Source: Roseateles sp. (GTDB lineage: Bacteria; Pseudomonadota; Gammaproteobacteria; Burkholderiales; Burkholderiaceae_C). From it: a stretch of DNA of 64,000 nucleotides. The stretch lies in assembly GCA_016790285.1 (NCBI GenBank), contig JAEUPJ010000088.1, positions 1 through 64,000 of the forward strand. The letters are read 5' to 3'. Positions 1 through 64,000 of the stretch are shown here, piece by piece. A program made the translations under genes and the position numbers. The notes under the pieces were generated by a model. That model had not been told where the DNA came from, did no database searches, and saw only the letters and a list, made by a program, of their open reading frames with translations. The stretch's first letter is position 1; the number at the start of each line of letters is the position of its first letter.

Positions 1-753
1 GCCTTCGGTGATCGCGCGGATCTCCTCCTCGCCGAGGAAGGAGGTCTCGATGTCGATCTGCGTGAACTCGGGTTGGCGGTCGGCGCGCAGGTCCTCGTCG
101 CGGAAGCACTTCGTGATCTGGTAGTAGCGGTCGAAGCCCGCGACCATCAGCAGCTGCTTGAAGAGCTGGGGCGACTGCGGCAGCGCAAAGAAGTGGCCGT
201 CATGCACGCGGCTGGGCACGAGGTAGTCGCGCGCGCCCTCGGGCGTGCTCTTGGTGAGCATGGGCGTCTCGATGTCCACGAAGCCGTGCTCGTCGAGAAA
301 ACGGCGCACCTCCATCGCCACCTTGTAGCGCAGCATGAGGTTGTTCTGCATGTACGGGCGGCGCAGGTCCAGCACGCGGTGCGTGAGGCGGGTCGTCTCG
401 GACAGGTTGTCCTCATCGATCTGGAAGGGAATGGGCACCGACGGGTTCAGCACCTCGATCTCGTGGCACAGCACCTCGACCTTGCCGGACACGAGGTTGG
501 CGTTCTCGGTGCCGGCCGGGCGGGCGCGCACCTTGCCGACGATCTTGAGGCAGAACTCGCTGCGCACGTCTTCAGCGATCTTGAACATGTCCGCGCGGTC
601 GGGGTCGCAGACGACCTGGACGAGGCCTTCGCGGTCGCGCAGGTCGATGAAGATGACGCCGCCGTGGTCACGGCGACGGTGGGCCCAGCCCATCAGGGTC
701 ACGGTCTGGTCGAGCAGCTTTTCGCTGACTTGGCCGGCATAGCAGGTACGCAT
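1..753 (-). CDS. aspS: Aspartyl-tRNA synthetase, 3' end cut by window edge
   Basis: Class II aminoacyl-tRNA synthetase that charges tRNA-Asp in the cytoplasm. The visible N-terminal 251 residues begin MRTCYAGQV and contain the OB-fold anticodon domain followed by the start of the catalytic domain, with the conserved [10 protein letters not shown] stretch and motif 2 ([16 protein letters not shown]). The reading frame stays open to base 1, so the C-terminal catalytic half is outside the window. Residue 30 is His (RRRDHGG) where E. coli has Leu; His here is typical of non-discriminating AspRS that also charges tRNA-Asn, as in Pseudomonas aeruginosa. It lies downstream of fmdB and the DUF502 gene on the same strand, a common betaproteobacterial order. 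The ATG at 751-753 is the family start. Confidence 0.97.
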
Positions 754-847
754 GGAAATTCTCCGGGAATCTTTTCAGGGGGTGTTCTGTGGGGCGCTGT
801 CGAGCTCGCTGGCTCTCAGGATTGAACGCGGGCCGGGGCGTCCAACC

Positions 848-1540
848 CTAGGGATTTCGGCCTGCGTCGACCGGCGCGCAGGGCGTCTCGGGCTGGCCCA
901 ACGGCGCCACCGTGCCCATGGAGATGATGTACTTGAGCGCCTCGTCCACCGACATCTGCAGCGGCCGCACGTCAGCGCGCGGCACGATCAGGAAGAAGCC
1001 GGAAGTCGGGTTGGGCGTCGTCGGCACGTAGATGCTCACGTGCTCCTGCTCCAGGTGGCAGGCGACTTCGCCGCTGGGCGTGCCAGTGACGAATGCAATC
1101 GTCCAGCTGCCCGCACGCGGGTACTGCACGAGCACCGCCTCGCGGAAGGCATTGCCGCTGCTGGAGAACAGCGTGTCCGACACCTGCTTGACCGAGCTGT
1201 AGATGCTCTTGACGATGGGGATGTGGGACATCAGCCGGTCCCACTGCGTGAGCAGCCACTGGCCGAAGATGTTGGCGACGAAGACGCCCGTGGCCAGCAG
1301 CCCGCCGGCGACGATCACCAGGCCCAGGCCCGGCACGTGTTGCAGTGCCAGCAGGCCGTCGCGCCAGGCGCTGGGCAGCACCAGGGCGAGCGCCGCGAGC
1401 AGCGAGCCGAAGACGCCGTTGACGACATCCAGTGCCTGGCCGAGCACCCAGACGGTGATGGCCAGCGGCAGCCAGACCAGCAGGCCGGCAACGAGGTATT
1501 TGCGAAGGGAGGCGCCCACGTCGACCCGATTCAGTGGCAC
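848..1540 (-). CDS. DUF502 family inner-membrane protein
   Basis: A 230-residue membrane protein of the DUF502 family, function unknown. Two long hydrophobic segments are visible (about residues 13-50 and 68-95). They are followed by the family region SIYSSVKQVSDTL and a soluble C-terminal domain with VPTTPNPTSG and a late SVDEALKYIISMG segment. The start is GTG at 1538-1540, overlapping the last codons of fmdB by 10 bases, which suggests translational coupling. Between it and aspS are 94 bases with no other gene. The fmdB-DUF502-aspS order recurs in betaproteobacteria and implies co-transcription; the role is not known. Confidence 0.88.
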   Translation of the reverse strand: MPLNRVDVGASLRKYLVAGLLVWLPLAITVWVLGQALDVVNGVFGSLLAALALVLPSAWRDGLLALQHVPGLGLVIVAGGLLATGVFVANIFGQWLLTQWDRLMSHIPIVKSIYSSVKQVSDTLFSSSGNAFREAVLVQYPRAGSWTIAFVTGTPSGEVACHLEQEHVSIYVPTTPNPTSGFFLIVPRADVRPLQMSVDEALKYIISMGTVAPLGQPETPCAPVDAGRNP

Positions 1541-1860
1541 GCGCAGGAGCCGCCGCAGGGGGTGGAGGACGACGCCTCGCTGGAGCCCCCGCCGGAGTCA
1601 CCCGAATCGCTCTTGGCTGGCTCGGCGGTGGCCGGTGCCGACGCTGCGGCCGCACCGGTGGCGGCTGCGCCGCCGCTGCCGCCGCGGAAGTCGGTCACGT
1701 ACCAGCCGGAGCCCTTGAGCTGGAAGCCCGCGGCGGTGACTTGCTTGCTGAAGGATTCGGCACCGCAGGCGGGGCAGGTCGTCAGCGGGGCATCAGAGAG
1801 CTTTTGCAGCACGTCCTTGGCATGGCCACAGGCGCTGCAGCGGTAGGCGTAGATGGGCAT
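1531..1860 (-). CDS. FmdB family zinc-ribbon regulatory protein
   Basis: A 109-residue protein of the FmdB/CxxC zinc-ribbon family (putative regulatory protein). It starts MPIYAYRC and carries a four-cysteine ribbon (CSACG near residue 9 and CPACG near residue 30), followed by GFQLKGSGWYVTDF, the family signature. The C-terminus is a low-complexity Gly/Ala/Ser tail ending in Cys/His residues (CGGSCACH) that could bind a further metal. The ATG at 1858-1860 is chosen over the longer upstream frame because MPIYAY is the conserved family N-terminus. It is first in a likely fmdB-DUF502-aspS operon and overlaps the next gene by 10 bases. Confidence 0.9.
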   Translation of the reverse strand: MPIYAYRCSACGHAKDVLQKLSDAPLTTCPACGAESFSKQVTAAGFQLKGSGWYVTDFRGGSGGAAATGAAAASAPATAEPAKSDSGDSGGGSSEASSSTPCGGSCACH

Positions 1861-1898
1861 GGTGGTGCAAAAGGGGTTGGGGTTGGGCAAAACCCGCG

Positions 1899-1925
1899 AT
1901 TTTAGGGCCACGGCGCCGGCTTCAA
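1899..1925 (-). promoter_or_regulatory. Candidate promoter for fmdB-DUF502-aspS
   Basis: On the minus strand a TAAAAT box (1899-1904) lies 38 bases before the fmdB start and is preceded by TTGAAG (1920-1925) with a 15-base spacer. The -10 box is good for a sigma-70 promoter; the spacer is shorter than the usual 17. It lies in the only non-coding stretch upstream of fmdB. This is inferred from motif match only. Confidence 0.4.
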
Positions 1926-1938
1926 GCCCCGAGGCCCC

Positions 1939-3402
1939 TCAGGGGTGGGGCTTCAAGTGGTGGCTGACGTGCTCGTGGCGGTTGGCCAGGACCTGCGGCA
2001 TCAGCGAGCCCACCAGCATGCCGGCCAGCGCCGCGATCAGCCCGGCAAGCTGGCCGGGGAAGAACTCGCCCCAGGTCGTGACCTGCGGGAAGAAGGCCAC
2101 CCAGACGGCGATGCCGGCAAAGATCGAGAAGATGGCGCCCTGCGTCGTGGCACGCCCCCAGTACAGGCCGAAGACCAGCGGCACGAAGGCGGCCACGAGC
2201 GTGACCTGGTAGGCGGCGCTGACCATCTCATAGATGGGCGTGCCCTGCAGGGCGATCGAGTAGGCCAGCACGCAGAAGGCGAAGATGACGAGCGTCACCC
2301 GCATCGCGACGAGCTGCTGCTTGTCGCTCATGCCGGGGCGGATCTGCTTGAGGATGTTCTCCACGAAGCTCGTCGTCGGCGCCAGCAGCGTGGCCGACGA
2401 GGTGCTCTTGATGGCCGACAGCAGCGCACCGAAGAACAGGATCTGCATGATCAGCGGCATGTGGCCCATGATGAAGGTGGGCAGCACACGCTGGTAGTCG
2501 TTCTGGGCCAGGTCCAGCGCCTTGTCGCCCATGACTGCCACGGCGGCCAGCACGATGAACATGGGCACGAAGGCGAAGGCGATGTAGCTGAAGCCGCCGA
2601 TGATGGCGCCGCGCTGGGCGGTCTTGGCGTCCTTGGCGGACATGACGCGCTGGAAGACGTCCTGCTGCGGGATGGAGCCCAGCATCATCGTGAGCGCGGC
2701 GCCCAGGAACATGGCCAGGTCGGTGAAGGTCGGCTCGGGAAGGAACTTGCCGAGGTTCTTGCTGGCGGCGAGGTCCAGCACCACGCCCGCACCACCGGCC
2801 AGATCCGCGGAGAAGATCGCGATGATCGACAGGCCCACGACCAGCACGATCATCTGGATGAAGTCCGTCCAGGCCACGGCCAGGAAGCCGCCGATGACGA
2901 CGTACACCAGCACCGCCAGCAGCCCGACGATCATGCCCATCTGCGGGCTCATGGCGCCGTCGGTCAGGATGCTGAACACCAGGCCCAGCGCCGTGACCTG
3001 CGCCGCGACCCAGCCCAGGTAGCTCAGGATGATGGCCAGCGAGCAAAAGATCTCCACGCCCTTGCCGTAGCGCTGGCGGTAGAAGTCGCCGATGGTCAGC
3101 AGGTTCTTCTGGTAGAGCTTGGCCGCGAAAAAGGCACCCACCAGCACCAGGCACAGGCCCGCGCCGAAGGGGTCTTCCACGATGGCGCCCAGGCCGCCCT
3201 GCACGAACTTGGCTGGGATGCCCATGACCGTTTCCGCACCAAACCAGGTCGCGAATGTGGTCGTGATCACCATGACCAGCGGCAGGCTGCGGCCGGCGAC
3301 GGCGAAGTCGCTGGTGTTCTTGACCCGCGTGCCGGCCCAGACGCCGATGCCCAGCGTGCCGAGCAGGTAGAGCACGACGAAAACGATCAGCGTGGTGTTC
3401 AT
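1939..3402 (-). CDS. Sodium:solute symporter (SSS family)
   Basis: A 487-residue inner-membrane secondary transporter of the sodium:solute symporter family, which couples solute uptake to sodium influx. About 13 hydrophobic helices alternate with short loops. Typical SSS segments are visible: DFAVAGRSLP after helix 1, the unwound-helix region FATWFGAETVMGIP, WTDFIQM, and the SATLLAPTTSF stretch in helix 9. The length is normal for the family. The substrate cannot be read from the sequence; proline, pantothenate, acetate or other organic anions are all possible. It sits alone between ubiB (76-base gap with a hairpin) and fmdB. Confidence 0.9.
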   Translation of the reverse strand: MNTTLIVFVVLYLLGTLGIGVWAGTRVKNTSDFAVAGRSLPLVMVITTTFATWFGAETVMGIPAKFVQGGLGAIVEDPFGAGLCLVLVGAFFAAKLYQKNLLTIGDFYRQRYGKGVEIFCSLAIILSYLGWVAAQVTALGLVFSILTDGAMSPQMGMIVGLLAVLVYVVIGGFLAVAWTDFIQMIVLVVGLSIIAIFSADLAGGAGVVLDLAASKNLGKFLPEPTFTDLAMFLGAALTMMLGSIPQQDVFQRVMSAKDAKTAQRGAIIGGFSYIAFAFVPMFIVLAAVAVMGDKALDLAQNDYQRVLPTFIMGHMPLIMQILFFGALLSAIKSTSSATLLAPTTSFVENILKQIRPGMSDKQQLVAMRVTLVIFAFCVLAYSIALQGTPIYEMVSAAYQVTLVAAFVPLVFGLYWGRATTQGAIFSIFAGIAVWVAFFPQVTTWGEFFPGQLAGLIAALAGMLVGSLMPQVLANRHEHVSHHLKPHP

Positions 3403-3449
3403 GGGCGTCAGGACGGGTGGGGCCGGAAAAATTGGCGCGGATTATGAAG

Positions 3450-3474
3450 GCGCCACCCGGCAGCCGGGCGGCGC
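3450..3474 (-). terminator. Hairpin after ubiB, likely terminator
   Basis: Immediately after the ubiB stop, GCGCCACCCGGC and GCCGGGCGGCGC form a near-perfect inverted repeat (3450-3461 and 3463-3474) with one position that becomes a G-U wobble in the minus-strand RNA. There is no immediate U-run; a T-rich patch (AATTTTTCC) follows about 15 bases later. It is positioned to separate ubiB from the symporter gene. Confidence 0.55.
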
Positions 3475-3478
3475 GGGC

Positions 3479-5041
3479 CTAGAGGCCGAGGTTTAGAAAG
3501 TGCAGCGCAAGCCAAGCAAGGGTGATGCCGAGCGCGAAGCCGCCGGCGCCCCACAGCAGGCTGGACAGCAGCCGGTTGGTGCTGCGCAGCTCGCGCACCA
3601 GGGCGCGAAGCTCGGCGTCGCCACCGCGCTGGGCCTGCTGCTTCAAGGCGTCGTGCAGCAGGCGCGGCAGCTCGGGAATCAGCTGCGCGAAGCGCGGCGC
3701 CTCTTTCATCATCTGCTTGTTGAAGGCCGGCCAGCCGACCTGCTCCTGCATCCAGCGCTCCAGGAAAGGCTTGGCCGTGGCCCAGAGGTCCAGCTCGGGG
3801 TCCAGCTGGCGACCCAGGCCCTCGACGTTGAGCAGCGTTTTTTGCAGCAGCACGAGCTGGGGCTGGATCTCGACGTTGAAGCGGCGCGAGGTCTGGAACA
3901 GCCGCATCAGCACCTGGCCGAGCGAGATGTCCTTCAGCGGCCGGTCGAAATGAGGCTCGCACACGGCGCGAACGGCGCTTTCCAGCGCATCCACCCGGGT
4001 CTCGGGCGGCACCCAGCCGGAGGCGATGTGCAGCTCGGCCACGCGCTTGTAGTCGCGCTGGAAGAAGGCGATGAAGTTCTGCGCGAGGTAGTCCTTGTCC
4101 ACCTCGGTGAGCGTGCCGATGATGCCGAAGTCCAGCGCGATGTAGCGGCCGAACGTCTCGGGCGCCAGGCTCACCTGGATGTTGCCCGGGTGCATGTCGG
4201 CGTGAAAGAAGCCGTCGCGGAAGACCTGGGTGAAGAAGATGGTCACGCCGTCGCGCGCCAGCTTCTTGATGTCGATGCCCGCCTCCTCCAGCACCGCGCG
4301 CTGGGAGATGGGCACGCCCTTCATGCGCTCCATGACGATGACTTCGGAGCTGCACAGGTCCCAGTGCATCTCGGGCACCAGCACCAGGTCCAGGCCGTCC
4401 ATGTTGCGGCGCAGCTGGGCGGCGTTGGCGGCCTCGCGCACCAGGTCCAGCTCGTCGTGGAGGTAGGTGTCGAACTCGGCGACCACCTCGCGGGGCTTCA
4501 GGCGCCGGCCGTCGGCCGAAAAGCGCTCGATCCACACGGCCAGCTGGCGCATCAGGGCGAGGTCGTCGTCGATGACGTCCAGCATGCCCGGGCGCAGCAC
4601 CTTCACGGCCACCTCGCGACCGTCCTTGAGCGTGGCGAAATGCACCTGCGCGATGCTGGCGCTGGCCACAGGCTCGGCGTCGAAGCTGGCAAACAGCTGC
4701 TCCAGCGGCCGCCCGAAGGCGCGCTCCACCATCTCGCGGGACAGCGCGGCCGGGAAGGGCGGCACGCGGTCCTGCAGCCGGGCGAGCTCCTGCGCCACGT
4801 CGGCCGGCAGCAGGTCGCGCCGGGTGGACAGCACCTGGCCGAACTTCACGAAGATGGGGCCCAGCCGCTCCAGCGCCAGGCGCAACCGCACGCCGCGGGG
4901 CTCCTGCCAGCGCCGGCCCAGGCGGGTCAGGCGCCGCAGGATCTGAAAGCGCCGACGGGTGAGGCCCGACAGGGCCAGGTCATCGAGGCCGAAGCGCCAG
5001 ACCGTCCAGAGGATGACCAGCAGCCGCGAGAGGAACCTCAT
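3479..5041 (-). CDS. ubiB: UbiB, atypical kinase/ATPase of ubiquinone biosynthesis
   Basis: A 520-residue member of the ABC1/ADCK/UbiB atypical kinase family, needed for ubiquinone biosynthesis. The family KxGQ motif is at about residues 66-69 (VKFGQ), the Ala-rich loop replacing the P-loop is ASASIAQ at about 126-132, and the lysine-containing VKVLRPG follows. Later motifs include HADMHPGNI and ALDFGIIG. Two hydrophobic segments at the C-terminus (last 30 residues, [19 protein letters not shown]) anchor it in the membrane, as in E. coli UbiB. The start codon overlaps the stop of the upstream ubiJ-like gene by four bases (ATGA), so the two are translationally coupled. Confidence 0.96.
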
Positions 5042-5583
5042 GCGCCGCTGCCGGGGGTCGTCGTCGCGAAACGGGCGGCCATGCCGGACAGCGTGCGCCG
5101 CAGGGTGCGGCCGAATTGGGCCAGTTGCCGGGCCGGCAGCGGGCCGACGATGCCAGCCAGGTCGTCCTCGATGTCCCAGCGCAGGTTGTCCATCAGCCAG
5201 TGCATCTCCCCGGCGAAGGCGGCGTCCCCCTGCACGCTGACGGTGGGTTGCTCGCCGCTCAGGGCGCCCAGCGCCAGCCGGGCGGGGTTGGACGCGTCGA
5301 TCTCGATGCGCAGGCCGCCGGCACCGCCCGTGGGGGCGTCCAGCCGCTCGAACAGCCCGGCCGGCGTGACACCCAGGATCAGGTCAGGCGCTGGCGGCAG
5401 CAGGCTGGGCCAGCCGGCCAGGTGCACCGTCAGGCTGCGCCCGGCCAGCGGCTTGAGCCGGTCCGCCGCGATGGGCTCGCGTGACACCACATGGTTGATG
5501 AGGAGCACGAGGCGATCCTGCAGGGCCGGCAGGAGCAGCGGCGACAGGGACGGCAGGGGTGGCAGGGGCCAGGAAGACGACAT
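5038..5583 (-). CDS. ubiJ: UbiJ-like SCP2-domain protein
   Basis: A 181-residue protein immediately upstream of ubiB, matching in place and composition the SCP2-domain accessory factor UbiJ that binds ubiquinone intermediates and organises the Ubi complex. The middle contains the sterol-carrier-like pattern ([12 protein letters not shown], then [18 protein letters not shown]), followed by [31 protein letters not shown], close to the usual UbiJ ending. The ATG at 5581-5583 ([10 protein letters not shown]) is preferred over a longer frame because it excludes a non-conserved extension. Its stop overlaps the ubiB start by four bases. Identification rests on motifs plus synteny with E. coli ubiE-ubiJ-ubiB. 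Confidence 0.85.
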
Positions 5584-5590
5584 ACGCAAG

Positions 5591-5596
5591 ATTGTA
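5591..5596 (-). promoter_or_regulatory. Candidate -10 element for ubiJ-ubiB
   Basis: TACAAT on the minus strand ends seven bases before the ubiJ ATG, implying a very short leader or a leaderless transcript. No good -35 box is visible at 17 bases. The divergent 134-base gap to epsB must hold promoters for both directions; the plus-strand one could not be identified and epsB has no evident Shine-Dalgarno sequence. Weak motif-only call. Confidence 0.3.
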
Positions 5597-5717
5597 GGCA
5601 GCGGACCCTGAACAAGGGACGCGACGGATTCGGCCGTCAAATTTGTTGATGGAGAATCCCTGATCGTTTTTACCTGCCCCCTGCCGGCCTCCCACGAGGC
5701 CCACCCTAGCCGACACG

Positions 5718-7106
5718 ATGTTTGAGGACCGCAGCTACAAGAGGACGTTCTACAGCGCGCCGCAGTCGGTCGAGTCCCTGATCGCCGCCTTCCTTGAGCC
5801 GGGCATCATCGTCCTGACGTTCCTGCTGGTGAACGGGCATTTCGACGAGCCGGTGATGCGCCCGGCCCTGACGCTGTGCCTGCTGGTGTTCGCCCTCACC
5901 TTCCCCGGCCGCAACCGCTTTGGCGACCATCCGGCCAGCGCGCTCGTGGATGTGCTGTCCTCGTGGCTCGTGCTGCTGGGCATCCTGATGCTGTGCGGCT
6001 ACGCCACGAACAGCCTGCATTACTTCGAGGACGAGGTGCTGGTGTGGTGGGCCATCATCACGCCCATCGCGCAGATCACGGCGATCGAAGCGGGGCGCCG
6101 TGTCCAGAAATGGCGCGCGGCCGACCCCAGCGCCCGCCGCACCGCCGTCGTCGTCGGCGCGGGGCCCCTGGGGCACAAGGTGTCGCGGGCGCTGCGCGAC
6201 AACCAGGGCGTCATCTGCCTGGGCTACTTCGACGACCGCAGCCCCGAGCGGCTGCATCCCGAGGCGGGTGCGGCCATCCTGGGGACGCTGGCCCAGCTGA
6301 GCGACTACGTGCGCGCCAACGGCGTGCGCGAGGTCTACATCACCCTGCCGCTGGGCTCGCAGCCACGCATCGTGGAGCTGCTCGAACAGGTGCAGGGCAC
6401 CACCGCGTCGCTGTTCTTCGTGCCCGACGTGTTCGGCATCAGCATCATCCAGGGCCGGCTGCAGGACATGAACGGCGTGCCGGTCGTGGGCATCTGCGAG
6501 ACGCCCTTCACGGGCACCAACCAGCTCGTCAAGCGGCTCAGCGACATCGTGCTGGCCACGCTCATCCTCATCCTCATCTCGCCCATCCTGCTGCTCGTGG
6601 CGCTCGGCGTGAAGCTCAGCTCGCCGGGGCCCGTCATCTTCAAGCAGCGCCGCAACGGCCTGGATGGCGAGGAGATCATCGTCTACAAGTTCCGCTCCAT
6701 GCGCACGCTGGACAACGGCAGCGTGGTCAAGCAGGCCACGAAGGACGACCCCCGCATCACCCGCTTCGGCGCCTTCATCCGCCGCACCTCGCTGGACGAG
6801 CTGCCCCAGTTCATCAACGTGCTGCAGGGCCGCATGAGCATCGTCGGCCCCCGCCCCCACGCGGTTGCGCACAACGAGGAATACCGCAAGCTCATCAAGG
6901 CCTACATGGTGCGGCACAAGGTCAAGCCCGGCATCACGGGCTGGGCGCAGGTCAACGGCCTGCGGGGCGAGACGGACACCATCGACAAGATGAAGGCCCG
7001 CGTCGAATACGATCTGGAGTACCTGCGCAACTGGTCGCTGGCCCTCGATCTGCAGATCATCCTGCGCACCGTGCGGCTGGTGGTGTTTGATCGACATGCC
7101 TATTAA
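5718..7106 (+). CDS. epsB: Undecaprenyl-phosphate glucose/hexose-1-phosphate transferase (EpsB/WcaJ type)
   Basis: Initiating enzyme of the EPS pathway: transfers a hexose-1-phosphate, probably glucose, from a UDP-sugar to undecaprenyl phosphate at the inner membrane. The 462 residues show four N-terminal membrane helices, a Rossmann-like middle domain starting VVVGAGPLGHKV, a fifth helix (LSDIVLATLILILISPILLL) and the bacterial sugar-transferase catalytic domain (about 270-455). The catalytic domain has KFRSMR, DELPQFINVLQGRMSIVGPRP and PGITGWAQVNGLRGET, all hallmarks of the polyisoprenyl-phosphate hexose-1-phosphate transferase family. It opens the plus-strand EPS block, divergent from ubiJ. 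Glucose as the sugar is family-based inference. Confidence 0.94.
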   Translation: MFEDRSYKRTFYSAPQSVESLIAAFLEPGIIVLTFLLVNGHFDEPVMRPALTLCLLVFALTFPGRNRFGDHPASALVDVLSSWLVLLGILMLCGYATNSLHYFEDEVLVWWAIITPIAQITAIEAGRRVQKWRAADPSARRTAVVVGAGPLGHKVSRALRDNQGVICLGYFDDRSPERLHPEAGAAILGTLAQLSDYVRANGVREVYITLPLGSQPRIVELLEQVQGTTASLFFVPDVFGISIIQGRLQDMNGVPVVGICETPFTGTNQLVKRLSDIVLATLILILISPILLLVALGVKLSSPGPVIFKQRRNGLDGEEIIVYKFRSMRTLDNGSVVKQATKDDPRITRFGAFIRRTSLDELPQFINVLQGRMSIVGPRPHAVAHNEEYRKLIKAYMVRHKVKPGITGWAQVNGLRGETDTIDKMKARVEYDLEYLRNWSLALDLQIILRTVRLVVFDRHAY

Positions 7107-8331
7107 GCCCACCCGCCCCTCCTTCCGCCGGTTCCCTCTGGCCGCCCTGGCCTGCGCCCTGGCCGGTGCCGCCCACGCCCAGACGGACGACACCGCGCCC
7201 TTCTACGCGGGCGCCTCGGTGGGCGTCTCCCACGTCTCCAACGTCTACCGCGTCGGCGGTGGCTCCACGCTGCCTGCGGGCACGAACAACGCCGACACCG
7301 TCACCTCGGCGGGCCTGCTGGCAGGCCTGGACAAGCGGCTGGGCCGCCAGCACCTCACCGTCGACGGCAACCTGCAGAACAACCGCTACAGCGACAACTC
7401 GACGCTGAACAACCGCTCATATTCGCTGCGCAGCGCGCTGAACTGGGAGACCGTGGGCGACCTCTCCGGCACGTTCAGCGCCCAGTCGAGCCGGTCGCTG
7501 GCGCAGTTCAACCTGGGCAGCGGCGCCGAGCAGGTGACCGAGAAGAACATCGAGCGCAACCGCGACTACGCCGCCATCGTGCGGCTGGGCGTGGGCACGC
7601 GCTACTCGCTGGAGGGTGGCTACAGCCAGCGCTCGCGCGACTTCAGCGCGCCGCAGTACGACCGCTTCGTCTACAGCCAGCACACGACGTCGCTGGGGGC
7701 CTATGCCAAACCGGGCGGCAACCTGCGCCTGGGCCTGGCGGCGCGCCGCACGAATGGCGATTACCCGCGCTACCCGATCTACAGCCCCATCGTGCCGGTG
7801 CGCATCGGCAGCCTCGTGATCGACTTCAACCGCGACGACGTCGACCTGACCGCCGCCTGGTCCACCGGCGGCACAAGCCAGATCAACGCCCGCATCAGCA
7901 CGAGCCGCGTGCGCTACGAGCCTTCCACCAGCCCGCTGCGCGACTTCAGCGGCACGACCGGCGCCGTGAACTGGAACTGGCAGCCCACCGGCAAGGTCAC
8001 GCTGGGCGTGCAGTACGTGCGCGACACCGGCCAGGAGACGCTGATCAGCGCCACCGAGGTCAACCGCATCTACACGAGCTGGCAGCTCAACGGCGGCTAC
8101 GCCCTGACGAGCAAGGTCAGCCTCAACGCCACGGTCGCGACCAACCGCAACCACCGCGACGACAGCGCCTTCGACAACGACCGCAGCTACGGCCTGGGCC
8201 TGCGCTGGTCGTTCTCGCGGGCCTTGAGCCTGTCCTGCCAGTACAACCACGCCAGCCGCGACAGCAGCGTGCAGGTCTACACCTACAGCGCCAGCAGCTA
8301 CGGCTGCACCGGCCAAGCCCTCGTCTACTGA
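7096..8331 (+). CDS. epsL: EpsL-like outer-membrane beta-barrel protein
   Basis: A 411-residue exported protein. A signal peptide (MPIKPTRPSFRRFPLAALAC..., cleavage near AHAQ) is followed by alternating hydrophobic/polar strands rich in Tyr, Asn, Arg and Thr, the pattern of an outer-membrane beta barrel, ending in a strand-like C-terminus (GCTGQALVY). Position directly after epsB and length fit the EpsL family found in exosortase-associated EPS operons, where it probably helps polymer export at the outer membrane. The ATG at 7096 is preferred over a TTG nine bases upstream and overlaps epsB by 11 bases. Specific function is inferred from context. Confidence 0.75.
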   Translation: MPIKPTRPSFRRFPLAALACALAGAAHAQTDDTAPFYAGASVGVSHVSNVYRVGGGSTLPAGTNNADTVTSAGLLAGLDKRLGRQHLTVDGNLQNNRYSDNSTLNNRSYSLRSALNWETVGDLSGTFSAQSSRSLAQFNLGSGAEQVTEKNIERNRDYAAIVRLGVGTRYSLEGGYSQRSRDFSAPQYDRFVYSQHTTSLGAYAKPGGNLRLGLAARRTNGDYPRYPIYSPIVPVRIGSLVIDFNRDDVDLTAAWSTGGTSQINARISTSRVRYEPSTSPLRDFSGTTGAVNWNWQPTGKVTLGVQYVRDTGQETLISATEVNRIYTSWQLNGGYALTSKVSLNATVATNRNHRDDSAFDNDRSYGLGLRWSFSRALSLSCQYNHASRDSSVQVYTYSASSYGCTGQALVY

Positions 8332-9350
8332 TGACCACCGTTCTGCTCACCGGTGCCGCCGGCTACATCGCCTCGCACACCTGGCTTGCGCTGCAGCAGG
8401 CGGGCTACCGCGTGGTCGGCGTCGACAACTTCTCCAACAGCTCGCCCGTCGTGCTGGAGCGCCTGGCCGAGCTGGCCAGCGCGCCCATCGAGTTCGAGCG
8501 GGCGGACGTCTGCGACGCCGCGGCCCTGGACGCCGTCTTCAGCGAGTACCACCCGGCAGCCGTCGTGCACTTCGCCGCCTTCAAGGCGGTGGGCGAATCG
8601 GTCGCGCAGCCCCTGGCCTACTACCGCAACAACCTCGGCGGCCTCGTCAACACTTGCGAGGCCATGAAGCGCCACGGCTGCACGCGCATCGTGTTCAGCT
8701 CCAGCGCCACCGTCTATGGCGCCCCGGAGCGCCTGCCGCTGCGCGAAGACGCGGCCACGTCGGCCACCAACCCCTACGGCGCGACCAAGCTCATGGGCGA
8801 GCAGATCCTGCGCGACCTGGGCGTGAGCGACCCGGCCTGGCAGACCGCCTGCCTGCGCTACTTCAACCCTGTGGGCGCCCACGAGAGCGGCCGCATCGGC
8901 GAAGACCCCCGCGGCACGCCCAACAACCTGATGCCCTATGTCGCGCAGGTCGCCGTCGGCCGGCGCGACAAGCTCTCCGTCTTCGGGGGCGACTACCCCA
9001 CGCACGACGGCACCGGCGTGCGCGACTACATCCACGTGACGGACCTGGCCGAGGGCCACGTCGCCGCGCTGCGCTGGCTGCTGGGCAACACCGGCTCGCT
9101 GACCGTCAACCTCGGCACCGGCCAGGGCTACAGCGTGCTCGACCTCGTTCGCGCCTACGAGAAGGCCAGCGGCCGCAGCGTGCCGTATGAAATAGTGGAC
9201 CGCCGCCCCGGCGACGTGGCCGCCTGCTGGGCCGACCCGGCCGCCGCCCGCGAGACACTCGGCTGGGCCGCGCGCCTGGACCTCGCCCGCATGTGCGAGG
9301 ACAGCTGGCGCTGGCAACACCTCAATCCGCACGGATTCAACTCTTCCTGA
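8331..9350 (+). CDS. galE: UDP-glucose 4-epimerase
   Basis: Short-chain dehydrogenase-type epimerase that interconverts UDP-glucose and UDP-galactose using bound NAD, supplying UDP-Gal to the EPS. The 339 residues show the N-terminal Rossmann motif (TGAAGYIASH, the third Gly of GxxGxxG replaced by Ala), VDNFSNSS, the Ser of FSSSATVYG and the catalytic Tyr-Lys pair in NPYGATK. Later GalE signatures are present: RYFNPVGAHESG, NLMPYVAQVA and GTGVRDYIHVTDLA. The ATG shares one base with the stop of the epsL-like gene (TGATG), so the genes are coupled. Length is typical. Confidence 0.94.
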   Translation: MTTVLLTGAAGYIASHTWLALQQAGYRVVGVDNFSNSSPVVLERLAELASAPIEFERADVCDAAALDAVFSEYHPAAVVHFAAFKAVGESVAQPLAYYRNNLGGLVNTCEAMKRHGCTRIVFSSSATVYGAPERLPLREDAATSATNPYGATKLMGEQILRDLGVSDPAWQTACLRYFNPVGAHESGRIGEDPRGTPNNLMPYVAQVAVGRRDKLSVFGGDYPTHDGTGVRDYIHVTDLAEGHVAALRWLLGNTGSLTVNLGTGQGYSVLDLVRAYEKASGRSVPYEIVDRRPGDVAACWADPAAARETLGWAARLDLARMCEDSWRWQHLNPHGFNSS

Positions 9351-9354
9351 CACC

Positions 9355-10788
9355 ATGACCCAGGTTCAACCCGTCATCATGGCCGGCGGCTCCGGCACCC
9401 GGCTGTGGCCGCTGTCGCGCGCCGGCTACCCCAAGCAGTTCCTCGTGCTCTCGGGCAACGAAAGCCTGTTCCAGCTGGCCGCCGGCCGCCTGGCCGCGCT
9501 GGCCGCACCGGGCCTGGAGCTCGCAGCGCCCTGCATCGTCGGCAACGAGGAACACCGCTTCCTGGTGCTCGACCAGCTCCGCGAAACGCGCCTGGAACCC
9601 AGCAGCGTGCTGCTGGAGCCCATGGGCCGCAACACCGCCCCCGCCCTGACGCTGGCCGCCCTGGCCGCGCTGGAAGGTGGCCATGACCCGGTCCTCGTCG
9701 TGACCCCGGCCGACCAGACCGTCACGCGGCCCGAGGCCTTCACCGCTGCCCTGCACGACGCCATCCGCATCGCGGCCGAAGGCGCCATCACCATCCTGGG
9801 CATCACGCCCGACCGCCCCGAGACGGGCTACGGCTACATCCGCACCACGGGCGACGCCGGCGGCCTCAGCGTGGCGCAGTTCGTCGAGAAGCCCAACCTC
9901 GAGACCGCCGAGCGTTATCTCGCCGAGGGCGGCTACTACTGGAACAGCGGCATGTTCGTGCTGCGCGCCAGCGTCTGGATGAAGGCGCTGGAGCGCTTCC
10001 GTCCCGACATCGCCACCGCCACCCGCGCCGCCTGGGACGCCCGCAAGACCGACGCCAAGTTCGTGCGCCCGGGCAAGGCCGAGTTCGCCGCCGTGCCCAG
10101 CGAGTCGGTGGACTACGCCGTCATGGAACGCTGCCCCGGCACCGACATCCCGCTGCGCATGGTGGCCCTGGACGCCGGCTGGAACGACCTCGGCGCCTGG
10201 GAAGCCGTCTGGCAGGTGGCCGACAAGGACGAGTTCGGCAACGCCTTCGTCGGTGACGCCCTCATCGCCGACAGCAAGAACACGCTGGTGCACGCCACGA
10301 GCCGCCTGGTCGGCGTCGTCGGCCTGACCGACATCGTCGTCGTCGAGACGCCCGACGCCGTGCTCGTGAGCGACCGCGCGCGCAGCCAGGAGGTCAAGCA
10401 GATCGTCAACCGCCTGGGCGCCGAGCAGCGTGGCGAGCAGGCCCTGCACCGCAAGGTCCACCGCCCCTGGGGCTGGTACGACAGCATCGACAACGGCCCG
10501 CGCCACCAGGTCAAGCGCATCATGGTCAAGCCGGGCGCCTCGCTCAGCCTGCAGATGCACCACCACCGCGCGGAGCACTGGATCGTCGTCAGCGGCACGG
10601 CCGAGATCGTCAATGGCGACAAGACCATCCTGCTGACCGAGAACCAATCCACCTACATCCCGCTGGGCCAGACCCACCGCCTGGCCAACCCGGGCAAGGT
10701 GCCGCTGGAGATCATCGAGGTGCAGTCGGGCTCCTACCTGGGCGAAGACGACATCGTCCGCTTCGAAGACACCTACGGCAGAGCTTGA
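9355..10788 (+). CDS. manC: Bifunctional mannose-1-phosphate guanylyltransferase / mannose-6-phosphate isomerase
   Basis: Type II enzyme making GDP-mannose from mannose-1-phosphate, with a C-terminal cupin isomerase that converts fructose-6-phosphate to mannose-6-phosphate. The N-terminal nucleotidyltransferase has GGSGTRLWPLSRAGYPKQF, the FVEKPN motif and YYWNSGMFV; the C-terminal cupin (about 350-477) has RPWGWYD and SLQMHHHRAEHW with metal-binding His residues. At 477 residues it is full length. It starts four bases after galE. GDP-mannose feeds the polymer and is the substrate for gmd/fcl encoded 21 kb away in the same island. No phosphomannomutase gene is visible, so that step must come from elsewhere. 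Confidence 0.95.
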   Translation: MTQVQPVIMAGGSGTRLWPLSRAGYPKQFLVLSGNESLFQLAAGRLAALAAPGLELAAPCIVGNEEHRFLVLDQLRETRLEPSSVLLEPMGRNTAPALTLAALAALEGGHDPVLVVTPADQTVTRPEAFTAALHDAIRIAAEGAITILGITPDRPETGYGYIRTTGDAGGLSVAQFVEKPNLETAERYLAEGGYYWNSGMFVLRASVWMKALERFRPDIATATRAAWDARKTDAKFVRPGKAEFAAVPSESVDYAVMERCPGTDIPLRMVALDAGWNDLGAWEAVWQVADKDEFGNAFVGDALIADSKNTLVHATSRLVGVVGLTDIVVVETPDAVLVSDRARSQEVKQIVNRLGAEQRGEQALHRKVHRPWGWYDSIDNGPRHQVKRIMVKPGASLSLQMHHHRAEHWIVVSGTAEIVNGDKTILLTENQSTYIPLGQTHRLANPGKVPLEIIEVQSGSYLGEDDIVRFEDTYGRA

Positions 10789-10790
10789 GC

Positions 10791-10870
10791 CCTCCCCCTA
10801 CCGGCTTCGCCGGCCCCCTCCAGGGGGCGCACCCAGTGGCCTGGCAAAGCCAGATCCACGGGTGCCGCTT
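10791..10870. repeat. REP-like composite palindromic element
   Basis: The manC-rfbB gap holds three adjacent inverted repeats. CCGGC-TTC-GCCGG is at 10801-10813 and CCCCCT-CC-AGGGGG at 10814-10827. A longer imperfect stem spans 10829-10865, where GCACCC, GTGG and CTGGC pair with GCCAG, CCAC and GGGTGC around an AAA loop. This compact multi-stem architecture resembles interspersed extragenic palindromes of Burkholderiales. It may also attenuate transcription between manC and rfbB. No second full copy was seen in the window. Confidence 0.7.
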
Positions 10871-10904
10871 GAGAATGCACTAGGCTGGCACTAGAGGAGA
10901 AAAG

Positions 10905-11960
10905 ATGACGATCCTGGTCACCGGCGGCGCCGGCTTCATCGGCAGCAACTTCGTGCTCGACTGGCTGCGCCAGTGCGACGAACCCGTCATCAACCTCGAC
11001 GCCCTCACCTACGCGGGCAACCTCGAGAACCTGGCCTCGCTGCAGGGCGACGCGCGCCACGTCTTCGTGAAGGGCGACATCGGCGACCGCGCCCTCGTGG
11101 ACAGCCTGCTGGCCCAGCACCGCCCCCGCGCGCTCGTGCACTTCGCGGCCGAGAGTCACGTCGACCGCTCCATCCACGGCCCTGGCGCCTTCATGAAGAC
11201 CAACGTCGAGGGCACCTTCACGCTGCTGGAGGCCGCCCGCGCCTACTGGAGCACGCTGGAGGGCGACGCCAAGGCAGGTTTTCGCTTCCATCACGTCTCG
11301 ACCGACGAGGTCTACGGCTCCCTCAAGCCCACCGACCCACCCTTCGCCGAGACGAACGCCTACGAGCCCAACAGCCCCTACAGCGCCAGCAAGGCCGCCA
11401 GCGACCACCTCGTGCGCGCCTGGCACCACACCTACGGGCTGCCGGTGGTCACCACCAACTGCTCCAACAACTACGGGCCCTATCACTTCCCCGAGAAGCT
11501 GATCCCGCTGATGATCGTCAACGCCCTGGCCGGCAAACCGCTGCCGGTGTATGGCGACGGCCAGCAGATCCGCGACTGGCTCTACGTGACCGACCACTGC
11601 AGCGGCATCCGCGCCGTGCTGGCCGGCGGCACGCCAGGCGAGACCTACAACATCGGCGGCTGGAACGAGAAGGCCAACATCGACATCGTCAAGACGGTGT
11701 GCGCCCTGCTGGACGAACTCAAGCCGTCCGCCGAGGGCCCCTACGCGCGCCTCATCACCTACGTGAAGGACCGCCCCGGCCACGACCGCCGCTACGCCAT
11801 CGACGCCCGCAAGATCGAGCGCGAGCTGGGCTGGCGCCCGGCCGAGACCTTCGAGACCGGCATCCGCAAGACGGTGCAGTGGTACCTGGACCACCCGGAC
11901 TGGGTCGCCCGCGTGCAAAGCGGCGCCTACCGTGACTGGCTGGACAAGCAGTACGGCTGA
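10905..11960 (+). CDS. rfbB: dTDP-glucose 4,6-dehydratase
   Basis: Second enzyme of dTDP-L-rhamnose synthesis: NAD-dependent dehydration of dTDP-glucose to dTDP-4-keto-6-deoxyglucose. The 351 residues show [12 protein letters not shown] at the N-terminus, [12 protein letters not shown], the catalytic STDEVYGSL with the Asp-Glu pair, and [10 protein letters not shown] with Tyr and Lys. [16 protein letters not shown] and DWLYVTDHC follow. A clear Shine-Dalgarno sequence (AGGAG, 10895-10899) precedes the ATG. It starts the rfbBDAC set and follows the palindromic repeat after manC, so it may have partly independent expression. Confidence 0.97.
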
Positions 11961-11963
11961 CGC

Positions 11964-12848
11964 ATGAAGATCCTGCTGCTCGGCAAGAACGGCCAGCTCG
12001 GCTGGGAACTGCAACGCTCGCTCGCCGTGGCCGGCGAGGTGGTGGCGCTGGGCCATGAGGACGGCGGCGATTTCACCCAGCCCGACGCGCTGCTGGCCCA
12101 GGTGCAGGCCGTCGCGCCGCAGGTCATCGTCAATGCCGCGGCCTACACGGCCGTCGACAAGGCCGAAAGCGAGCCCGACGTCGCCCGCCAGGTCAACGCC
12201 CGCACGCCCGCCCTGCTGGCCATCGAGGCGCGGCGCACCGGCGCGATGCTGGTGCACTACTCGACCGACTACGTCTTCGACGGCGGCGGCACCCTCCCCC
12301 GCGACGAAGAGGCGCCCATCGCGCCGCTCAACGTCTACGGCACCACCAAGGCCGAGGGCGAGGACGCCATCCGCGCAAGCGGCTGCCAGCACCTCATCCT
12401 GCGCACGAGCTGGGTCTACGCCGCGCGCGGGGGCAATTTCGCCAAGACCATGCTGCGCCTGGCGCAGGAGCGCGAGCAGCTCAAGGTCATCGCCGACCAG
12501 ATCGGGGCCCCGACCGGCGCCGACCTGCTCGCTGACCTGACCGTGCCCATGCTGCGCGCCGCGCGCGTGAACCCGGCCCTCATCGGCACCTACCACGCGG
12601 TGGCCAGCGGTGAGACGAGTTGGCATGCCTACGCCCGCTTTGTCATCGAATTCGCCCGCGCGCGCGGCGTCAACATCCGGGTCGCGCCTGAGCAGATCCT
12701 CGCCATCCCGACGAGCGACTACCCGACGCCCGCGAAGCGCCCGCTGAACTCCCGCCTGGCCACGGCCAAGCTGCAGCAGCGTTTCGGCCTGCGCCTGCCG
12801 GATTGGCAGCAAGGCGTCGAGCGCATGCTGATGGAGACCCTGCCATGA
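11964..12848 (+). CDS. rfbD: dTDP-4-dehydrorhamnose reductase
   Basis: Last enzyme of dTDP-L-rhamnose synthesis, reducing dTDP-4-keto-L-rhamnose with NAD(P)H. The 294 residues begin with [14 protein letters not shown] (Rossmann GxxGxxG), contain [12 protein letters not shown], the STDYVFDG motif and the YGTTKAEGE catalytic Tyr-Lys pair, and end with the RPLNSRL motif of RfbD (RP.NS.L). Three bases separate it from rfbB, and its stop overlaps the rfbA start by four bases. Length is normal for the family. Confidence 0.96.
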
Positions 12849-13732
12849 CCCTGGCCCGCAAAGGCATCATCCTCGCCGGTGGCTCCGGCACGCGGCTGCA
12901 TCCCGCCACGCTGGCGATGAGCAAGCAGCTGCTGCCGGTCTACGACAAGCCGATGGTCTACTACCCGCTGAGCACCCTGATGCTCGCGGGCATCCGGGAC
13001 ATCCTCCTGATCAGCACGCCGCAGGACGTGCCGCGCTTTGAAGCGCTCCTCGGCGACGGCGCGCGCTGGGGCCTGAACATCAGCTACTGCGTGCAACCGA
13101 GCCCGGATGGCCTCGCGCAGGCCTTCATCCTCGGCCGCGAGTTCATCGGCAACCATCCCAGCGCCCTCGTGCTGGGCGACAACATCTTCTACGGCCACGA
13201 CTTCGCCTCGCTGCTGGCCAACGCCACGGCCCGCCCCGCCGGCGCCAGTGTGTTCGCCTACCACGTGACCGACCCCGAGCGCTACGGCGTGGTCGAGTTC
13301 GACGCCAGCCGCCGCGCCCTGTCCATCGAAGAAAAGCCCAAGGCGCCCAAGAGCAAGTACGCCGTCACAGGCCTGTACTTCTACGACCAGCAGGTGTGCG
13401 ACATCGCCGCCGGCATCAAGCCCAGCGCCCGCGGCGAACTGGAGATCACCGACGTGAACGCGCAGTACCTGCGCCAGGGTCAGCTCGACGTCGAGATCAT
13501 GGGCCGTGGCTACGCCTGGCTGGACACCGGCACGCACGACAGCCTTCTCGAAGCTGGTCAGTTCATCGCGACGTTGGAGAAGCGCCAGGGCCTGAAGGTG
13601 GCCTGCCCCGAGGAAATCGCCTTCCGTGCCGGGTGGATCAGCGCCGAGCAACTGCAGGCGGTCGCCCAGCCGCTCGCCAAGAATGGCTACGGACAATACT
13701 TGCTCAAGCTACTCAGCGACAAAGCATTCTGA
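12845..13732 (+). CDS. rfbA: Glucose-1-phosphate thymidylyltransferase
   Basis: First enzyme of dTDP-L-rhamnose synthesis: glucose-1-phosphate plus dTTP gives dTDP-glucose. The 295 residues have the nucleotidyltransferase signature [31 protein letters not shown] (residues about 11-41), [10 protein letters not shown] with the metal-binding Asp, the EEKPK motif and [16 protein letters not shown]. The ATG at 12845 is chosen because it overlaps the rfbD stop (ATGA) and gives the standard N-terminus; the longer frame upstream lies within rfbD. Confidence 0.97.
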
Positions 13733-14283
13733 TGAAGGTCACTGCCACTGCCCTGCCCGAGGTCCTGCTCATCGAGCCCCAGGTCTTTGGCGACGCGCGT
13801 GGCTTTTTCCTGGAGAGCTGGAACGAGAGCCGCTTCAACGCGGCGGTGGGTCATGACGTCCGCTTCGTGCAGGACAACCACTCCCGTTCGGCACGCGGTG
13901 TCCTGCGCGGCCTGCACTACCAGCTCGCCCCCCACGCCCAGGGCAAGCTGGTGCGCTGCGTGAGTGGCGTGGTATTCGACGTAGCGGTCGACATGCGCCG
14001 CTCAAGTGCCCGGTTCGGCCGCTGGGTGGGCTTTGAACTCTCGGAAGAGAACCAGCGCCAACTGTGGATTCCGCCGGGATTCGCGCATGGCTTCGTCGTG
14101 CTCAGCGACACGGCCGACTTCCTCTACAAGACCAGCGGCGAATACGCCCCCGAGTGCGAGGGCGCCGTGCGCTGGGACGACCCGACCGTCGGCATCGAGT
14201 GGCCCCTGGGCGGCATGAGCCCGCAGCTGTCGGCCAAGGACGTGGCCGCGCCGCTGCTGGCCGCGGCGCGCACCTTCGACTGA
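13732..14283 (+). CDS. rfbC: dTDP-4-dehydrorhamnose 3,5-epimerase
   Basis: Cupin-fold epimerase converting dTDP-4-keto-6-deoxyglucose to dTDP-4-keto-L-rhamnose. The 183 residues contain FGDARGFFLESWN, QDNHSRSARGVLRGLHYQ with the catalytic His at 62, AVDMRRSS, IPPGFAHGF and the active-site Tyr at 132 (FLYKTSGEYAP). The ATG shares one base with the rfbA stop. It ends the first plus-strand EPS block and converges with ugd across four bases, so there is no room for a separate terminator. Confidence 0.96.
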   Translation: MKVTATALPEVLLIEPQVFGDARGFFLESWNESRFNAAVGHDVRFVQDNHSRSARGVLRGLHYQLAPHAQGKLVRCVSGVVFDVAVDMRRSSARFGRWVGFELSEENQRQLWIPPGFAHGFVVLSDTADFLYKTSGEYAPECEGAVRWDDPTVGIEWPLGGMSPQLSAKDVAAPLLAAARTFD

Positions 14284-14287
14284 ACCC

Positions 14288-15613
14288 TCAGCCGCGGCCG
14301 ATGCCGCTGTACTGCACGCCCAGGGCCTTCATCAGCTTGGGGTCGTAGAGGTTGCGGCCGTCGAAGATGACCGGCTGCTTCAGCGCGGCCTTGATGGCGT
14401 CGAAGTCCGGCGTGCGGAACTCCTTCCACTCGGTCACGATGAGCAGGGCGTCGGCGTCTTGCAGGGCGGCGTCGGCATGCTCCACAAGCTTCACGTCGTC
14501 GCGTGCCCCGAGTACACGCGCGGCCTCGTCGCCAGACACCGGGTCATAGGCCGCAACGGTTGCGCCGCGCTTGGTCAGCTCGTCGATGATCACGAGTGAT
14601 GGCGCTTCACGCATGTCATCGGTGTTGGGCTTGAACGCCAGACCCCAGATCGCAAAACGGCGCCCTGTCAGGTCATCGCCGAACCGCGCCACCACCTTGT
14701 CCACGAGGACCCGCTTCTGACGCTCGTTGGCCGCTTCCACCGCAGTCAGAACCTGCAGGGCAACGCCTGAATCAGCAGCCGTCTTGACGAGCGCCTTGAC
14801 GTCCTTCGGAAAGCAGGAGCCGCCGTAGCCGGCGCCGGCGTACAGGAACTGGTAGCCGATGCGCGGGTCCGACCCGATGCCGCGGCGCACGAGCTCGATA
14901 TCGGCGCCCACCTTCTCAGCCAGCAGGGCCAGCTCATTCATGAAGCTGATCCGCGTGGCCAGCATGGCATTGGCCGCGTACTTGGTGAACTCCGCGCTGC
15001 GCACATCCATGACCAGCATGCGGTCCTGGGTGCGATTGAACGGCGCGTACAGCGCCCGCATCAGCAGCGTCGCCTGCTCATCATCAGCGCCGACGATGAT
15101 GCGGTCGGGCTTCATGAAGTCTTCGACGGCAGCGCCTTCCTTGAGGAACTCAGGGTTGGACACCACCGCGAAGGACATGTCCCCAAGGCCGCGCTTGACG
15201 AGTTCCTCCTTGACGGCCTCCCGCACCCGGTCCGCGGTCCCCACGGGCACGGTGCTCTTGTCCACGATGACCTTGTAGTCGGTCATGCGCTGGCCGATGG
15301 AGCGCGCGGCCGCCACCACGTACTGGAGGTCGGCGGAGCCATCCTCGTCAGGCGGCGTGCCCACACCGATGAACAGCAGCGTGCCATGTTGCACAGCCAT
15401 GTCCACATCGGTGGTGAATTGCAGCCGGCCCGCAGAAACATTGCGCCGAACCACCTCCAGCAGGCCCGGTTCGTGGATGGGAATGTCGCCGCCATTGAGG
15501 ACGCGAATCTTCTCGGGATTCACATCCAGGCACACGACGTGATTGCCCATCTCGGCCAGGCAGGCGCCGGTGACCAGGCCGACGTAGCCGGTCCCGATGG
15601 CAGTGACTTTCAT
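14288..15613 (-). CDS. ugd: UDP-glucose 6-dehydrogenase
   Basis: Oxidises UDP-glucose to UDP-glucuronate with two NAD molecules. The 441 residues show the N-terminal [29 protein letters not shown], a central [17 protein letters not shown] helix and the catalytic Cys at about 267 in [14 protein letters not shown]. The C-terminal UDP-binding domain contains [16 protein letters not shown]. It is full length. Transcribed after the epimerase gene on the same strand (65-base gap), it provides UDP-GlcA, the substrate for that epimerase. Confidence 0.97.
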
Positions 15614-15678
15614 TGCTTGTACTCGTTCAGATGCAGATCACGCCTTTGTAATGCACATGCATGACGGCGCCGTGCAAA

Positions 15679-16686
15679 TCAGACCTTGTAGTAGTCCCTG
15701 TACCAGGCGACAAAGCGACGAATGCCATCGGGCACCGGCATGGCCGGGCGGAAGCCCGTCCACTCGGCGAGCTCCTCCACGTCCGCGTGCGTGGCCGGCA
15801 CGTCGCCGTCCTGCAGCGGCATGTAGTTCTTGATGGCCTCGCGGCCAACGGCCTGCTCGATGGCCTCGATGAAGCTCATCAGCTGGATGGGCGCGTGGTT
15901 GCCGATGTTGAACACGCGGTAGGGCGCGCTCGATCGGGCCGGGTCGGCCTGGGCGGCGTCGTAGGCGGGGTCGGCCGTGGCCGTGCGGTCCAGCACGCGC
16001 ACCACGCCTTCGGCGATGTCGTCCACGTAGGTGAAGTCGCGGATCATCTTGCCGTGGTTGAACACGTTGATGGGCCGCCCCTCGATGATGGCCTTGGTGA
16101 ACAGGAACAGCGCCATGTCCGGCCGGCCCCAGGGCCCGTACACCGTGAAGAAGCGCAGGCCCGTGGTGGGCAGGCCGAACAGGTGCGAGTAGGTGTGGGC
16201 CATCAGCTCGTTGGCCTTCTTGGTGGCCGCGTAGAGGCTGATGGGGTGGTCCACGCTGTGATGCTCTGAGAAAGGCATCTGCGTGTTGCCGCCGTACACG
16301 CTGGAGCTGGACGCGTACGCCAGGTGCTGCACGCCGTTGTGGCGGCAGCCTTCCAGGATGTTGGTGAAGCCGACGATGTTGCTGTCGATGTAGGCGTGCG
16401 GGTTCTCGATGGAGTAGCGCACCCCGGCCTGCGCGGCCAGGTGCACGACGCGGTCGAACTTCTGCTCGGCGAAGAGCCGGGCCATGCCCTCGCGGTCCGC
16501 CACGTCCATCTTGACGAAGCTGAAGCCGGCGTTCGGCGTGAGCCGCGCCAGGCGGTCATGCTTGAGCTGGGGGCTGTAGTAGTCGTTCAGGTTGTCCAGG
16601 CCCACGACCTGGTCGCCACGCGCGAGCAGGATCTGGCTGACATGCATGCCGATGAAGCCGGCTGCGCCGGTGACGAGAACTTTCAC
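15679..16686 (-). CDS. UDP-glucuronate 4-epimerase-type NAD-dependent epimerase
   Basis: Extended SDR epimerase of 335 residues, closest in motifs to UDP-glucuronate 4-epimerases, which make UDP-galacturonate. Visible signatures are [45 protein letters not shown], the Ser of [19 protein letters not shown] with Tyr and Lys, [17 protein letters not shown] and [14 protein letters not shown]. The start is GTG at 16684-16686, preceded at good spacing by a strong GGAGGG ribosome-binding site (16691-16696); the longer ATG frame lacks conservation. Pairing with ugd supports a UDP-GlcA to UDP-GalA route. A different uronic-acid substrate cannot be excluded. Confidence 0.88.
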
Positions 16687-16690
16687 TCTA

Positions 16691-16696
16691 GGGACC
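16691..16696 (-). promoter_or_regulatory. Strong ribosome-binding site fixing a GTG start
   Basis: GGAGGG on the minus strand lies four bases 5' of the GTG at 16684-16686. It decides the non-ATG start of the epimerase gene, giving the normal [14 protein letters not shown]-terminus. Confidence 0.7.
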
Positions 16697-16869
16697 CTCC
16701 GAATGACAGCGCGGGATTGTCGCTGCTTCAGCCGCGCAGGAGTTGCTTGGCAGCCCCCCAGATGAAGAGGCAGCGTAATCCGCACGGCTTTGGCAAGCAG
16801 GCCCGCCAGGGCAGGTTCGGCGATCTGGTGTCCCCGGCGGCGGTCTCAAGGCTCCCACCAGGCCGGCCC

Positions 16870-16875
16870 TAGAAT
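16870..16875 (+). promoter_or_regulatory. Candidate -10 element for the wecG-like gene
   Basis: TAGAAT lies seven bases before the ATG at 16883, so the transcript would have a very short leader. No convincing -35 is visible. The 196-base divergent gap (16687-16882) between the epimerase and this gene must hold promoters both ways. Motif-only call. Confidence 0.3.
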
Positions 16876-16882
16876 TTCAGCA

Positions 16883-17683
16883 ATGCCTTCTGCCCCGTCC
16901 ATGACGCTCAACCCTGCCGCGCCTGAACCCACGGAACTCTTCGGCATCCGTGTCGACGTCGGCAGCATGGACGATGCCGTGCACCTCATCTGCGATCACG
17001 CCGAGCGCCGCCAGGGCGGCTTGGTGTGTGTGGCCAACGTCGACATGCTCACCCGAGCCAAGCGCACGCCGCGGCTTGCCGGCCTCATGCGTGGCGCGGT
17101 GGCCGTGGTGACTGACGGCATGCCCCTTGTCTGGGCCTTGCGGCGCCTGCACCGACGCGACCGGGCCAGCCGTGTCTACGGGCCCGGGCTGGTGCTGGCG
17201 GTATGCGAGGCCGCGATGCATCGGGGCCAGAGCGTCTTCCTCTACGGCGGCACGCCGGACGAACTGGCGCTGATGCAGGCGAGCCTGTTGCAGCGTTTTC
17301 CGGCACTGCAAGTCGCCGGCGCCGTCTCGCCGCCGATGCTGCCGGCCGAGCCGGGCTTGGACGCGGAAATCGTCGAGCGCATCAATGCCTCCGGTGCGTC
17401 GGTGGTGTTCGTAGGCCTGGGCTGCCCCAAGCAGGAGTTCTGGATGGACACCCACCAGCAGCAGCTCCAGCCGGTGTCCATCGGCGTGGGGTTGGCGTTC
17501 GCGCTGATCGCCGGCACCAAGTCGCAGGCACCGCGCTGGATGCGCGAGCACGGCCTGGAATGGCTCTACCGCCTTTGCCAGGAACCGGGGCGGCTCTGGA
17601 AGCGCTATTTGGTCGGCAACACGCTGTTCATTGGCTATGTGCTGCGTGACCTGCTGCTGCCGGCGCGGCGTCGCGCGCCCTAG
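16883..17683 (+). CDS. WecG/TagA/GumM-family glycosyltransferase (GT26)
   Basis: A 266-residue glycosyltransferase of the WecG/TagA/CpsF family, whose members add the second sugar to a lipid-linked first sugar (WecG: ManNAcA; TagA: ManNAc; GumM: glucose). Typical segments are visible: VANVDMLTRAKRTPRLAGLMRGA, VTDGMPLVWALR, RVYGPGLVLAV, VFLYGGTPDEL, VFVGLGCPKQEFWM and the RAPRWM-like APRWMREHGLEWLYRLCQEP. The ATG at 16883 is preferred; the upstream frame is not conserved. In this island it probably extends the EpsB product. The sugar is not readable from sequence. Confidence 0.9.
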   Translation: MPSAPSMTLNPAAPEPTELFGIRVDVGSMDDAVHLICDHAERRQGGLVCVANVDMLTRAKRTPRLAGLMRGAVAVVTDGMPLVWALRRLHRRDRASRVYGPGLVLAVCEAAMHRGQSVFLYGGTPDELALMQASLLQRFPALQVAGAVSPPMLPAEPGLDAEIVERINASGASVVFVGLGCPKQEFWMDTHQQQLQPVSIGVGLAFALIAGTKSQAPRWMREHGLEWLYRLCQEPGRLWKRYLVGNTLFIGYVLRDLLLPARRRAP

Positions 17684-17932
17684 CAAGCTGGCCGCCCGGT
17701 TGCGCAGCTGTGGCCGCTTGTAACCATCGGATACCGGCTCGTAGACGGCGATAACGATTCAGGACGGGCACCTCTTCCGTTTGGAAAGATCTTTTTCCAC
17801 CGGCCGTGCTTCTTTCCCAATCCCGCCTCTTCAGGATAGGCACGGCGGGCCGGCGCAACGCAGAATGCTTCGCAAGGGACGCGTTCGACATCCCGCTCGA
17901 AGCCACCGCCCAACTGCCGTACCTCGCCCAGC
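17684..17932 (+). promoter_or_regulatory. Leader region of the lyase gene with AT-rich palindrome
   Basis: A 249-base stretch with no gene. It is noticeably less GC-rich than its flanks around 17780-17830 and contains AAAGATCTTT (17785-17794), a perfect 10-base palindrome nested in GGAAA...TTTCC arms (17783-17798). No certain promoter could be placed. It may hold the promoter or operator for the lyase gene at 17933. Confidence 0.35.
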
Positions 17933-20371
17933 ATGAATATCGCCCGTCGCGCGCCCCTCCAGCGCCCACCCACCGCTCACCCGTTCAGCAGCATGCTGCT
18001 CGCCGCCCTGGCCTTGACCGCATGCGGAGGCGGGTCGTCGGGCAATGAGCCCAAGGCGCAGTCCACCGACATGGACGCGGCGGTCGCCGCGACCGGCAGC
18101 ATCATGGGAGCCGCCAGCGCCGCCTCCCCCGCCAGCGCGGCCAGCGCCGCCGAAGCCACCGTGTCGGCCGCCTCGGCCGTGGAGCCTTCCACTGCCGCCA
18201 CGACCACTGCCACGGCCACCCCCGCACCCACCGCCAAGATTGCCGCAGCGACCACCGAGGTCAAGACGGCCACGACCACGACAGGCACGTCAACCCAGAC
18301 AAGCACGTCGACGACCAGCGGGGCCGGTACGACGGCGAAACCTGCCGCCGTGTCCCTCGTCACCACCACCGCACCGGTCGGCACCGTCAGCACGGCCACG
18401 GTGACCGATCAACCAACCACTGCGACAACGCAGGCCACCACCGAATCCACCGCGACCCAAACCACCGCAGCGCGCCTGCAGAACGCCCTGGCTGCCAGCA
18501 TGGCCAGCTCGCAGGTAGACACGCTCCTCAAGACCAGCGGCTTGCTGCTCGGCGTGCGCACGGCCACAGAGAGCTGGAGCACCGCGCGCAACACCGTCTC
18601 CACCAACAGTGGCTGGGCCACCTGGCTGAGCCAGAAGCGCAGTGCCGTCGACAAGTGGTACGCCAAGACGCGGGACCGGGTCGACCTTCAAGCCGGCCTG
18701 CCGAATGACTACGTCGACCCCAAGACCGGCGTTGCCTTGCAGTGGACCGTGGACAGCCCAGAGCCTGCCAATGGGACGACGGCAAAGGAAATTGCCTTCA
18801 AAGGTGCCTGGGTGGCCATCATGCGCCAGGTCAACATCGACTTCGCCCTCGATGCGGCACGCATCTACCAGGTCACGGGCGACACCAAGATGGCGGAGAC
18901 GGCGGCCAGCCAGCTCGACTTCTATGCCGACAGCTACAACAAATGGCCCCTGCGCACGGCGGTTGGCAACTCGCGCATGTTCGGCCAGACGCTGGAGGAG
19001 GCGACCACGGTGCTCTCGCTCCTCGAGACGGCTCACGCCCTCGGGCCCTATGTCTCAAGCGCTCGCAAAGCCAAATGGCGTGACGGCCTGTTTTTCCCGA
19101 TCGCCGTCAATCTTCAGGCCTATTCCTGGGGCAGCCTCAACAACATGAACCTTTGGTGCGCGGTCGCCACCGCCGCCATCGGCATGGAGCACGGCAACGC
19201 CACCTGGACCGATGCTGGCCTGACCGGTCCGCGCAGCGTGGCGGCCGTCATGACCCAAGGCGTCACCAAGGACGGCATCTGGTACGAAGGCTCCTTCGCG
19301 TACAACAACTACGTCGTGCTGGCCATGGCGCGGCTGTTCGATCTCGCAGCACTGGCCGGGCGCGCCGATGTCATCAACAAATACGCCCCCGACGTGCAAC
19401 GCATGCTGCTGGCGCCGGTGCTGTACCGCTTCGACGATGGCAGCCTGCCAAGCCCCAACGACAGCCGGTCCGCCATCGCACCCGTGGACAAGCCTACGCA
19501 CGGCGCGATGTATCGACATGTGCCCACCACATACGGCCTGCAGTACGCGTACGGCATCCGCAGCTGGGCCAGCCTCTCCGACCCGCCCATTGTCCCGACC
19601 AGCGACCCCAAGCTGCCGGCGGTGCAGACGATCTACTCCCCCGACACCGGTTTCGCCTCCCTTCGGGCAGGCAGCTGGCAGGCATTCATCCACTACGGCC
19701 AGAAGACCCAGGCCCATGCCCAGGCCGAAGCGCTGACCTTCGAACTGGCCCATGGCACCATCAACATCAGTCGCGATGCGGGCACGTCCAACTCCTACGG
19801 ATCACTCCAGCACAAGGAGTACTTCTCGCAGGGCTTGGGCAACAACGTCCCACTGGTCGACGGCCAGGGAGCGGACGGCTACGCGATGGGCGAGGTCAAG
19901 GCCTTCGACCCCATCGGCGGCACCTTGGATGTGCTGCAGGCCAACTACCGCAGCGACGCCAGCGCGCGCCGAACGTTCAGGCTTGAGACAACCGGCTTCA
20001 GCGAAACCACCCGCATCACGCTCACGAAAGCCGGCGCTGCACCTCGGCGGCTGGGCGTCGTGTTCAACACGCTCTGCTCGGTACAGGTCACCGACCCTCG
20101 TGCCGGCGTGGCCAGCAGCGCCACCGCCCCGACCGGCGCGCCGGGCTTCAAGTATTGGACGGGGATCACACGCCAGACGGCACAGGCCACCTGGACGGCC
20201 AAGCTCACCTGCGGCGGCAAGCCCTATGAGATGACCATCGTCGGCCCGCCCGGACACACGGTGTATCGCGCCGCTGCGCCGAGCACGCCCTTGCCGAACA
20301 CGCGCAGCACGCTGTACCTGGAGATCAACGGCACGGACGCCACCTTCAGCAGCAGCATCCGGGCCCTCTGA
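17933..20371 (+). CDS. Heparinase II/III- or alginate-lyase-like polysaccharide lyase lipoprotein
   Basis: An 812-residue predicted lipoprotein. The signal peptide ends in a lipobox LTAC (Cys 31). Next comes a low-complexity Ala/Thr/Ser linker of about 120 residues, then an all-helical toroid-type region containing NNMNLWCAVATAAIGMEHGN (near residue 403) and IWYEGSFAYNNYV. A beta-rich domain follows (near residue 590) with AQAEALTFELAHGTINISRDAGTSN, which resembles the heparinase II/III C-terminal domain. This layout fits a uronic-acid-cleaving lyase acting on the EPS in the periplasm or at the outer membrane, trimming or degrading polymer. The gene lies inside the EPS island and abuts the convergent GT gene with no gap. 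Exact lyase family and substrate are uncertain. Confidence 0.72.
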   Translation: MNIARRAPLQRPPTAHPFSSMLLAALALTACGGGSSGNEPKAQSTDMDAAVAATGSIMGAASAASPASAASAAEATVSAASAVEPSTAATTTATATPAPTAKIAAATTEVKTATTTTGTSTQTSTSTTSGAGTTAKPAAVSLVTTTAPVGTVSTATVTDQPTTATTQATTESTATQTTAARLQNALAASMASSQVDTLLKTSGLLLGVRTATESWSTARNTVSTNSGWATWLSQKRSAVDKWYAKTRDRVDLQAGLPNDYVDPKTGVALQWTVDSPEPANGTTAKEIAFKGAWVAIMRQVNIDFALDAARIYQVTGDTKMAETAASQLDFYADSYNKWPLRTAVGNSRMFGQTLEEATTVLSLLETAHALGPYVSSARKAKWRDGLFFPIAVNLQAYSWGSLNNMNLWCAVATAAIGMEHGNATWTDAGLTGPRSVAAVMTQGVTKDGIWYEGSFAYNNYVVLAMARLFDLAALAGRADVINKYAPDVQRMLLAPVLYRFDDGSLPSPNDSRSAIAPVDKPTHGAMYRHVPTTYGLQYAYGIRSWASLSDPPIVPTSDPKLPAVQTIYSPDTGFASLRAGSWQAFIHYGQKTQAHAQAEALTFELAHGTINISRDAGTSNSYGSLQHKEYFSQGLGNNVPLVDGQGADGYAMGEVKAFDPIGGTLDVLQANYRSDASARRTFRLETTGFSETTRITLTKAGAAPRRLGVVFNTLCSVQVTDPRAGVASSATAPTGAPGFKYWTGITRQTAQATWTAKLTCGGKPYEMTIVGPPGHTVYRAAAPSTPLPNTRSTLYLEINGTDATFSSSIRAL

Positions 20372-21523
20372 TCAGCGCAGCCGGGGGGTCGCCACGCAGG
20401 CGGCCAGCCCGTCGGCGAAGCGCTGGACCATGGCGTCCAGCGTGTAGTTGCGGGCGGCCTCACGAGCTCGCTCGGCCAATGCCTGGCGCTGTGGGACGTC
20501 GACCACCAGTCGCTCGACCGCCTCGGCAAAACTGCGCGCATTGCCGTCTGTGACCACACCGTTGACACCATCCTCGAGGTAAGCCACCTCGGGGCTGTGC
20601 TTGGCATCGCGGGTAGTGATCATCGGCACTCCTGCGACGAAGCTGTCCAGGATGTGAAGCCCCACCAGGCCTGGGTTCAAGAACAACTGTGAAGCGCGGA
20701 ACCAGGCCGCCTTCTCCCGGCCGCGACGCATGCCCGCCCAGTGGAACCAGGGCTTGTCCATGATGCGTTCGAGGTCGGGCCGACTCGGGCCGTCGCCGAT
20801 GATGACGAGCCGAAAGCTCGGGTGGCGAGCCACCACCTGCTCGCAGGCCTCGATCATCACGTCCAGCCGCTTGTCGGGGTACAGCGACCCGCAATAAACG
20901 CCCACGCAGGCGCCGTCCTCCGCACCAATGGAAGCCCGCAACGCCTGAACGTCGGCATCAGGCACCGAAGCCAAATCGGCCTCGAATCCCCGGTTGTCAA
21001 TCGCGTTGTTCAAAACCGTGATGCGCTCGCCGGGGAAGCCTGCATCGCGCACGATGTCAGCCGTCATGTCGGTATACGCAAACCACCAGTCCACCGAGGT
21101 CAGCATTCGCTGCTTCCACCGCTCGCGCAGCCCCGAGGGTGCTTCGCTCTGGAAGTTGCGGCCATGGCCCCAATAAGCGACGCGGGTGCTGCGCGGCCCC
21201 AAGCCGAAGAGCCACGGGTAGTTGGACAGCAGCCGACTCTCCTGCATCAGCACCACCGCATCGGCCTGGCGGACCAGGCTTGCGAACGGCTGCCACAACA
21301 GGTCGCGGTCACCGACATGCCAGCAACGGTTGTCCACCCTCGTGGCCCACGGCAACTCGCCCGTGTCTTTGCGCACAGCCTCGCTCGGCGTCGCATCACC
21401 ATGAATCAACGCCAGATCGATGTCTCGCGCGGTGCAGGCAGCGCGCAGCTGCTCGAACAGGCCCAGGCGGTAATGCAAAAGGCGATGCTGAAGGATCGCC
21501 ACTTGACGCTTTTTGACTGTCAT
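20372..21523 (-). CDS. Glycosyltransferase, GT4-like (GT-B fold)
   Basis: A 383-residue glycosyltransferase with the two-domain GT-B layout. The N-terminal half begins [20 protein letters not shown]. The C-terminal GT1/4-type nucleotide-sugar domain includes [37 protein letters not shown] and [25 protein letters not shown], a variant of the usual acidic EX7E region. It is the last gene of the 17-gene minus-strand EPS operon; its ATG overlaps the stop of the preceding acyltransferase by four bases. It probably adds one sugar of the repeat unit at the cytoplasmic face. Donor and linkage unknown. Confidence 0.86.
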
Positions 21524-22143
21524 TCATCCACTCCGGGCTCGATCACCCAATATTCGTACCCGCGCTCGGAGAACTCGAAACGCCCGGCTCTAAGTTGTCG
21601 TTCATGCTTGGCGCGCAGGTGTGGATCGGCGTGCCGCTGTGCGACCACCCGGGCAGGTGAACCGCCCACGATCGCATAGGGCTCCACGTCGCGAACGACG
21701 ACGGCGCCTGCAGCCACCACCGCACCACGGCCGATGCGCACCCCTGACAGCACGATAGCGCCGAAGCCGATCCAGACATCGTCTTCCACGACAACGCCTT
21801 CGGCCTTAACAGCTTCGGCCGCATCGGCCGCGCCCACCCAGGGCCCGAACCGCATTGGCACCCCCAGGCGCTCAGTGCCGTGATCATGCCTGCCGACAAA
21901 GGCGACTCGGCTGGCAATCAAGGCATAGTCACCAATACTTGCATTCGTTTCAATGACGACTTCTTTGCCGATATAGCACTGCCGCCCGATGGTGATGCCC
22001 TGTGCCGCCCAGAAGCGACACCCCTTGCCGATATGCAGGCCTTCGCCCACCCTGCGGATGCTGCCGTGGCGCGATACGCGCCAGCGTGTTGCGAGACGAC
22101 GCAGGCCCGCCTTCAGAGCCTGAATCAGCACGCCTGACGCCAC
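21520..22143 (-). CDS. Hexapeptide-repeat O-acyltransferase (WcaF/maltose acetyltransferase-like)
   Basis: A 207-residue left-handed beta-helix acyltransferase. Hexapeptide repeats are clear ([27 protein letters not shown], and [27 protein letters not shown]), followed by the family ending [13 protein letters not shown]. The loop His in [13 protein letters not shown] is a candidate catalytic residue. Such enzymes O-acetylate sugars from acetyl-CoA. The start is a GTG at 22141-22143, with another GTG four codons in; no strong ribosome-binding site separates them. It sits between asnB (33-base gap) and a GT gene (4-base overlap), so it likely decorates the EPS repeat unit. Confidence 0.86.
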
Positions 22144-22176
22144 CCCGTAAACCTGTTGTGCCGCAGTCCGCGGGCT

Positions 22177-24069
22177 TCATGCGTTGGTGACACCGAACTC
22201 CTCCAGCCAAAGCGCGGTCATGATAAAGCGCCACGATGGAAAGCCGCCCGAGCTCGCTTTGGGGTCTGAGAGCTTGGTAGCCAGCGGCGCAGCATGCCAG
22301 ATGTTGCGGTCCTTGAAGGTTGGCGAGCTGACAAGTTGCCGAACAAACGACTGCAGCGCATCGCCTCGGAGCCAATCGGCAAATGGCGTCGCGAAGCCGA
22401 GCTTCACCTTGGATTCGATGATCTGCGCCGGCACCCGGCCACGGAACGCGTCGCGCAAGATCTTCTTGGTCACGCCGCCAGAGAACTTCTCTTCGTCCGA
22501 CAGCGCAAACGCAAACTCCATCAGCCGGTAGTCGATGAACGGCGAGCGAATCTCGACGCCATGGCTCATCGAGGATTGGTCTTCGTAGTGCAGGATCTGG
22601 TTGAAACCGTAGTCATGCAGTTGGCCGCGCAGGTGGCGGTCCAGGTTGCCGCCGCCGCCCACCATGGGCAAATCGGGCAGGTAGTTGGCATGGTCACTGC
22701 GGAAAGCAGGCGCCAACATGCCCGCCGAGCCCTCAACCAAGCTGGCGCGCATTCTGGAGGCCAGGCGACGTCCCATCATGGCCTTGACGGTCTGAGCCAC
22801 GAGCCCACCGTAGCCAAACGGCATGTTCGCGCGGATCGCGCGCGCCTCACGCCAAGCTGCCAGCGGGTCTGTCTGCAGCAGATCCAGCATGCGGTAACCC
22901 CGGATGTAGAACCCGTATCCCGCCAGCGCCTCGTCCGCCCCTTGGCCGTTGATGACCACCTTGATGCCCTGGGCGCGCACCGCCTGCATCAGCTTCCAGT
23001 GCGCATATGAGGCCGCGCCGCTCATCGGCTCCTGCATGGCACGCACGTACGCCCGGAAGTCCTGCGCCAGCGCCTCACCCCCCGGCGTCAGTTCCATAGA
23101 GCGGATGTGCGGGCATGTGGCCATCAGGGCTCGCACATTGGCTGCTTCGTCGTATGCATGGCCTGGGTGAGTCGCGGTGAACGCCGTAACGGTATCCAGC
23201 GCCCCCAAATGACCCGCGTCGATCTCGTCGTTGACGATGGTGCAGATGACGGAGGAGTCGATGCCGCCACTTTGCAGCAGCGCCACCGGCACGTCGCTGC
23301 GAAATCGCAGACGCACTGCATCGCGCAGCAGCTCCGCAAGCGCCCCGGGACGCTCGGCCGGCGGAGGCAACGCCACGCGCGCTTCTTCGAGGCTCCAGTA
23401 ACGCCGCATTGCCAGGCGGCCACCGTCAAGCCGCCAGACCATCTCGTGCCCCGGCAGCAACTCAAGCACGCCCTGCAGCATGGTCTCGCCGTTGTTGGTG
23501 CGATAACCGTAGGCCAGGTAGTCATGCAGCTTTGCAAGATTGGCCTGGTTGAGCGGCCGGACTGTGCGCAGCCCGGCGATCTCACTGCTGAACAGCAGTT
23601 CGTCACCGGTCTCCATGAAGAAGAAGGGCTTCACACCCAGCCGGTCACGAGAGGCGAAGAGCCGACGCTCGCGTTCGTCCCAGATGGCGAAAGCCCACAT
23701 GCCATTGAATCGGCGCACGCAGGATTCACCCCACACGCGATAGGCATGCAGGATGACTTCGGAATCGCTGTGCGAGCGAAACTGGCAGCCGAGTGCCTGC
23801 AGTTCCTGCGTCAGCTCCAGGTAGTTGTAGATCTCGCCGTTGAAGACAAGGGTCAGCGTGCCGTCGGCACTGTGCATGGGCTGGGCACCGGCCTCGCTGA
23901 GGTCAATGATCGACAGCCGCCGGTGTCCAAGCGCTACGCCATCACGCTCAAAGACGCCGCTCCCATCAGGACCGCGATGTGCAATGGCGTTATTCATCGC
24001 CACGACGCGCGCACGCAGCTCCCCACTCCCGACTGCTGTCCGCGTCAGGCTCCCATTGATGCCACACAT
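22177..24069 (-). CDS. asnB: Asparagine synthase-like glutamine amidotransferase
   Basis: A 630-residue class II glutamine amidotransferase of the AsnB family. The N-terminal Ntn glutaminase starts MCGINGSL with Cys 2 as nucleophile, and HRGPDGSGVF and LVFNGEIYNY follow. The C-terminal synthetase domain has the ATP pyrophosphatase loop (LLQSGGIDSSVI) and INGQGADEALAGY. The ATG at 24067-24069 is required so that Cys 2 becomes N-terminal after processing. Embedded in the EPS operon four bases after a GT gene, it may amidate a sugar carboxylate such as a uronic acid rather than make free asparagine. That role is inference from context. Confidence 0.9.
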   Translation of the reverse strand: MCGINGSLTRTAVGSGELRARVVAMNNAIAHRGPDGSGVFERDGVALGHRRLSIIDLSEAGAQPMHSADGTLTLVFNGEIYNYLELTQELQALGCQFRSHSDSEVILHAYRVWGESCVRRFNGMWAFAIWDERERRLFASRDRLGVKPFFFMETGDELLFSSEIAGLRTVRPLNQANLAKLHDYLAYGYRTNNGETMLQGVLELLPGHEMVWRLDGGRLAMRRYWSLEEARVALPPPAERPGALAELLRDAVRLRFRSDVPVALLQSGGIDSSVICTIVNDEIDAGHLGALDTVTAFTATHPGHAYDEAANVRALMATCPHIRSMELTPGGEALAQDFRAYVRAMQEPMSGAASYAHWKLMQAVRAQGIKVVINGQGADEALAGYGFYIRGYRMLDLLQTDPLAAWREARAIRANMPFGYGGLVAQTVKAMMGRRLASRMRASLVEGSAGMLAPAFRSDHANYLPDLPMVGGGGNLDRHLRGQLHDYGFNQILHYEDQSSMSHGVEIRSPFIDYRLMEFAFALSDEEKFSGGVTKKILRDAFRGRVPAQIIESKVKLGFATPFADWLRGDALQSFVRQLVSSPTFKDRNIWHAAPLATKLSDPKASSGGFPSWRFIMTALWLEEFGVTNA

Positions 24070-24073
24070 GTTG

Positions 24074-25018
24074 TCAACCTCGTGAGTCTGGCGGCTGCGA
24101 TGAGCCCGCTCCGTACTCACGACTCACAGGCGCCCAAGCCGCCAGCATCTTGCCTAGCCCACCTTGCAGTTTCCCTTCGTAACGGAACGTTGCTGGGTGT
24201 TGCAGCAGTCGAGCCCCCCAGGCCAGGGGGCCATACAGGGCCACGATGACCAATCCGCGCAAGAAAAAGTGCACGTATGCCGGCCAACCACGCCGATGGG
24301 CATGAAGACGCGTGTAGTTTTGCCCGGCGATGTAGGCCCGGCGGCTGACATAGGCCCTGGTCAGGCGCTGCGCCGGCACCCCTTCGTGCGCCACCGCTTC
24401 GTCGCACCAGACGAAGTTGGCTCCTCGCTCCAGGCAGCGCCAGAAGAAGTCGGTGTCTTCGGATCCTGACTGCGAGAACGCCGGATCGAAGCCTCCCACG
24501 TCGAAGAACAGCTGCCGACGAAAAAGGACGTTGCCGCTGGCACAGTTCGACCAGTGCATCTTCTGCCCCGTGGGGTGGCGCTGGCGCTCGTAGAAGCCGC
24601 TGTGGGCAAGCCAGTCTGGCAAGCTTGCCTCGAAGCTGGCGAGAACCGGCCCAAACACCCCGTCGGCCGCGGAAGCGAGCCGGGCTTCCCAGAGTGCGGC
24701 GAGCCAGCCAGCCTCGGGCCACTCGTCATCGTCGATGTAGGCGATCCATTCGCCCCGTGCCTCTTCGATGCAGCGCGTGCGCGCGAAGCCCACGCCGGAG
24801 CGTGGTTCGACGATGTAGCGGGCGGGCCATGCCCAGTCTCGGGTTCCCACCTCGAACGGTTCGCGGCCACTGGCGCCAGCGTCGTTGTCCACCACCAAGA
24901 GTTCCAAGTCGCAACCCGATGGGCGCTCGATGTCGCGCAGGTGCGCAAGGAGTCGCGCCAGCCCTTCCGGCCGGCGGAACGTGCAGACGCAGATGCTGAT
25001 GAGCGGGTGGTCTGGCAT
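24074..25018 (-). CDS. Family 2 glycosyltransferase
   Basis: A 314-residue GT-A fold glycosyltransferase. The N-terminus ISICVCTFRRPEGLARLL, the ELLVVDNDAG segment and the metal-binding YIDDDEWPEAGW (DxD) define family GT2. It continues with GNVLFRRQLFFDVGGFDPAF and SEDTDFFWRCLERG. The ATG at 25016-25018 is chosen over an adjacent upstream GTG. The C-terminus has a hydrophobic stretch (YVHFFLRGLVIVALYGPLAWG) that may associate with the membrane. In the middle of the EPS operon, it probably adds a sugar to the lipid-linked repeat unit. Donor unknown. Confidence 0.88.
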   Translation of the reverse strand: MPDHPLISICVCTFRRPEGLARLLAHLRDIERPSGCDLELLVVDNDAGASGREPFEVGTRDWAWPARYIVEPRSGVGFARTRCIEEARGEWIAYIDDDEWPEAGWLAALWEARLASAADGVFGPVLASFEASLPDWLAHSGFYERQRHPTGQKMHWSNCASGNVLFRRQLFFDVGGFDPAFSQSGSEDTDFFWRCLERGANFVWCDEAVAHEGVPAQRLTRAYVSRRAYIAGQNYTRLHAHRRGWPAYVHFFLRGLVIVALYGPLAWGARLLQHPATFRYEGKLQGGLGKMLAAWAPVSREYGAGSSQPPDSRG

Positions 25019-25030
25019 CACTCCGTCCCT

Positions 25031-26278
25031 TCAATCACATTCAGCTGCCACCGGATGCAGTTGAAGCGCCCGTCGGATCTCGGACTGGATATGGCCGATC
25101 TGGCGATCCCACGTGAGTTGGTCGGCACGCGCCAAGGCACCTTGATGCAGTTGCGCCCAGTACGCTTGCGAAGCCCCAACCGATCGAATGGCTTCTGCCA
25201 GCCGATTCACGACGACATCTTCGTTTGCGGCGTCGCGTGCAGGCACGACAACACCGCATGTGGATTCCACAAAGCAAGGCGGCCCTCCGAGTTTCAGGCA
25301 CACCACCGGCAGGCCAGCCGCAAGCGCCTCCTGGACGACGTTGCCGCCGGCATCGTGCAGGCTCGGGAACACGAACGCATGGGCCTTGGCATAGCAGCCG
25401 AACAGCTGCTCCTGCGGGAGAAACTCAACGAACTCGACCGCGTCACCGAGTCGCAATCGCATCGCAAGTTCCTGAAGATGAGGGCGCATGGGCCCGCGGC
25501 CAATGACGGTCAAGCGTGCGTCAAGCCCAGACTCCCGCACTGCTGCCAGTGCTCGCACCGCGAACTGCGGGCCTTTCCATGCCAGCAGCCGCCCGGCAAA
25601 CAGGAGTCGCAGCGGCTCGCCCGGCTGTGGGGGCGAGGCCAGCGGCAGTTGGCCCGCCGGAGCGCCAGTCTCCTGGGCAAGCAGGGTCTTGGCACGGACG
25701 CTTTGGGGCAGTCGTGCCCTCGTCTCTTCGGTTCGTGCAAAGACCAAGTCGGCCCGCGACAAGGCGAGGTGCCACAGCGGGTTGATCGTCGCGACCCGGC
25801 TCACGGCGGCACGGGCCACATCACGGACCCACTCCCCCATTGGGAAGCTGCGCTTCAATCGCCAGGGCGCGTCCTCGCCGCCCCCGACAGGGCCAAACAC
25901 AAACGGCGCTCCCGAAAAGCCAAGCCACGACGCCTGTCTGAAGCTCCCGTAGGAGATGTGGTGACACAGGTCGAAAGGCTGCTCCCGATGCAGGCGGCGC
26001 GCCAGGAAACCCAAGCCGATCTGCCACTGGCCGAACACGAACTGCGAAGTCCAGCGAGTCACCCGCAAGCGGCGAATCCACCAAGGGCGGTAGTAGATGA
26101 CGGTCAGCCGTGGATGCTTGAGTTCGGCGACCTTCGCACCGATGCGGCGCAGGTTGTGGCCATCGGTGACGAGCACCACATCATGGGCCTTGGCCAACTC
26201 GTTGGCCCAGCGCCAGGCACCGCCGGACTCACTGCCCTCACCGGGCCCGAACCCGAATGCCGAGATCAAGATGCGCAT
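25031..26278 (-). CDS. Glycosyltransferase, GT4 family
   Basis: A 415-residue GT-B glycosyltransferase. The start MRILISAFGFGPGEGSESGGAWRWANELAK fits retaining GT4 enzymes that act on lipid-linked oligosaccharides. The C-terminal domain shows RLLFAGRLLAWKGPQFAVRALA, LTVIGRGPMR and HAFVFPSLHDAGGNVVQEALAAGLPVV, the donor-binding region. The ATG at 26276-26278 gives the standard start; an in-frame ATG 66 bases upstream falls within the preceding gene. It is seven bases from the preceding GT2 gene and 12 bases from the next. Predicted to add one sugar of the EPS repeat unit. Confidence 0.88.
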   Translation of the reverse strand: MRILISAFGFGPGEGSESGGAWRWANELAKAHDVVLVTDGHNLRRIGAKVAELKHPRLTVIYYRPWWIRRLRVTRWTSQFVFGQWQIGLGFLARRLHREQPFDLCHHISYGSFRQASWLGFSGAPFVFGPVGGGEDAPWRLKRSFPMGEWVRDVARAAVSRVATINPLWHLALSRADLVFARTEETRARLPQSVRAKTLLAQETGAPAGQLPLASPPQPGEPLRLLFAGRLLAWKGPQFAVRALAAVRESGLDARLTVIGRGPMRPHLQELAMRLRLGDAVEFVEFLPQEQLFGCYAKAHAFVFPSLHDAGGNVVQEALAAGLPVVCLKLGGPPCFVESTCGVVVPARDAANEDVVVNRLAEAIRSVGASQAYWAQLHQGALARADQLTWDRQIGHIQSEIRRALQLHPVAAECD

Positions 26279-26285
26279 GGTGGCT

Positions 26286-27032
26286 CTACCCCCGCTCCAG
26301 TTGAGCCAGCAGGCGTCGCCGTCGCACGCGGTAGCGAGCTGCATGCATCAAGCGCTCCGTCCAACCGTGGCCGGCATAACGCAAGCGCACCGCGTGGTCC
26401 TCCTCGAAGGAAGCCAACTGGTTCTTCACCGTGGTGCTCCCTGCATGGACGCGGAAGACCGAGAACGCCTCCTTGAGAGCGAGTGGCTTGCTGCGCTGCC
26501 CCAGCCGGAGAAAGAACTCGTAGTCCATGGCGAACCTGAGGTCGGTTCGAAAACCGCCGACTTCCTGGAAGGTCGTCCGGCGGATGAAGCTGGCTGGATG
26601 CGGGACGAAGTTGCGGCGTACGAGTTGCTCGAAGCTGTACTCCGGCACGATGAACGGCTCAGGCACAAGTGCACCGTCACGGTCGTAGAGGATGCGACCG
26701 AACAACCAATCGGCGGCGTTCGCCTCGAAATGACCGGCCACGCGCTGGAGCACGCGCGGATGCAGGAAGTAGTCATCGGAATGCAGGTGGCAAAGATACT
26801 CACCACGGGCGGCCTGCGCGCCGGCATTCATGGCCTTGGCAATGCCGCCGCCAATGCCCTCCAGGATGCGAGGAGCGTGGGGCAGCCCGCGCAGGTACTC
26901 CAGCGTGCCATCGGTGGAGCCTCCGTCCACGAAGATCTGCTCGAAGTCGGCTCCCTTCTGGGACAGGACGGATTCAACAGTCTGGGGCAGCGTGGCCATG
27001 CTGTTCCAGGTACAGGTGATGACAGAGATCAT
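26286..27032 (-). CDS. Family 2 glycosyltransferase (WcaE-like)
   Basis: A 248-residue GT-A glycosyltransferase. It begins MISVITCTWNSMATLPQTVESVLSQ, followed by FVDGGSTDGTLEYL and the DxD-type CHLHSDDYFLHP, a pattern seen in colanic-acid WcaE-like enzymes. Later parts include HPASFIRRTTFQEVGGF and AMDYEFFLRLGQR. Its ATG overlaps the stop of the upstream acyltransferase gene by four bases. Likely cytoplasmic, peripheral to the membrane, working on the undecaprenyl-linked repeat unit. Donor unknown. Confidence 0.88.
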   Translation of the reverse strand: MISVITCTWNSMATLPQTVESVLSQKGADFEQIFVDGGSTDGTLEYLRGLPHAPRILEGIGGGIAKAMNAGAQAARGEYLCHLHSDDYFLHPRVLQRVAGHFEANAADWLFGRILYDRDGALVPEPFIVPEYSFEQLVRRNFVPHPASFIRRTTFQEVGGFRTDLRFAMDYEFFLRLGQRSKPLALKEAFSVFRVHAGSTTVKNQLASFEEDHAVRLRYAGHGWTERLMHAARYRVRRRRLLAQLERG

Positions 27033-28102
27033 GCGGCGCTCGGCACTTCAGTGGTCACGGGGGCGGCGTTGCGGCGGCGTGCGGACCGCACGCGCTCCAT
27101 CGGCACATCGACGAATCGGTAAAGCGCAGCCGAGGCGACCAAGGACACGCCCACGGCCAGCCATGCAAAACCCCAGGACCGATCGCCCGGGATCACGACC
27201 TCCAGCCAGGCGATGGCAAGCACATGCACCATGTACAGGGGATAGGACAACTCGCCAAGCTTGCGATCCCAGGCATGGCGATTGGAGAACGCCAACAACG
27301 CCGGCAGGCTGAAGAACAGCGCAGCCAGAAACACGAAGTAGAAGCCCGATGCGAAGGGCAGTCTGCTGAATGCCAGGCCGAAAGCCAGCAGGCCCCAGAC
27401 TTTCAAGCCTGGGATAGCGTCTCTGCTCAACCATTGCTTCGAGTCTCTCCACCGGTAGGCCAAAGAACCCAGCAAGAAAAGGAACAGCTCCGACGGGAAG
27501 AAACGGTAGTCCCACGGATCTCTCTTGAAGCCCTGGAAGTAAAGCACGACCTTGACAGCCACCGAGGCCAACGCGAGCGCAACGACCCAGCGGGTGCGCA
27601 TGCGCAGCAGCCAAGGTGCCAGCGCGTAGAACGAAATCTCGATGCCCAGGGACCAGGCCTGGGGCACCAGCAAGGCACCGTACAGCGGCGGTGAGCAGGA
27701 TCGGAAGTCAGCCACCCAAGACAGGCCCTCTCCCCCCGCGCACATGAACATCGTCATGTCCTGAAAGAACATGGTCGCGTTCGTCATCAACAGGAAGCCC
27801 AGTGCCGAGCTTCCCCAGTCTGAGGCTGGCAGTGCGCTTTCCGGAAACGGCTTGACGCCGTAGAGGGTCCACGACAGCAAACTGGCACCAGCTACGACAA
27901 GGTAGACCGGAACGAGGCGAAGGTAGCGGTTGATGTAGAAGTCTCGGGGCTGGCGATAGGTCCGATCCAGCACCAAGGCCACATAGAACCCGGAAATCAT
28001 GAAGAACGATTCAACCGCCAACCGGCCACCGGTCAGAAGGTTGTGAACCGGCGTGTGCGCGAACACCACCGCAGCAGCCAGCAACAAACGCAACAAACCC
28101 AT
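27029..28102 (-). CDS. Acyltransferase 3 family membrane O-acyltransferase
   Basis: A 357-residue integral membrane acyltransferase of the acyltransferase-3 family. It starts MGLLRLLLAAAVVFAHTPVHNLLTGGRLAVESFFMISGFYVALVL, where His at position 16 and the FFMISGFYV motif are family hallmarks, and continues with RDFYINRYLRLVPVYLVV and about ten membrane helices. Such enzymes O-acetylate sugars across the membrane. The ATG at 28100-28102 is five bases after the polymerase stop; the longer frame lies inside that gene. With the hexapeptide acyltransferase it gives the island two probable decoration enzymes. Confidence 0.9.
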   Translation of the reverse strand: MGLLRLLLAAAVVFAHTPVHNLLTGGRLAVESFFMISGFYVALVLDRTYRQPRDFYINRYLRLVPVYLVVAGASLLSWTLYGVKPFPESALPASDWGSSALGFLLMTNATMFFQDMTMFMCAGGEGLSWVADFRSCSPPLYGALLVPQAWSLGIEISFYALAPWLLRMRTRWVVALALASVAVKVVLYFQGFKRDPWDYRFFPSELFLFLLGSLAYRWRDSKQWLSRDAIPGLKVWGLLAFGLAFSRLPFASGFYFVFLAALFFSLPALLAFSNRHAWDRKLGELSYPLYMVHVLAIAWLEVVIPGDRSWGFAWLAVGVSLVASAALYRFVDVPMERVRSARRRNAAPVTTEVPSAA

Positions 28103-28107
28103 AGCTG

Positions 28108-29580
28108 TCAGGTGGCAGCGGCTGCTTCTGGCTTGGTGCGGGCCTGAGTCAGCAGCATCAGGGCCAGCACGCTGGCGACGGCGGCGGTGCCGCTGGACGT
28201 GGAAAGGTCCGCGCTGGTGAGCATGCTGACGAGCAGCAGCACCAACGTCGCCAGGCCAGCCGTGGCCGTGAGGCGCTGCGTGGGCACGGCGCGCCGGGCC
28301 AGCCCGACACCTGATAGCAGGATCGCCGCAGGCAGCAACAAGCCGAAGGCACCGAGCTTGAGCCACAACGACAGGTAGCCGTTGTGGATGAAGGCAATCT
28401 CGGTGTCGAAGCTGCCTGCCGTCGAGAGCTGTCGATACACCCGCTTGTATTCGCCGCCCATACCGACACCAGTGACCGGGCTGCGTCGCAGGGCCTCGAT
28501 CGCTTGCTGGTTCTCATCGAAACGGAAACCCAGCGAAGAACCTCGACGACCTTCATCCTTGATGCTGGTCACGCGCTCAATCAGGGCGTCAGCAGCCCGC
28601 GGCTTGGCCACGAAAAGGCCGGCCACGCCGATGCATACGAAGGTGAACAGCACGACGAAAGGCACCGCGGCCGAATGACGGGTGCGCGGCTTGAAGATCA
28701 GCAGCAGCAGCGCGCCCACCGCGAAGCCCGCCCAGATCGCACGGTTGAAGCTCGCGACGATGCCACCGATAGCGATCAGCGAGCCCAACAGCGCCATCCA
28801 ACGCCACCGCTCGCCGTCGCAGGCATGCAGGAACAGTCGATACGCTGCAAACCCAAGGAAGAACAGCCCGCCGCCAATGGCACTCCGTGTCACGTCGGTG
28901 AAGTCCTTGGAGAGGTACTCGGCACCACGAAAGCCAAAGATCAGCTGCACGCCCAGGCCGAGCTGCAGGATCATGAGCGTGGCCGCCAACAGGGCAACGC
29001 CCACGACGATCCGCTGGAGCCGGCCTGGATGCACCACACCGAACCAGAGCCCGACCGGCAGTGCGAGCCAGCCGACGTACTGGCGTGCGTCAGCCAGTGC
29101 CAGGGCGTTGTTGGACAACAGCTTGCCCTTGACGAGCCCGAGCAGGAAGCCGGCGACCAGGATGAGCAACGGCCAACGCAGGGGCCGCATGAGCGACCAG
29201 ATGTCGACACGCGCCAGCAGAACCCGAGCAAGCACGACCACGAAGCAGAAGATCAGCACAAGCTCTGCCGGCCGCAATGTCGCACCACCCAGCGGCAACG
29301 CCGCCATGATGAACTCCGGCATGACGCCGAACAGCAGCAGCACGGCAGCGATGAAGAGCACCGTCGGCATCGCCGCGCCCACGATCAGCAGGACGGGCAG
29401 GCCGAACAGGCCCACGAGGAACTGCCAGGGCAGCACCGCAGCAGCCAGGCCAAAAACCGCCGCCAGCAGAAGGCCAAGCACCGACACCACGGCCGACGCA
29501 GCCCGTCCATGGCGGCGTGGCACGGCATACATGGGGGGAAGTCCGGTCGCCTCGCGACGAAGGGGCAATGAGAGCTTCAT
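28108..29580 (-). CDS. O-antigen ligase/polymerase-family protein (Wzy-like EPS polymerase)
   Basis: A 490-residue polytopic inner-membrane protein with about 12 hydrophobic segments and a large periplasmic loop in the second half. The O-antigen polymerase/ligase family signatures are ASFNRAIWAGFAVGALLLL, the periplasmic Arg-rich region and AFIHNGYLSLWLKLGAFGLLLPAAI, whose HN..L motif is typical. In this Wzx/Wzy cluster the likely role is polymerising lipid-linked repeat units; a ligase role is less likely because no LPS-core genes are nearby. The ATG at 29578-29580 overlaps the flippase stop by four bases. Confidence 0.84.
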   Translation of the reverse strand: MKLSLPLRREATGLPPMYAVPRRHGRAASAVVSVLGLLLAAVFGLAAAVLPWQFLVGLFGLPVLLIVGAAMPTVLFIAAVLLLFGVMPEFIMAALPLGGATLRPAELVLIFCFVVVLARVLLARVDIWSLMRPLRWPLLILVAGFLLGLVKGKLLSNNALALADARQYVGWLALPVGLWFGVVHPGRLQRIVVGVALLAATLMILQLGLGVQLIFGFRGAEYLSKDFTDVTRSAIGGGLFFLGFAAYRLFLHACDGERWRWMALLGSLIAIGGIVASFNRAIWAGFAVGALLLLIFKPRTRHSAAVPFVVLFTFVCIGVAGLFVAKPRAADALIERVTSIKDEGRRGSSLGFRFDENQQAIEALRRSPVTGVGMGGEYKRVYRQLSTAGSFDTEIAFIHNGYLSLWLKLGAFGLLLPAAILLSGVGLARRAVPTQRLTATAGLATLVLLLVSMLTSADLSTSSGTAAVASVLALMLLTQARTKPEAAAAT

Positions 29581-31091
29581 GGCGTTGGTCGGCGACGTTT
29601 GAGTTGGCGCCAAGCGTTGGCGATCCAGTCACGGGACGGCTCGGGCAGCAGCACAGCGCGGAGCAGGAAGATCAGGGCCACGGCGGCGCACAGCCCCCCA
29701 GCCAGACCGAGTGCGCCGGACACCCACGGCCCGAATCCGGCCAAAGTCAGTGCATCGGCGGCCGTGTGGGCCAACGTGACCTGCCCAAGTACAAGTAGCA
29801 GCGGCAGGCCCACCGTCTGCAGCAGCGCACGCCCGCCCTCGCCTACGCGGCGCAGGCTGAGCCAGGCCAGCAGCGAAGCCCGCACGAGGTAGACCGCCGC
29901 GACACCCCAGGCAGCCCAGACAGCGGACGTCTGCACCAACGTGGCAACCAGGGCAGCCACGAGCACCACGGTCACCATCTGGCTGACCGCCGACGAGCTG
30001 GCGGATCCCCCGGAGGTCAACACCGCATTCGCTGCGGCTGACAGGCCAAAACTGGCGGCTGCCACGCAAAACGGGGTCAGATAGACCGCACCATCGATCC
30101 ACCGGGGCCCATAGATCAGCTTCACCCACAACTCCGGCGCCGAGGCAAACACGCCGTACAGCAACCCGAACAAAAGCGTGCTGGCATGCAGGTAGATGAC
30201 AGTGCCACGCCGCAGCGCGGCGGCATCTGACTGAGCAGACACCGAGAACGCCACGGTGCTCAGCGATGACGACAGCTGATGAACCGGCGTGGACATCAGG
30301 TTGAGCATGGTGTTGTAGTAGCCGATATCCACGGGTGCCGCGTGCCGCGCCACCAGCAATCGGTCCACACTCGTGGAGAGCCAATTGGCCACGTTGCCGA
30401 CACTGACCTCCGCGCCGTAGCGCAGGAAATGACGCCAGCCGTCGAACCTGAAACCGGCAGCCATCGGGTGACGCACCCAGTGGTACTGCAGCGCCGTGCT
30501 GACGGTGGATTGAACGAGCCACGCCACGACGAGAACGTGATGGGTGTGCTGGCCCGCCAGAGCCAAGGGCACCGCCACGACGACATAGCCGATCACGTAG
30601 CCCGACAACTGGGCCAACTGGATCTCGCGGTAGCGCAGCTCCCGCCGCAGCAGCGACAGGGACACCCCACCCCAACCCGTGATGAAGATGCCCGCCGCCA
30701 CCATGGTCAGGCTCCAGCCAAGCCCTGCGGCTTGCGGAAACGCCTGCGTAAACAGCGGCAAACTGGCCGGGCTCAACAGAGCAACGACGGCCGACCCGCT
30801 CCACTGCACCGCGCACGCGAAGCGCAGCGCGGCGGCGTCAAGCTGCTGCATCTGGATGACCGGGGCGCTGACCAGGTCGGCGGCGAGCACACTCACGCCG
30901 ATGAGCAACATCAGCGCTGCAAAGACACCAAACTCCTGCGGCCCGAGCAACCGTGCGAGTACCGCCTGCGCGCCGATCTGGACGACCATGCGCGCCAGGC
31001 TGCCACCATAGCCCCACGCAACCGCACGGACTGCACGCTTGCGCAGCGGGGCGGGGTCAGGTTCGCTCATGGAGGTGGCAACCGTCGACAT
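29577..31091 (-). CDS. Oligosaccharide flippase (Wzx-like)
   Basis: A 504-residue polytopic membrane protein of the MOP/polysaccharide-transporter superfamily with about 14 hydrophobic helices. The N-terminus carries RAVRAVAWGYGGSLARMVVQIGAQAVLARLLGPQEFGVFA, the conserved start of Wzx-type flippases (LGP.E.G.FA). It would move the undecaprenyl-linked repeat unit to the periplasmic face for polymerisation. Several starts are possible: ATG at 31089-31091, adjacent GTG, or an internal ATG at 31070; none has a strong ribosome-binding site. Its stop overlaps the polymerase start. Confidence 0.88.
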   Translation of the reverse strand: MSTVATSMSEPDPAPLRKRAVRAVAWGYGGSLARMVVQIGAQAVLARLLGPQEFGVFAALMLLIGVSVLAADLVSAPVIQMQQLDAAALRFACAVQWSGSAVVALLSPASLPLFTQAFPQAAGLGWSLTMVAAGIFITGWGGVSLSLLRRELRYREIQLAQLSGYVIGYVVVAVPLALAGQHTHHVLVVAWLVQSTVSTALQYHWVRHPMAAGFRFDGWRHFLRYGAEVSVGNVANWLSTSVDRLLVARHAAPVDIGYYNTMLNLMSTPVHQLSSSLSTVAFSVSAQSDAAALRRGTVIYLHASTLLFGLLYGVFASAPELWVKLIYGPRWIDGAVYLTPFCVAAASFGLSAAANAVLTSGGSASSSAVSQMVTVVLVAALVATLVQTSAVWAAWGVAAVYLVRASLLAWLSLRRVGEGGRALLQTVGLPLLLVLGQVTLAHTAADALTLAGFGPWVSGALGLAGGLCAAVALIFLLRAVLLPEPSRDWIANAWRQLKRRRPTP

Positions 31092-31109
31092 CACGGCTCA
31101 TCGACTGGT

Positions 31110-32048
31110 TCAGACCTGCCGACGGAGAAAGTCGTCGTAGGCCAGCGCAATACCTTCCTTCAACCCCGTCCTGGCCCGCCACCCACGGCTGGCCAGCAGG
31201 CTCACGTCCATGAGCTTGCGCGGCGTGCCGTCGGGCTTGGTGGTGTCGAACACGAGTGCGCCGGGGAAGCCCACCACCTCGCAGACGAGGGTGGCCAGGT
31301 CGCGGATGCTCACGTCCTCGCCCACGCCGACGTTGACGAGCACGTCCTCGGCACCGGTTTCCATCAGGTGCACGCAGGCGTCGGCCAGGTCGTCCACGTA
31401 CAGGAACTCGCGCAGGGGCGTTCCCGTGCCCCACACCACCAGTTCCTTGTCGCCGCGCAGCTTGGCCTCGTGGGCCTTGCGGATGAGTGCGGGCAGCACG
31501 TGGCTGCTTTGCAGGTCGTAGTTGTCGTTGGGGCCGTAGAGGTTGGTCGGCATCGCGCTGACGTACTGCCGGCCGTACTGGCGGTTGTAGCTTTCGCAGA
31601 GCTTGATGCCCGCGATCTTGGCAATCGCGTAGGGCTCGTTGGTGGGTTCCAGCGGGCCGGTGAGCAGGCAGTCTTCGCGCAGCGGTTGCGGTGCCAGCTT
31701 GGGGTAGATGCACGAGCTGCCCAGGAACATCAGCCGCTGCACGCCCGCGAGGTGGGCGCCGTGGATGAGGTTGGCCTCGATCATGAGGTTCTGGTACAGG
31801 AACTCGGCGCGGTAGACGTTGTTGGCCTGGATGCCGCCGACCTTGGCCGCCGCGATGAAGAGGTAGTCGGGCTTGTTGGCCTGCAGCCACTCGTGCACGG
31901 CGCGCTGGTCGAGCAGGTCCAGCTCCTGGCGCGACGCCGTGAGCACCTGCGTGTAGCCGCCGGCCTGCAGGCGGCGCACGAGCGCCGAGCCCACCATGCC
32001 GCGGTGGCCGGCGACGAAGATGCGCGCGTCTTTGGCGATGCTCGTCAT
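31110..32048 (-). CDS. fcl: GDP-L-fucose synthase
   Basis: NADPH-dependent epimerase/reductase converting GDP-4-keto-6-deoxymannose to GDP-L-fucose. The 312 residues show [16 protein letters not shown] (Rossmann), [12 protein letters not shown], the catalytic SSCIYP and [16 protein letters not shown] with Tyr and Lys, plus [12 protein letters not shown] and [12 protein letters not shown]. It follows gmd with a seven-base gap, and the pair makes GDP-fucose from the GDP-mannose supplied by manC. Confidence 0.96.
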
Positions 32049-32055
32049 GCCGCGC

Positions 32056-33174
32056 TCATTCGTTGTAGTCGTAGGCCTGGAAGCCGGCGAGCTTGACGAG
32101 GCTGTCGCGGCGGGCGGAGGTGTAGTCGGCGGCCACCATCTCGGCCACCAGCTCGCGCAGGGTGGTCTTGGGCGTCCAGCCGAGCTTTTCCTTGGCCTTG
32201 GTGGGGTCGCCCAGCAGGGTTTCGACCTCGGTGGGGCGGTAGTAGCGCGGGTCGACCTTGACGATGACGTCGCCGACCTTGCACTTGGCCTTGTCGCCCT
32301 CGACCTTGGCCACGCGGCCGATCTCCTGCTCGCCCTCGCCCTCGAAGGCGACGGTGATGCCGAGCTCAGCCGCGGCGAACTCGACGAACTGGCGCACGCT
32401 GTACTGCACGCCGGTGGCGATGACGAAGTCCTCCGCGTGGTCCTGCTGCAGCATCATCCACTGCATCTCGACGTAGTCCTTGGCGTGGCCCCAGTCGCGC
32501 AAGGCGCTGAGGTTGCCGAGGTACAGGCAGTCCTGCAGGCCCAGCGCAATACGCGCGATGGCGCGGGTGATCTTGCGGGTGACGAAGGTCTCGCCGCGCA
32601 GCGGGCTCTCGTGGTTGAACAGGATGCCGTTGCAGGCGTACATGCCATAGGCCTCGCGGTAGTTCACCGTGATCCAGTAGGCGTACATCTTGGCCACCGC
32701 GTAAGGGCTGCGCGGGTAGAAGGGCGTGGTTTCCTTCTGCGGGATCTCCTGCACCAGGCCGTACAGCTCGGAGGTGGAGGCCTGGTAGAAGCGGGTCTTC
32801 TTCTCGAGACCCAGGATGCGGATGGCCTCCAGCAGGCGGAGCGTGCCGATGCCGTCGGCGTCGGCTGCGTACTCGGGCTGCTCGAAGCTCACCGCCACGT
32901 GGCTCATGGCGCCGAGGTTGTAGATCTCGTCCGGCTGCGTCTCCTGGACGATGCGGATGAGGTTGGTGGAGTCGGTCAGGTCGCCGTAGTGCAGCTTGAA
33001 GCGCTGGTTGTCGACGTGGGGGTCCTGGTAGAGGTGGTCGACGCGGTCGGTGTTGAACAGGCTGCTGCGGCGCTTGATGCCGTGCACCTCGTAGCCCTTG
33101 GACAGCAGGAGTTCTGCCAGGTAGGCGCCGTCTTGGCCCGTGACCCCGGTGATCAGCGCGACTTTCGATTTCAT
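32056..33174 (-). CDS. gmd: GDP-mannose 4,6-dehydratase
   Basis: Converts GDP-mannose to GDP-4-keto-6-deoxymannose. The 372 residues contain the Gmd signatures [36 protein letters not shown], the catalytic STSELYG and [12 protein letters not shown] with Tyr and Lys, [21 protein letters not shown] and the C-terminal [18 protein letters not shown]. Length and sequence are typical. The ATG at 33172-33174 overlaps the epsI stop by four bases, so sugar synthesis is coupled to the exosortase-associated genes. Confidence 0.97.
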
Positions 33175-33878
33175 GACTTCAGAGAACCGTTGAAATTGAT
33201 TTTGCCAACGACACGCTCGCGGTCCTGCGAAGGAACGGCGGCGAGAAGGTCGTTGATGAAACGCGCATGGACGGCGACCGCCGCATCCATGTTGGGGTTG
33301 ATGGAAGACACCCGCACCAGCATGCCCTCGGGGATGAGCCGCCTCAATCCGTACCGAATGGATACAAGCCGGCGCTGGGTGTTCGAGATGGTGGCTTCGT
33401 CGCCCATCAAAACCCAATAGGTCACCGGCTCGAGCCGCTGACCCAGCGCAGTCATCAAATGTCGCACGGGAATCATGAAACCAGGTGCAACCTGGAGCTG
33501 TGCGTCCCTCGTATCGGTGACCCTGAAGCCCTGGCTGGGGTAGCAGACGTCCGGAATGTGAACGGTAAGCCCGTCAGACTGGTCGCCGCCGTAGGCCACC
33601 GAGAGCATCACGCGCTCGCCACGCGCATTCACGTAGGTCCGCGCCAGGGTCTGGTTGTAGATCTTGTTCAGGAGCGCCTGCTGATCCGGCGGCGGCACGA
33701 CGACCGCAACGTGCGGGTCGATGCGCCAGTCTCCGAACTGCTCCGGGAACAACTGCTCAAGCTTGAAGCCAGGATGCAGGTCCGAAACGCGGATGGTCGG
33801 GCGCGCCCATTGGGCGAGGGCGGCAGAAGCGCCCATCGAAAGCATGGCAATGGCAGCCACTCGACGATTGGACATCAT
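33171..33878 (-). CDS. epsI: EpsI family exosortase-associated protein
   Basis: A 235-residue protein of the EpsI family that accompanies or is fused to exosortases in EPS operons. It has an N-terminal hydrophobic export segment ([25 protein letters not shown]), then the family region [53 protein letters not shown] with a conserved His/Cys region, and [14 protein letters not shown]. Its biochemical role is unknown; it is thought to act in the periplasm with the exosortase. It overlaps xrtB and gmd by four bases each. Confidence 0.9.
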
Positions 33879-34750
33879 GCAAGGCTCTTGAACCTGCGCG
33901 CCAGTGCGACCATGCCATGGTCTACGGCGAGGATGAGCGTAAGCGCGACGACGAACAGCACCATGCCGGCAAAGCCGTGCACGAAACCCTGCCCAGCTTC
34001 ATCGCCGAAGTGGTAGGTCACCAGCACGAGGATGCAGACCCGCACGATGTTGGCGACAAAGGAGATCGGGATGATCATCACTGCCATGAACAGGTTACGC
34101 ACCGCAGACTTGTAGTTCATGATGTTCATGTAAAGCAGGCCGAGCGCCTCCAACGTGAACATGGAATTCAGACCGGCACACGCGTCCGCGACCAGCAGCT
34201 GGTAGGGCCCGACCGTCAAGATGACGCCGCTGCGACCCACGGGGTAGCCCAACTGATACAGCAAACTGCTAGCGACCGCTGATACCGCCGACTTCAGCGG
34301 TGTGGTCACTGCCACCACCAGGGTGGCGGGCAACGGGACCATGAAGATCAGGAAGAACAGCGGGAACCACATCAGCCGAACGGCGGCGCGCCCCTTGAAC
34401 AGCAGCAGCAGCGCTGCGCTGATCGGAATCAGCGCGCCAACCTCGAGCAAAGCCACCGCCTGCGAACGCCCAAGCACGAACATGAGCAGGCCCAGCGCAA
34501 AGCAAGCCGTGCCGGGCAAAAACGCAGGTTGGTGAGGCAGCGCGAAGAGCTCTTCGCGTTTGCGGTACGCCAGCCAAAGGACGACGACCAGGATGATCGG
34601 GCCATGGCCCTGTTCATCGCGGGACCACACCGTCGTCGCGAGATCGCGGAAGGTCGGCGCGAACATCAGCACGTAGCCGATCGCGAGCATCACCGCCACC
34701 GCGAGGTCCATGCCGGCGGGCAGTCGTAGGTTGAGGCGTGCTGGCGGCAT
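33875..34750 (-). CDS. xrtB: Exosortase B (XrtB/EpsH)
   Basis: A 291-residue integral membrane cysteine-protease-like transpeptidase of the exosortase family, with about eight helices. The predicted catalytic triad is present: Cys 191 in VADACAGLNSMFTLEALG, Arg 237 in FVANIVRVCILV and His 258 in GQGFVHGFAG. DEQGHGPIIL near the N-terminus is also typical. Exosortases process PEP-CTERM-tagged exported proteins; in EPS loci (methanolan epsH) they are needed for polymer production. No PEP-CTERM protein is encoded in this window. Its stop overlaps the epsI start; 34 bases separate it from epsG. Confidence 0.93.
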   Translation of the reverse strand: MPPARLNLRLPAGMDLAVAVMLAIGYVLMFAPTFRDLATTVWSRDEQGHGPIILVVVLWLAYRKREELFALPHQPAFLPGTACFALGLLMFVLGRSQAVALLEVGALIPISAALLLLFKGRAAVRLMWFPLFFLIFMVPLPATLVVAVTTPLKSAVSAVASSLLYQLGYPVGRSGVILTVGPYQLLVADACAGLNSMFTLEALGLLYMNIMNYKSAVRNLFMAVMIIPISFVANIVRVCILVLVTYHFGDEAGQGFVHGFAGMVLFVVALTLILAVDHGMVALARRFKSLA

Positions 34751-34784
34751 GGCGCTGGTTTCTTACTGCCCGGAACGGACGGGC

Positions 34785-35666
34785 TCAGTGCTCGTTGTAG
34801 AGAACGCCAAGAATCTTTGCCCGGCTGTGCTGGAGAGCGGTCGTCAACTGCACCAAGGTCTTCACACGCGATTCATCGCGGCGCGCCACGACCAGCACCG
34901 ACCCGCAGCGCGCAGCGATCACCGCGGCATCGGAGCCGTAAGCCGCCGCGGGCGTGTCCACCACCACGTGGTCGAACTTGCTGATGAGTTCGTCCAGCAG
35001 CAGACCGAACGCAGGCCGCTCAACCAGCTCCACTGGGTTGGGAGGGGTCGGGCCGACCGGCAGCACGAAGAGGTTCGGCGCCCCAACAGCCTGCTGGATG
35101 ACCTGGTTCTCGGCACGGCCTGAAAGAATGGAGGAAAGCCCAGCAGCGTTCTTGAGGCCAAAGACCTCATGCAGCCGCGGAGAGCGCATGTCCGCATCAA
35201 CCAGCAGGGTGCGGCCTCCCAGCTGCGCGAGCGTGATGGCGAGGTTGGCAGCGACGAAAGTCTTGCCATCACCGATGTCCGCACTGATGACGGCCAGTGG
35301 CCTGCGTGCACCGCCCAGGCTGGGGTCGATGCGCATGATGATCTGGCTGCGCAGGTCGCGGAACGCCTCGACCTGGCGCGAGAAGGGCTTGTTCAGGGCG
35401 ACCAACTCGGGGCCCACCTGCTTTTGCTCTTCGGTGGCCACCGGGTAGTGGTACTGCTGGGCAAGCGCGAAGATGACGTCATCCGCGCTCGCCACACCCA
35501 TGGCGATGGCAGCTTCACCAAATCGCACGGAATGCGACTTCTGGTAGGCGAGAACACTCTCCACCTGTGCAGCCGTGAGGTGGCGCGTCTCGGCAATGAT
35601 GGCCCCGATGGAGCGCTCGCGATTCGCCCTGCCGGAATCCAGTCGATCAGTTTGAGGATCTTGCAT
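34785..35666 (-). CDS. epsG: EpsG-type chain-length/tyrosine-kinase-like ATPase
   Basis: A 293-residue BY-kinase-like P-loop protein partnered with the Wzz-like EpsF. Residues 15-75 resemble the N-terminal domain of type II secretion ATPases (LTAAQVESVLAYQK...FGEAAIAMG). The ATPase domain has a Walker A at 129-136 (ADIGDGKT), Walker A' at 155-159 (LVDAD) and Walker B at 234-240 (VVVDTPA). The usual C-terminal tyrosine cluster is missing; only Tyr 290 is near the end. The ATG at 35664-35666 is chosen because the longer frame runs into epsF. It probably regulates polymer length and export. Confidence 0.9.
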   Translation of the reverse strand: MQDPQTDRLDSGRANRERSIGAIIAETRHLTAAQVESVLAYQKSHSVRFGEAAIAMGVASADDVIFALAQQYHYPVATEEQKQVGPELVALNKPFSRQVEAFRDLRSQIIMRIDPSLGGARRPLAVISADIGDGKTFVAANLAITLAQLGGRTLLVDADMRSPRLHEVFGLKNAAGLSSILSGRAENQVIQQAVGAPNLFVLPVGPTPPNPVELVERPAFGLLLDELISKFDHVVVDTPAAAYGSDAAVIAARCGSVLVVARRDESRVKTLVQLTTALQHSRAKILGVLYNEH

Positions 35667-35685
35667 GATCTGAAGACACCGTTCG

Positions 35686-37104
35686 TTAGTTCGTCGCAAC
35701 CGGACCGCTGCGGCCTGAAAGCAAGGAGTTGCCAGGCTTGGCAAGACGCTTGGGGACGTTGTTGTTGGCAGGCATGACCCCGATCACCGGCAACCCCAGA
35801 GCCAATTCGACATCGTCGATGACACGCACCCTGCGGTCCAGGAACTCCAAGGCGAACGTCGTGCCCAGAGCCAGCAGGGCCCCCACAAACACGGCGAGGA
35901 TCGTGTTGATCACGATGCGCGGCGAAGAGGGCTTCAGCGGCGGTGTCGCCTGAGTCAGCATGCTCACGTAGCTCTGCGTGGTCTGGCTCTCCAGGCTGCT
36001 CTGCGTCAGTCGAGCCAGCACGGTGTCGTAGGCACGCTGGGCGCTCTCGACGTCACGGCTCAGCACGGACCCCTGGTCGCGAAGTGCCTTCATCTTGAGC
36101 ACCTTGGCGCGCTGGGCTTCCAGCTGAGCCTTGATCTCGCCAGCACGTTGCTGGTTGATGTTGTTCGAAATACCCAATGAGCTGCCGATCTTGACGGTTT
36201 CACTGTCGATTCGGGTCTTGAGCTCGGCCAGGTTGGCGCGCGTTTCGATGACCTGCGGGTTCTTGTCGCCGAGCTTGGAGCTCAGCTCCTGCAGCTTGGC
36301 TTCGAGCCGCGCCTGGTCGGCCTTGAGGCCGGCGATCAGCGGGTTGTTGAGCACTTCCTGCATGCGGTCGGCACCAGCGCCGCGGGCGGCGGTCTGGCGG
36401 CTGACGGAGTCGGACGCCAGCGATTGCAGGGCCACGTACTGCGTCGACAACTCGTTGAGACGCGCGTTCTCGACGTCGAGCCGCTCGTCCACGGCGATCA
36501 CGCCGTTGTCGGACTGGAACTGACTGAGCTTGGCCTGCGCCTGCTCAAGCTGGTCGCGGGCCTCCTTCGCGCGAAGGTCGAAGAAGCTGCTGTACTGGCG
36601 AGCCGGGTCGACACGCAACTCCAGCGTCGTCTCGTTGTAGGCGACAACGAACGCGTTGGCGATGGCCGCAGCGAACCTCGGGTCAGGCGCGCGGTAGGAC
36701 ACGCTGATCACGTTGGACTCACGCGAAGGCTTCACGTCCATGTTCTTCTGGAACAGGTCAGCCAACCAGTTCTCGATGCTGCCCTCGCCCTTGGTCTCGG
36801 ACTGCCATTGCTCGCGGATCGTGGGGTTCTCCGCCAGCTTGAGGTTCTTGACCACACGCAGCGCCACTCGATCGCTCTGGATGACGTCCACCTGCGTGGC
36901 CATGAATGCCGGATTCATGAGCGCACCCGACAGCACGGACGAGACGGGATCCGGCTTGGGGTCGACCACCACTGACGCAACAGCCGTGTACTGCTTGGGC
37001 AGCAGCAGGCTCACCACCACGGCCAGTACCACTGTCGTGGCAAAGACGATGAGCGCAAGCAGCCAACGGGCGCGGAGCACCGCGATAAATTGTCCGAAGT
37101 TCAT
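35686..37104 (-). CDS. epsF: EpsF-type chain-length determinant protein (Wzz/PCP)
   Basis: A 472-residue polysaccharide co-polymerase. It has an N-terminal helix (ARWLLALIVFATTVVLAVVVSLLL) followed by the Wzz motif YTAVASVVVDPKPDPV, a long periplasmic coiled coil (about residues 175-375, rich in Gln/Glu/Lys/Ala) and a C-terminal helix (IVINTILAVFVGALLALGTTFAL) preceded by the Pro-rich PPLKPSSPR typical of the family. The cytoplasmic tail LDRRVRVIDDVELALGLPVIGVMP contacts the kinase partner. It lies between epsE (14-base gap) and epsG (19-base gap). It should set chain length and bridge to the outer-membrane exporter. Confidence 0.93.
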   Translation of the reverse strand: MNFGQFIAVLRARWLLALIVFATTVVLAVVVSLLLPKQYTAVASVVVDPKPDPVSSVLSGALMNPAFMATQVDVIQSDRVALRVVKNLKLAENPTIREQWQSETKGEGSIENWLADLFQKNMDVKPSRESNVISVSYRAPDPRFAAAIANAFVVAYNETTLELRVDPARQYSSFFDLRAKEARDQLEQAQAKLSQFQSDNGVIAVDERLDVENARLNELSTQYVALQSLASDSVSRQTAARGAGADRMQEVLNNPLIAGLKADQARLEAKLQELSSKLGDKNPQVIETRANLAELKTRIDSETVKIGSSLGISNNINQQRAGEIKAQLEAQRAKVLKMKALRDQGSVLSRDVESAQRAYDTVLARLTQSSLESQTTQSYVSMLTQATPPLKPSSPRIVINTILAVFVGALLALGTTFALEFLDRRVRVIDDVELALGLPVIGVMPANNNVPKRLAKPGNSLLSGRSGPVATN

Positions 37105-37118
37105 GCTGCCTACCTTCT

Positions 37119-37949
37119 TTAAAACAGGCTTTCCTTGACGTACACCACGTCACCGTCCTTGAGGCTGTCGTCCATGCCCGGCTGCACGACCTGCACCTTG
37201 CCGTCGGCGGCCTTGCGGTGCACGCGGATGCCGCGCTCGGTGCCGCGCTGGTTCAGGCCACCGCCTGCGGCCAGGGCCTGCATGACGGTCATGCCACGCT
37301 CCAGCCGCATCGGGCCGGGGCGCTGCACTTCGCCGTAGATGTAGACGAGGGGCGCGCGGTCCACCCACAGCACGTCGCCGTTCTGGATGAGCACGTCATT
37401 GGCGCGGCCGGCGTCGGTGTTGGGGCCGAAGACGCTGGGCAGGTCGACTTCCAGGCGGTAGGGCTTGCCGGCACGCGTGCCGCTGAGCACGAGGATGTCG
37501 CCGCCCGTGGTGGCCACGCCGCCGGCGTTGGCCAGCAGGTCGGTCAGCCGCATGTCGGTGGTCTCGATCGGGTAGCGGCCCGGGCGGTTGACCTGGCCGA
37601 GCACGCTGGCCTGGTTGCCCTTGACCTGCAGCAGGATCAGCGTGACCTGGGGCGACTTCACGAAGTTGCCGCTCTTCAGGCCGTCGGCAATGAGCTTCTC
37701 GGCAGCACTCACGCCCAGCCCGCCGATGCGCACGCTGCCCAGCAGCGGGTAGCTGATGACGCCGGTTTCAGAGACGCGCGTCTCCAGCGTCAGGTCGGGG
37801 TTCTGGTAGACGACGACGCGCACGACGTCGCCGGCACCCAGCCGGTATTCGGCGGCCGCGGCCGCGGCGGGTGCCTGGGCCTGCGCCTGGGCGCCGAGCG
37901 AAGCCAGGCCCAGCGTGGCAGCGAGAAGCAGTTCTTGGATACGCATCAT
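37119..37949 (-). CDS. epsE: EpsE polysaccharide export outer-membrane protein (Wza-like)
   Basis: A 276-residue exported protein of the Wza/OPX family. A signal peptide (LLLAATLGLASLGAQAQA) precedes the polysaccharide-export domain (YRLGAGDVVRVVVYQNPDLTLETRVSETGVISYPLLGSV) and two SLBB domains (VLGQVNRPGRYPI and VYIYGEVQRPGPMRL). No lipobox is visible, unlike E. coli Wza. It is expected to form the periplasmic/outer-membrane channel through which the polymer leaves. The first of two adjacent ATG codons (37947-37949) overlaps the epsD stop by four bases. Confidence 0.93.
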   Translation of the reverse strand: MMRIQELLLAATLGLASLGAQAQAQAPAAAAAAEYRLGAGDVVRVVVYQNPDLTLETRVSETGVISYPLLGSVRIGGLGVSAAEKLIADGLKSGNFVKSPQVTLILLQVKGNQASVLGQVNRPGRYPIETTDMRLTDLLANAGGVATTGGDILVLSGTRAGKPYRLEVDLPSVFGPNTDAGRANDVLIQNGDVLWVDRAPLVYIYGEVQRPGPMRLERGMTVMQALAAGGGLNQRGTERGIRVHRKAADGKVQVVQPGMDDSLKDGDVVYVKESLF

Positions 37950-38923
37950 TTCAAGCCCATGCCCTTGGAGATGGAAGCGGCGTCGAGGCCGCTGGCGGCA
38001 GGTGCCGCAGGAGTGGCAGGTGCAGCCGCCTCGGAGGCGGCAGGCAGCGCGGGCGCGGCCGACGCGGCGGCGGGAGCCGGCTGCGCGAACTTGCCGACGT
38101 ATTCGATCTTGGAGCCTTCACGCAGGGCCTTGAGGTCCTTCTGGATGGCTTCGGCCTTGCGCTGGTTGAGCAGGAAGGCTTCGATGGCGGGGCGCGCACG
38201 CGCTTCGTCCACCGGCTGGCTGCGCGAGCCCACGAGGTAGAGCACGGTCAGCCCGGCGGGGTTGGGGCTGATCATGGAGTCGCCGTCCTTCATGCGGGAG
38301 ATGGCGTCCAGGCTGGCCAGGGGCAGCTGCTCGGCGGCGCGCACGGCCTGGTTGCCGGTGAAGCGCAGGTCGGCGGACTTCAGGTACTCGGCGAACTCGT
38401 TGAGGTTCTTGGCGGCCGCGAGCTTGGCGCGGATGGCTTCGTACTGCTCGGGCTTGGCCTCGATCTGGACTTCCTGCAGGCTGTAGATGCGGCGGTCCTT
38501 GAAGAGCGCGGGCTTGTCGTTGTAGTACTTGGCGACGTCCTCGGCGCTGGGCTTGGCCACGCCTTCGCCGACGCGCTCGGCGTAGGCACGGGCGATGATC
38601 TCGCGCTTGGCGGCTTCGATCTGCTGCACCACGCGCGGGTCGCGGTCGACCTTCTGCTCCTGGGCCTTCTGGACGGCGAGTTCCTGGTCGATCAGGCGCT
38701 CCAGCACCTGGCGGCTGGCCTGTTCGGCCTGCTCGGCCTTCAGGCCAGGCTGGCGCTGCAGCACGAAGTTGATCTGATGGACGGTGATCTCTTCCTTGTT
38801 GACCTTGGCGGCCGTCTGGGACGCCTTGTCGCCCTTGTCGCCACCGCAGGCCGTCAGCAGTGCCGCGGCGGCAATGACGGCCAGCAGCAGAGGGGCCCGG
38901 TGGTTGATCAGTCGCGTTGCCAT
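37946..38923 (-). CDS. epsD: EpsD family peptidyl-prolyl cis/trans isomerase lipoprotein
   Basis: A 325-residue lipoprotein of the EpsD family: SurA/PpiD-like peptidyl-prolyl isomerases tied to exosortase EPS operons. The signal peptide ends in the lipobox LTAC (Cys 26). Next come a SurA-like N-domain (VNKEEITVHQINFVLQRQPGL...ASRQVLERLIDQELAVQ), a parvulin-type domain (RRIYSLQEVQIEA...LASLDAISRMKDGD) and a Pro/Ala-rich tail. The ATG at 38921-38923 is chosen because the upstream frame covers the promoter region. It is the first gene of the 17-gene operon and may fold outer-membrane or exported partners. Confidence 0.9.
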   Translation of the reverse strand: MATRLINHRAPLLLAVIAAAALLTACGGDKGDKASQTAAKVNKEEITVHQINFVLQRQPGLKAEQAEQASRQVLERLIDQELAVQKAQEQKVDRDPRVVQQIEAAKREIIARAYAERVGEGVAKPSAEDVAKYYNDKPALFKDRRIYSLQEVQIEAKPEQYEAIRAKLAAAKNLNEFAEYLKSADLRFTGNQAVRAAEQLPLASLDAISRMKDGDSMISPNPAGLTVLYLVGSRSQPVDEARARPAIEAFLLNQRKAEAIQKDLKALREGSKIEYVGKFAQPAPAAASAAPALPAASEAAAPATPAAPAASGLDAASISKGMGLK

Positions 38924-39188
38924 CTTGTGAAGGTCCTGTTTGTAGAGAAGAGGCTCCCCGCCTAGGAAGCGGACGAGTGTAGCGGCGGCATATGTCGGCT
39001 CTAGGGCCACCACGAACCCATTACAGGGGTCGCGTGGCGGCCTGGAGCCGTCCGCGGTTAGAGCAAATTCAAGCGGAAAGTTCCGCCCATCCCACGTTCG
39101 TGGGGGGTGGGCCGTGCCAGTGAGGATAGCGCCGGGGTGACTGCGCCTGAACCCCCGGGCGGGGGCCGACAAACCCTAACGTCTCAGC
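38924..39188 (-). promoter_or_regulatory. Upstream control region of the eps minus-strand operon
   Basis: About 265 non-coding bases before epsD. Two perfect 6-2-6 palindromes stand out, four bases apart: GCGGAA-AG-TTCCGC (39073-39086) and CCCACG-TT-CGTGGG (39091-39104), centres 18 bases apart. Two-base centres cannot make stable RNA hairpins, so they read as DNA operator half-sites. A CCCCC-GGGC-GGGGG repeat (39152-39165) lies farther up. A -10-like TATCCT on the minus strand (about 39124-39129) has only a poor -35. Operator role is inferred. Confidence 0.5.
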
Positions 39189-39213
39189 GGGCCGCCCCGA
39201 ACGGGTGCGGCCC
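39189..39213 (-). terminator. Hairpin after ubiE, likely terminator
   Basis: GGGCCGC (39189-39195) and GCGGCCC (39207-39213) pair, with inner CCC/GGG extending the stem around a GAAC loop and one bulged T. It begins nine bases beyond the ubiE stop. The U-tract is lacking on the minus strand, so termination efficiency is uncertain. Confidence 0.5.
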
Positions 39214-39221
39214 CTGCCGGC

Positions 39222-39953
39222 TCAGCACTTGATGCCGGCGTGCAGCGCGACGATGCCGGCGCTGAGGTTGTGCACGTCCACGTGGCCGAAGCCGGCCGTC
39301 TTCATCATGGCCTTGAGGGTGGCCTGGTCGGGGTGCATGCGGATGGATTCCGCCAGGTAGCGGTAGCTGTCGGCATCACCCGCGAAGAGCGAGCCGAGCT
39401 TGGGCAGGATGTTGAACGAGTACCAGTCGTAGGGCTTGCGCAGGGGCTCGGCGATGCGCGAGAACTCCAGCACCAGCAGCCGCCCGCCCGGCTTGAGCAC
39501 GCGGCACATTTCGGCCAGGGCCAGGTCCTTGTGGGTCATGTTGCGCAGCCCGAAGGCGACGCTGACGAGGTCGAAGCTGGCGTCCTTGAACGGCAGTTTC
39601 TCGGCGTCGGCCAGGCTGGTGGGCAGGATCAGGCCCTCGTCCAGCAGCCGGTCGCGGCCCTGGCGCAGCATGGCTTCGTTGATGTCGGTGTGCACGACCA
39701 TGCCGGTGTCGCCCACCTTGCGGGCGAAGGCGCGGGACAGGTCCCCGGTGCCGCCAGCGATGTCCAGCGCCCGCTCGCCGGGCTTGAGGTTGGCCACCTG
39801 CACGGTGTAGGCCTTCCAGGCGCGGTGCAGGCCGGCCGACATGACGTCGTTCATCAGGTCGTACTTGGAGGCGACCGAGTCGAACACGCCGCGGACCTTG
39901 GTGGCCTTCTCGGCCTCGTCGACCTGCTGGAAACCGAAATGGGTTTGAGTCAT
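39222..39953 (-). CDS. ubiE: Ubiquinone/menaquinone biosynthesis C-methyltransferase
   Basis: A 243-residue SAM-dependent C-methyltransferase of the UbiE family, methylating the benzoquinol ring in ubiquinone (and menaquinone) synthesis. It begins [47 protein letters not shown], the UbiE N-terminus. The SAM motif [12 protein letters not shown] is at 62-73, with [34 protein letters not shown] later. The ATG at 39951-39953 is the family start. Eleven bases separate it from the upstream DUF971 gene. In E. coli ubiJ and ubiB follow directly; here the EPS island intervenes. Confidence 0.97.
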
Positions 39954-39964
39954 AGGTGCTGGAT

Positions 39965-40357
39965 TCAGTGCGAGTGGCAGCTGCCGCCGGACTTCACGGG
40001 CATGGGGTCGTCGCGCCCCTTGCCGGCGGCGGCCAGGCGCGCCTCGTAGTCGCGCCACAGGGCGTCCTGCTGGCTGCCGAGCTTGTAGAGGTAGTCCCAG
40101 GAGAACAGGCCGCTGGCGTGCCCGTCGGAGAACTCCGGGCGCACGGCGTAGTGGCCCACGGCCTCGATGTTGGTGATGCCCACCTCGCGCTTGCCCGTTT
40201 GCAGCACTTCCTGGCCCGGGCCGTGGCCCATGACCTCGGCCGAGGGGCTGTACACGCGCATCAGCTCGAACGGGATGCGAAACCGGGCACCGTCGTCGAA
40301 GGCGATCTCGAGCACGCGGGACTGCTGGTGGACGGTGAGTTCGGTGGGCGCTGGCAT
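39965..40357 (-). CDS. DUF971 (GBBH-like) domain protein
   Basis: A 130-residue protein with the DUF971 / gamma-butyrobetaine-hydroxylase-like N-terminal domain. Visible are [72 protein letters not shown], matching family features (a short beta domain with possible metal ligands His, Cys). The C-terminus SGGSCHSH is Cys/His-rich. Function is unknown; it commonly neighbours ubiE in betaproteobacteria. The ATG at 40355-40357 gives the family N-terminus. Confidence 0.87.
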
Positions 40358-40371
40358 GTCGGCAGTGTCCC

Positions 40372-41439
40372 TCAGAACGACTGGTAGGCCGGCAGCGCCC
40401 CGTCGCGCGGGCGCACCTGGGTGAAGCGTGCGGCCAGGCGGGACTGCACGCTGACCGGCAGCGGCGCAAAGCCCGTGCCGCGCGTGAGGTCGTCGCCGTG
40501 CATGAAGCACCAGTACAGGAACCTCATCGCCCCCTGCACCTGAGCGGCGCTGGCGGGCTCGGCGTCCACGAGCACGAAGCTCGTCAGGGTGATGGGCCAG
40601 GCGTCGCTGCCGGGGCGGTCCAGCAGCGTGGCGAGGTCGTCGCCGGCGCGGTACATGTCGCTTTCCAGCACGGCGGCAGCGAAACCGCGCTCGGACGGCG
40701 CGACGAAGCGGCCCGCCGCATTGCGCAGCCTCACGGCGGCCAGCCGGTCGCGCAGCACGCGGTCGTAGGACACATAGGCGATGGCGCCGGGCGTTGCACG
40801 CAGGGTCTGCACCATGCCGTCGTTGCCCTCGGCCTTCAGCGGCTCGCCCGGCCAGGCCGGCGCCTGGCCCGCCCCCACCTCGGCCTTGAAGGCGGCCGAC
40901 GCGCCGGCGAGGTAGCGGCTGAAGCCGTCGCTCGTGCCCGACTTCTCCGCCCGCACCACGCGCTTGATCGGCAGGGCCGGCAGCGCCAGGTTCGGGTTGA
41001 GCGCGGCGATGCGGCCGTCGTTCCAGGCCTTGATGCGGCCCATGAAGATGTCGGCCAGCACGGCGCCGTCCAGCTGCACGGGCGCCCCCAGCGCGGGGAG
41101 GTTGACGACCGGCACGACGCCGCCGACCAGCATGGGGATCTGCACCAGGCGCTGCTTGGCCAGCTCGGCCGGCGCCAGCGGGGCGTCGGTGCCGCCGAAA
41201 TCGACCTTGCGGGCGGTGATCTGCTTGATGCCGTCGCCGGAGCCCGTGCCCTTGTAGATCACGTTGGCGCCACCCGCCTTGGCAAAGGCGCGGGCCCAGG
41301 CCTCGTAGACCTTGGACGGGAAGGTGGCGCCCTGCCCCTGCACCGACTGGGCCGAAGCCCCGTGCGGCAGGGCCAGCGGCAAGGTGAGGACGAGCGCGAG
41401 GCGCAGGAGGTACAGGGCGTTCAGGGAGCGGAAGGACAT
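40372..41439 (-). CDS. pstS: PstS-like phosphate-binding periplasmic protein (orphan)
   Basis: A 355-residue periplasmic solute-binding protein of the PstS family. After a signal peptide (about 1-30, ASAQS cleavage) come [44 protein letters not shown] with the phosphate-binding Thr/Ser/Asp residues, [13 protein letters not shown]-like [17 protein letters not shown], and [13 protein letters not shown]. No pstC, pstA or pstB is adjacent, so it is an orphan: it may serve a distant Pst transporter, act as a sensor, or bind another oxyanion. It is divergent from the M13 peptidase gene across 114 bases. Confidence 0.87.
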
Positions 41440-41553
41440 GGGCCGGAACAGCGGGCTCGGTGAAAACCCGTAATCATGCCCTGTGTCTTCCAGCCTCGCC
41501 GTCGAGGGGCCGGTCTAATCGGGTGCTCTGTCTGCCATCCGATTGTCATCACC

Positions 41554-43584
41554 ATGACCCGATTCGCACGCCACCGCCTCGCCGCCGCAGCGACCCTGCT
41601 CGGCCTGGCCGCCACCGCCCAGGCCCTCGACCTGAAGGGCCTGTCCAAGGACGTCCAGCCCTGCGACGACTTCTACGCCTTCGTCAACGGCAACTGGGAG
41701 GCCGCCACCGAACTCCCGGCGAGCCGCGCGCGCATCGGCAGCTTCGAGCAGCTGCGCCAGGCCAACGACGAACTCCTCAACCGCGCGCTCAAGGAGCTGG
41801 CCGACCAGCCCACCCTGCAGACCACGCCGGGCCTGAAGCTGATCGCCGCCTACTACGCCTCGGGCATGGACGAGGCCGCCATCGAGGCGCGCGGGCTCAC
41901 CTCCATCACCCCGCTGCTCAACCGCATCGACGGCCTGCAGCGCCGCGAGGACCTGCCCGCCCTGCTCGCCCTGCTGGCCCGCAGCGGCGTCGCCGCACCG
42001 CTCGGCTACGGCGTGCAGCCCGACCGCAAGGACACGCGCCGCAACCTGCTGGCGCTGGGCCAGTCGGGGCTGGGCCTGCCGGACCGGGACGACTATTTCC
42101 GCACCGACGAGCGCACCCGCACCCTGGCCACCGCCTACCGCCAGTTCGCCAAGACCGTGCTGGGCGCCGCCAACCGCCCGGCGGCGGACGCCGACATCGA
42201 TGCGCTGCTGGCCTTCGAAACCCAGCTGGCCGAAGCCTCGCGCGAGCGCACCAAGCTGCGCGACCCCAACGCCAGCTACAACCCGATGAGCCCGGCCGAC
42301 CTGACCACGGCCGCCCCGGGGCTGGACTGGACGGCCTACCTCGCCGTGCTGACGGCCGGCGCCAAGCTGCCGCAGCGCTTGCTTGTGTCGCAGCCCGAGT
42401 TCGCCACGCGGGTGGCCAAGCTCGCGGCGGACACGCCGCTGGAGGTCTGGCGCAGCTACCTGACCGTGCGCGTGCTGGACGCCACCGCACCGCGCCTGCC
42501 CAAGGCCTTCGCCAACGCCGCCTTCGAGTACCGCGGCAAGGCGATCACGGGCCTGCAGGCGCCACCGCCGCGCAACGAGGAGGTCATCGTGCAGATCGGC
42601 GGCCGCTATGGCACCGAGCCGGTGGCGCTGGCGCTGGGCGAGCTCTTCGTGGCCCGCGCGTTCTCGCCGGAGGCCCAGAAGCGCTCGCTGCAACTCGTGG
42701 ACGACGTGCGTGCCGCGATGAAGGCCCGCATCGAGAAGCTCGACTGGATGACCGCGCCCACCAAGGCGCGCGCGCTGGAGAAGCTCGCGCAGATGCAGCC
42801 CATGATCGGCGCGCCCGAGAAGTGGCCGCAGTACGAGGGGCTGCAGCTCAGCAGCAACGACTACGCGGGCAACTGGCTGAAGGTGTCGCTGTGGCACAGC
42901 GAGCGCCAGATGAAGGACCTGGACGCCCCGGTGGAGCGCGGCCGCTGGCGCACCAGCCCGCACATCGTCAACGCCTTCGCGGGCGGCCTGAACCAGATCA
43001 CCTTCCCCGCCGGCATCCTGCAACCGCCCTTCTTCGACGCGAAGGCCGACGACGCGAGCAACTACGGCGGCATCGGCATGGTCATCGGCCACGAGATCAC
43101 GCACCACTTCGACGACAGCGGCCGCAACTTCGACGCCAGCGGCTCGCTGACCGACTGGTGGACCCCCGCCGACGCCGAGGGCTACAAGGCCCGCGCCGAC
43201 AAGGTGGCCGAACGCTACGGCGCCATCTCGCCGCTGCCGGGCTACAACATCAACGGCCGCCTCACGCTCGGCGAGAACATCTCCGACATGTCGGGCCTGC
43301 CCATCGCCTACGAGGGCCTGCAGCGCGCGCTCAAGCGCACGGGAGGCGCAGACAAGAAGGTGGACGGCTACACGCCGGCGCAGCGCTTCTTCATCAGCAA
43401 CGCGCTGGTGTGGCGCGCGAAGGTGCGCACGGAGTTCCTGATCAACCAGATCCGCACCGACTCGCATTCACCGGCGAAGTACCGGGTGCTGACGCCGATG
43501 AGCAACTCGCCCTACTTTGCGCAGGCGTTCTCGTGCAAGGCGGGGAGTGCGATGGTGGCGGTGGATCCGATCACGGTGTGGTGA
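41554..43584 (+). CDS. M13 family zinc metallopeptidase (neprilysin/PepO-like)
   Basis: A 676-residue exported zinc endopeptidase. The signal peptide is MTRFARHRLAAAATLLGLAATAQA. The N-terminal M13 domain starts CDDFYAFVNGNW. The catalytic domain has VNAFAGGLNQITFPAGILQPPFF, zinc-binding HExxH at 513-517 (GHEITHHFDDSG), and the third-ligand motif ENISDMSGL (normally ENIAD). It ends with KAGSAM followed by DPITVW in the family style (C...W). It probably cuts peptides in the periplasm. The ATG at 41554 is preferred over an upstream in-frame ATG because it starts directly with the signal peptide. Confidence 0.95.
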   Translation: MTRFARHRLAAAATLLGLAATAQALDLKGLSKDVQPCDDFYAFVNGNWEAATELPASRARIGSFEQLRQANDELLNRALKELADQPTLQTTPGLKLIAAYYASGMDEAAIEARGLTSITPLLNRIDGLQRREDLPALLALLARSGVAAPLGYGVQPDRKDTRRNLLALGQSGLGLPDRDDYFRTDERTRTLATAYRQFAKTVLGAANRPAADADIDALLAFETQLAEASRERTKLRDPNASYNPMSPADLTTAAPGLDWTAYLAVLTAGAKLPQRLLVSQPEFATRVAKLAADTPLEVWRSYLTVRVLDATAPRLPKAFANAAFEYRGKAITGLQAPPPRNEEVIVQIGGRYGTEPVALALGELFVARAFSPEAQKRSLQLVDDVRAAMKARIEKLDWMTAPTKARALEKLAQMQPMIGAPEKWPQYEGLQLSSNDYAGNWLKVSLWHSERQMKDLDAPVERGRWRTSPHIVNAFAGGLNQITFPAGILQPPFFDAKADDASNYGGIGMVIGHEITHHFDDSGRNFDASGSLTDWWTPADAEGYKARADKVAERYGAISPLPGYNINGRLTLGENISDMSGLPIAYEGLQRALKRTGGADKKVDGYTPAQRFFISNALVWRAKVRTEFLINQIRTDSHSPAKYRVLTPMSNSPYFAQAFSCKAGSAMVAVDPITVW

Positions 43585-43608
43585 TGGGAGCCGGGTTGTG
43601 AGTTGTGG

Positions 43609-43628
43609 AACGGGGCCGAAGCCCCGTT
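43609..43628. terminator. Shared bidirectional hairpin terminator
   Basis: AACGGGGC (43609-43616) and GCCCCGTT (43621-43628) form a perfect 8-bp stem with a CGAA tetraloop, between the convergent M13 and S8 peptidase genes. Flanking TTT on the plus strand and a short A-run on the other arm suit termination in both directions. Confidence 0.65.
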
Positions 43629-43652
43629 TCAAAGGTCAGCTCAACCGATCCA

Positions 43653-45473
43653 TCACCACTGCAGCTTCAGCGTGTACGCGCCCGTCCCGCTGTACCGCAG
43701 CACCTGCACGTACAACGTGACCGCCGACGAGCCCCCGTTGACGTAGGAGATGGTGTCCGCCGACCCCGCCGACTTCTCGCTGCTTGCCAGCGTCGTGCCT
43801 GCGCTGTTCTTCACATACAGGTCGAAGTCGTTGCTGCTGCTGGCCGCCGTCAAGGTGGCTGCCAGCGTCTTGCCGGCGGGCAGCGTCACCTTGAAGTAGT
43901 CGGTGTCGCTGGTCGAGCCGATGGTGCCCGAGACATTGGCGGGTGCCGAGACCGTGTTGGCGGTGGCGATGCTGCCGTTGGACTCCGTCTCGCTGACCGT
44001 CGGCAGGCCGCTCGTGCCGGTGATGGCCGCCACGGCAGCCGCCGCATCCAGGATGCCCGAGCCGCACTGCGAGCAGGTGCCGGGGAAGGCGCGCGCGCTG
44101 CTCTGCAGCGCAGCCTTGATCTGGTCAGGCGTGGCCGAGGGCTTGGCGCTCAGCATCAGGGCCACCACGCCCGCCACGTGCGGCGTGGCCATGGACGTGC
44201 CCTGGTAGTAGGCGTAGCTGTCCGCGCCTGGCGCCTTGGTGCCCGCATTGAGCGTGCTCAGGATGCCGTTGCTGCTGCTGGAGCGCACGTCGCCACCGGG
44301 AGCGGCCAGCGTCACGATCGAACCGTAGTTCGAGTAGTAGGCGCGAGCGCCGTTGCGGTCGGTCGCGGCGACGGTGATGACGCCCGAGCAGTTGGCCGGG
44401 TTGGAGTTGCTGGCGTTCTGGTTCTCATTGCCGGCGGCCACGACGACGACAGTGCCGCGTGAGCGCGCGCTGTTGATGGCGTTCTGCGACGTCGTGTCGC
44501 AGGCGCCGCCACCGCCCAGCGACATGTTGATCACCTTGGACGGCGTGGCGTTGACCGGCAGGCCCGAGACGGTGCCACCGGAGGCCCAGATCATGCCGTC
44601 GGCGATGTCCGAGGTGTAGCCGCCGCACTTGCCCAGCACGCGCACCGGCTGGATCTTGGCGTTGAAGGCGATGCCCGCCACACCCGTCGAGTTGTTCGTC
44701 TTGGCAGCGATCGTGCCGGCCACGTGCGTGCCGTGCCAGCTGGAGTTGCTGGCGGGCTCGCCCGTGCCGCACTCGCCCGCGGCCACCCAGTCGCCCGGGT
44801 CGCTCGGGTCGCTGTCGCGCGTGCCGCCGTCGTTGGCGACGGTGGCGTCGTTGATCATGTCGTAACCTGCCACGGTCTGGCCCGAGAGGTCGGCATGCGG
44901 GCGGATGCCCGTGTCGATGACGGCCACCACCACGCCGGAGCCCGTGGACCGGTCCCATGCCGCCGGGGCGCGGATGCCGCCGGTCGTCTCGAACAGGTCC
45001 CACTGCGAGCTGTAGCTCGCGTCGTTGGGCGTCATCAGCGGGTACATCTTGCGGTCGGGTTCGACGTAGGCGATGTTGGCGTCGCTGGCCTTGAGTTCGC
45101 TGGCCAGGCGCTGGAGCTCGCCCGTCGAGAGCGCCTTGTCGAGCTTGAACACGTGGGCGCCGGTGCCCATCTGGCGCAGCACGCGCGCCTTGGCGCCGCG
45201 GGTGGCGAGCAGGCTGTTCACGACGGACAGGCGCGCGTCCATGGACGAGGCCGTCACGGCGACGGCGCGCAGCACGCCGGCGTCGCGGCTGTCGGCTTGC
45301 GAGGCGTCGCGGTAGCCGACGATGAGGCGGTCCGTGCTGGTGGCACGGGGGGCGACGCTGACCAGGCCGTTGTCGACCAGCGCGTTGGAGACGCCCGCGT
45401 GGCTCGCGCCGGCGGTCAGCAGGCCGCAGGCCAGTGCGAGCAGGGTCCGCTTGTTGGCAGAAGAAAAACTCAT
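43653..45473 (-). CDS. Subtilisin-like S8 serine protease with PPC domain
   Basis: A 606-residue secreted protease. Signal peptide residues 1-26 are followed by an inhibitor I9-like propeptide (about 47-145). The catalytic domain has Asp 187 (AVIDTGIRPHADL), His 247 (NSSWHGTHVAGT), oxyanion Asn 349 (AAGNENQ) and Ser 427 (YQGTSMATPHVAG). Residues about 500-606 form a bacterial pre-peptidase C-terminal (PPC) domain with TDYFKVTLPAGKTL and DFDLYVKNSAG, usually removed on maturation. Several Cys residues suggest disulfides. It has a 437-base upstream gap and faces the M13 gene convergently. Likely an extracellular nutritional protease. Confidence 0.95.
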   Translation of the reverse strand: MSFSSANKRTLLALACGLLTAGASHAGVSNALVDNGLVSVAPRATSTDRLIVGYRDASQADSRDAGVLRAVAVTASSMDARLSVVNSLLATRGAKARVLRQMGTGAHVFKLDKALSTGELQRLASELKASDANIAYVEPDRKMYPLMTPNDASYSSQWDLFETTGGIRAPAAWDRSTGSGVVVAVIDTGIRPHADLSGQTVAGYDMINDATVANDGGTRDSDPSDPGDWVAAGECGTGEPASNSSWHGTHVAGTIAAKTNNSTGVAGIAFNAKIQPVRVLGKCGGYTSDIADGMIWASGGTVSGLPVNATPSKVINMSLGGGGACDTTSQNAINSARSRGTVVVVAAGNENQNASNSNPANCSGVITVAATDRNGARAYYSNYGSIVTLAAPGGDVRSSSSNGILSTLNAGTKAPGADSYAYYQGTSMATPHVAGVVALMLSAKPSATPDQIKAALQSSARAFPGTCSQCGSGILDAAAAVAAITGTSGLPTVSETESNGSIATANTVSAPANVSGTIGSTSDTDYFKVTLPAGKTLAATLTAASSSNDFDLYVKNSAGTTLASSEKSAGSADTISYVNGGSSAVTLYVQVLRYSGTGAYTLKLQW

Positions 45474-45910
45474 CTTGGTGGTTCCGAATGATCACCGTGG
45501 CGGACGGCGTGCCGGCTCGGCCCATGGGATCTCCACGCGAAGCACCGCCGTGTCTACAGCTGGCCGGCTGAAGGCTGCGTCCCAACGACGTCTTTGCCCG
45601 CGCCGGCCTGGCGCCATCCGAAGCGGCGCGCAGTTTGTGCGCGGCGCCCTTGGGCCCTTGTCGCCCGCCGCAGTGACGGATGGCACCCTGACCGGGGAAT
45701 CACCGATGGCATTCAGGCATGACGAGTGGCATCCGCCCACCCGGAAACCATGTCGAAACCAGAACGCAGTTCAGACGCGGTTTTCTGCGGGTCGTCGCAC
45801 GCCAGCGGCAACTCATCGCTTGCGGCTTGGGACCGTTCAGTCGGGCGCCTAGCCTGACGACAGGTCGACGCACTCAGCGCCGGCTGCAGCAACCCACTCA
45901 GGAGCTCGTC
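45474..45910. other. 437-base intergenic region, no gene seen
   Basis: Lies between the divergent S8 protease and the small secreted protein at 45911. The frame of the latter stays open upstream, but the extension is Arg-rich and non-conserved in appearance, so it is not called. No tRNA, strong palindrome or clear sigma-70 promoter was recognised; it must hold promoters for both flanking genes. AGGAG at 45899-45903 is the ribosome-binding site of the gene at 45911. Confidence 0.5.
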
Positions 45911-46426
45911 ATGTCCACCCGCTACTCGATCGCCCAGCGCACACCTTTGCACAACACGCTTTTCGCCGGCGCCGCCTTGGCGCTGACGCTGGCTCTCACG
46001 GCAGGCCCGGCGCTCGCTGCCACCGGTGAACTGGAGCGCGTGGAGGTGCGCGGCAACGTCGTGGAAGCCCCGGTGCGCTACGACGTGACCGCCAACTGCC
46101 CCGGCATCGAGAACCAGCTCCAGGAAGCACTGCAAAAGACCTGGCGCCAGGAGCGGCTCGAAGGGCGCGTGACGGTGCAGTTCGTCATGCAGGGCGATGA
46201 CATTGAAAGCGTTCGCGCGCGCGGCATGATCAACCCGATGAACCACGCCGTGCGCAAGGCCGTGAGCCGTCTGGAATGCGGACCGCAGACGTCAGCTGCG
46301 GCCCGTGTCTACCGCTTCCATGTCGACTTCGTCGACCCCGACGCACGCGACCAGCGCGGCGCCGCCTCCCGTTCGGCCGTGGCCGGCGCTCAGCCGGTGC
46401 TTCGCGTCGCGATCGTGAAGGATTGA
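45911..46426 (+). CDS. Small exported protein of unknown function, TonB-C-like
   Basis: A 171-residue exported protein not recognised with certainty. A signal peptide (residues about 20-44, ending PALAA) leads to ELERVEVRGNVVEAPVRYDVTANCPGIENQLQEALQKTWRQERLEGRVTVQFVMQGDDIESVRARG. The RVTVQFVM plus MNHAVRKAVSRLEC pattern vaguely recalls a TonB C-terminal fold, but this is weak. Two Cys residues may form a disulfide in the periplasm. The ATG at 45911 follows AGGAG at good spacing. Its last 37 bases overlap the 3' end of the convergent HIT gene. Confidence 0.7.
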   Translation: MSTRYSIAQRTPLHNTLFAGAALALTLALTAGPALAATGELERVEVRGNVVEAPVRYDVTANCPGIENQLQEALQKTWRQERLEGRVTVQFVMQGDDIESVRARGMINPMNHAVRKAVSRLECGPQTSAAARVYRFHVDFVDPDARDQRGAASRSAVAGAQPVLRVAIVKD

Positions 46427-46827
46427 GCGAGCGCGGCGTCCACCGCCGTCAGGGGTTGCGCCAGCACCGGCACGGCATCGCGCTGTGCCGGCGCCCAGAT
46501 CGGCGCCGGGTAATGCGAGTCGCCCTCGAAGCGGCCGATGACGTGCCAATGCAGATGCGGCACGACGTTGCCCAGCGACGCCAGGTTGACCTTGGTCGGC
46601 TTGAGCAAAGCCCTCACAACCCGCTCGATCTCGGTGACAGCATCCATGCACGCGTGACGATCCGTGACGGACAGGTCGCTGAACTCGGCGACATGCTCCG
46701 CCCAGATGAGCCGGTAGAACGCCGGGAAGCGCCGGGCCTCCTCGCCTTCGATGACGCGCACGACGCGAAATTGCGGCGCGCGAGCGACGACGAGGCCCCC
46801 GTCGGTGGTGCAAAGCGGGCAGGTCAT
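46390..46827 (-). CDS. HIT family nucleotide hydrolase
   Basis: A 145-residue protein of the histidine-triad superfamily. The catalytic triad motif HLHWH is at 91-95 (VVPHLHWHVIGRF), preceded by KVNLASLGNVV, and the N-terminus has CPLC, a possible zinc site. Such proteins hydrolyse nucleotide phosphoramidates or dinucleoside polyphosphates; the natural substrate is unknown. It follows the 2OG oxygenase gene by 18 bases on the same strand and is probably in one operon with it and the FAD oxidoreductase. Its 3' end overlaps the convergent neighbour by 37 bases. Confidence 0.92.
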   Translation of the reverse strand: MTCPLCTTDGGLVVARAPQFRVVRVIEGEEARRFPAFYRLIWAEHVAEFSDLSVTDRHACMDAVTEIERVVRALLKPTKVNLASLGNVVPHLHWHVIGRFEGDSHYPAPIWAPAQRDAVPVLAQPLTAVDAALAQSFTIATRSTG

Positions 46828-46845
46828 GTCAGTGGTCTCTCAGGT

Positions 46846-47208
46846 TCAGTCCTTCAGCACCCAACCGAGCGACAGCACGTAGCGGCTGCCGCCCTCCACG
46901 CGCGTCACGCTGTGCTCGCACGCGTCGGGCCGGAAGAACTTGATGCGCCGGCTCTGCCAGATCGGCGTCGCGCAGATGAACTCGCCCCCGCGGGGCGACG
47001 CCTTCACGACGATGTTGAGCCGGTAGTGACGCCCCACTTGCACGGGGTCGGTGTGCGGCGGGATGGCGCTGCCCTCGGGGTAGCGGATCAGGTAGCTGTC
47101 GAACGGGAGCGGCCAGCGCCCGGTGAGCAGCAGCATCTTGTCGTAGCCGCTGCCCTGGCGCCCGCGCTGCCACCGCCCCGCGGTGCGCAGGTAGGCGCGC
47201 AGGGTCAC
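46846..47208 (-). CDS. 2-oxoglutarate/Fe(II)-dependent oxygenase-like protein
   Basis: A 120-residue protein with the double-stranded beta-helix core of 2OG-Fe(II) oxygenases. The Fe ligands are H52xD54 (IPPHTDPV) and His 99 (ACEHSVTRV), with Arg 103 or 109 to hold 2-oxoglutarate; YRLNIVVK and GGEFIC strands fit prolyl-hydroxylase-like enzymes. It is short for the family. The start is GTG at 47206-47208, which overlaps the upstream oxidoreductase stop (GTGA), indicating translational coupling. The start is fixed by this overlap rather than by a strong ribosome-binding site. Substrate unknown. Confidence 0.8.
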
Positions 47209-50200
47209 ACCAGCACCCGCTCGATGCCGCCCGCGTTGGCCTTGGCGACGTAGTCGGGCATCCAGTTCTCGCCGAGGATCTGGCGCGCCATCTCGACGAC
47301 GATGTAGTCGGCCTCCAGCAGGCCGTTCTGCAGGTCGGCTCCGTAGCGCGAGAGGCCCTGCAGGCAGCTCGGGCAGGAGGTGAGGATCTTGAGGTTCTCG
47401 TCCGCGCCGACCTTGCCGCTGTCGCGCAGCTGCGCCTCGGTCTTGCGCAGTTCCTCCTCCTTGCGGAAGCGGATCTGCGTGGAGACATCGGGCCGCGTCA
47501 CGCCCAGCGTGCCGCTCTCGCCGCAGCAGCGGTCGTTCTTCACGACGTTCTCGCCCACCAGCGCCTTGACCGTCTTCATCGGCTCCTGCTGCTTCATCGG
47601 CGAATGGCAGGGGTCGTGGTAGAGGTAGCTCGTCTTGGAGCCGAGCGTGATGCCCTTTTCGAGCAGGTACTCGTGGATGTCGATGATGCGGCAGCCGGGG
47701 AAGATGTCCTCGAACTTGTAGCCCTGGAGCTGGTCGAAGCAGGTGCCGCAGCTCACCACCACGGTCTTGATGTCCAGGTAGTTCAGCGTGTTGGCGACGC
47801 GGTGGAAGAGCACCCGGTTGTCGGTGATCATCTTCTCGGCCTTGTCGAACTGCCCCGAGCCGCGCTGCGGGTAGCCGCAGCACAGGTAGCCGGGCGGCAG
47901 CACGGTCTGCACGCCGGCGTGCCAGAGCATGGCCTGCGTGGCCAGGCCCACCTGGCTGAACAGGCGCTCCGAGCCGCAGCCGGGGAAATAGAACACGGCC
48001 TCGGTCTCGCTCGGCGTGGCGGGCGGCCGGATGATGGGCACGTAGTCCTTGTCCTCGATGTCCAGCAGCGCGCGCGCCGTCTTCTTGGGCAGGCCGCCGG
48101 GCAGCTTCTTGTTGATGAAGTGGATGACCTGTTCCTTGATCGGGGCGGACCCGACCGTGGCCGGCGGCGCACTCGTCTGCTTGCGACCGGCCGGCTTGAA
48201 GAGGTCCACCGCCAGGCGCTGCGCCTTGAAGCCGATGCCCACCATCGCCGTGCGGGCGAGCTTGATGGTTTCGGGGTTGGTGGCGTTGAGCATGAACATG
48301 GCCGCCGCGTTGCCGGGGCGCCAGGTCTTCTGGCCCATCTTGCGCAGCAGGTTGCGCATGTTCATCGTCACGTCGCCGAAGTCGATCTTCACCGGGCAGG
48401 GCGAGGCGCACTTGTGGCAGACCGTGCAGTGGTCGGCCACGTCCTCGAACTCCTGCCAGTGCTTGATCGACACGCCTCGGCGCGTCTGCTCCTCGTACAG
48501 GAAGGCTTCCACCAGCAGCGAGGTGGCCAGGATCTTGTTGCGCGGGCTGTAGAGCAGGTTGGCGCGCGGCACGTGGGTGGCGCACACCGGTTTGCACTTG
48601 CCGCAGCGCAGGCAGTCCTTGATGGAGTCGCTGATGGCGCCGATGTCGCTCTGCTGCATGATCAGCGACTCGTGCCCCATCAGGCCGAAGGACGGCGTGT
48701 AGGCATTGCGCAGGTCGGCCGGGAGGGCGTCGCTCTTGAGCAGCTTGCCCTTGTTGAAGCGGCCCTCGGGGTCGACGCGCTTCTTGTACGCCGTGAAGTT
48801 GGCGAGTTCGTCGTCGCTGAGGAACTCGATCTTCGTGATGCCGATGCCGTGCTCGCCGGAGATGACGCCGTCCAGGCTGCGCGCGAGCTTCATGATGCGC
48901 GCCACCGCCTCGTGGGCGGTCTGCAGCATGGCGTAGTTGTCGCTGTTGACCGGGATGTTGGTGTGCACGTTGCCATCGCCGGCATGCATGTGCAGCGCCA
49001 CCCACACCCGACCGCGCAGCACCTCCTTGTGGATGCGGCGGCACTCGGCCAGCAGCGGCTCGAAGGCGGCACCGTTGAAGATGGCCTGCAGCGGCTTGAG
49101 GATCTGCGTCTTCCACGACGCGCGCAGCTCATGCGTCTGCAGCGGCTCGAAGAAGCCGCTGTCCAGGCCCGTGAGCCAGCCCTGCCACAGCTCGCCCACC
49201 TCGCGCAGCAGCGCGAGGGCCTGCTGCACGCGGTCTTCCAGCAGCTCGGCACTCGGGATCTCGCCCGCGTCGTCGCTCTTGCCCAGGGGCAGCTTGCCCG
49301 CGGTGAAGAGGGACTGCAGCGCCGTGACCAGCTCGAGCTTGTTGCGCAGCGACAGCTCGATGTTGATGCGCTCGATGCCCAGCGTGTACTCGCCCATGCG
49401 CGGCAGCGGGATCACCACGTCCTCGTTCACCTTGAACGCGTTGGTGTGCTTGCTGATGGCCGCCGTGCGCTTGCGGTCGAGCCAGAACTTCTTGCGCGCA
49501 TCCGGGCTCACAGCCACGAAGCCCTCGCCCGAGCGGCCATTGGCCAAGCGCACGACCTCGCTGGTGGCATGCGCCACGGCGTCGGCGTCGTCACCGACGA
49601 TGTCGCCCACCAGCACCATCTTGGGCAGGCCGCCGCGCTTGCTCTTGGTGGCGTAGCCCACCGCCTTGAGATAGCGGTCGTCCAGGTGCTCCAGGCCCGC
49701 CAGCAGCACGCCCGTCGAGGCAATCGAGAACATGTAGTCCTTGATGTCCACGATGCTGGGCACGCAGTCCTTGGGGTTGCCGAAGAACTCCAGGCAGACG
49801 GTGCGGGTGTGCGCCGGCATGCGGTGCACGATCCAGCGGGCGCTGGTGATGAGGCCGTCGCAGCCTTCCTTCTGGATGCCCGGCAGGCCGGCGAGGAACT
49901 TGTCCGTCACGTCCTTGCCCAGGCCCTCCTTGCGGAAGACGCGGCCCGGGATGTCCAGCCGCTCGGTGCGCTCCAGCGTCTTGCCCGAGGCGTCGAAGTA
50001 GCGCAGCTCGAAGCTCGCCATCTCCACGTCGTGGATCTTGCCGAGGTTGTGGTTCAGCCGCACGACCTCCAGCCACTTGGCCTCGGGCGTGACCATGCGC
50101 CAGCTGGCGAGGTTGTCCAGCGCCGTGCCCCAGAGCACCGCCTTCTTGCCGCCCGCGTTCATGGCGACGTTGCCGCCGATGCAGCTCGCCTCGGCGGAGG

Positions 50201-51074
50201 TCGGGTCCACGGCGAAGACAAAGCCGTTGGCCTCGGCCAGGTCGGCCACGCGCTGCGTGACGACGCCGGCCTCGCTGAAGATGGTCGGCACCTCGCGGTC
50301 CAGGCCCGGCAGCTGGAGCATCTCGACACCACGCAAGGCTTCGAGCTTCTCGGTATTGATGACGGCGCTGTTCCACACCAGCGGCACCGCGCCGCCCGTG
50401 TAGCCCGTGCCACCCCCACGCGGGATGACGGTCAGCCCCAGCTCGAAGCAGGCGCCCACCAGGCCGGCCATCTCGGCCTCGGTGTCGGGCGTGAGCACGA
50501 CAAACGGGTACTCGACACGCCAGTCCGTCGCATCCGTCACGTGGGACACGCGCGACAGGCCGTCGAACTTGATGTTGTCCTTGGCGGTGTGGCGCGCCAG
50601 CGTCTTGGCCGCGCGCTTGCGCAGCGCCGCGACGCTGTCGAAGAAGGCCGCGAAATCGGCCACCGCGCCGCGTGCGGCCTGCAGCAGCTCGCCCACGGCG
50701 GCGTCCCGCTGGGGGTCGCTGGCGGGGTCGCGGCGCTTTTGCACCTCGCCCAGGCGGTGGTGCAGGGCCTCGATCAGCAGGGCGCGCCGCTTGGGGTTGT
50801 CCAGCAGGTCGTCCTGCAGGTAGGGGTTGCGCTGAACGACCCAGATGTCTCCGAGCACCTCGTACAACATGCGGGCCGACCGCCCGGTGCGCCGCTCCAG
50901 CCGGAGCTGGTCCAGCAGCGACCAGGATCGGACGCCCAGCAGGCGGATGACGATCTCACGGTCGGAGAACGACGTGTAGTTGTACGGAATCTCACGCAGG
51001 CGAGGCGCGTCGTGAGCGTCGTGGACATCGGCTGCGGCAGCGGCAGCCGGCATCAGGGGATGCGGGGCGTTCAT
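47205..51074 (-). CDS. FAD-linked oxidase / 4Fe-4S oxidoreductase fusion (DUF3683, D-lactate dehydrogenase-like)
   Basis: A 1289-residue multidomain redox enzyme. In order: a DUF3683 N-terminal region (about 25-150); an FAD-binding PCMH domain (about 190-400, [15 protein letters not shown]); an FAD-oxidase C-terminal domain with [15 protein letters not shown] and [10 protein letters not shown]; a two-cluster 4Fe-4S ferredoxin region ([11 protein letters not shown] near 820 and [12 protein letters not shown] near 885); and two cysteine-rich CCG domains (PGCGSERLF...LCCGYP near 1030, DPCHSP...RCCGESG near 1150-1185). This matches the FAD/FMN-containing dehydrogenases that oxidise D-lactate or other 2-hydroxyacids into the respiratory chain. 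The substrate is not determined. It is divergent from the GDPD gene. Confidence 0.93.
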
Positions 51075-51134
51075 AGAGGAGCGGGATCGTATCGCAGGGG
51101 GGGTTTTGCACCGATTGCCCTCAGAATCCGAAGG

Positions 51135-51869
51135 ATGAAGCCCTGGCCCTACCCGTTATGGCTCGCGCACCGCGGCGCCGGCAAGCTCGCCCCGGAGAAC
51201 ACGCTGGCCGCCTTCCGCCTGGGGGCCGGTTTCGGCTTCCGAGCCTTCGAATGCGATGTGAAGCTCAGCCGCGACGGCGAAGCCTTTTTGCTGCATGACG
51301 ACACCCTGGAGCGCACCTCCAGCGGCCGCGGGTCGCCTGCCGAGCAGGACTGGGCCGCCCTGGCCCCGCTGGACGCGGGCGCCTGGCACAGCCCGCCCTA
51401 CACCGGCGAGCCCCTGCCCCGCTTCGCCCAGATCGCGGCCTTTTGCCGTGCCAACGGCTGCGCGCTGAACGTCGAGATCAAGCCCTGCCCCGGCGAGGAA
51501 GCCCACACCGGCGCCGCCGTCGCCCGGGAGGCCGCCCGGCTCTGGGCGGGGGACGCGCTGCCGCCCCTCTTGAGCAGCTTCCAGCCGCAGGCCCTGGCCG
51601 CCGCGCGCGACGCCGAACCCACCCTCCCCCGCGGCCTGCTGCTGGACGAGCTCTGGCGCGGCTGGCCCGAGACCGCCGAGGCCCTGGGCGTGGTGGCCGT
51701 CATCACGAACTGGCGGCTGATGGACCGGGCGCTGATCGAGCAGCTGCACGGGCGCGGCTGGCGGGCCCTCGTGTACACCGTCAACGACGCCGCGGTCGCG
51801 CAGCGGCTGATCGAGGACGGCATCGACGGGATCATCACGGACGCGGTCGACGTGCTGGGGCCTCGCTGA
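51135..51869 (+). CDS. ugpQ: Glycerophosphodiester phosphodiesterase
   Basis: A 244-residue cytoplasmic-type GDPD that hydrolyses glycerophosphodiesters to glycerol-3-phosphate and an alcohol. It starts [31 protein letters not shown] and PENT are the catalytic/metal motifs. [25 protein letters not shown] supplies the metal-binding Glu/Asp and the catalytic His. NVEIKP and [11 protein letters not shown] follow. No signal peptide is present, matching UgpQ rather than GlpQ. AAGG precedes the ATG. Divergent from the FAD oxidoreductase across 60 bases. Confidence 0.94.
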
Positions 51870-52143
51870 CCCGCTTGCTCAGCAGACACCTCGCTGTCAG
51901 ATGGCGCGGTTGACCCGCATTCCGCCGCGCAGCAACAATCCGGCCCGCCCGACGGCCAGGGCCGCATCTGCTCCCTGGCCTGCCGCATGAACCCCTCAGG
52001 AGGCCCCTTGGACCCCGAGCCCAGCAGGCGCGATCGCGCGCCACGCCCCGACACCCGAATGCCCACGCAAGCGCCCGCGCGCTGCCGGCCCCTCACACGC
52101 TGAAGGCGCGACGGGCTGCTGCGCCGGCGCGCAGGAGACCCCG

Positions 52144-52848
52144 ATGCGCTTCGCCCTGCCGACACGCCGCCCCTTCGCCACACCCGCCCGCCCGCGGCGC
52201 CAGTTGGCCCTGTACGCCGCACTGCTGCTGCCAGCCACCAGCCATGCCGCCGGAGGCCATCACGCCGTCGACGATGCCGCCATCCTGGACGTGGGCGAAT
52301 GCCAGGTCGAAACCTGGGTCGAGCGACAAGCGGGCGACCAGCTGCTGCACCTCGGTCCTGCCTGCCGGGTGCTCGGCATGGAAGCGGGCTTGCACGTGGA
52401 CCGCATCCGGCTCGGGCGCCAGACGGCGCCCGGCGTGGCCGGCGTCCAGCTGAAGTGGGCGCAGGAGCTGCAGCCTGGCCTGTCCGTGGGCGCCTTGTGG
52501 AGCGCCGACTGGCAGCACGGGTCGCCCGGCCAGGCCTCGCAGATCCTGCTGCTGCCCCTGACCTGGCAGCCGCACGCCACGCTGGCGCTGCACCTGAACA
52601 TCGGCCGGGAGTTCCGGCCTCAAGCCGCCGACAGGACGCGCCACGGCTTGGCGGTGGAATGGCAGCCCAATGCCCAGTGGCAGCTGCTGGCCGAGCAGTG
52701 GCGCGACGCCGTCGAGCCGCAGCGGCGGCTGGGCCTGCGCTTCTTCGCCACCGAGCGCCTCTCGCTGGACGTGAGCCGCGCCACGCGCCTCTGCGCCCAG
52801 CGGCCGGCGCGCTGGGCCCTCGGGGTGAACTGGAGCTTCGCCCGCTGA
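52144..52848 (+). CDS. Exported protein, probable outer-membrane beta barrel
   Basis: A 234-residue protein not assigned to a known family. A signal peptide (RRQLALYAALLLPATSHAAG) is followed by short amphipathic segments alternating polar and hydrophobic residues (QLKWAQELQPGLSVGALWSADW, LLPLTWQPHATLALHLNIGREF, RRLGLRFFATERLSLDVSRA), ending WALGVNWSFAR. A final aromatic-ended strand is usual for outer-membrane barrels. A good AGGAG precedes the ATG. It is convergent with the histidine phosphatase across ten bases. The 274 bases upstream hold no supported gene. Function unknown. Confidence 0.65.
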   Translation: MRFALPTRRPFATPARPRRQLALYAALLLPATSHAAGGHHAVDDAAILDVGECQVETWVERQAGDQLLHLGPACRVLGMEAGLHVDRIRLGRQTAPGVAGVQLKWAQELQPGLSVGALWSADWQHGSPGQASQILLLPLTWQPHATLALHLNIGREFRPQAADRTRHGLAVEWQPNAQWQLLAEQWRDAVEPQRRLGLRFFATERLSLDVSRATRLCAQRPARWALGVNWSFAR

Positions 52849-52858
52849 GGCGACCCGC

Positions 52859-54205
52859 TCAACCGGGCGGCACCTCGCCGCGGTAGCAGCGCAGCAGCGG
52901 CGTCACCCGGTAGAAGTGACTGCCCGGCTGGCGCCTCGCGCCGTCGCAAGCGGGCTTGAAGTCGGCCTCGGCCTCGTTGAGCCGCATGCGCACCAGGCGC
53001 TCGCCGTCGGGCGACTGCCAGACCTCCCACTGCACGTTGGCGGCCATGGGGATGACGCGCGCCGTCCGCCAAGGGTGGGCCTCGGGGTCGTAGGGCTGGC
53101 TGCGCGGCTGGGGCCGGTGCAGGCCCGCCACGCCGATGGCCGACACCAGCGGCGCCACGATCTCGGCATGCGCGAACCGCAGCACCACGCCGCGGCCGCT
53201 GGCGAGCCGCTCCAGCATGTCGTCCAACAACTGCGTGGCCATCTCGTAGGTCACGGCGCCGGCCTCCTGCAGCCCCGGCCCCTTGCGGTAGAAGTCCTCG
53301 GCGTCATCGCGTGCCATGAACACGGCCGCCGCGGCATCGGGCACGAAAGGCGCCACCGCGCCGCCCAGCTCGCGCTGCAGGCCGGCCATGGCACCGCGCA
53401 CGTCCATCACCTGCTGCGCCGCCGCCTGCGGGTCGGCCAGGCGGGCGGTGAAGTCGGCGCCGTACAGGCCCACCAACACGGCGCGCGCCGCCTCGGCCAG
53501 CCGCGGGTCGGCGTCGATGCGCTGCTGCTGCTCGGCCAGCTGCGGGCTGCGCAACCACGCCTGGTAGGCCAGGCTGCGCTTCAGGGTGGCTTGGCGAGCC
53601 GGTGTGTCGGCCACATCGCGCCGGGCGTCCAGGCGGTGAAAGTACAGCAGGAACCGATCACTCCCCCACTGCCCCGGCAAGCGGGCCTTGGGCGCTGCAC
53701 GCTGCAGGGCTGCGGCAAAGCTCTGCGAGCTGTCCACGGCGCGGTCCACGCCGGAGCTCAGCAGCTCCACGGCCGGCGCCGCGTCGAACAGGCCCGGCAG
53801 GCGCGCCACCAGGCGCTGTGCCAGCTGCTCGTGCTCGACGACACCCAGCTGGCTGAGGTTCCCATAACCGAGCTGTCGCTGTGCGGCGATGAAGCGCTGC
53901 AGGTCGGCGCCGAAGCGCCGCCCCAGCGGCGTCAGGGCCCCAGCCGCCTCGGCGTCGCGCCAGAGCGCGAGCGCGGCCTCATCGGAGCCAGGCTTGGTCA
54001 GGCCCCGGCTGCCATGCCGGGCCACGAGCTGCACGGCCACCGGCACATGGCCGCGCGGCGCGGCTTCGTCCTGCGAGGGGCCTGCCGGCGGGGCGTAGGG
54101 CGTCTTGGAGCCCAGGTCACTGCCGGCCTGCGCGGTGCAGGTCAGCAGCAGGCCGGCCAAGCCGAACGGGCGGAGGCGGCGGGCGATGTCATCGGGGATT
54201 CGCAT
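52859..54205 (-). CDS. MINPP-type histidine acid phosphatase (probable phytase)
   Basis: A 448-residue exported histidine phosphatase of clade 2. A signal peptide (about 1-28, ending TAQAGS) precedes the catalytic LVARHGSRG, with Arg 63, His 64 and Gly 65. The distal proton-donor motif is HAE at 346-348 (LRFAHAEIVAP), the form typical of multiple inositol polyphosphate phosphatases rather than HD as in AppA. Such enzymes dephosphorylate phytate in the periplasm or outside the cell. The ATG at 54203-54205 is preferred over one 33 bases upstream because it starts directly with the signal peptide. It is divergent from a TonB-dependent receptor, 48 bases away. Confidence 0.85.
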   Translation of the reverse strand: MRIPDDIARRLRPFGLAGLLLTCTAQAGSDLGSKTPYAPPAGPSQDEAAPRGHVPVAVQLVARHGSRGLTKPGSDEAALALWRDAEAAGALTPLGRRFGADLQRFIAAQRQLGYGNLSQLGVVEHEQLAQRLVARLPGLFDAAPAVELLSSGVDRAVDSSQSFAAALQRAAPKARLPGQWGSDRFLLYFHRLDARRDVADTPARQATLKRSLAYQAWLRSPQLAEQQQRIDADPRLAEAARAVLVGLYGADFTARLADPQAAAQQVMDVRGAMAGLQRELGGAVAPFVPDAAAAVFMARDDAEDFYRKGPGLQEAGAVTYEMATQLLDDMLERLASGRGVVLRFAHAEIVAPLVSAIGVAGLHRPQPRSQPYDPEAHPWRTARVIPMAANVQWEVWQSPDGERLVRMRLNEAEADFKPACDGARRQPGSHFYRVTPLLRCYRGEVPPG

Positions 54206-54253
54206 TGGCTTTCTAGTCTGCGCGGTTTTGCCATTCACAACGAAAGCCTAGCC

Positions 54254-56785
54254 ATGTTCCGTGACAGTCCTGCAAACACCCTGACAGCGCTGACCGCCGC
54301 CGCCGCAACCCTGATGGGGCTGCCGGCACAGGCCCAGACCGCCGTGGAGAAGGTCGACTCGGTGGTGGTCTCGGGCCAGGCTTCCAGCCTGCGCAAGTCG
54401 CTGAAGATGCAGGCCGAGGCGGACAACATCGTCAGCGCCGTGGTGGCCGACGACATCGGCGCCCTGCCCGACGTCAACGCCGCCGAGGCTCTCGCGCGGC
54501 TGCCCGGCGTGGCCGTGCAGCGGGACCAGGGCGAGGGCCGTTACGTGGTCGTGCGCGGCCTGGGGCCGGACATGAACACCCTCACGATCAACGGCTCCCT
54601 CGTGCCCTCGCCCGAGGCCGGCCGCCGCGGCGTGAGCATGGACGTGCTGCCGTCAGGGCTGATCCGTTCGCTGGAAGTCATCAAGTCGCTCACCCCCGAC
54701 ATGGACGCCAACTCGCTCGGCGGCACGGTCGACGTGAAGACGCTCTCTGCCTTCGACCTGCCGCGCAGCCTGCTGAGCGTGGGCGCGTCGGCCAGCCGCG
54801 ACTCGCTCTCCCGCCAGACCAGCCCGGCGGCCAGCCTGCTGGGCGCCACGCGGCTGCTGGACGGCACGCTGGGCATCGCCGCCGCGCTCAACGTCGACCG
54901 GCGCAAGTTCGGGTCCGAGGACGTGGAGACCGACGGCGCGTGGAATGCAGGCAAGCTCAGCGGCGTGGAGCTGCGCCACTACCGCCCCAACCGCGACCGC
55001 GCGGCCTTCGCGGCCAACATCGACTACAAGCCCTCGGCGAACAGCAGCTTCTACCTGCGCAGCATCCTTGCCCGCTTCAGCGACGACGAGGAGCGTGATC
55101 GCCTGACGATCAGCAACATCACCGGCGGCTCGGTCGCCGAAGGCGCCACCGCCACCGTGCGCGCGGAGCGTCGGCTGCGGGCCCGCAAGTACACCCGCAC
55201 CATCAGCTCTTTCGTGGCCGGCACCGAGCAGGACCTGGGCGACTGGCTCCTGGAGGCAAGCCTCGGGCTGGGCGGTGGCAAGGAGCGCACGCCGGAGCAG
55301 ATCAACGACGCCCGGTTCCGGCAGAACAACGTGGCCGGCGTGTCCTTCACCGACACCATCAGGCCCCGCGTCACGAGCCCGGCCGCGCTGTACGACGCCA
55401 GCAAGTACACGCTCAACAGCTTCACGCTGCAAAAGCGCCAGAGCGACGACGACGAGCACAACGCCCGGCTGGACCTGTCGCGCACCTTCGAGCTCAGCGG
55501 CGGCAGCAAGCTGGCGCTCAAGTTCGGCGCCAAGACGAGCCGCCGCGAGAAGCGCAACGACACCGACCAGTGGTCCTACAGCAGCGCCTCCGCCACCAGC
55601 GGCAGCTACTGGGGCGCGGGCCCGACGGCGCTGTCGGGCTTCGTGACGGGTTCGACGCTCGACTTCTCCATGGGCAACATCGGCCCGGCGATGGACGCCT
55701 CGGCCGTGCGCGCACGGCTGGCCACCCTGCCCCGCGACCCGGCCAAGGTGGCTGGCGCATCCGCGCTGGCCGACTATGAAATCCACGAGAACATCGACGC
55801 GGCCTACGTGCAGGCCAGCGTGGACCTGAGCCCGGCCTGGAACGTGCTCGCCGGGCTGCGCCACGAGCGCACGCGCTTTGACGCGGCGGGCTTCCAGAGC
55901 GCGGTGACGGGGAGCCTCTCTCCCACCCAGTTCGCCAAGGGCTACGGCCACTGGCTGCCGGGCCTGCACACGCGCTACAAGCTCGACCGCGACACGAGCC
56001 TGCGCGCCGCCTGGACGAACACCGTCGTGCGGCCGAACTTCGACCAGCTCTCTCCCGCCGTGACGCTGTCCAGCACCACCGAAGCCAGCCTGGGCAACCC
56101 GCAGCTCAACCCCATGCGGGCGCACAACATCGACCTCGGCGTGGAGCGACTGCTGGGCGGCGACGGCGCGGTGTCGGCCTACGTCTTCAACAAGGAGATC
56201 CAGGACTTCACCTACGCCACCAACCTGGCGGGCACCGGCCCCTGGGCGGGCTACACCAGCGTGACCGGTTATGCCAACGGCGACAAGGCCCGGGTGCGGG
56301 GCCTGGAGCTCTCCTGGCAGCAACAGCTGCGCGCCCTGCCGGGCTCGATGAGCGGCCTGATCGTGGGCGCCAATGCCGCCTTCACGCATTCAACGGCAGA
56401 TGTCGGTCGCTTCAACACCGCCACCCAGGCGCAGCTCGTGCGCCGCAGCCGCATGCCGGGCCAGTCGGACAGCACCATCAACCTGATGCTGGGCTACGAG
56501 GCCGGCCCGCTGAGCACACGGCTGGCGGTCAACCACAAGTCCAAGTACCTGCTGCAGTTCGGCGCCGACGTGACCAACCCGGCGCAGGACCAGATCGTGG
56601 CCGGCCAGCGCCAGGTGGACTTGTCCCTGGCCTACAAGGTCACGCCGTCGGTGCAGCTCACGTTCGAGGGCGTCAACCTCAACAACGAGCACTACTACAC
56701 CTACGTCGGCGTGCCCGCGCTGAACTACCAGTACGAGCAGTACGGGCGCACGTACAAGATCGGCCTGAAGGTCGCGCTGTTCTGA
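54254..56785 (+). CDS. TonB-dependent outer-membrane receptor
   Basis: An 843-residue TonB-dependent receptor. After the signal peptide (ending PAQAQ) comes a TonB-box-like VDSVVVSGQ, then the plug domain with DNIVSAVVADDIGALPDVNAAEALARLPGVAVQRDQGEGRYVVVRGL, the hallmark of the TIGR01782-type receptors used for sugars and other large solutes. A 22-strand barrel follows, ending in KIGLKVALF with the terminal Phe expected for outer-membrane insertion. Its gene is divergent from a MINPP-type phosphatase with a shared 48-base control region, suggesting joint use of inositol phosphates. Actual ligand unknown. Convergent with the GNAT gene across four bases. Confidence 0.94.
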   Translation: MFRDSPANTLTALTAAAATLMGLPAQAQTAVEKVDSVVVSGQASSLRKSLKMQAEADNIVSAVVADDIGALPDVNAAEALARLPGVAVQRDQGEGRYVVVRGLGPDMNTLTINGSLVPSPEAGRRGVSMDVLPSGLIRSLEVIKSLTPDMDANSLGGTVDVKTLSAFDLPRSLLSVGASASRDSLSRQTSPAASLLGATRLLDGTLGIAAALNVDRRKFGSEDVETDGAWNAGKLSGVELRHYRPNRDRAAFAANIDYKPSANSSFYLRSILARFSDDEERDRLTISNITGGSVAEGATATVRAERRLRARKYTRTISSFVAGTEQDLGDWLLEASLGLGGGKERTPEQINDARFRQNNVAGVSFTDTIRPRVTSPAALYDASKYTLNSFTLQKRQSDDDEHNARLDLSRTFELSGGSKLALKFGAKTSRREKRNDTDQWSYSSASATSGSYWGAGPTALSGFVTGSTLDFSMGNIGPAMDASAVRARLATLPRDPAKVAGASALADYEIHENIDAAYVQASVDLSPAWNVLAGLRHERTRFDAAGFQSAVTGSLSPTQFAKGYGHWLPGLHTRYKLDRDTSLRAAWTNTVVRPNFDQLSPAVTLSSTTEASLGNPQLNPMRAHNIDLGVERLLGGDGAVSAYVFNKEIQDFTYATNLAGTGPWAGYTSVTGYANGDKARVRGLELSWQQQLRALPGSMSGLIVGANAAFTHSTADVGRFNTATQAQLVRRSRMPGQSDSTINLMLGYEAGPLSTRLAVNHKSKYLLQFGADVTNPAQDQIVAGQRQVDLSLAYKVTPSVQLTFEGVNLNNEHYYTYVGVPALNYQYEQYGRTYKIGLKVALF

Positions 56786-56789
56786 CGCC

Positions 56790-57377
56790 TCAGGCCGCTG
56801 GTCGGGCCACCTGCCCGTAGACGCAGGTGTCCCGCGGCTGGCCGTCCACGCCGAGGGCATCCGAGCGCAGCACGCCCTCCAGCTCGAAGCCACAGCGCTC
56901 GGCCACGGCCCGGCTCTTCACGTTGCGTGCATCGCAGCGGATCTCGACCCGGCGGGCATCCAGCGCGCCGAACGCCAGCACGCTCAGCAGCCGCACGGCC
57001 TCGCTGACATGGCCGCGCCCGGCGGCGTCGGGGCGGATCCAGTAGCCGATCTCGAACTTGCGCACCGCCCAGTCGATGCGGTGCAGGCCGCAGCCCCCGA
57101 GCATGCGGCCAGGGCTGCCGTCGGCCCGGGGTGCGTAGATCTGGAAGCACAGGTCGCGCCGCGCAATGAAGTCGGCCTGCATGCGGCGCACCACCAGCTC
57201 GGCACTCTCGGCGCTGGGGGCGTCCTGCGCCCAGGGCATCCAGGGCCGCAGGTGGGCGAGCGACTGCGTGATGACGACGGCCATCTCCGCACCCAGCCCG
57301 GCGTGCGGCGCCACCAGCACGGTGCGTTCGCCGTCCAGGCGCTGCGGGATGTCGATGAGCAGGGGATCGAGGCTCAT
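56790..57377 (-). CDS. GNAT family N-acetyltransferase (RimJ/RimL-like)
   Basis: A 195-residue GNAT acetyltransferase. Characteristic parts are RTVLVAPHAGLGAEMAVVITQSLAHLRPWMPWAQ, IGYWIRPDAAGRGHVSEAVRLL with the acetyl-CoA loop (AAGRGH), ARRVEIRCDARNVKSRAVAERCGFELEGVLR and a C-terminal VYGQVA. RimJ/RimL-type enzymes acetylate N-terminal amines of ribosomal proteins or small molecules. The ATG at 57375-57377 overlaps the MFS stop by four bases, so it is coupled to an exporter and may modify the same compound that is exported. Substrate unknown. Confidence 0.9.
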   Translation of the reverse strand: MSLDPLLIDIPQRLDGERTVLVAPHAGLGAEMAVVITQSLAHLRPWMPWAQDAPSAESAELVVRRMQADFIARRDLCFQIYAPRADGSPGRMLGGCGLHRIDWAVRKFEIGYWIRPDAAGRGHVSEAVRLLSVLAFGALDARRVEIRCDARNVKSRAVAERCGFELEGVLRSDALGVDGQPRDTCVYGQVARPAA

Positions 57378-58654
57378 GCGGCGGCCACCTCCACCGGCTT
57401 GGGCAGTTCGCGCACGCCGCGGATGACCGGGTGCCGCCAGGCCAGCACGGCCAGCAGGCAGGCGCCCACGCCGGCGAAACCCAGCGCGGCGCGCAGGCCC
57501 ACGTGCTCGCCCAGCGCGCCGCCAATCAGCGCGCCCGGCCCCGCGGGCAGCAGGATGAGCCAGCGCATCGTGCTCGTCATGCGCCCCAGCATGGGTGCGG
57601 GCGTGACGGCCTGACGCAGCGACAGGAAGTTGATGAAGATGAGCACCGCGCCCACGCCGAAGGCGAACAGCATCACCCCGAAGCTCAGCACCCCCAGTTG
57701 ACCCGCCGGGGCCAGCGCCAGCTGCAGCCAGCCCACGCCGCAGGCGCCATACCCCAGCACCAGGCAAGGGCCGGGGCCGATGCGCCGGCTGATGCGGTGG
57801 CCGAAGATGCTGGCCAGCACCGTGCCCGCGCCCAGGGCGATGTAGGACAGGCCCACCGTCTGCGGGCTCAGGTGCAGCTCGCGCGTGGCGAACAGGATCT
57901 GCACCACCAGCGCGGCGTTGTGAAAGATCTGCCAGCTGCCGGTCGCCGTGGCCAGGCTCACCAGCAGCGGCCGCTCGCGCACGAAGCGCAAGCCGGCCTT
58001 GAGTTCCTGCCAGAAATGCTGGTCATGCCGCTCGGTGAGCGCCTCCTTGACCTGGATGCCCCGCAGGATGGCCGCCGAGACGAGCAGCAGCGCCGCGTCC
58101 ACCGCCAGTGCCAGCGGGGCGCCCAGCAGCTTGATCAACGCGCCGGCGACGCCGGGGCCGGCCACTTCGGCGCCCGAGCTGGCCAGGGCGTTCTTGGCAT
58201 GCGCCTCCACGAGCCGCTCGCGCGGCACCACCTGCGTGAGCACGATCTGCGCCGCGCTGCCGGCCACCGTGTAGACGCAGCCGAGCACGAAGCCGACCAC
58301 GTAGAGCCAGCCCATGCCCAGCCAACCCAGCCAGGCGGCCACGGGCACACTGGCCACAGCCACCGCCAGCAGGCTCTCGCCGGCGATGTAGACGGGCAGC
58401 TTGCGCACGCGGTCCAGCAGCACGCCGGCCGGCAGCGAGAACAGCACGAAGGGCAGGATCTCCATGGCCTGCAGCAGGCCCATCTGCGTGGGGCTGGCGT
58501 TGAGCAGCACGGCGGCCGTCAGCGGCAGGGCCAGCATGGTGATCTGGCCACCGAGCGAGGAGATCAGGATGGACGACCACAGCCGTCGGTAGACCGCATC
58601 GCGCAGCAGGTCGCCGGGCGCGAGGGTGAAAAACTGGATCAGACGAGACCACAT
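57374..58654 (-). CDS. MFS transporter, EntS-like exporter
   Basis: A 426-residue major facilitator with 12 predicted helices, resembling the MFS_3/EntS exporters. Visible MFS marks: LRDAVYRRLWSSILISSLGGQITMLALPLTAAVLL at the start, FSLPAGVLLDRVRKLPVYIAGE (motif A-like, loop 2-3) and GLRFVRERPLLVSLA in the middle loop. It likely pumps out a siderophore, drug or metabolite; the substrate is not readable. The ATG at 58652-58654 gives the family start. The downstream GNAT gene overlaps it by four bases. Hairpins and a tiny open frame precede it. Confidence 0.9.
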   Translation of the reverse strand: MWSRLIQFFTLAPGDLLRDAVYRRLWSSILISSLGGQITMLALPLTAAVLLNASPTQMGLLQAMEILPFVLFSLPAGVLLDRVRKLPVYIAGESLLAVAVASVPVAAWLGWLGMGWLYVVGFVLGCVYTVAGSAAQIVLTQVVPRERLVEAHAKNALASSGAEVAGPGVAGALIKLLGAPLALAVDAALLLVSAAILRGIQVKEALTERHDQHFWQELKAGLRFVRERPLLVSLATATGSWQIFHNAALVVQILFATRELHLSPQTVGLSYIALGAGTVLASIFGHRISRRIGPGPCLVLGYGACGVGWLQLALAPAGQLGVLSFGVMLFAFGVGAVLIFINFLSLRQAVTPAPMLGRMTSTMRWLILLPAGPGALIGGALGEHVGLRAALGFAGVGACLLAVLAWRHPVIRGVRELPKPVEVAAA

Positions 58655-58810
58655 GGGAAGGCTCTGCTCAGGACGACTCGTCACGCGGGCATCGCCCGCG
58701 CAGCACACAGGAACGGCTTGCCCGCAGGCAAGGCGCGTCAGTCGAGATCGAGGAGCTTGGTCATGCGCTGCATGCTAGCAGCGCGAACCGGCGGCGTCGC
58801 GTGCCGGGGG
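58655..58810 (-). promoter_or_regulatory. Leader with tiny ORF and two hairpins before the MFS gene
   Basis: The 156-base gap contains, on the minus strand, an open frame MQRMTKLLDLD (58738-58773, or from the second Met at 58764) and then two perfect stems: CTTGCC-TGCG-GGCAAG (58717-58732) and GCGGGC-GAT-GCCCGC (58685-58699). The MFS start follows 31 bases later. The order short frame, hairpin, hairpin, gene resembles an attenuator. It might instead be a gene remnant. No ribosome-binding site is evident before the tiny frame. Confidence 0.35.
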
Positions 58811-59182
58811 TCACGGGTTGAGGATGACGAGCTCGGTGTAGCCGGTGTCTGGATCGGGTTGCCGCGTCAGCGTGCCGGGTGGCAGTGGCGCGAAGAGCAA
58901 CTCGGCCGTCGTGTGCACCTCGCAGCCGGCGCAGACATGGCCGCCGATCACGCGGCCCGACGCGTCAGACAGGCTCGCATGCAGGTGCACCCCTTGCGGC
59001 GTGGCGCTGCCGCTGAGGGTGAGGATCTCCAGCGGGCCCGCCAGGTGCGTGGGGCCGGGGGCGCCGGCCAGGCGCAGCTCGGCATGACGCAGGCTGCCCA
59101 TGCCGGCCACGACGAAGCCCGTGTGTGCCCCCAGGGCGCCGCGCAGGTCGTCGCCCGGCTTCAGTCGCACGGCCTGCAGCAT
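58811..59182 (-). CDS. PPC/DUF296 domain DNA-binding-like protein
   Basis: A 123-residue protein of the plants-and-prokaryotes-conserved (PPC, DUF296) family. It starts MLQAVRLKPGDDLRGAL, with THLAGPLEILTLSGS, the metal-site pattern HLHASLSDASGRVIGGHVCAG (His 67, His 69, His 82) and VHTTAELLFAPL. The bacterial PPC proteins form trimers of unknown function; the plant homologues bind AT-rich DNA. The ATG shares one base with the GGT stop (TGATG), so it is translationally coupled to the gamma-glutamyltransferase. Confidence 0.9.
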   Translation of the reverse strand: MLQAVRLKPGDDLRGALGAHTGFVVAGMGSLRHAELRLAGAPGPTHLAGPLEILTLSGSATPQGVHLHASLSDASGRVIGGHVCAGCEVHTTAELLFAPLPPGTLTRQPDPDTGYTELVILNP

Positions 59183-60858
59183 CACCAGCCCACCGCCGCG
59201 CCGTCCCGGCGCGGGTCGCTCGCGGCCACATAGCCCTCCACGGCCGGGTCGCCCAGGCGCCAGATGAACTGGCCGGCACCGAAGTCCTGGTAGCTGTCGT
59301 GGATGTCGCCGATCTCGTGGCCCCGCGCACGCAGGGCGTCGATGGTGGCGGCCGGCATGTGCGGCTCGATGTTGATCGACAAGCCGTCGTTGAAGCGCCA
59401 GCGCGGCGCATCGCAGGCCGCCTGTGGGTTCTGGCCATAGCAGAGCATGCGCACCAGCGTCTGCATGTGGCCCTGGGGCTGCATGTTGCCGCCCATGACG
59501 CCGAAGCTCATGACGGGAACCATCGACGGTGTTTGCGTGGCGGGCGCCACCGCGCCCCCTCGGGGGGCAGGAGCCGCAGGCGACGTGGGGGCTGTCAGGA
59601 ACGCCGGGATGATGGTGTGGAATGGCCGCTTGCCGGGTGCCACCTGGTTGGGATGCCCAGGCTCTAGCGTGAAGCAATGCCCCCGGTTCTGCAGGCTCAC
59701 GCCATAGCCCGGCAGCACCAGGCCCGAGCCGAAGCCCATGTAGTTGCTCTGGATGAAGCTGACCATCATGCCGCGCTCGTCAGCGGCGGTCAGGTAGATG
59801 GTGCCGCCCTTGATGGGGTTGCCGGCGCCGAAGACCTGGGCGCGCGCCGGGTCGATGAGGCGGGCGCGCTCGGCGAGGTAGCCCGGGTCGAGCAGCTGCG
59901 CGGGGCTCACCGTCATCGCGCCGGGCTCGGCGACGTAGCGGTAGACATCGGCGAACGCGAGCTTCATCGCCTCGATCATGAGGTGCTGGGCCTCGGGGCT
60001 GTCCACGGCATGGTCGGTGACCTGGCAGTGGGCAAGCAGCCCGAGCGCCATCTGCGCCGCGATGCCCTGGCCGTTGGGCGGGATCTCGTGCAATGTGTGG
60101 CCGGCGAAGTCCTGGGCCAGCGGCGTGACCCACTCGGGCCGGTAGGCGGCGAGGTCGGCCTCGGTGAGGGCGCCGCCGGTGTCACGCGCAAATCGCGCCA
60201 GCGCCGCCGCGATCTCGCCGCGGTAGAAGGCTTCGCCGCGCGACGCGGCGATCAGCTTCAGGCTGCGCGCCGCCTCGGTGAAGGCAAAGCGCTCGCCGAC
60301 TTCGGGTGCGCGCCCCCGCGGCAGGAAGGCCTGCGCGAAGCCCGGCTGCGAGGTGATCTCGGGCAGTGCCGCCGCCATGGCCCACTTGCCCTGCACGATG
60401 GGCGGCACCGCGTAGCCGCGCTCGGCGATCTCGATGGCCGGCTGCATCAGGTCGGCAAAGGGCAGCCGGCCGAAGCGCTCGCTCAGCGCCATCCAGCCGC
60501 CGACGGCCCCGGGCACGGTGACCGAGCCCCAGCCCCGGCGGGGCATGACCTGACCCTCGAAGAAGCCGGGCGTCCACGCGGCAGGCGCCGGGCCCGACGC
60601 GTTCAGGCCGTGCAGCCGCTGCCCGTCCCACAGGATGCAGAAGGCGTCCGAGCCCAGGCCGTTGCTGCAGGGTTCCACCAGCGTCATGCAGGCAGCGGTG
60701 GCGATCGCGGCATCCACCGCGTTGCCGCCCGCCTGCATCACGCGCAGCCCGGCCTGAGCCGCGAGCGGATGCGAGGTCGACACGATATTGCGCGCGAACA
60801 GCGGGCTGCGGCGGCTGGCGTAGCCGGCCTTCCAGTCGAAGCGGTGTGGGGTGTCCAT
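59182..60858 (-). CDS. Gamma-glutamyltransferase-like Ntn hydrolase (YwrD type)
   Basis: A 558-residue member of the gamma-glutamyltransferase family. The N-terminal subunit contains MVSTSHPLA-like IVSTSHPLAAQAGLRVMQAGGNAVDAAIATA and GLGSDAFCILWDG. The expected autoprocessing and catalytic Thr is Thr 353 in KGGTIYLTAADERGMMVSFIQSNY; later comes FGVMGGNMQPQGHMQ. No signal peptide is visible, matching cytoplasmic YwrD-type proteins instead of periplasmic Ggt. Between HTIIPAFL and PVMSFGVMGG is an extra stretch of about 25 residues (approximately 419-445) encoded by a palindromic GC-rich DNA element. Substrate is not defined. Confidence 0.9.
   Translation of the reverse strand: MDTPHRFDWKAGYASRRSPLFARNIVSTSHPLAAQAGLRVMQAGGNAVDAAIATAACMTLVEPCSNGLGSDAFCILWDGQRLHGLNASGPAPAAWTPGFFEGQVMPRRGWGSVTVPGAVGGWMALSERFGRLPFADLMQPAIEIAERGYAVPPIVQGKWAMAAALPEITSQPGFAQAFLPRGRAPEVGERFAFTEAARSLKLIAASRGEAFYRGEIAAALARFARDTGGALTEADLAAYRPEWVTPLAQDFAGHTLHEIPPNGQGIAAQMALGLLAHCQVTDHAVDSPEAQHLMIEAMKLAFADVYRYVAEPGAMTVSPAQLLDPGYLAERARLIDPARAQVFGAGNPIKGGTIYLTAADERGMMVSFIQSNYMGFGSGLVLPGYGVSLQNRGHCFTLEPGHPNQVAPGKRPFHTIIPAFLTAPTSPAAPAPRGGAVAPATQTPSMVPVMSFGVMGGNMQPQGHMQTLVRMLCYGQNPQAACDAPRWRFNDGLSINIEPHMPAATIDALRARGHEIGDIHDSYQDFGAGQFIWRLGDPAVEGYVAASDPRRDGAAVGW
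59530..59600. repeat. Palindromic repeat-like element inside the GGT gene
   Basis: A strong inverted repeat GCCCCC-TC-GGGGGGC (59554-59568), flanked by CGGGCGCCACCGC on one side and CAGGAGCCGCAGGCGACGTGGGGGC on the other, is inserted in frame in the coding sequence. It encodes the Pro/Ala/Thr-rich stretch around residue 433 that typical family members appear to lack. The sequence style matches interspersed palindromes known from Rubrivivax/Leptothrix-type genomes. Recognition is from memory and structure. Confidence 0.55.
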
Positions 60859-60980
60859 GCACCCGATTCTGCCGGTGTAAGGCTTTGCAACGGGGTCAAC
60901 CCTGGGCGTGAAGCGGTCGTTGTCTCCGCAAGCTTTCGCGAAGCCGAACCGAAACCCGAAACCACCCTGGAGCCCTCAAG

Positions 60981-61373
60981 ATGAACACGCTGAAGACCAC
61001 CATCGCCACCGCCCTCATCACGCTCGCCTCGGGCGTGGCCCTGGCGCAAAGCCCGACCCCGGCAGCCCCCGCTGCCACGACGGCGACCACCGCCGCTGCA
61101 CCCGCAGCCCCGGCCGTGAAGCCCACCACCGTGGCCCAGGCCGCGACCCCGGCCGTGAAGGCGCCCCCGGCGGTGGCTGCCACCGCGACCCCGGGCACCG
61201 CCGTGGCCACCGTCGCCCCGGCTCCGGCCGACGCCGCCAGTGCGGCGACCCATGCCGGCAAGAAGCATCACGCCAAGAAGCACGCCGAGCACAAGGCCGG
61301 CGACATGACCGCGAAGGCCGAAGCCAAGGTCGACCCGAAGGCCGCCACCAAGACCGAGACCAAGACGCAGTAA
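60981..61373 (+). CDS. Small exported Ala/Pro/Lys-rich protein (acid-shock-like)
   Basis: A 130-residue low-complexity protein. The signal peptide (MNTLKTTIATALITLASGVALAQS) is followed by an Ala/Pro/Thr-rich stretch and a basic tail with KKHHAKKHAEHKAGD and repeating Ala-Lys-Ala/Lys-Thr units. The tail resembles acid-shock protein Asr-type repeats, but similarity may be compositional. GGAG lies 10 bases before the ATG. It is a single-gene unit: divergent from the GGT gene and closed by a strong terminator at 61395. Function unknown; a charged periplasmic buffer or envelope protein is possible. Confidence 0.75.
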   Translation: MNTLKTTIATALITLASGVALAQSPTPAAPAATTATTAAAPAAPAVKPTTVAQAATPAVKAPPAVAATATPGTAVATVAPAPADAASAATHAGKKHHAKKHAEHKAGDMTAKAEAKVDPKAATKTETKTQ

Positions 61374-61394
61374 GCGCAACAGCGCTCCGCGCAA

Positions 61395-61425
61395 GGCCGC
61401 AGCCCTCACCGGCTGCGGCCTTTTT
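61395..61425 (+). terminator. Rho-independent terminator
   Basis: A perfect 10-bp stem GGCCGCAGCC (61395-61404) / GGCTGCGGCC (61411-61420) with a CTCACC loop, followed at once by TTTTT (61421-61425), begins 22 bases after the stop of the gene at 60981. Textbook intrinsic terminator, the clearest in the window. Confidence 0.93.
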
Positions 61426-61504
61426 CATGGCGGGTGCCGGGCGCGGCGTGAAGCGGCTGGCCGAGCTCGTGCGCCGCCGCCGCGCCTCACGCGCCGCTGC
61501 CGGC

Positions 61505-62494
61505 TCAGCGCAGCGCGGGCACCTCACGCAGGGCCTTGACCGCACCCGCGCCGATCGCCGCGCCGAAGCGCTTGGCCAGGCGCTCGGCCACGTTGTCCTT
61601 GGGCGTGTAGTCAATGACATCCTCGGCCTTGACCACCTCGCGGGCGACGTAGTCGAGGTTGCCGAAGTGGTCGGCCAAGCCCATGGTCACGGCCTGCTCG
61701 CCGTTCCAGAAGAGGCCCGAGAAGGTCTCCGGCGTCTCCTTGAGCCGCTTGCCGCGGCCCTCGCGCACGACGGCGATGAACTGCTGGTGGATCTGGTCGA
61801 GCATGGCCTGGGCGTAGGCGCGCTGCTTCGGCACCAACGGGCTGAACGGGTCGAGCATGCCCTTGTTCTCGCCAGCGGTGAGCAGCCGCCGCTCCACGCC
61901 GAGCTTGTCCATCAGGCCGGTGAAGCCGAAGCCGTCCATGAGCACGCCAATGGAGCCCACCACGGATGCCTTGTCGACGTAGATCTCGTCGGCCGCCGCC
62001 GCGATGTAGTACGCGCCGGACGCGCACATTTCCTCGACGACGGCGTACACGGGCTTGTCGTACTGCTTCTTCAGCCGCTTGATCTCGTCGTAGACGATGC
62101 CGGCCTGCACCGGGCTGCCGCCAGGCGAGTTGATGCGCAGCACGACGGCCTGGGCACCGTCGTCCTTGAAGGCGTCCTTGAGGGCGGCCAGCAGCAGCTC
62201 TGCGCTGGCCTCGGTGTCCACGGCGATCTCGCCACGCACTTCCACGAGCGCCGTGTGCGGCGTGGTGCTGGGCGCCACGTGGCGGCCCTGCATCCACAGG
62301 CCGTAGACGAGGCTGCCTGCCAGCAGCAGCCAGAAGACGCGAAAGAAGACGCGCCAGCGGCGCTCGGCGCGGCGTTCGCGCAGGAACTCGCGCGCCAGTT
62401 CGGCAAGCAGCGGCTCCTGCGCCGGCGCAACCAAAGGCGGTACGCCAACGGGTTCTTGCATGGGGGGCGGCAGGTCGTCGCTGGGGGTGCTCAT
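61505..62494 (-). CDS. sppA: S49 family signal peptide peptidase (SppA-like)
   Basis: A 329-residue membrane-anchored S49 peptidase that degrades signal peptides after release. A cytoplasmic N-terminal region and one transmembrane helix (VFFRVFWLLLAGSLVYGLWM, about 52-71) precede the protease domain: VVLRINSPGGSPVQAG, the catalytic Ser in EMCASGAYYIAAAADEI, and the general-base Lys in LLTAGENKGMLDPFSPL. It is the short single-domain form. The ATG at 62492-62494 is four bases after the Rieske gene stop. Last gene of the rluC-HAD-Rieske-sppA operon. Confidence 0.93.
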   Translation of the reverse strand: MSTPSDDLPPPMQEPVGVPPLVAPAQEPLLAELAREFLRERRAERRWRVFFRVFWLLLAGSLVYGLWMQGRHVAPSTTPHTALVEVRGEIAVDTEASAELLLAALKDAFKDDGAQAVVLRINSPGGSPVQAGIVYDEIKRLKKQYDKPVYAVVEEMCASGAYYIAAAADEIYVDKASVVGSIGVLMDGFGFTGLMDKLGVERRLLTAGENKGMLDPFSPLVPKQRAYAQAMLDQIHQQFIAVVREGRGKRLKETPETFSGLFWNGEQAVTMGLADHFGNLDYVAREVVKAEDVIDYTPKDNVAERLAKRFGAAIGAGAVKALREVPALR

Positions 62495-62498
62495 GAGG

Positions 62499-62885
62499 TC
62501 AGTCTTCAAAGGCGGGTCGGGTGTCGCGCGTGGGGTGCCAGAACACCTCGCCCTCGCGCTCGGTCAATTCGATCTTGGTGAGGCGCCCGCGGGTGCAGGG
62601 GCCCATCAGGCAGTGGCCGGTCAGCGGGTCGTACACGGCGCCGTGGATGCTGCACATGATGTAGCGCTTGTCGCCGTCGAGGAACTCGCCTTCCTGCCAG
62701 TCCATCTCGGTAGGCACATGCGCGCAGCGGTTCAGGTAGGCCACGGCCTGGCCGTCAAAGCGCAGTGCGAAGGCGCGCACCGGTTCACGCCATTGGATGA
62801 CGTCAAAGCTCACGGCCTTGCCGCGCTCGGCGAGGTCGGCCGAGGCGCACAGGCGCTGGGGCGGGGCGGTGTCGGGCTCAGGCAT
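62499..62885 (-). CDS. Rieske [2Fe-2S] ferredoxin-like protein
   Basis: A 128-residue soluble protein with one Rieske domain. The cluster ligands are C54xH56 (NRCAHVPTEM) and C78xxH81 (IMCSIHGAVYDPLTG), the CxH...CxxH pattern of Rieske ferredoxins, followed by CMGP-like CLMGPCTRGRL where the extra Cys may form a disulfide. It may carry electrons or act as an assembly factor; no oxygenase partner is adjacent. The gene overlaps the HAD stop by eight bases and lies four bases before sppA. Confidence 0.92.
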   Translation of the reverse strand: MPEPDTAPPQRLCASADLAERGKAVSFDVIQWREPVRAFALRFDGQAVAYLNRCAHVPTEMDWQEGEFLDGDKRYIMCSIHGAVYDPLTGHCLMGPCTRGRLTKIELTEREGEVFWHPTRDTRPAFED

Positions 62886-63537
62886 GCTGGATCAGCCAGT
62901 CGTGCAACTCACGCGTGGAATGGGCGACAAACAGCGGCTTGTGTTCCGCAAAGGTCTCGTGGTCGTGCGCGCCGAAGCTCACGCCCACGCTGGCCACGCC
63001 CGCGTTGCTGGCCAGCAGCAGGTCATGCGTGGTGTCGCCGATCATCAGCGTGCGCTCGGGCTCCACGCCGAACTCGCGCATCAGCTCCAGCAGCATCTGC
63101 GGGTGGGGCTTGGAGCGGGTTTCGTCGGCGGTGCGGGTGCCGTCGAACATCTTCGTCAGCTCGGCGTGCTCGAGCACCCGGTCCAGGCCCACGCGGTTCT
63201 TGCCGGTGGCCACCGCCAGCCAGTGGTGGCGGGCCTTGAGCGCCTGCAGCATCTCGAGCGTGCCGTCGAATAGCGCCACCTCGTGCTCGGCGCTCAGGTA
63301 GTGGTGGCGGTAGCGCAGGCCGAGCTCGCCGTAGCGCTCGGCCGGCAGGCCCGGCACCACGTGCTCGAGCGCATCGCGCAGGCCCAGGCCGATCACGTAC
63401 TTGGCGCGCTCGAACTCGGGCTCGGGCAGGCCGATGTCCGCCGCGGCGCGCTGGATGCAGCGGGCGATCAGCGCGGTGGAGTCGAAGAGGGTGCCGTCCC
63501 AGTCGAAGGCAATCAGGTCGAAACGTTGGGGTCTCAT
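62878..63537 (-). CDS. HAD-family hydrolase, phosphoglycolate phosphatase-like
   Basis: A 219-residue HAD phosphatase of the Gph-like subgroup. The nucleophile motif is at residues 10-16 (AFDWDGTLFDS, Asp 12 and Asp 14), motif II is VATGKNRVG, motif III Lys in SKPHPQMLLELM, and motif IV is MIGDTTHDLLLASNAG. A helical cap domain occupies about residues 20-85. It could hydrolyse phosphoglycolate, pyrophosphate or a nucleotide; not resolvable. The ATG at 63535-63537 overlaps the rluC stop by four bases. Confidence 0.92.
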   Translation of the reverse strand: MRPQRFDLIAFDWDGTLFDSTALIARCIQRAAADIGLPEPEFERAKYVIGLGLRDALEHVVPGLPAERYGELGLRYRHHYLSAEHEVALFDGTLEMLQALKARHHWLAVATGKNRVGLDRVLEHAELTKMFDGTRTADETRSKPHPQMLLELMREFGVEPERTLMIGDTTHDLLLASNAGVASVGVSFGAHDHETFAEHKPLFVAHSTRELHDWLIQHA

Positions 63538-64000
63538 GGGTTCATCAGCTTCGCACACTCGGGCGGCAGGGGTGCCTCGACCGTCGTTTCAGCCCCGGTG
63601 GCGGGGTGGGTGAAACGCAGCCGGCGGGCGTGCAGGAACATGCGGTCAAACTTCGCCGGCCCGCGGGCCAGCGCCCGGTTCTTCTCGAAGTCGCCGTACT
63701 TGGGGTCGCCCACGATGGGGTGGCCGGCCTGCTGCAGGTGCACGCGAATCTGGTGCGTGCGGCCGGTCTTGATGGTGACGTCGAGCAGGCTGAAGCCGCC
63801 CGACCTTCGAACGACCTTGACGAGGCTGATCGAGCGCTTGGCCTCGGGCTCCTCGGCCTGGCCTGGGCGCACCCAGCGCTCGCCGTCGCTGCCGACGAAC
63901 TTCACCAGCGGCACGTCGATGACCTTGAGCTTGTCGGGCCAGTCGCCCCAGACGAGGGCGGCGTAGGTCTTGCCCGTCTCGCGGTCGCGGAGCTGGTCTT
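63534..64000 (-). CDS. rluC: RluC/RluD-type 23S rRNA pseudouridine synthase, 5' end cut by window edge
   Basis: C-terminal 154 residues of an RluA-family pseudouridine synthase; the frame runs open to base 64000. Visible are TYAALVWGDWP, SLLDVTIKTGRTHQIRVHLQQAGHPIVGDPKYGD (the conserved KTGRTHQIR motif) and FLHARRLRFTHPATG. The catalytic Asp motif (HRLD) and the S4 domain would be upstream, outside the window. RluC is preferred over RluD because it heads the conserved rluC-HAD-Rieske-sppA set, but this is contextual. Confidence 0.9.
   Translation of the reverse strand, partial: DQLRDRETGKTYAALVWGDWPDKLKVIDVPLVKFVGSDGERWVRPGQAEEPEAKRSISLVKVVRRSGGFSLLDVTIKTGRTHQIRVHLQQAGHPIVGDPKYGDFEKNRALARGPAKFDRMFLHARRLRFTHPATGAETTVEAPLPPECAKLMNP

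Follow-up and report, generated by a model that had tools for sequence, protein, structure and literature searches.

An exopolysaccharide locus with an exchanged centre lies between ubiquinone genes in Roseateles

An exosortase-B locus divides a ubiquinone cluster

How does a large polysaccharide locus come to lie inside a ubiquinone gene cluster, and is the whole of it equally settled there? In Escherichia coli, ubiE, ubiJ and ubiB are contiguous. In the stretch analysed here (the window: 64,000 nt of Roseateles sp., assembly GCA_016790285.1, contig JAEUPJ010000088.1, positions 1-64,000), a 33-kb block of genes for an exosortase-B exopolysaccharide (EPS) separates DUF971-ubiE (39222-40357) from ubiJ-ubiB (3479-5583). 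A reading made from the sequence alone had placed DUF971-ubiE, the EPS genes and ubiJ-ubiB in this order on the minus strand, and open reading frames and Pfam matches confirm it. Its coordinates hold overall, except for two gene starts that had been put 1 nt off: ubiJ begins at 5583, epsD at 38923. The EPS block is on the minus strand only in part, with plus-strand stretches at 5718-14283 (epsB to rmlC) and 16790-20371 (wecG and a heparinase-like gene). The source genome (G000) is an incomplete draft, 95% complete and without an rpoB match at E 1e-100. From the left anchor to the right, the genes are as follows.

39965..40357, minus strand: DUF971 / GBBH-like_N gene (PF06155, 8e-30), left outer anchor; 81-96% identical in 13 one-contig congeners
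39222..39953, minus strand: ubiE, 243 aa (PF01209, 7e-84), left anchor; 92-98% in 13 one-contig congeners
37946..38923, minus strand: epsD, EpsD-family PPIase (TIGR02925, 2.5e-70), left conserved arm
37119..37949, minus strand: epsE, polysaccharide export protein (TIGR03028, 7e-101), left conserved arm
35686..37104, minus strand: epsF, chain-length determinant (TIGR03017, 2.5e-163)
34785..35744, minus strand: epsG, tyrosine kinase (TIGR03029, 4.6e-80, below its curated cut-off; TIGR01007 above cut-off)
33875..34750, minus strand: epsH, exosortase B, XrtB (TIGR03113, 9e-107, above cut-off)
33171..33878, minus strand: epsI, B type (NF045609, 6.7e-81)
31110..33171, minus strand: gmd and fcl-like NDP-sugar genes (PF16363, 5.8e-157; PF01370, 6e-67)
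20372..31094, minus strand: centre, with wzx, wzy, an acyltransferase, four glycosyltransferases, an asnB-like gene and a hexapeptide transferase (Pfam)
16790..20371, plus strand: centre, with a wecG-like glycosyltransferase and a heparinase-like protein (PF03808, 2.5e-57; PF07940, 4.9e-07)
14288..16785, minus strand: gne-like epimerase and UDP-glucose dehydrogenase (PF01370, 1.3e-57; PF03721, 9e-65), right conserved arm
9355..14283, plus strand: manC, rmlB, rmlD, rmlA (Pfam) and a gene which, from translation and place, we take to be rmlC; right conserved arm, 77-96% identical in 13 one-contig congeners
8331..9350, plus strand: galE (TIGR01179, 1e-127)
7087..8331, plus strand: epsL-like outer-membrane protein (TIGR03014, 9e-55; 186 bits against a curated cut-off of 275)
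5718..7106, plus strand: wcaJ/epsB-like initiating sugar transferase (TIGR03023, 5e-151; PF02397, 4e-69), right edge of the EPS locus
5038..5583, minus strand: ubiJ, right anchor (position, homologues, and the family model via aligned members)
3479..5041, minus strand: ubiB, right anchor (PF03109, 2.3e-76); 89-96% in 13 one-contig congeners

XrtB, EpsI-B, EpsD, EpsE and EpsF exceed their curated cut-offs, with EpsG below its own. An XrtB-type EpsH with a B-type EpsI beside it and EpsD-E-F-G make this an exosortase-B (XrtB) EPS locus, and PEP-CTERM substrate proteins are present in the same genome (65 PF07589 matches over cut-off). UbiJ takes its name from its position, from homologues in two contiguous clusters to which it is 44% identical, and from the NCBIfam UbiJ model, which three of five aligned members match with E values of 1 or less (the best being 1.4e-05). 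The window protein itself reached that model just at E 0.08, and a threshold as lax as E 1 brought up no Pfam family.

That hairpins rather than mobile genes flank the EPS block, as the earlier reading had remarked, is borne out. Two minus-strand stems in the left junction resemble terminators (39089-39070 and 38970-38953; 0.2 expected), the right junction has one weak stem (5623-5638; 0.1 expected), and none of the 40 open reading frames scanned (848-51074) is a mobile-element or integrase gene. Neither a tRNA nor an Rfam match occurs in the window, and no direct repeat of at least 20 nt pairs the two junctions; there are four imperfect two-copy families, none joining both ends. With no integrase, tRNA, paired repeats or contiguous congener, the locus does not have the features of a recently mobile genomic island.

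The split is shared among relatives and has left remnants

In a sample of one genome per species, 13 of 19 congeners carry EPS genes between ubiE and ubiB, and not one has a contiguous cluster. Three further congeners with ubi genes on different contigs (G001, G008, G011) have both junctions on contig pieces, so that the same site is bounded by housekeeping genes, as in an anchored polysaccharide locus, in 13 of 19 and, across contig breaks, in three more. The remaining three, likewise on different contigs (G010, G013, G016), may belong to either state; ubiE identity in the fragmented G010 is 86%. Among 52 family genomes from other genera, 34 carry a contiguous ubiE-Tim44-(ubiJ)-ubiB cluster, six have EPS genes between, four have short gaps (reduced loci), five have the genes on different contigs and three are without both genes. 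In 48 genomes of the order, the cluster is contiguous with Tim44 in 10, has a gap below 1.5 kb in 20 and is otherwise arranged in 18; nine of these 48 have exosortase matches, all well away from the ubi genes, the smallest distance within one contig being 205 kb.

The contiguous clusters uphold the polarity first proposed, EPS genes entering an ancestrally contiguous cluster, and they are the intact arrangement that a synteny comparison was to look for, though with Tim44 separating ubiE from ubiJ. The split being common to the genus and several other genera, the insertion was not recent. All relatives sharing the same EPS genes here had been named as the sign of this; relatives do have EPS genes at the site, mostly different ones. 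Exactly one insertion into ubiE-ubiJ-ubiB had also been claimed. The division of a contiguous ancestor stands, and a single origin would be the most economical reading, but an ancestral Tim44 gene lay between ubiE and ubiJ: it still adjoins ubiE in G064 (a 227-aa copy) and G071 (161 aa), placing the entry point between Tim44 and ubiJ and the loss of Tim44 later in the others. A Tim44 gene elsewhere in the source genome (G000:C24) was considered as the moved cluster gene and is better read as a second paralogue, with 236 bits to the non-cluster copy of G057 vs 108 to its cluster copy.

Sampled carriers and reduced loci fall into one clade, both in an RpoB tree (8 EPS and 4 reduced genomes, support 98) and in a combined RpoB, DUF971, UbiE and UbiB tree (11 EPS and 4 reduced, support 98), the latter with the full-EPS G030 basal. 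Flank proteins alone (71 rows) give the carrier and reduced clade a support of 86 and tolerate a separate full-EPS clade without the reduced loci (AU p 0.29). The reading of reduced loci, which occur in Ideonella, Scleromatobacter and Schlegelella, as losses leans on the basal place of G030 and on G040, in which an epsD (38% identical) adjoins ubiE without epsE-H. By RpoB alone, the four reduced genomes group together (support 20) next to G070, so there may have been one early reduction instead of several. Two neighbourhoods are rearranged and fit neither state neatly: in G051, ubiE and ubiB lie on different contigs and the 6.7 kb that follow ubiE hold no window EPS gene; in G054, ubiE is away from the epsB-ubiJ-ubiB end.

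The centre has been exchanged between conserved arms

Outer genes are conserved around a wzx/wzy/glycosyltransferase centre that is replaced from locus to locus, the pattern of an anchored exchangeable locus. Across 14 genus loci (182 ordered pairs), the median fraction of centre genes shared was 0.083, with 86 pairs at zero and 7 above 0.5. Only G005, among 13 congener loci compared, holds the whole 20372..31094 centre (58-82%). Wzx from the window had no match in 399 order genomes other than its own, in a draw that did not contain G005; within 20 genus genomes it is 75% identical in G005 and 27-34% in six others. G+C is 61-68% in the centre vs 66-75% outside the locus.

Where, then, are the boundaries of exchange? 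The junctions with the ubi genes (5584-5717 and 38924-39221) had been put forward as recombination breakpoints. In this genome the boundaries of the latest exchange lie instead within the arms, at about 37.1-37.2 kb and about 16.8 kb.

37073..37193, no strand: inner left breakpoint (epsE/epsF) of the exchanged cassette, from the identity shift against G019 and G018
16785..16835, no strand: inner right breakpoint (wecG/gne), approximate, from the identity shift; blastn alignments to G019 and G018 resume at gne

At epsE/epsF, identity to the sister genomes G019 and G018 drops from 86 and 84% to 72 and 70%, and identity to G005 stays at 84-86%. At wecG/gne, identity to G019 and G018 is 58 and 48% on the wecG side vs 89 and 90% on the gne side. 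Elsewhere the left junction can itself be a breakpoint, since in the pair G002 and G012, with outer DNA 94 and 91.7% identical and no shared centre gene at 50% identity, similarity stops right at the 3' end of ubiE.

Gene trees conflict accordingly. EpsFGH groups the source genome with G005 (support 100) and rejects its grouping with G018 and G019 (AU p 1e-9); ManC-GalE-EpsB groups it with G018 and G019 (support 99) and rejects G005 (p 5e-84), the groups for both AU tests having been picked after the identities were known. The latter tree includes a long-branched G008 ManC row taken from the wrong contig piece; its topology is broadly that of the flank proteins. EpsFGH alleles also cross genus borders, G007 grouping with G054 (support 100) and G014 with G032 (support 91). 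From the rejections in both directions and from G002/G012, the centre has been exchanged against the organismal tree. Breakpoints within conserved arms fit homologous recombination and do not prove it.

Promoter-like elements accompany the split

Both junctions carry short conserved elements.

39090..39105, minus strand: palindrome CCCCCAC-GAAC-GTGGGR between ubiE and epsD, genus-conserved
38977..38999, minus strand: promoter-like element before epsD ([G]CGACATAT..GCTACACT), genus-wide, of putative function
5591..5596, minus strand: TACAAT, a -10-like box 7 nt upstream of the ubiJ ATG, a candidate promoter

Allowing up to two substitutions, the palindrome is found in 15 of 17 genus loci and the element before epsD in all 17, each in none of the other-genus loci carrying epsD. 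The palindrome was ruled out as a genome-wide operator (one match in the whole source genome at up to one mismatch), and the idea of a sigma-54 site ahead of the EPS genes was likewise rejected (3 matches in the window vs 7.4 expected).

TACAAT stands 6-8 nt before the ubiJ ATG in 25 of 25 EPS loci with ubiJ, in one of four reduced loci (the other three lack it at up to one mismatch), and in none of 32 contiguous family loci or 7 order loci. A consensus scan before ubiJ returned no sigma-70 promoter there. Confinement of the box to the cut lineages suggests that the severed ubiJ-ubiB half was rewired, with TACAAT as its putative promoter. One could go further and see the ubi genes as more than passive anchors: ubiJ-ubiB would have gained a leaderless start-codon promoter at the split, kept in every full carrier examined, and two ubiquinone gene sets would bracket the cassette. 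A recombinant losing a cassette end would then lose ubiquinone synthesis, so that selection on respiration would hold a replaceable cassette in place over genus-level time. We regard this extension as rather doubtful.

A stepwise origin and its alternatives

We think it very likely that the window holds an anchored, exchangeable exopolysaccharide locus that arose in steps. In the ancestor of a clade of Roseateles-Ideonella-Rubrivivax-Azohydromonas type, an exosortase-B EPS locus would have entered ubiE-Tim44-ubiJ-ubiB between Tim44 and ubiJ; Tim44 would then have been deleted in most descendants, and ubiJ-ubiB would have gained its own promoter. The housekeeping genes and the arms (epsD-epsE; gne-ugd-rmlCADB-manC-galE-epsL-epsB) would offer homology for recombination replacing the polymer-specific centre, and often epsF-I too. 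Such a swap would alter the polymer with export and precursor supply retained, and some lineages would later have shed most of the locus.

The locus might instead have been assembled in stages, with manC, galE and rml beside ubiJ first, export, exosortase and polymer genes later, and the short loci as early stages. Those short loci (G055, G071, G024 and an Ideonella locus with galE only) do hold ubiJ-adjacent genes, Tim44 is still present in G071, and flank proteins tolerate a separate full-EPS clade. Yet the RpoB and combined trees put short loci within the clade and G030 at its base, the epsD of G040 stands beside ubiE without epsE-H, and two metagenome-assembled loci (L041, L058) keep epsD and epsE with manC-galE-ubiJ, which makes staged assembly unlikely. 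Repeated, independent insertion of related EPS loci at one place would account for centres that are mostly unrelated and for EpsFGH alleles found across genus borders; it is quite improbable given arms in one order and orientation (epsD-E-F-G-H / manC-galE-epsB / ubiJ-ubiB) in 20 of 20 one-contig carriers, the identical box before ubiJ in 25 of 25, and a ManC-GalE-EpsB tree that broadly tracks the flanks.

A recent and precise foreign island with breakpoints at the ubi junctions, the sequence-only reading, agrees with the gene order and with the contiguous clusters of 34 other-genus genomes. We find it hardly credible: the split is present in 13 congeners and six other family genomes, Tim44 has left remnants, and similarity to G018 and G019 continues past both junctions (80-92% in epsD-epsE windows, 73-97% from epsB to gne, lowest in epsL, and 67-81% in the left spacer). 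Equally remote is a rearrangement in which inversion or translocation beside a pre-existing EPS locus broke the ubiE-ubiJ adjacency. The neighbourhoods of G051 and G054 would suit it, but in all 20 one-contig carriers, the source genome included, ubiE and ubiJ-ubiB are colinear, in a single orientation and 30-46 kb apart.

Relation to known polysaccharide loci

Anchored exchangeable loci are familiar mainly from pathogens, and the stepwise reading extends their logic to Roseateles-type bacteria. The pneumococcal cps locus is anchored by dexB and aliA and the Klebsiella K locus by galF and gnd, with homologous recombination over the flanks, as described in PMC6249986. The window shares with these descriptions a fixed site, housekeeping anchors, conserved outer genes, a replaced wzx-wzy-glycosyltransferase centre and allele exchange between lineages, here known from sequence. 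What sets the locus apart is a polymer of the exosortase-B/PEP-CTERM EPS class known from betaproteobacteria, a site inside a ubiquinone cluster whose severed half has a conserved promoter-like box, and the origin of that site, which can be traced to a split that left remnants (Tim44, epsD). Contiguous outgroups, holders of the displaced gene, and full and reduced loci in one clade give a stepwise record of how a surface-polymer locus became fixed. The locus is also a clear case of a divided operon in which a new promoter-like element is confined to the cut lineages. The ubiJ TACAAT box is new, as is the addition of this locus to the known anchored, exchangeable polysaccharide loci; a literature search over titles and abstract openings, with most subscription papers outside it, returned no account of ubi genes with an EPS locus in such an arrangement.

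EpsH was tied to a large EPS locus in Methylobacillus sp. 12S, where its disruption left methanolan production unaffected (Haft et al., PMC1569441). The account given there describes neither a place in a ubi cluster nor a swapped centre, both of which distinguish the window (PMC1569441). Like that methanolan locus, the type case for EpsH/exosortase, the window has EpsD, EpsE, EpsF, EpsH (XrtB) and EpsI (B type) above cut-off. Aquincola tertiaricarbonis and Zoogloea are related organisms. Their large EPS cluster with PEP-CTERM proteins is described as needed for flocs, and the floc-former epsB2 is assigned to a PEP-CTERM system of a different type from that of strain 12S, in a main text with no mention of 'ubi' (PMC9850573). 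Rubrivivax gelatinosus, by name of the same clade as the window, has two large polysaccharide clusters, psc1 and psc2, mapped by a transposon screen; unlike the window, psc2 is tabulated with transport genes of Kps type and without any ubi gene, and the text has no mention of 'ubi' (PMC3684757). In R. gelatinosus IM 151, the EPS locus linked to ubi genes (L028) appears to be distinct from psc1 and psc2.

An exosortase-B locus separates ubiE from ubiJ-ubiB

Read along its minus strand, the window carries DUF971-ubiE, a 33 kb block of exopolysaccharide (EPS) genes and then ubiJ-ubiB. The coordinates bear out this order, which the sequence-only reading had reported.

3479-5041, minus: ubiB, after ubiJ
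5038-5583, minus: ubiJ, after the EPS block
5591-5596, minus: TACAAT box, 7 nt before the ubiJ start codon
38923 to 5718-7106: EPS block, from the epsD start to a WcaJ-type sugar transferase gene (5718-7106)
39222-39953, minus: ubiE, between DUF971 and the EPS block
39965-40357, minus: DUF971 gene

NCBIfam models name the left part of the block as an exosortase-B system: EpsD, EpsE, EpsF, XrtB and B-type EpsI score above the curated cut-offs, EpsG and EpsL below their own. In the centre are wzx, wzy, an asparagine-synthase-like gene and genes for an acyltransferase, glycosyltransferases, a WecG-type transferase and a heparinase-like protein; the right part has genes for an epimerase and UDP-glucose dehydrogenase, then rmlCADB, manC and galE. 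Since the genes within 5718-14283 and 16790-20371 lie on the plus strand, the block is not one transcription unit. The genome has 65 PEP-CTERM matches, the expected exosortase substrates. The heparinase-like protein (812 aa; 17933-20371, plus), encoded in the exchanged centre, has a long low-complexity N-terminus and might trim or release the polymer.

The split is widely shared

We searched 120 genomes (our own, 19 congeners, 52 from other genera of the family and 48 from other families of the order) with UbiE, UbiB, exosortase and Tim44 queries and tabulated the positions. In 13/19 congeners a single contig carries ubiE and ubiB with an exosortase gene between them; the other six have the two ubi genes on separate contigs, and no congener has a contiguous cluster. 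Three of these six (G001, G008, G011) have ubiE-epsD on one piece and gne to epsB-ubiJ-ubiB on another; the arrangement in G010, G013 and G016 is undecided. Among the 52 other family genomes, 34 are contiguous with Tim44 between ubiE and ubiB, six carry EPS genes between the ubi genes (G026, G030, G032, G047, G052, G064), three have a gap of 1.5-6 kb, one a gap of 9.5 kb, five have the ubi genes on separate contigs and three lack one or both. Within the separate-contig five, the EPS left arm follows ubiE in G070 and G061, and the right arm precedes ubiJ in G070 and G054. A split common to 13/19 congeners and 6/52 other family genomes does not fit the recent insertion first proposed. Order genomes are contiguous with Tim44 (10/48), have a gap below 1.5 kb (20/48) or are otherwise arranged (18/48). 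Nine of the order genomes have an exosortase match, in no case between the ubi genes or close to them: the nearest, in G086, shares their contig at a distance of 205 kb, and the others are farther off or on other contigs.

For 80 named loci around UbiE, a script called 27 as EPS, 29 as contiguous with Tim44, eight as sugar genes only and two as other or short, with 14 undecided; two of the EPS calls, L035 and L037, depend on weak matches, and two others, L041 and L058, are partial loci. Among the EPS carriers are Roseateles depolymerans, R. toxinivorans, Rubrivivax gelatinosus IM 151, Azohydromonas, Albitalea terrae and Aquabacterium humicola; loci with sugar genes only occur in, among others, Ideonella alba, I. 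azotifigens, I. paludis, Scleromatobacter humisilvae and Schlegelella koreensis; the loci listed from Hydrogenophaga, Acidovorax, Rhodoferax, Comamonas and Limnohabitans are contiguous. In two family genomes ubiE lies away from ubiJ-ubiB, followed by transporter genes of urea- or amide-type look (G054, L148) or by a PhaR-like regulator gene and a gene with a VPEP C-terminus (G051, L150; names by eye).

Entry point, age and reduced loci

Contiguous relatives have the order ubiE-Tim44-ubiJ-ubiB. The insertion reading holds in part, as the split of a cluster contiguous in 34/52 family genomes, but the adjacency broken was Tim44/ubiJ. A Tim44 gene lies between ubiE and epsD in G064 (L130; 227 aa, also a Pfam match) and between ubiE and manC in G071 (L133; 161 aa, recognised by eye from its C-terminal motif and absent from the matches of the 120-genome search). 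These two genes are leftovers of the ancestral cluster. Because Tim44 is still beside ubiE in both, we conclude that the EPS locus came in between Tim44 and ubiJ and that most carriers have since lost Tim44. Our genome has one Tim44 only; G057 has two paralogues, and the match is to the second of these, outside the cluster.

In a DUF971+UbiE+UbiB tree of 71 genomes, 25 EPS genomes, four with reduced loci and G051 share one side of a branch (support 86). RpoB, looked for in 30 genomes and obtained from 26 (no match in our genome, G017, G054 and G064), groups eight EPS and four reduced genomes at 98, with G051 unsettled; RpoB plus flank proteins (29 rows, 11 EPS) recovers the same grouping at 98, joined by G051 at 95. 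As EPS and reduced genomes form one clade in the flank, RpoB and combined trees, the split is best placed at the stem of that clade.

The reduced loci contain:

G055, between ubiE and ubiJ: manC only
G071, between ubiE and ubiJ: manC-galE, plus Tim44
G024, between ubiE and ubiJ: manC-fcl-galE
G040: epsD, a WecB-like gene (by eye), gne, rml, manC, galE

We favour reading these as probable losses from full loci, because G040 has epsD without epsE-H and the reduced loci are nested in their tree positions. Both observations speak against a staged assembly of the EPS locus, which keeps some probability: flank proteins alone do not reject full loci as a separate clade (p 0.29), and the RpoB-only tree places the four reduced rows together, weakly (support 20).

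Conserved arms and an exchanged centre

We compared 33 genes of the window with every locus retrieved up to that point and found the arms (epsD, epsE; gne, ugd, rmlCADB, manC, galE, epsB) in all 13 one-contig congeners at 76-96% identity, with epsL at 48-76% and ubiJ at 69-91%. In 20/20 one-contig carriers the core genes keep the order epsD-E-F-G-H / manC-galE-epsB / ubiJ-ubiB and the same orientation. A complete counterpart of the window centre occurs among these congeners only in G005 (58-82%). Across 14 genus loci, taking epsI or epsH to gne (gmd and fcl included) and counterparts of at least 50% identity, the median share of centre genes is 0.083 over 182 ordered pairs, zero in 86 and more than half in seven. 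At the extreme is the pair G002/G012, whose outer DNA is 94 and 91.7% identical and which share no centre gene; their epsD-E identity is only 75%. Centre G+C is 61-68%, against 66-75% outside the locus.

In the flank tree (99) and the ManC-GalE-EpsB tree (99; its G008 ManC row is faulty) the sisters of our genome are G018 and G019, yet its EpsF-G-H groups with G005 (100). In AU tests the opposite arrangement is rejected both ways (p 1e-9 and 5e-84), for groups picked after the identities had been seen. The ubi junctions had been put forward as candidate breakpoints; sliding-window identity in our genome changes instead at epsE/epsF (~37.1-37.2 kb) and wecG/gne (~16.8 kb), and epsF contains a short mosaic segment. 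EpsFGH alleles also group across genera (G007 with G054, 100; G014 with G032, 91). These comparisons indicate that the content of the EPS locus is exchanged between relatives. In G002 (L085:16335-19039), three genes between ubiE and epsD encode proteins whose C-termini resemble PEP-CTERM (VPEP motif, by eye), so that putative substrates of the exosortase lie at the left edge of the locus, which is variable.

For capsule loci, dexB/aliA and galF/gnd are described in PMC6249986 as anchors promoting whole-locus exchange. The ubi-flanked locus shows the tested features of that kind and, as far as sequence alone tells, works like them; as a pathway it is one of the exosortase-B EPS loci (PMC1569441). 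Literature searches returned no description of its ubi placement, which is absent from the portions of PMC9850573 and PMC3684757 considered. In sum, the site of insertion is old and conserved and its content is exchanged, an arrangement ordinary in kind but well documented here.

A promoter-like box accompanies the split

The most surprising part is a promoter-like box before ubiJ that is tied to the split. Aligning the junction before ubiJ in 13 genus loci gave one invariant block, CTGCCTACAAT, near the ubiJ ATG. At one mismatch or fewer it occurs in 25/25 EPS loci with a ubiJ match, in 1/4 reduced loci, and in 0/32 contiguous family loci (of 34, G038 and G058 being left out), 0/7 order loci and 0/3 other pieces; the 25 EPS loci include 8/8 from other genera, which lay outside the alignment. 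Both strands of 2.83 Mb contain 27 instances of the pattern [CG]TG[CT]CTACAAT, 26 of them before ubiJ and none between ubiE and ubiB in 32 contiguous loci. The box ends 7 nt before the in-frame ubiJ ATG in 19/26 loci, 6 nt in six and 8 nt in one. This strict spacing, with no ribosome site recognisable by eye in between, suggests that the box may be the -10 box of a leaderless ubiJ-ubiB message; a consensus scan gave no sigma-70 promoter there.

Upstream of epsD, a palindrome, CCCCCnnGAACGTGGGG (39090-39105, minus), single-copy in our genome and present in 15/17 genus loci, may serve as an operator or fold as an RNA hairpin, and a promoter-like element occurs in 17/17.
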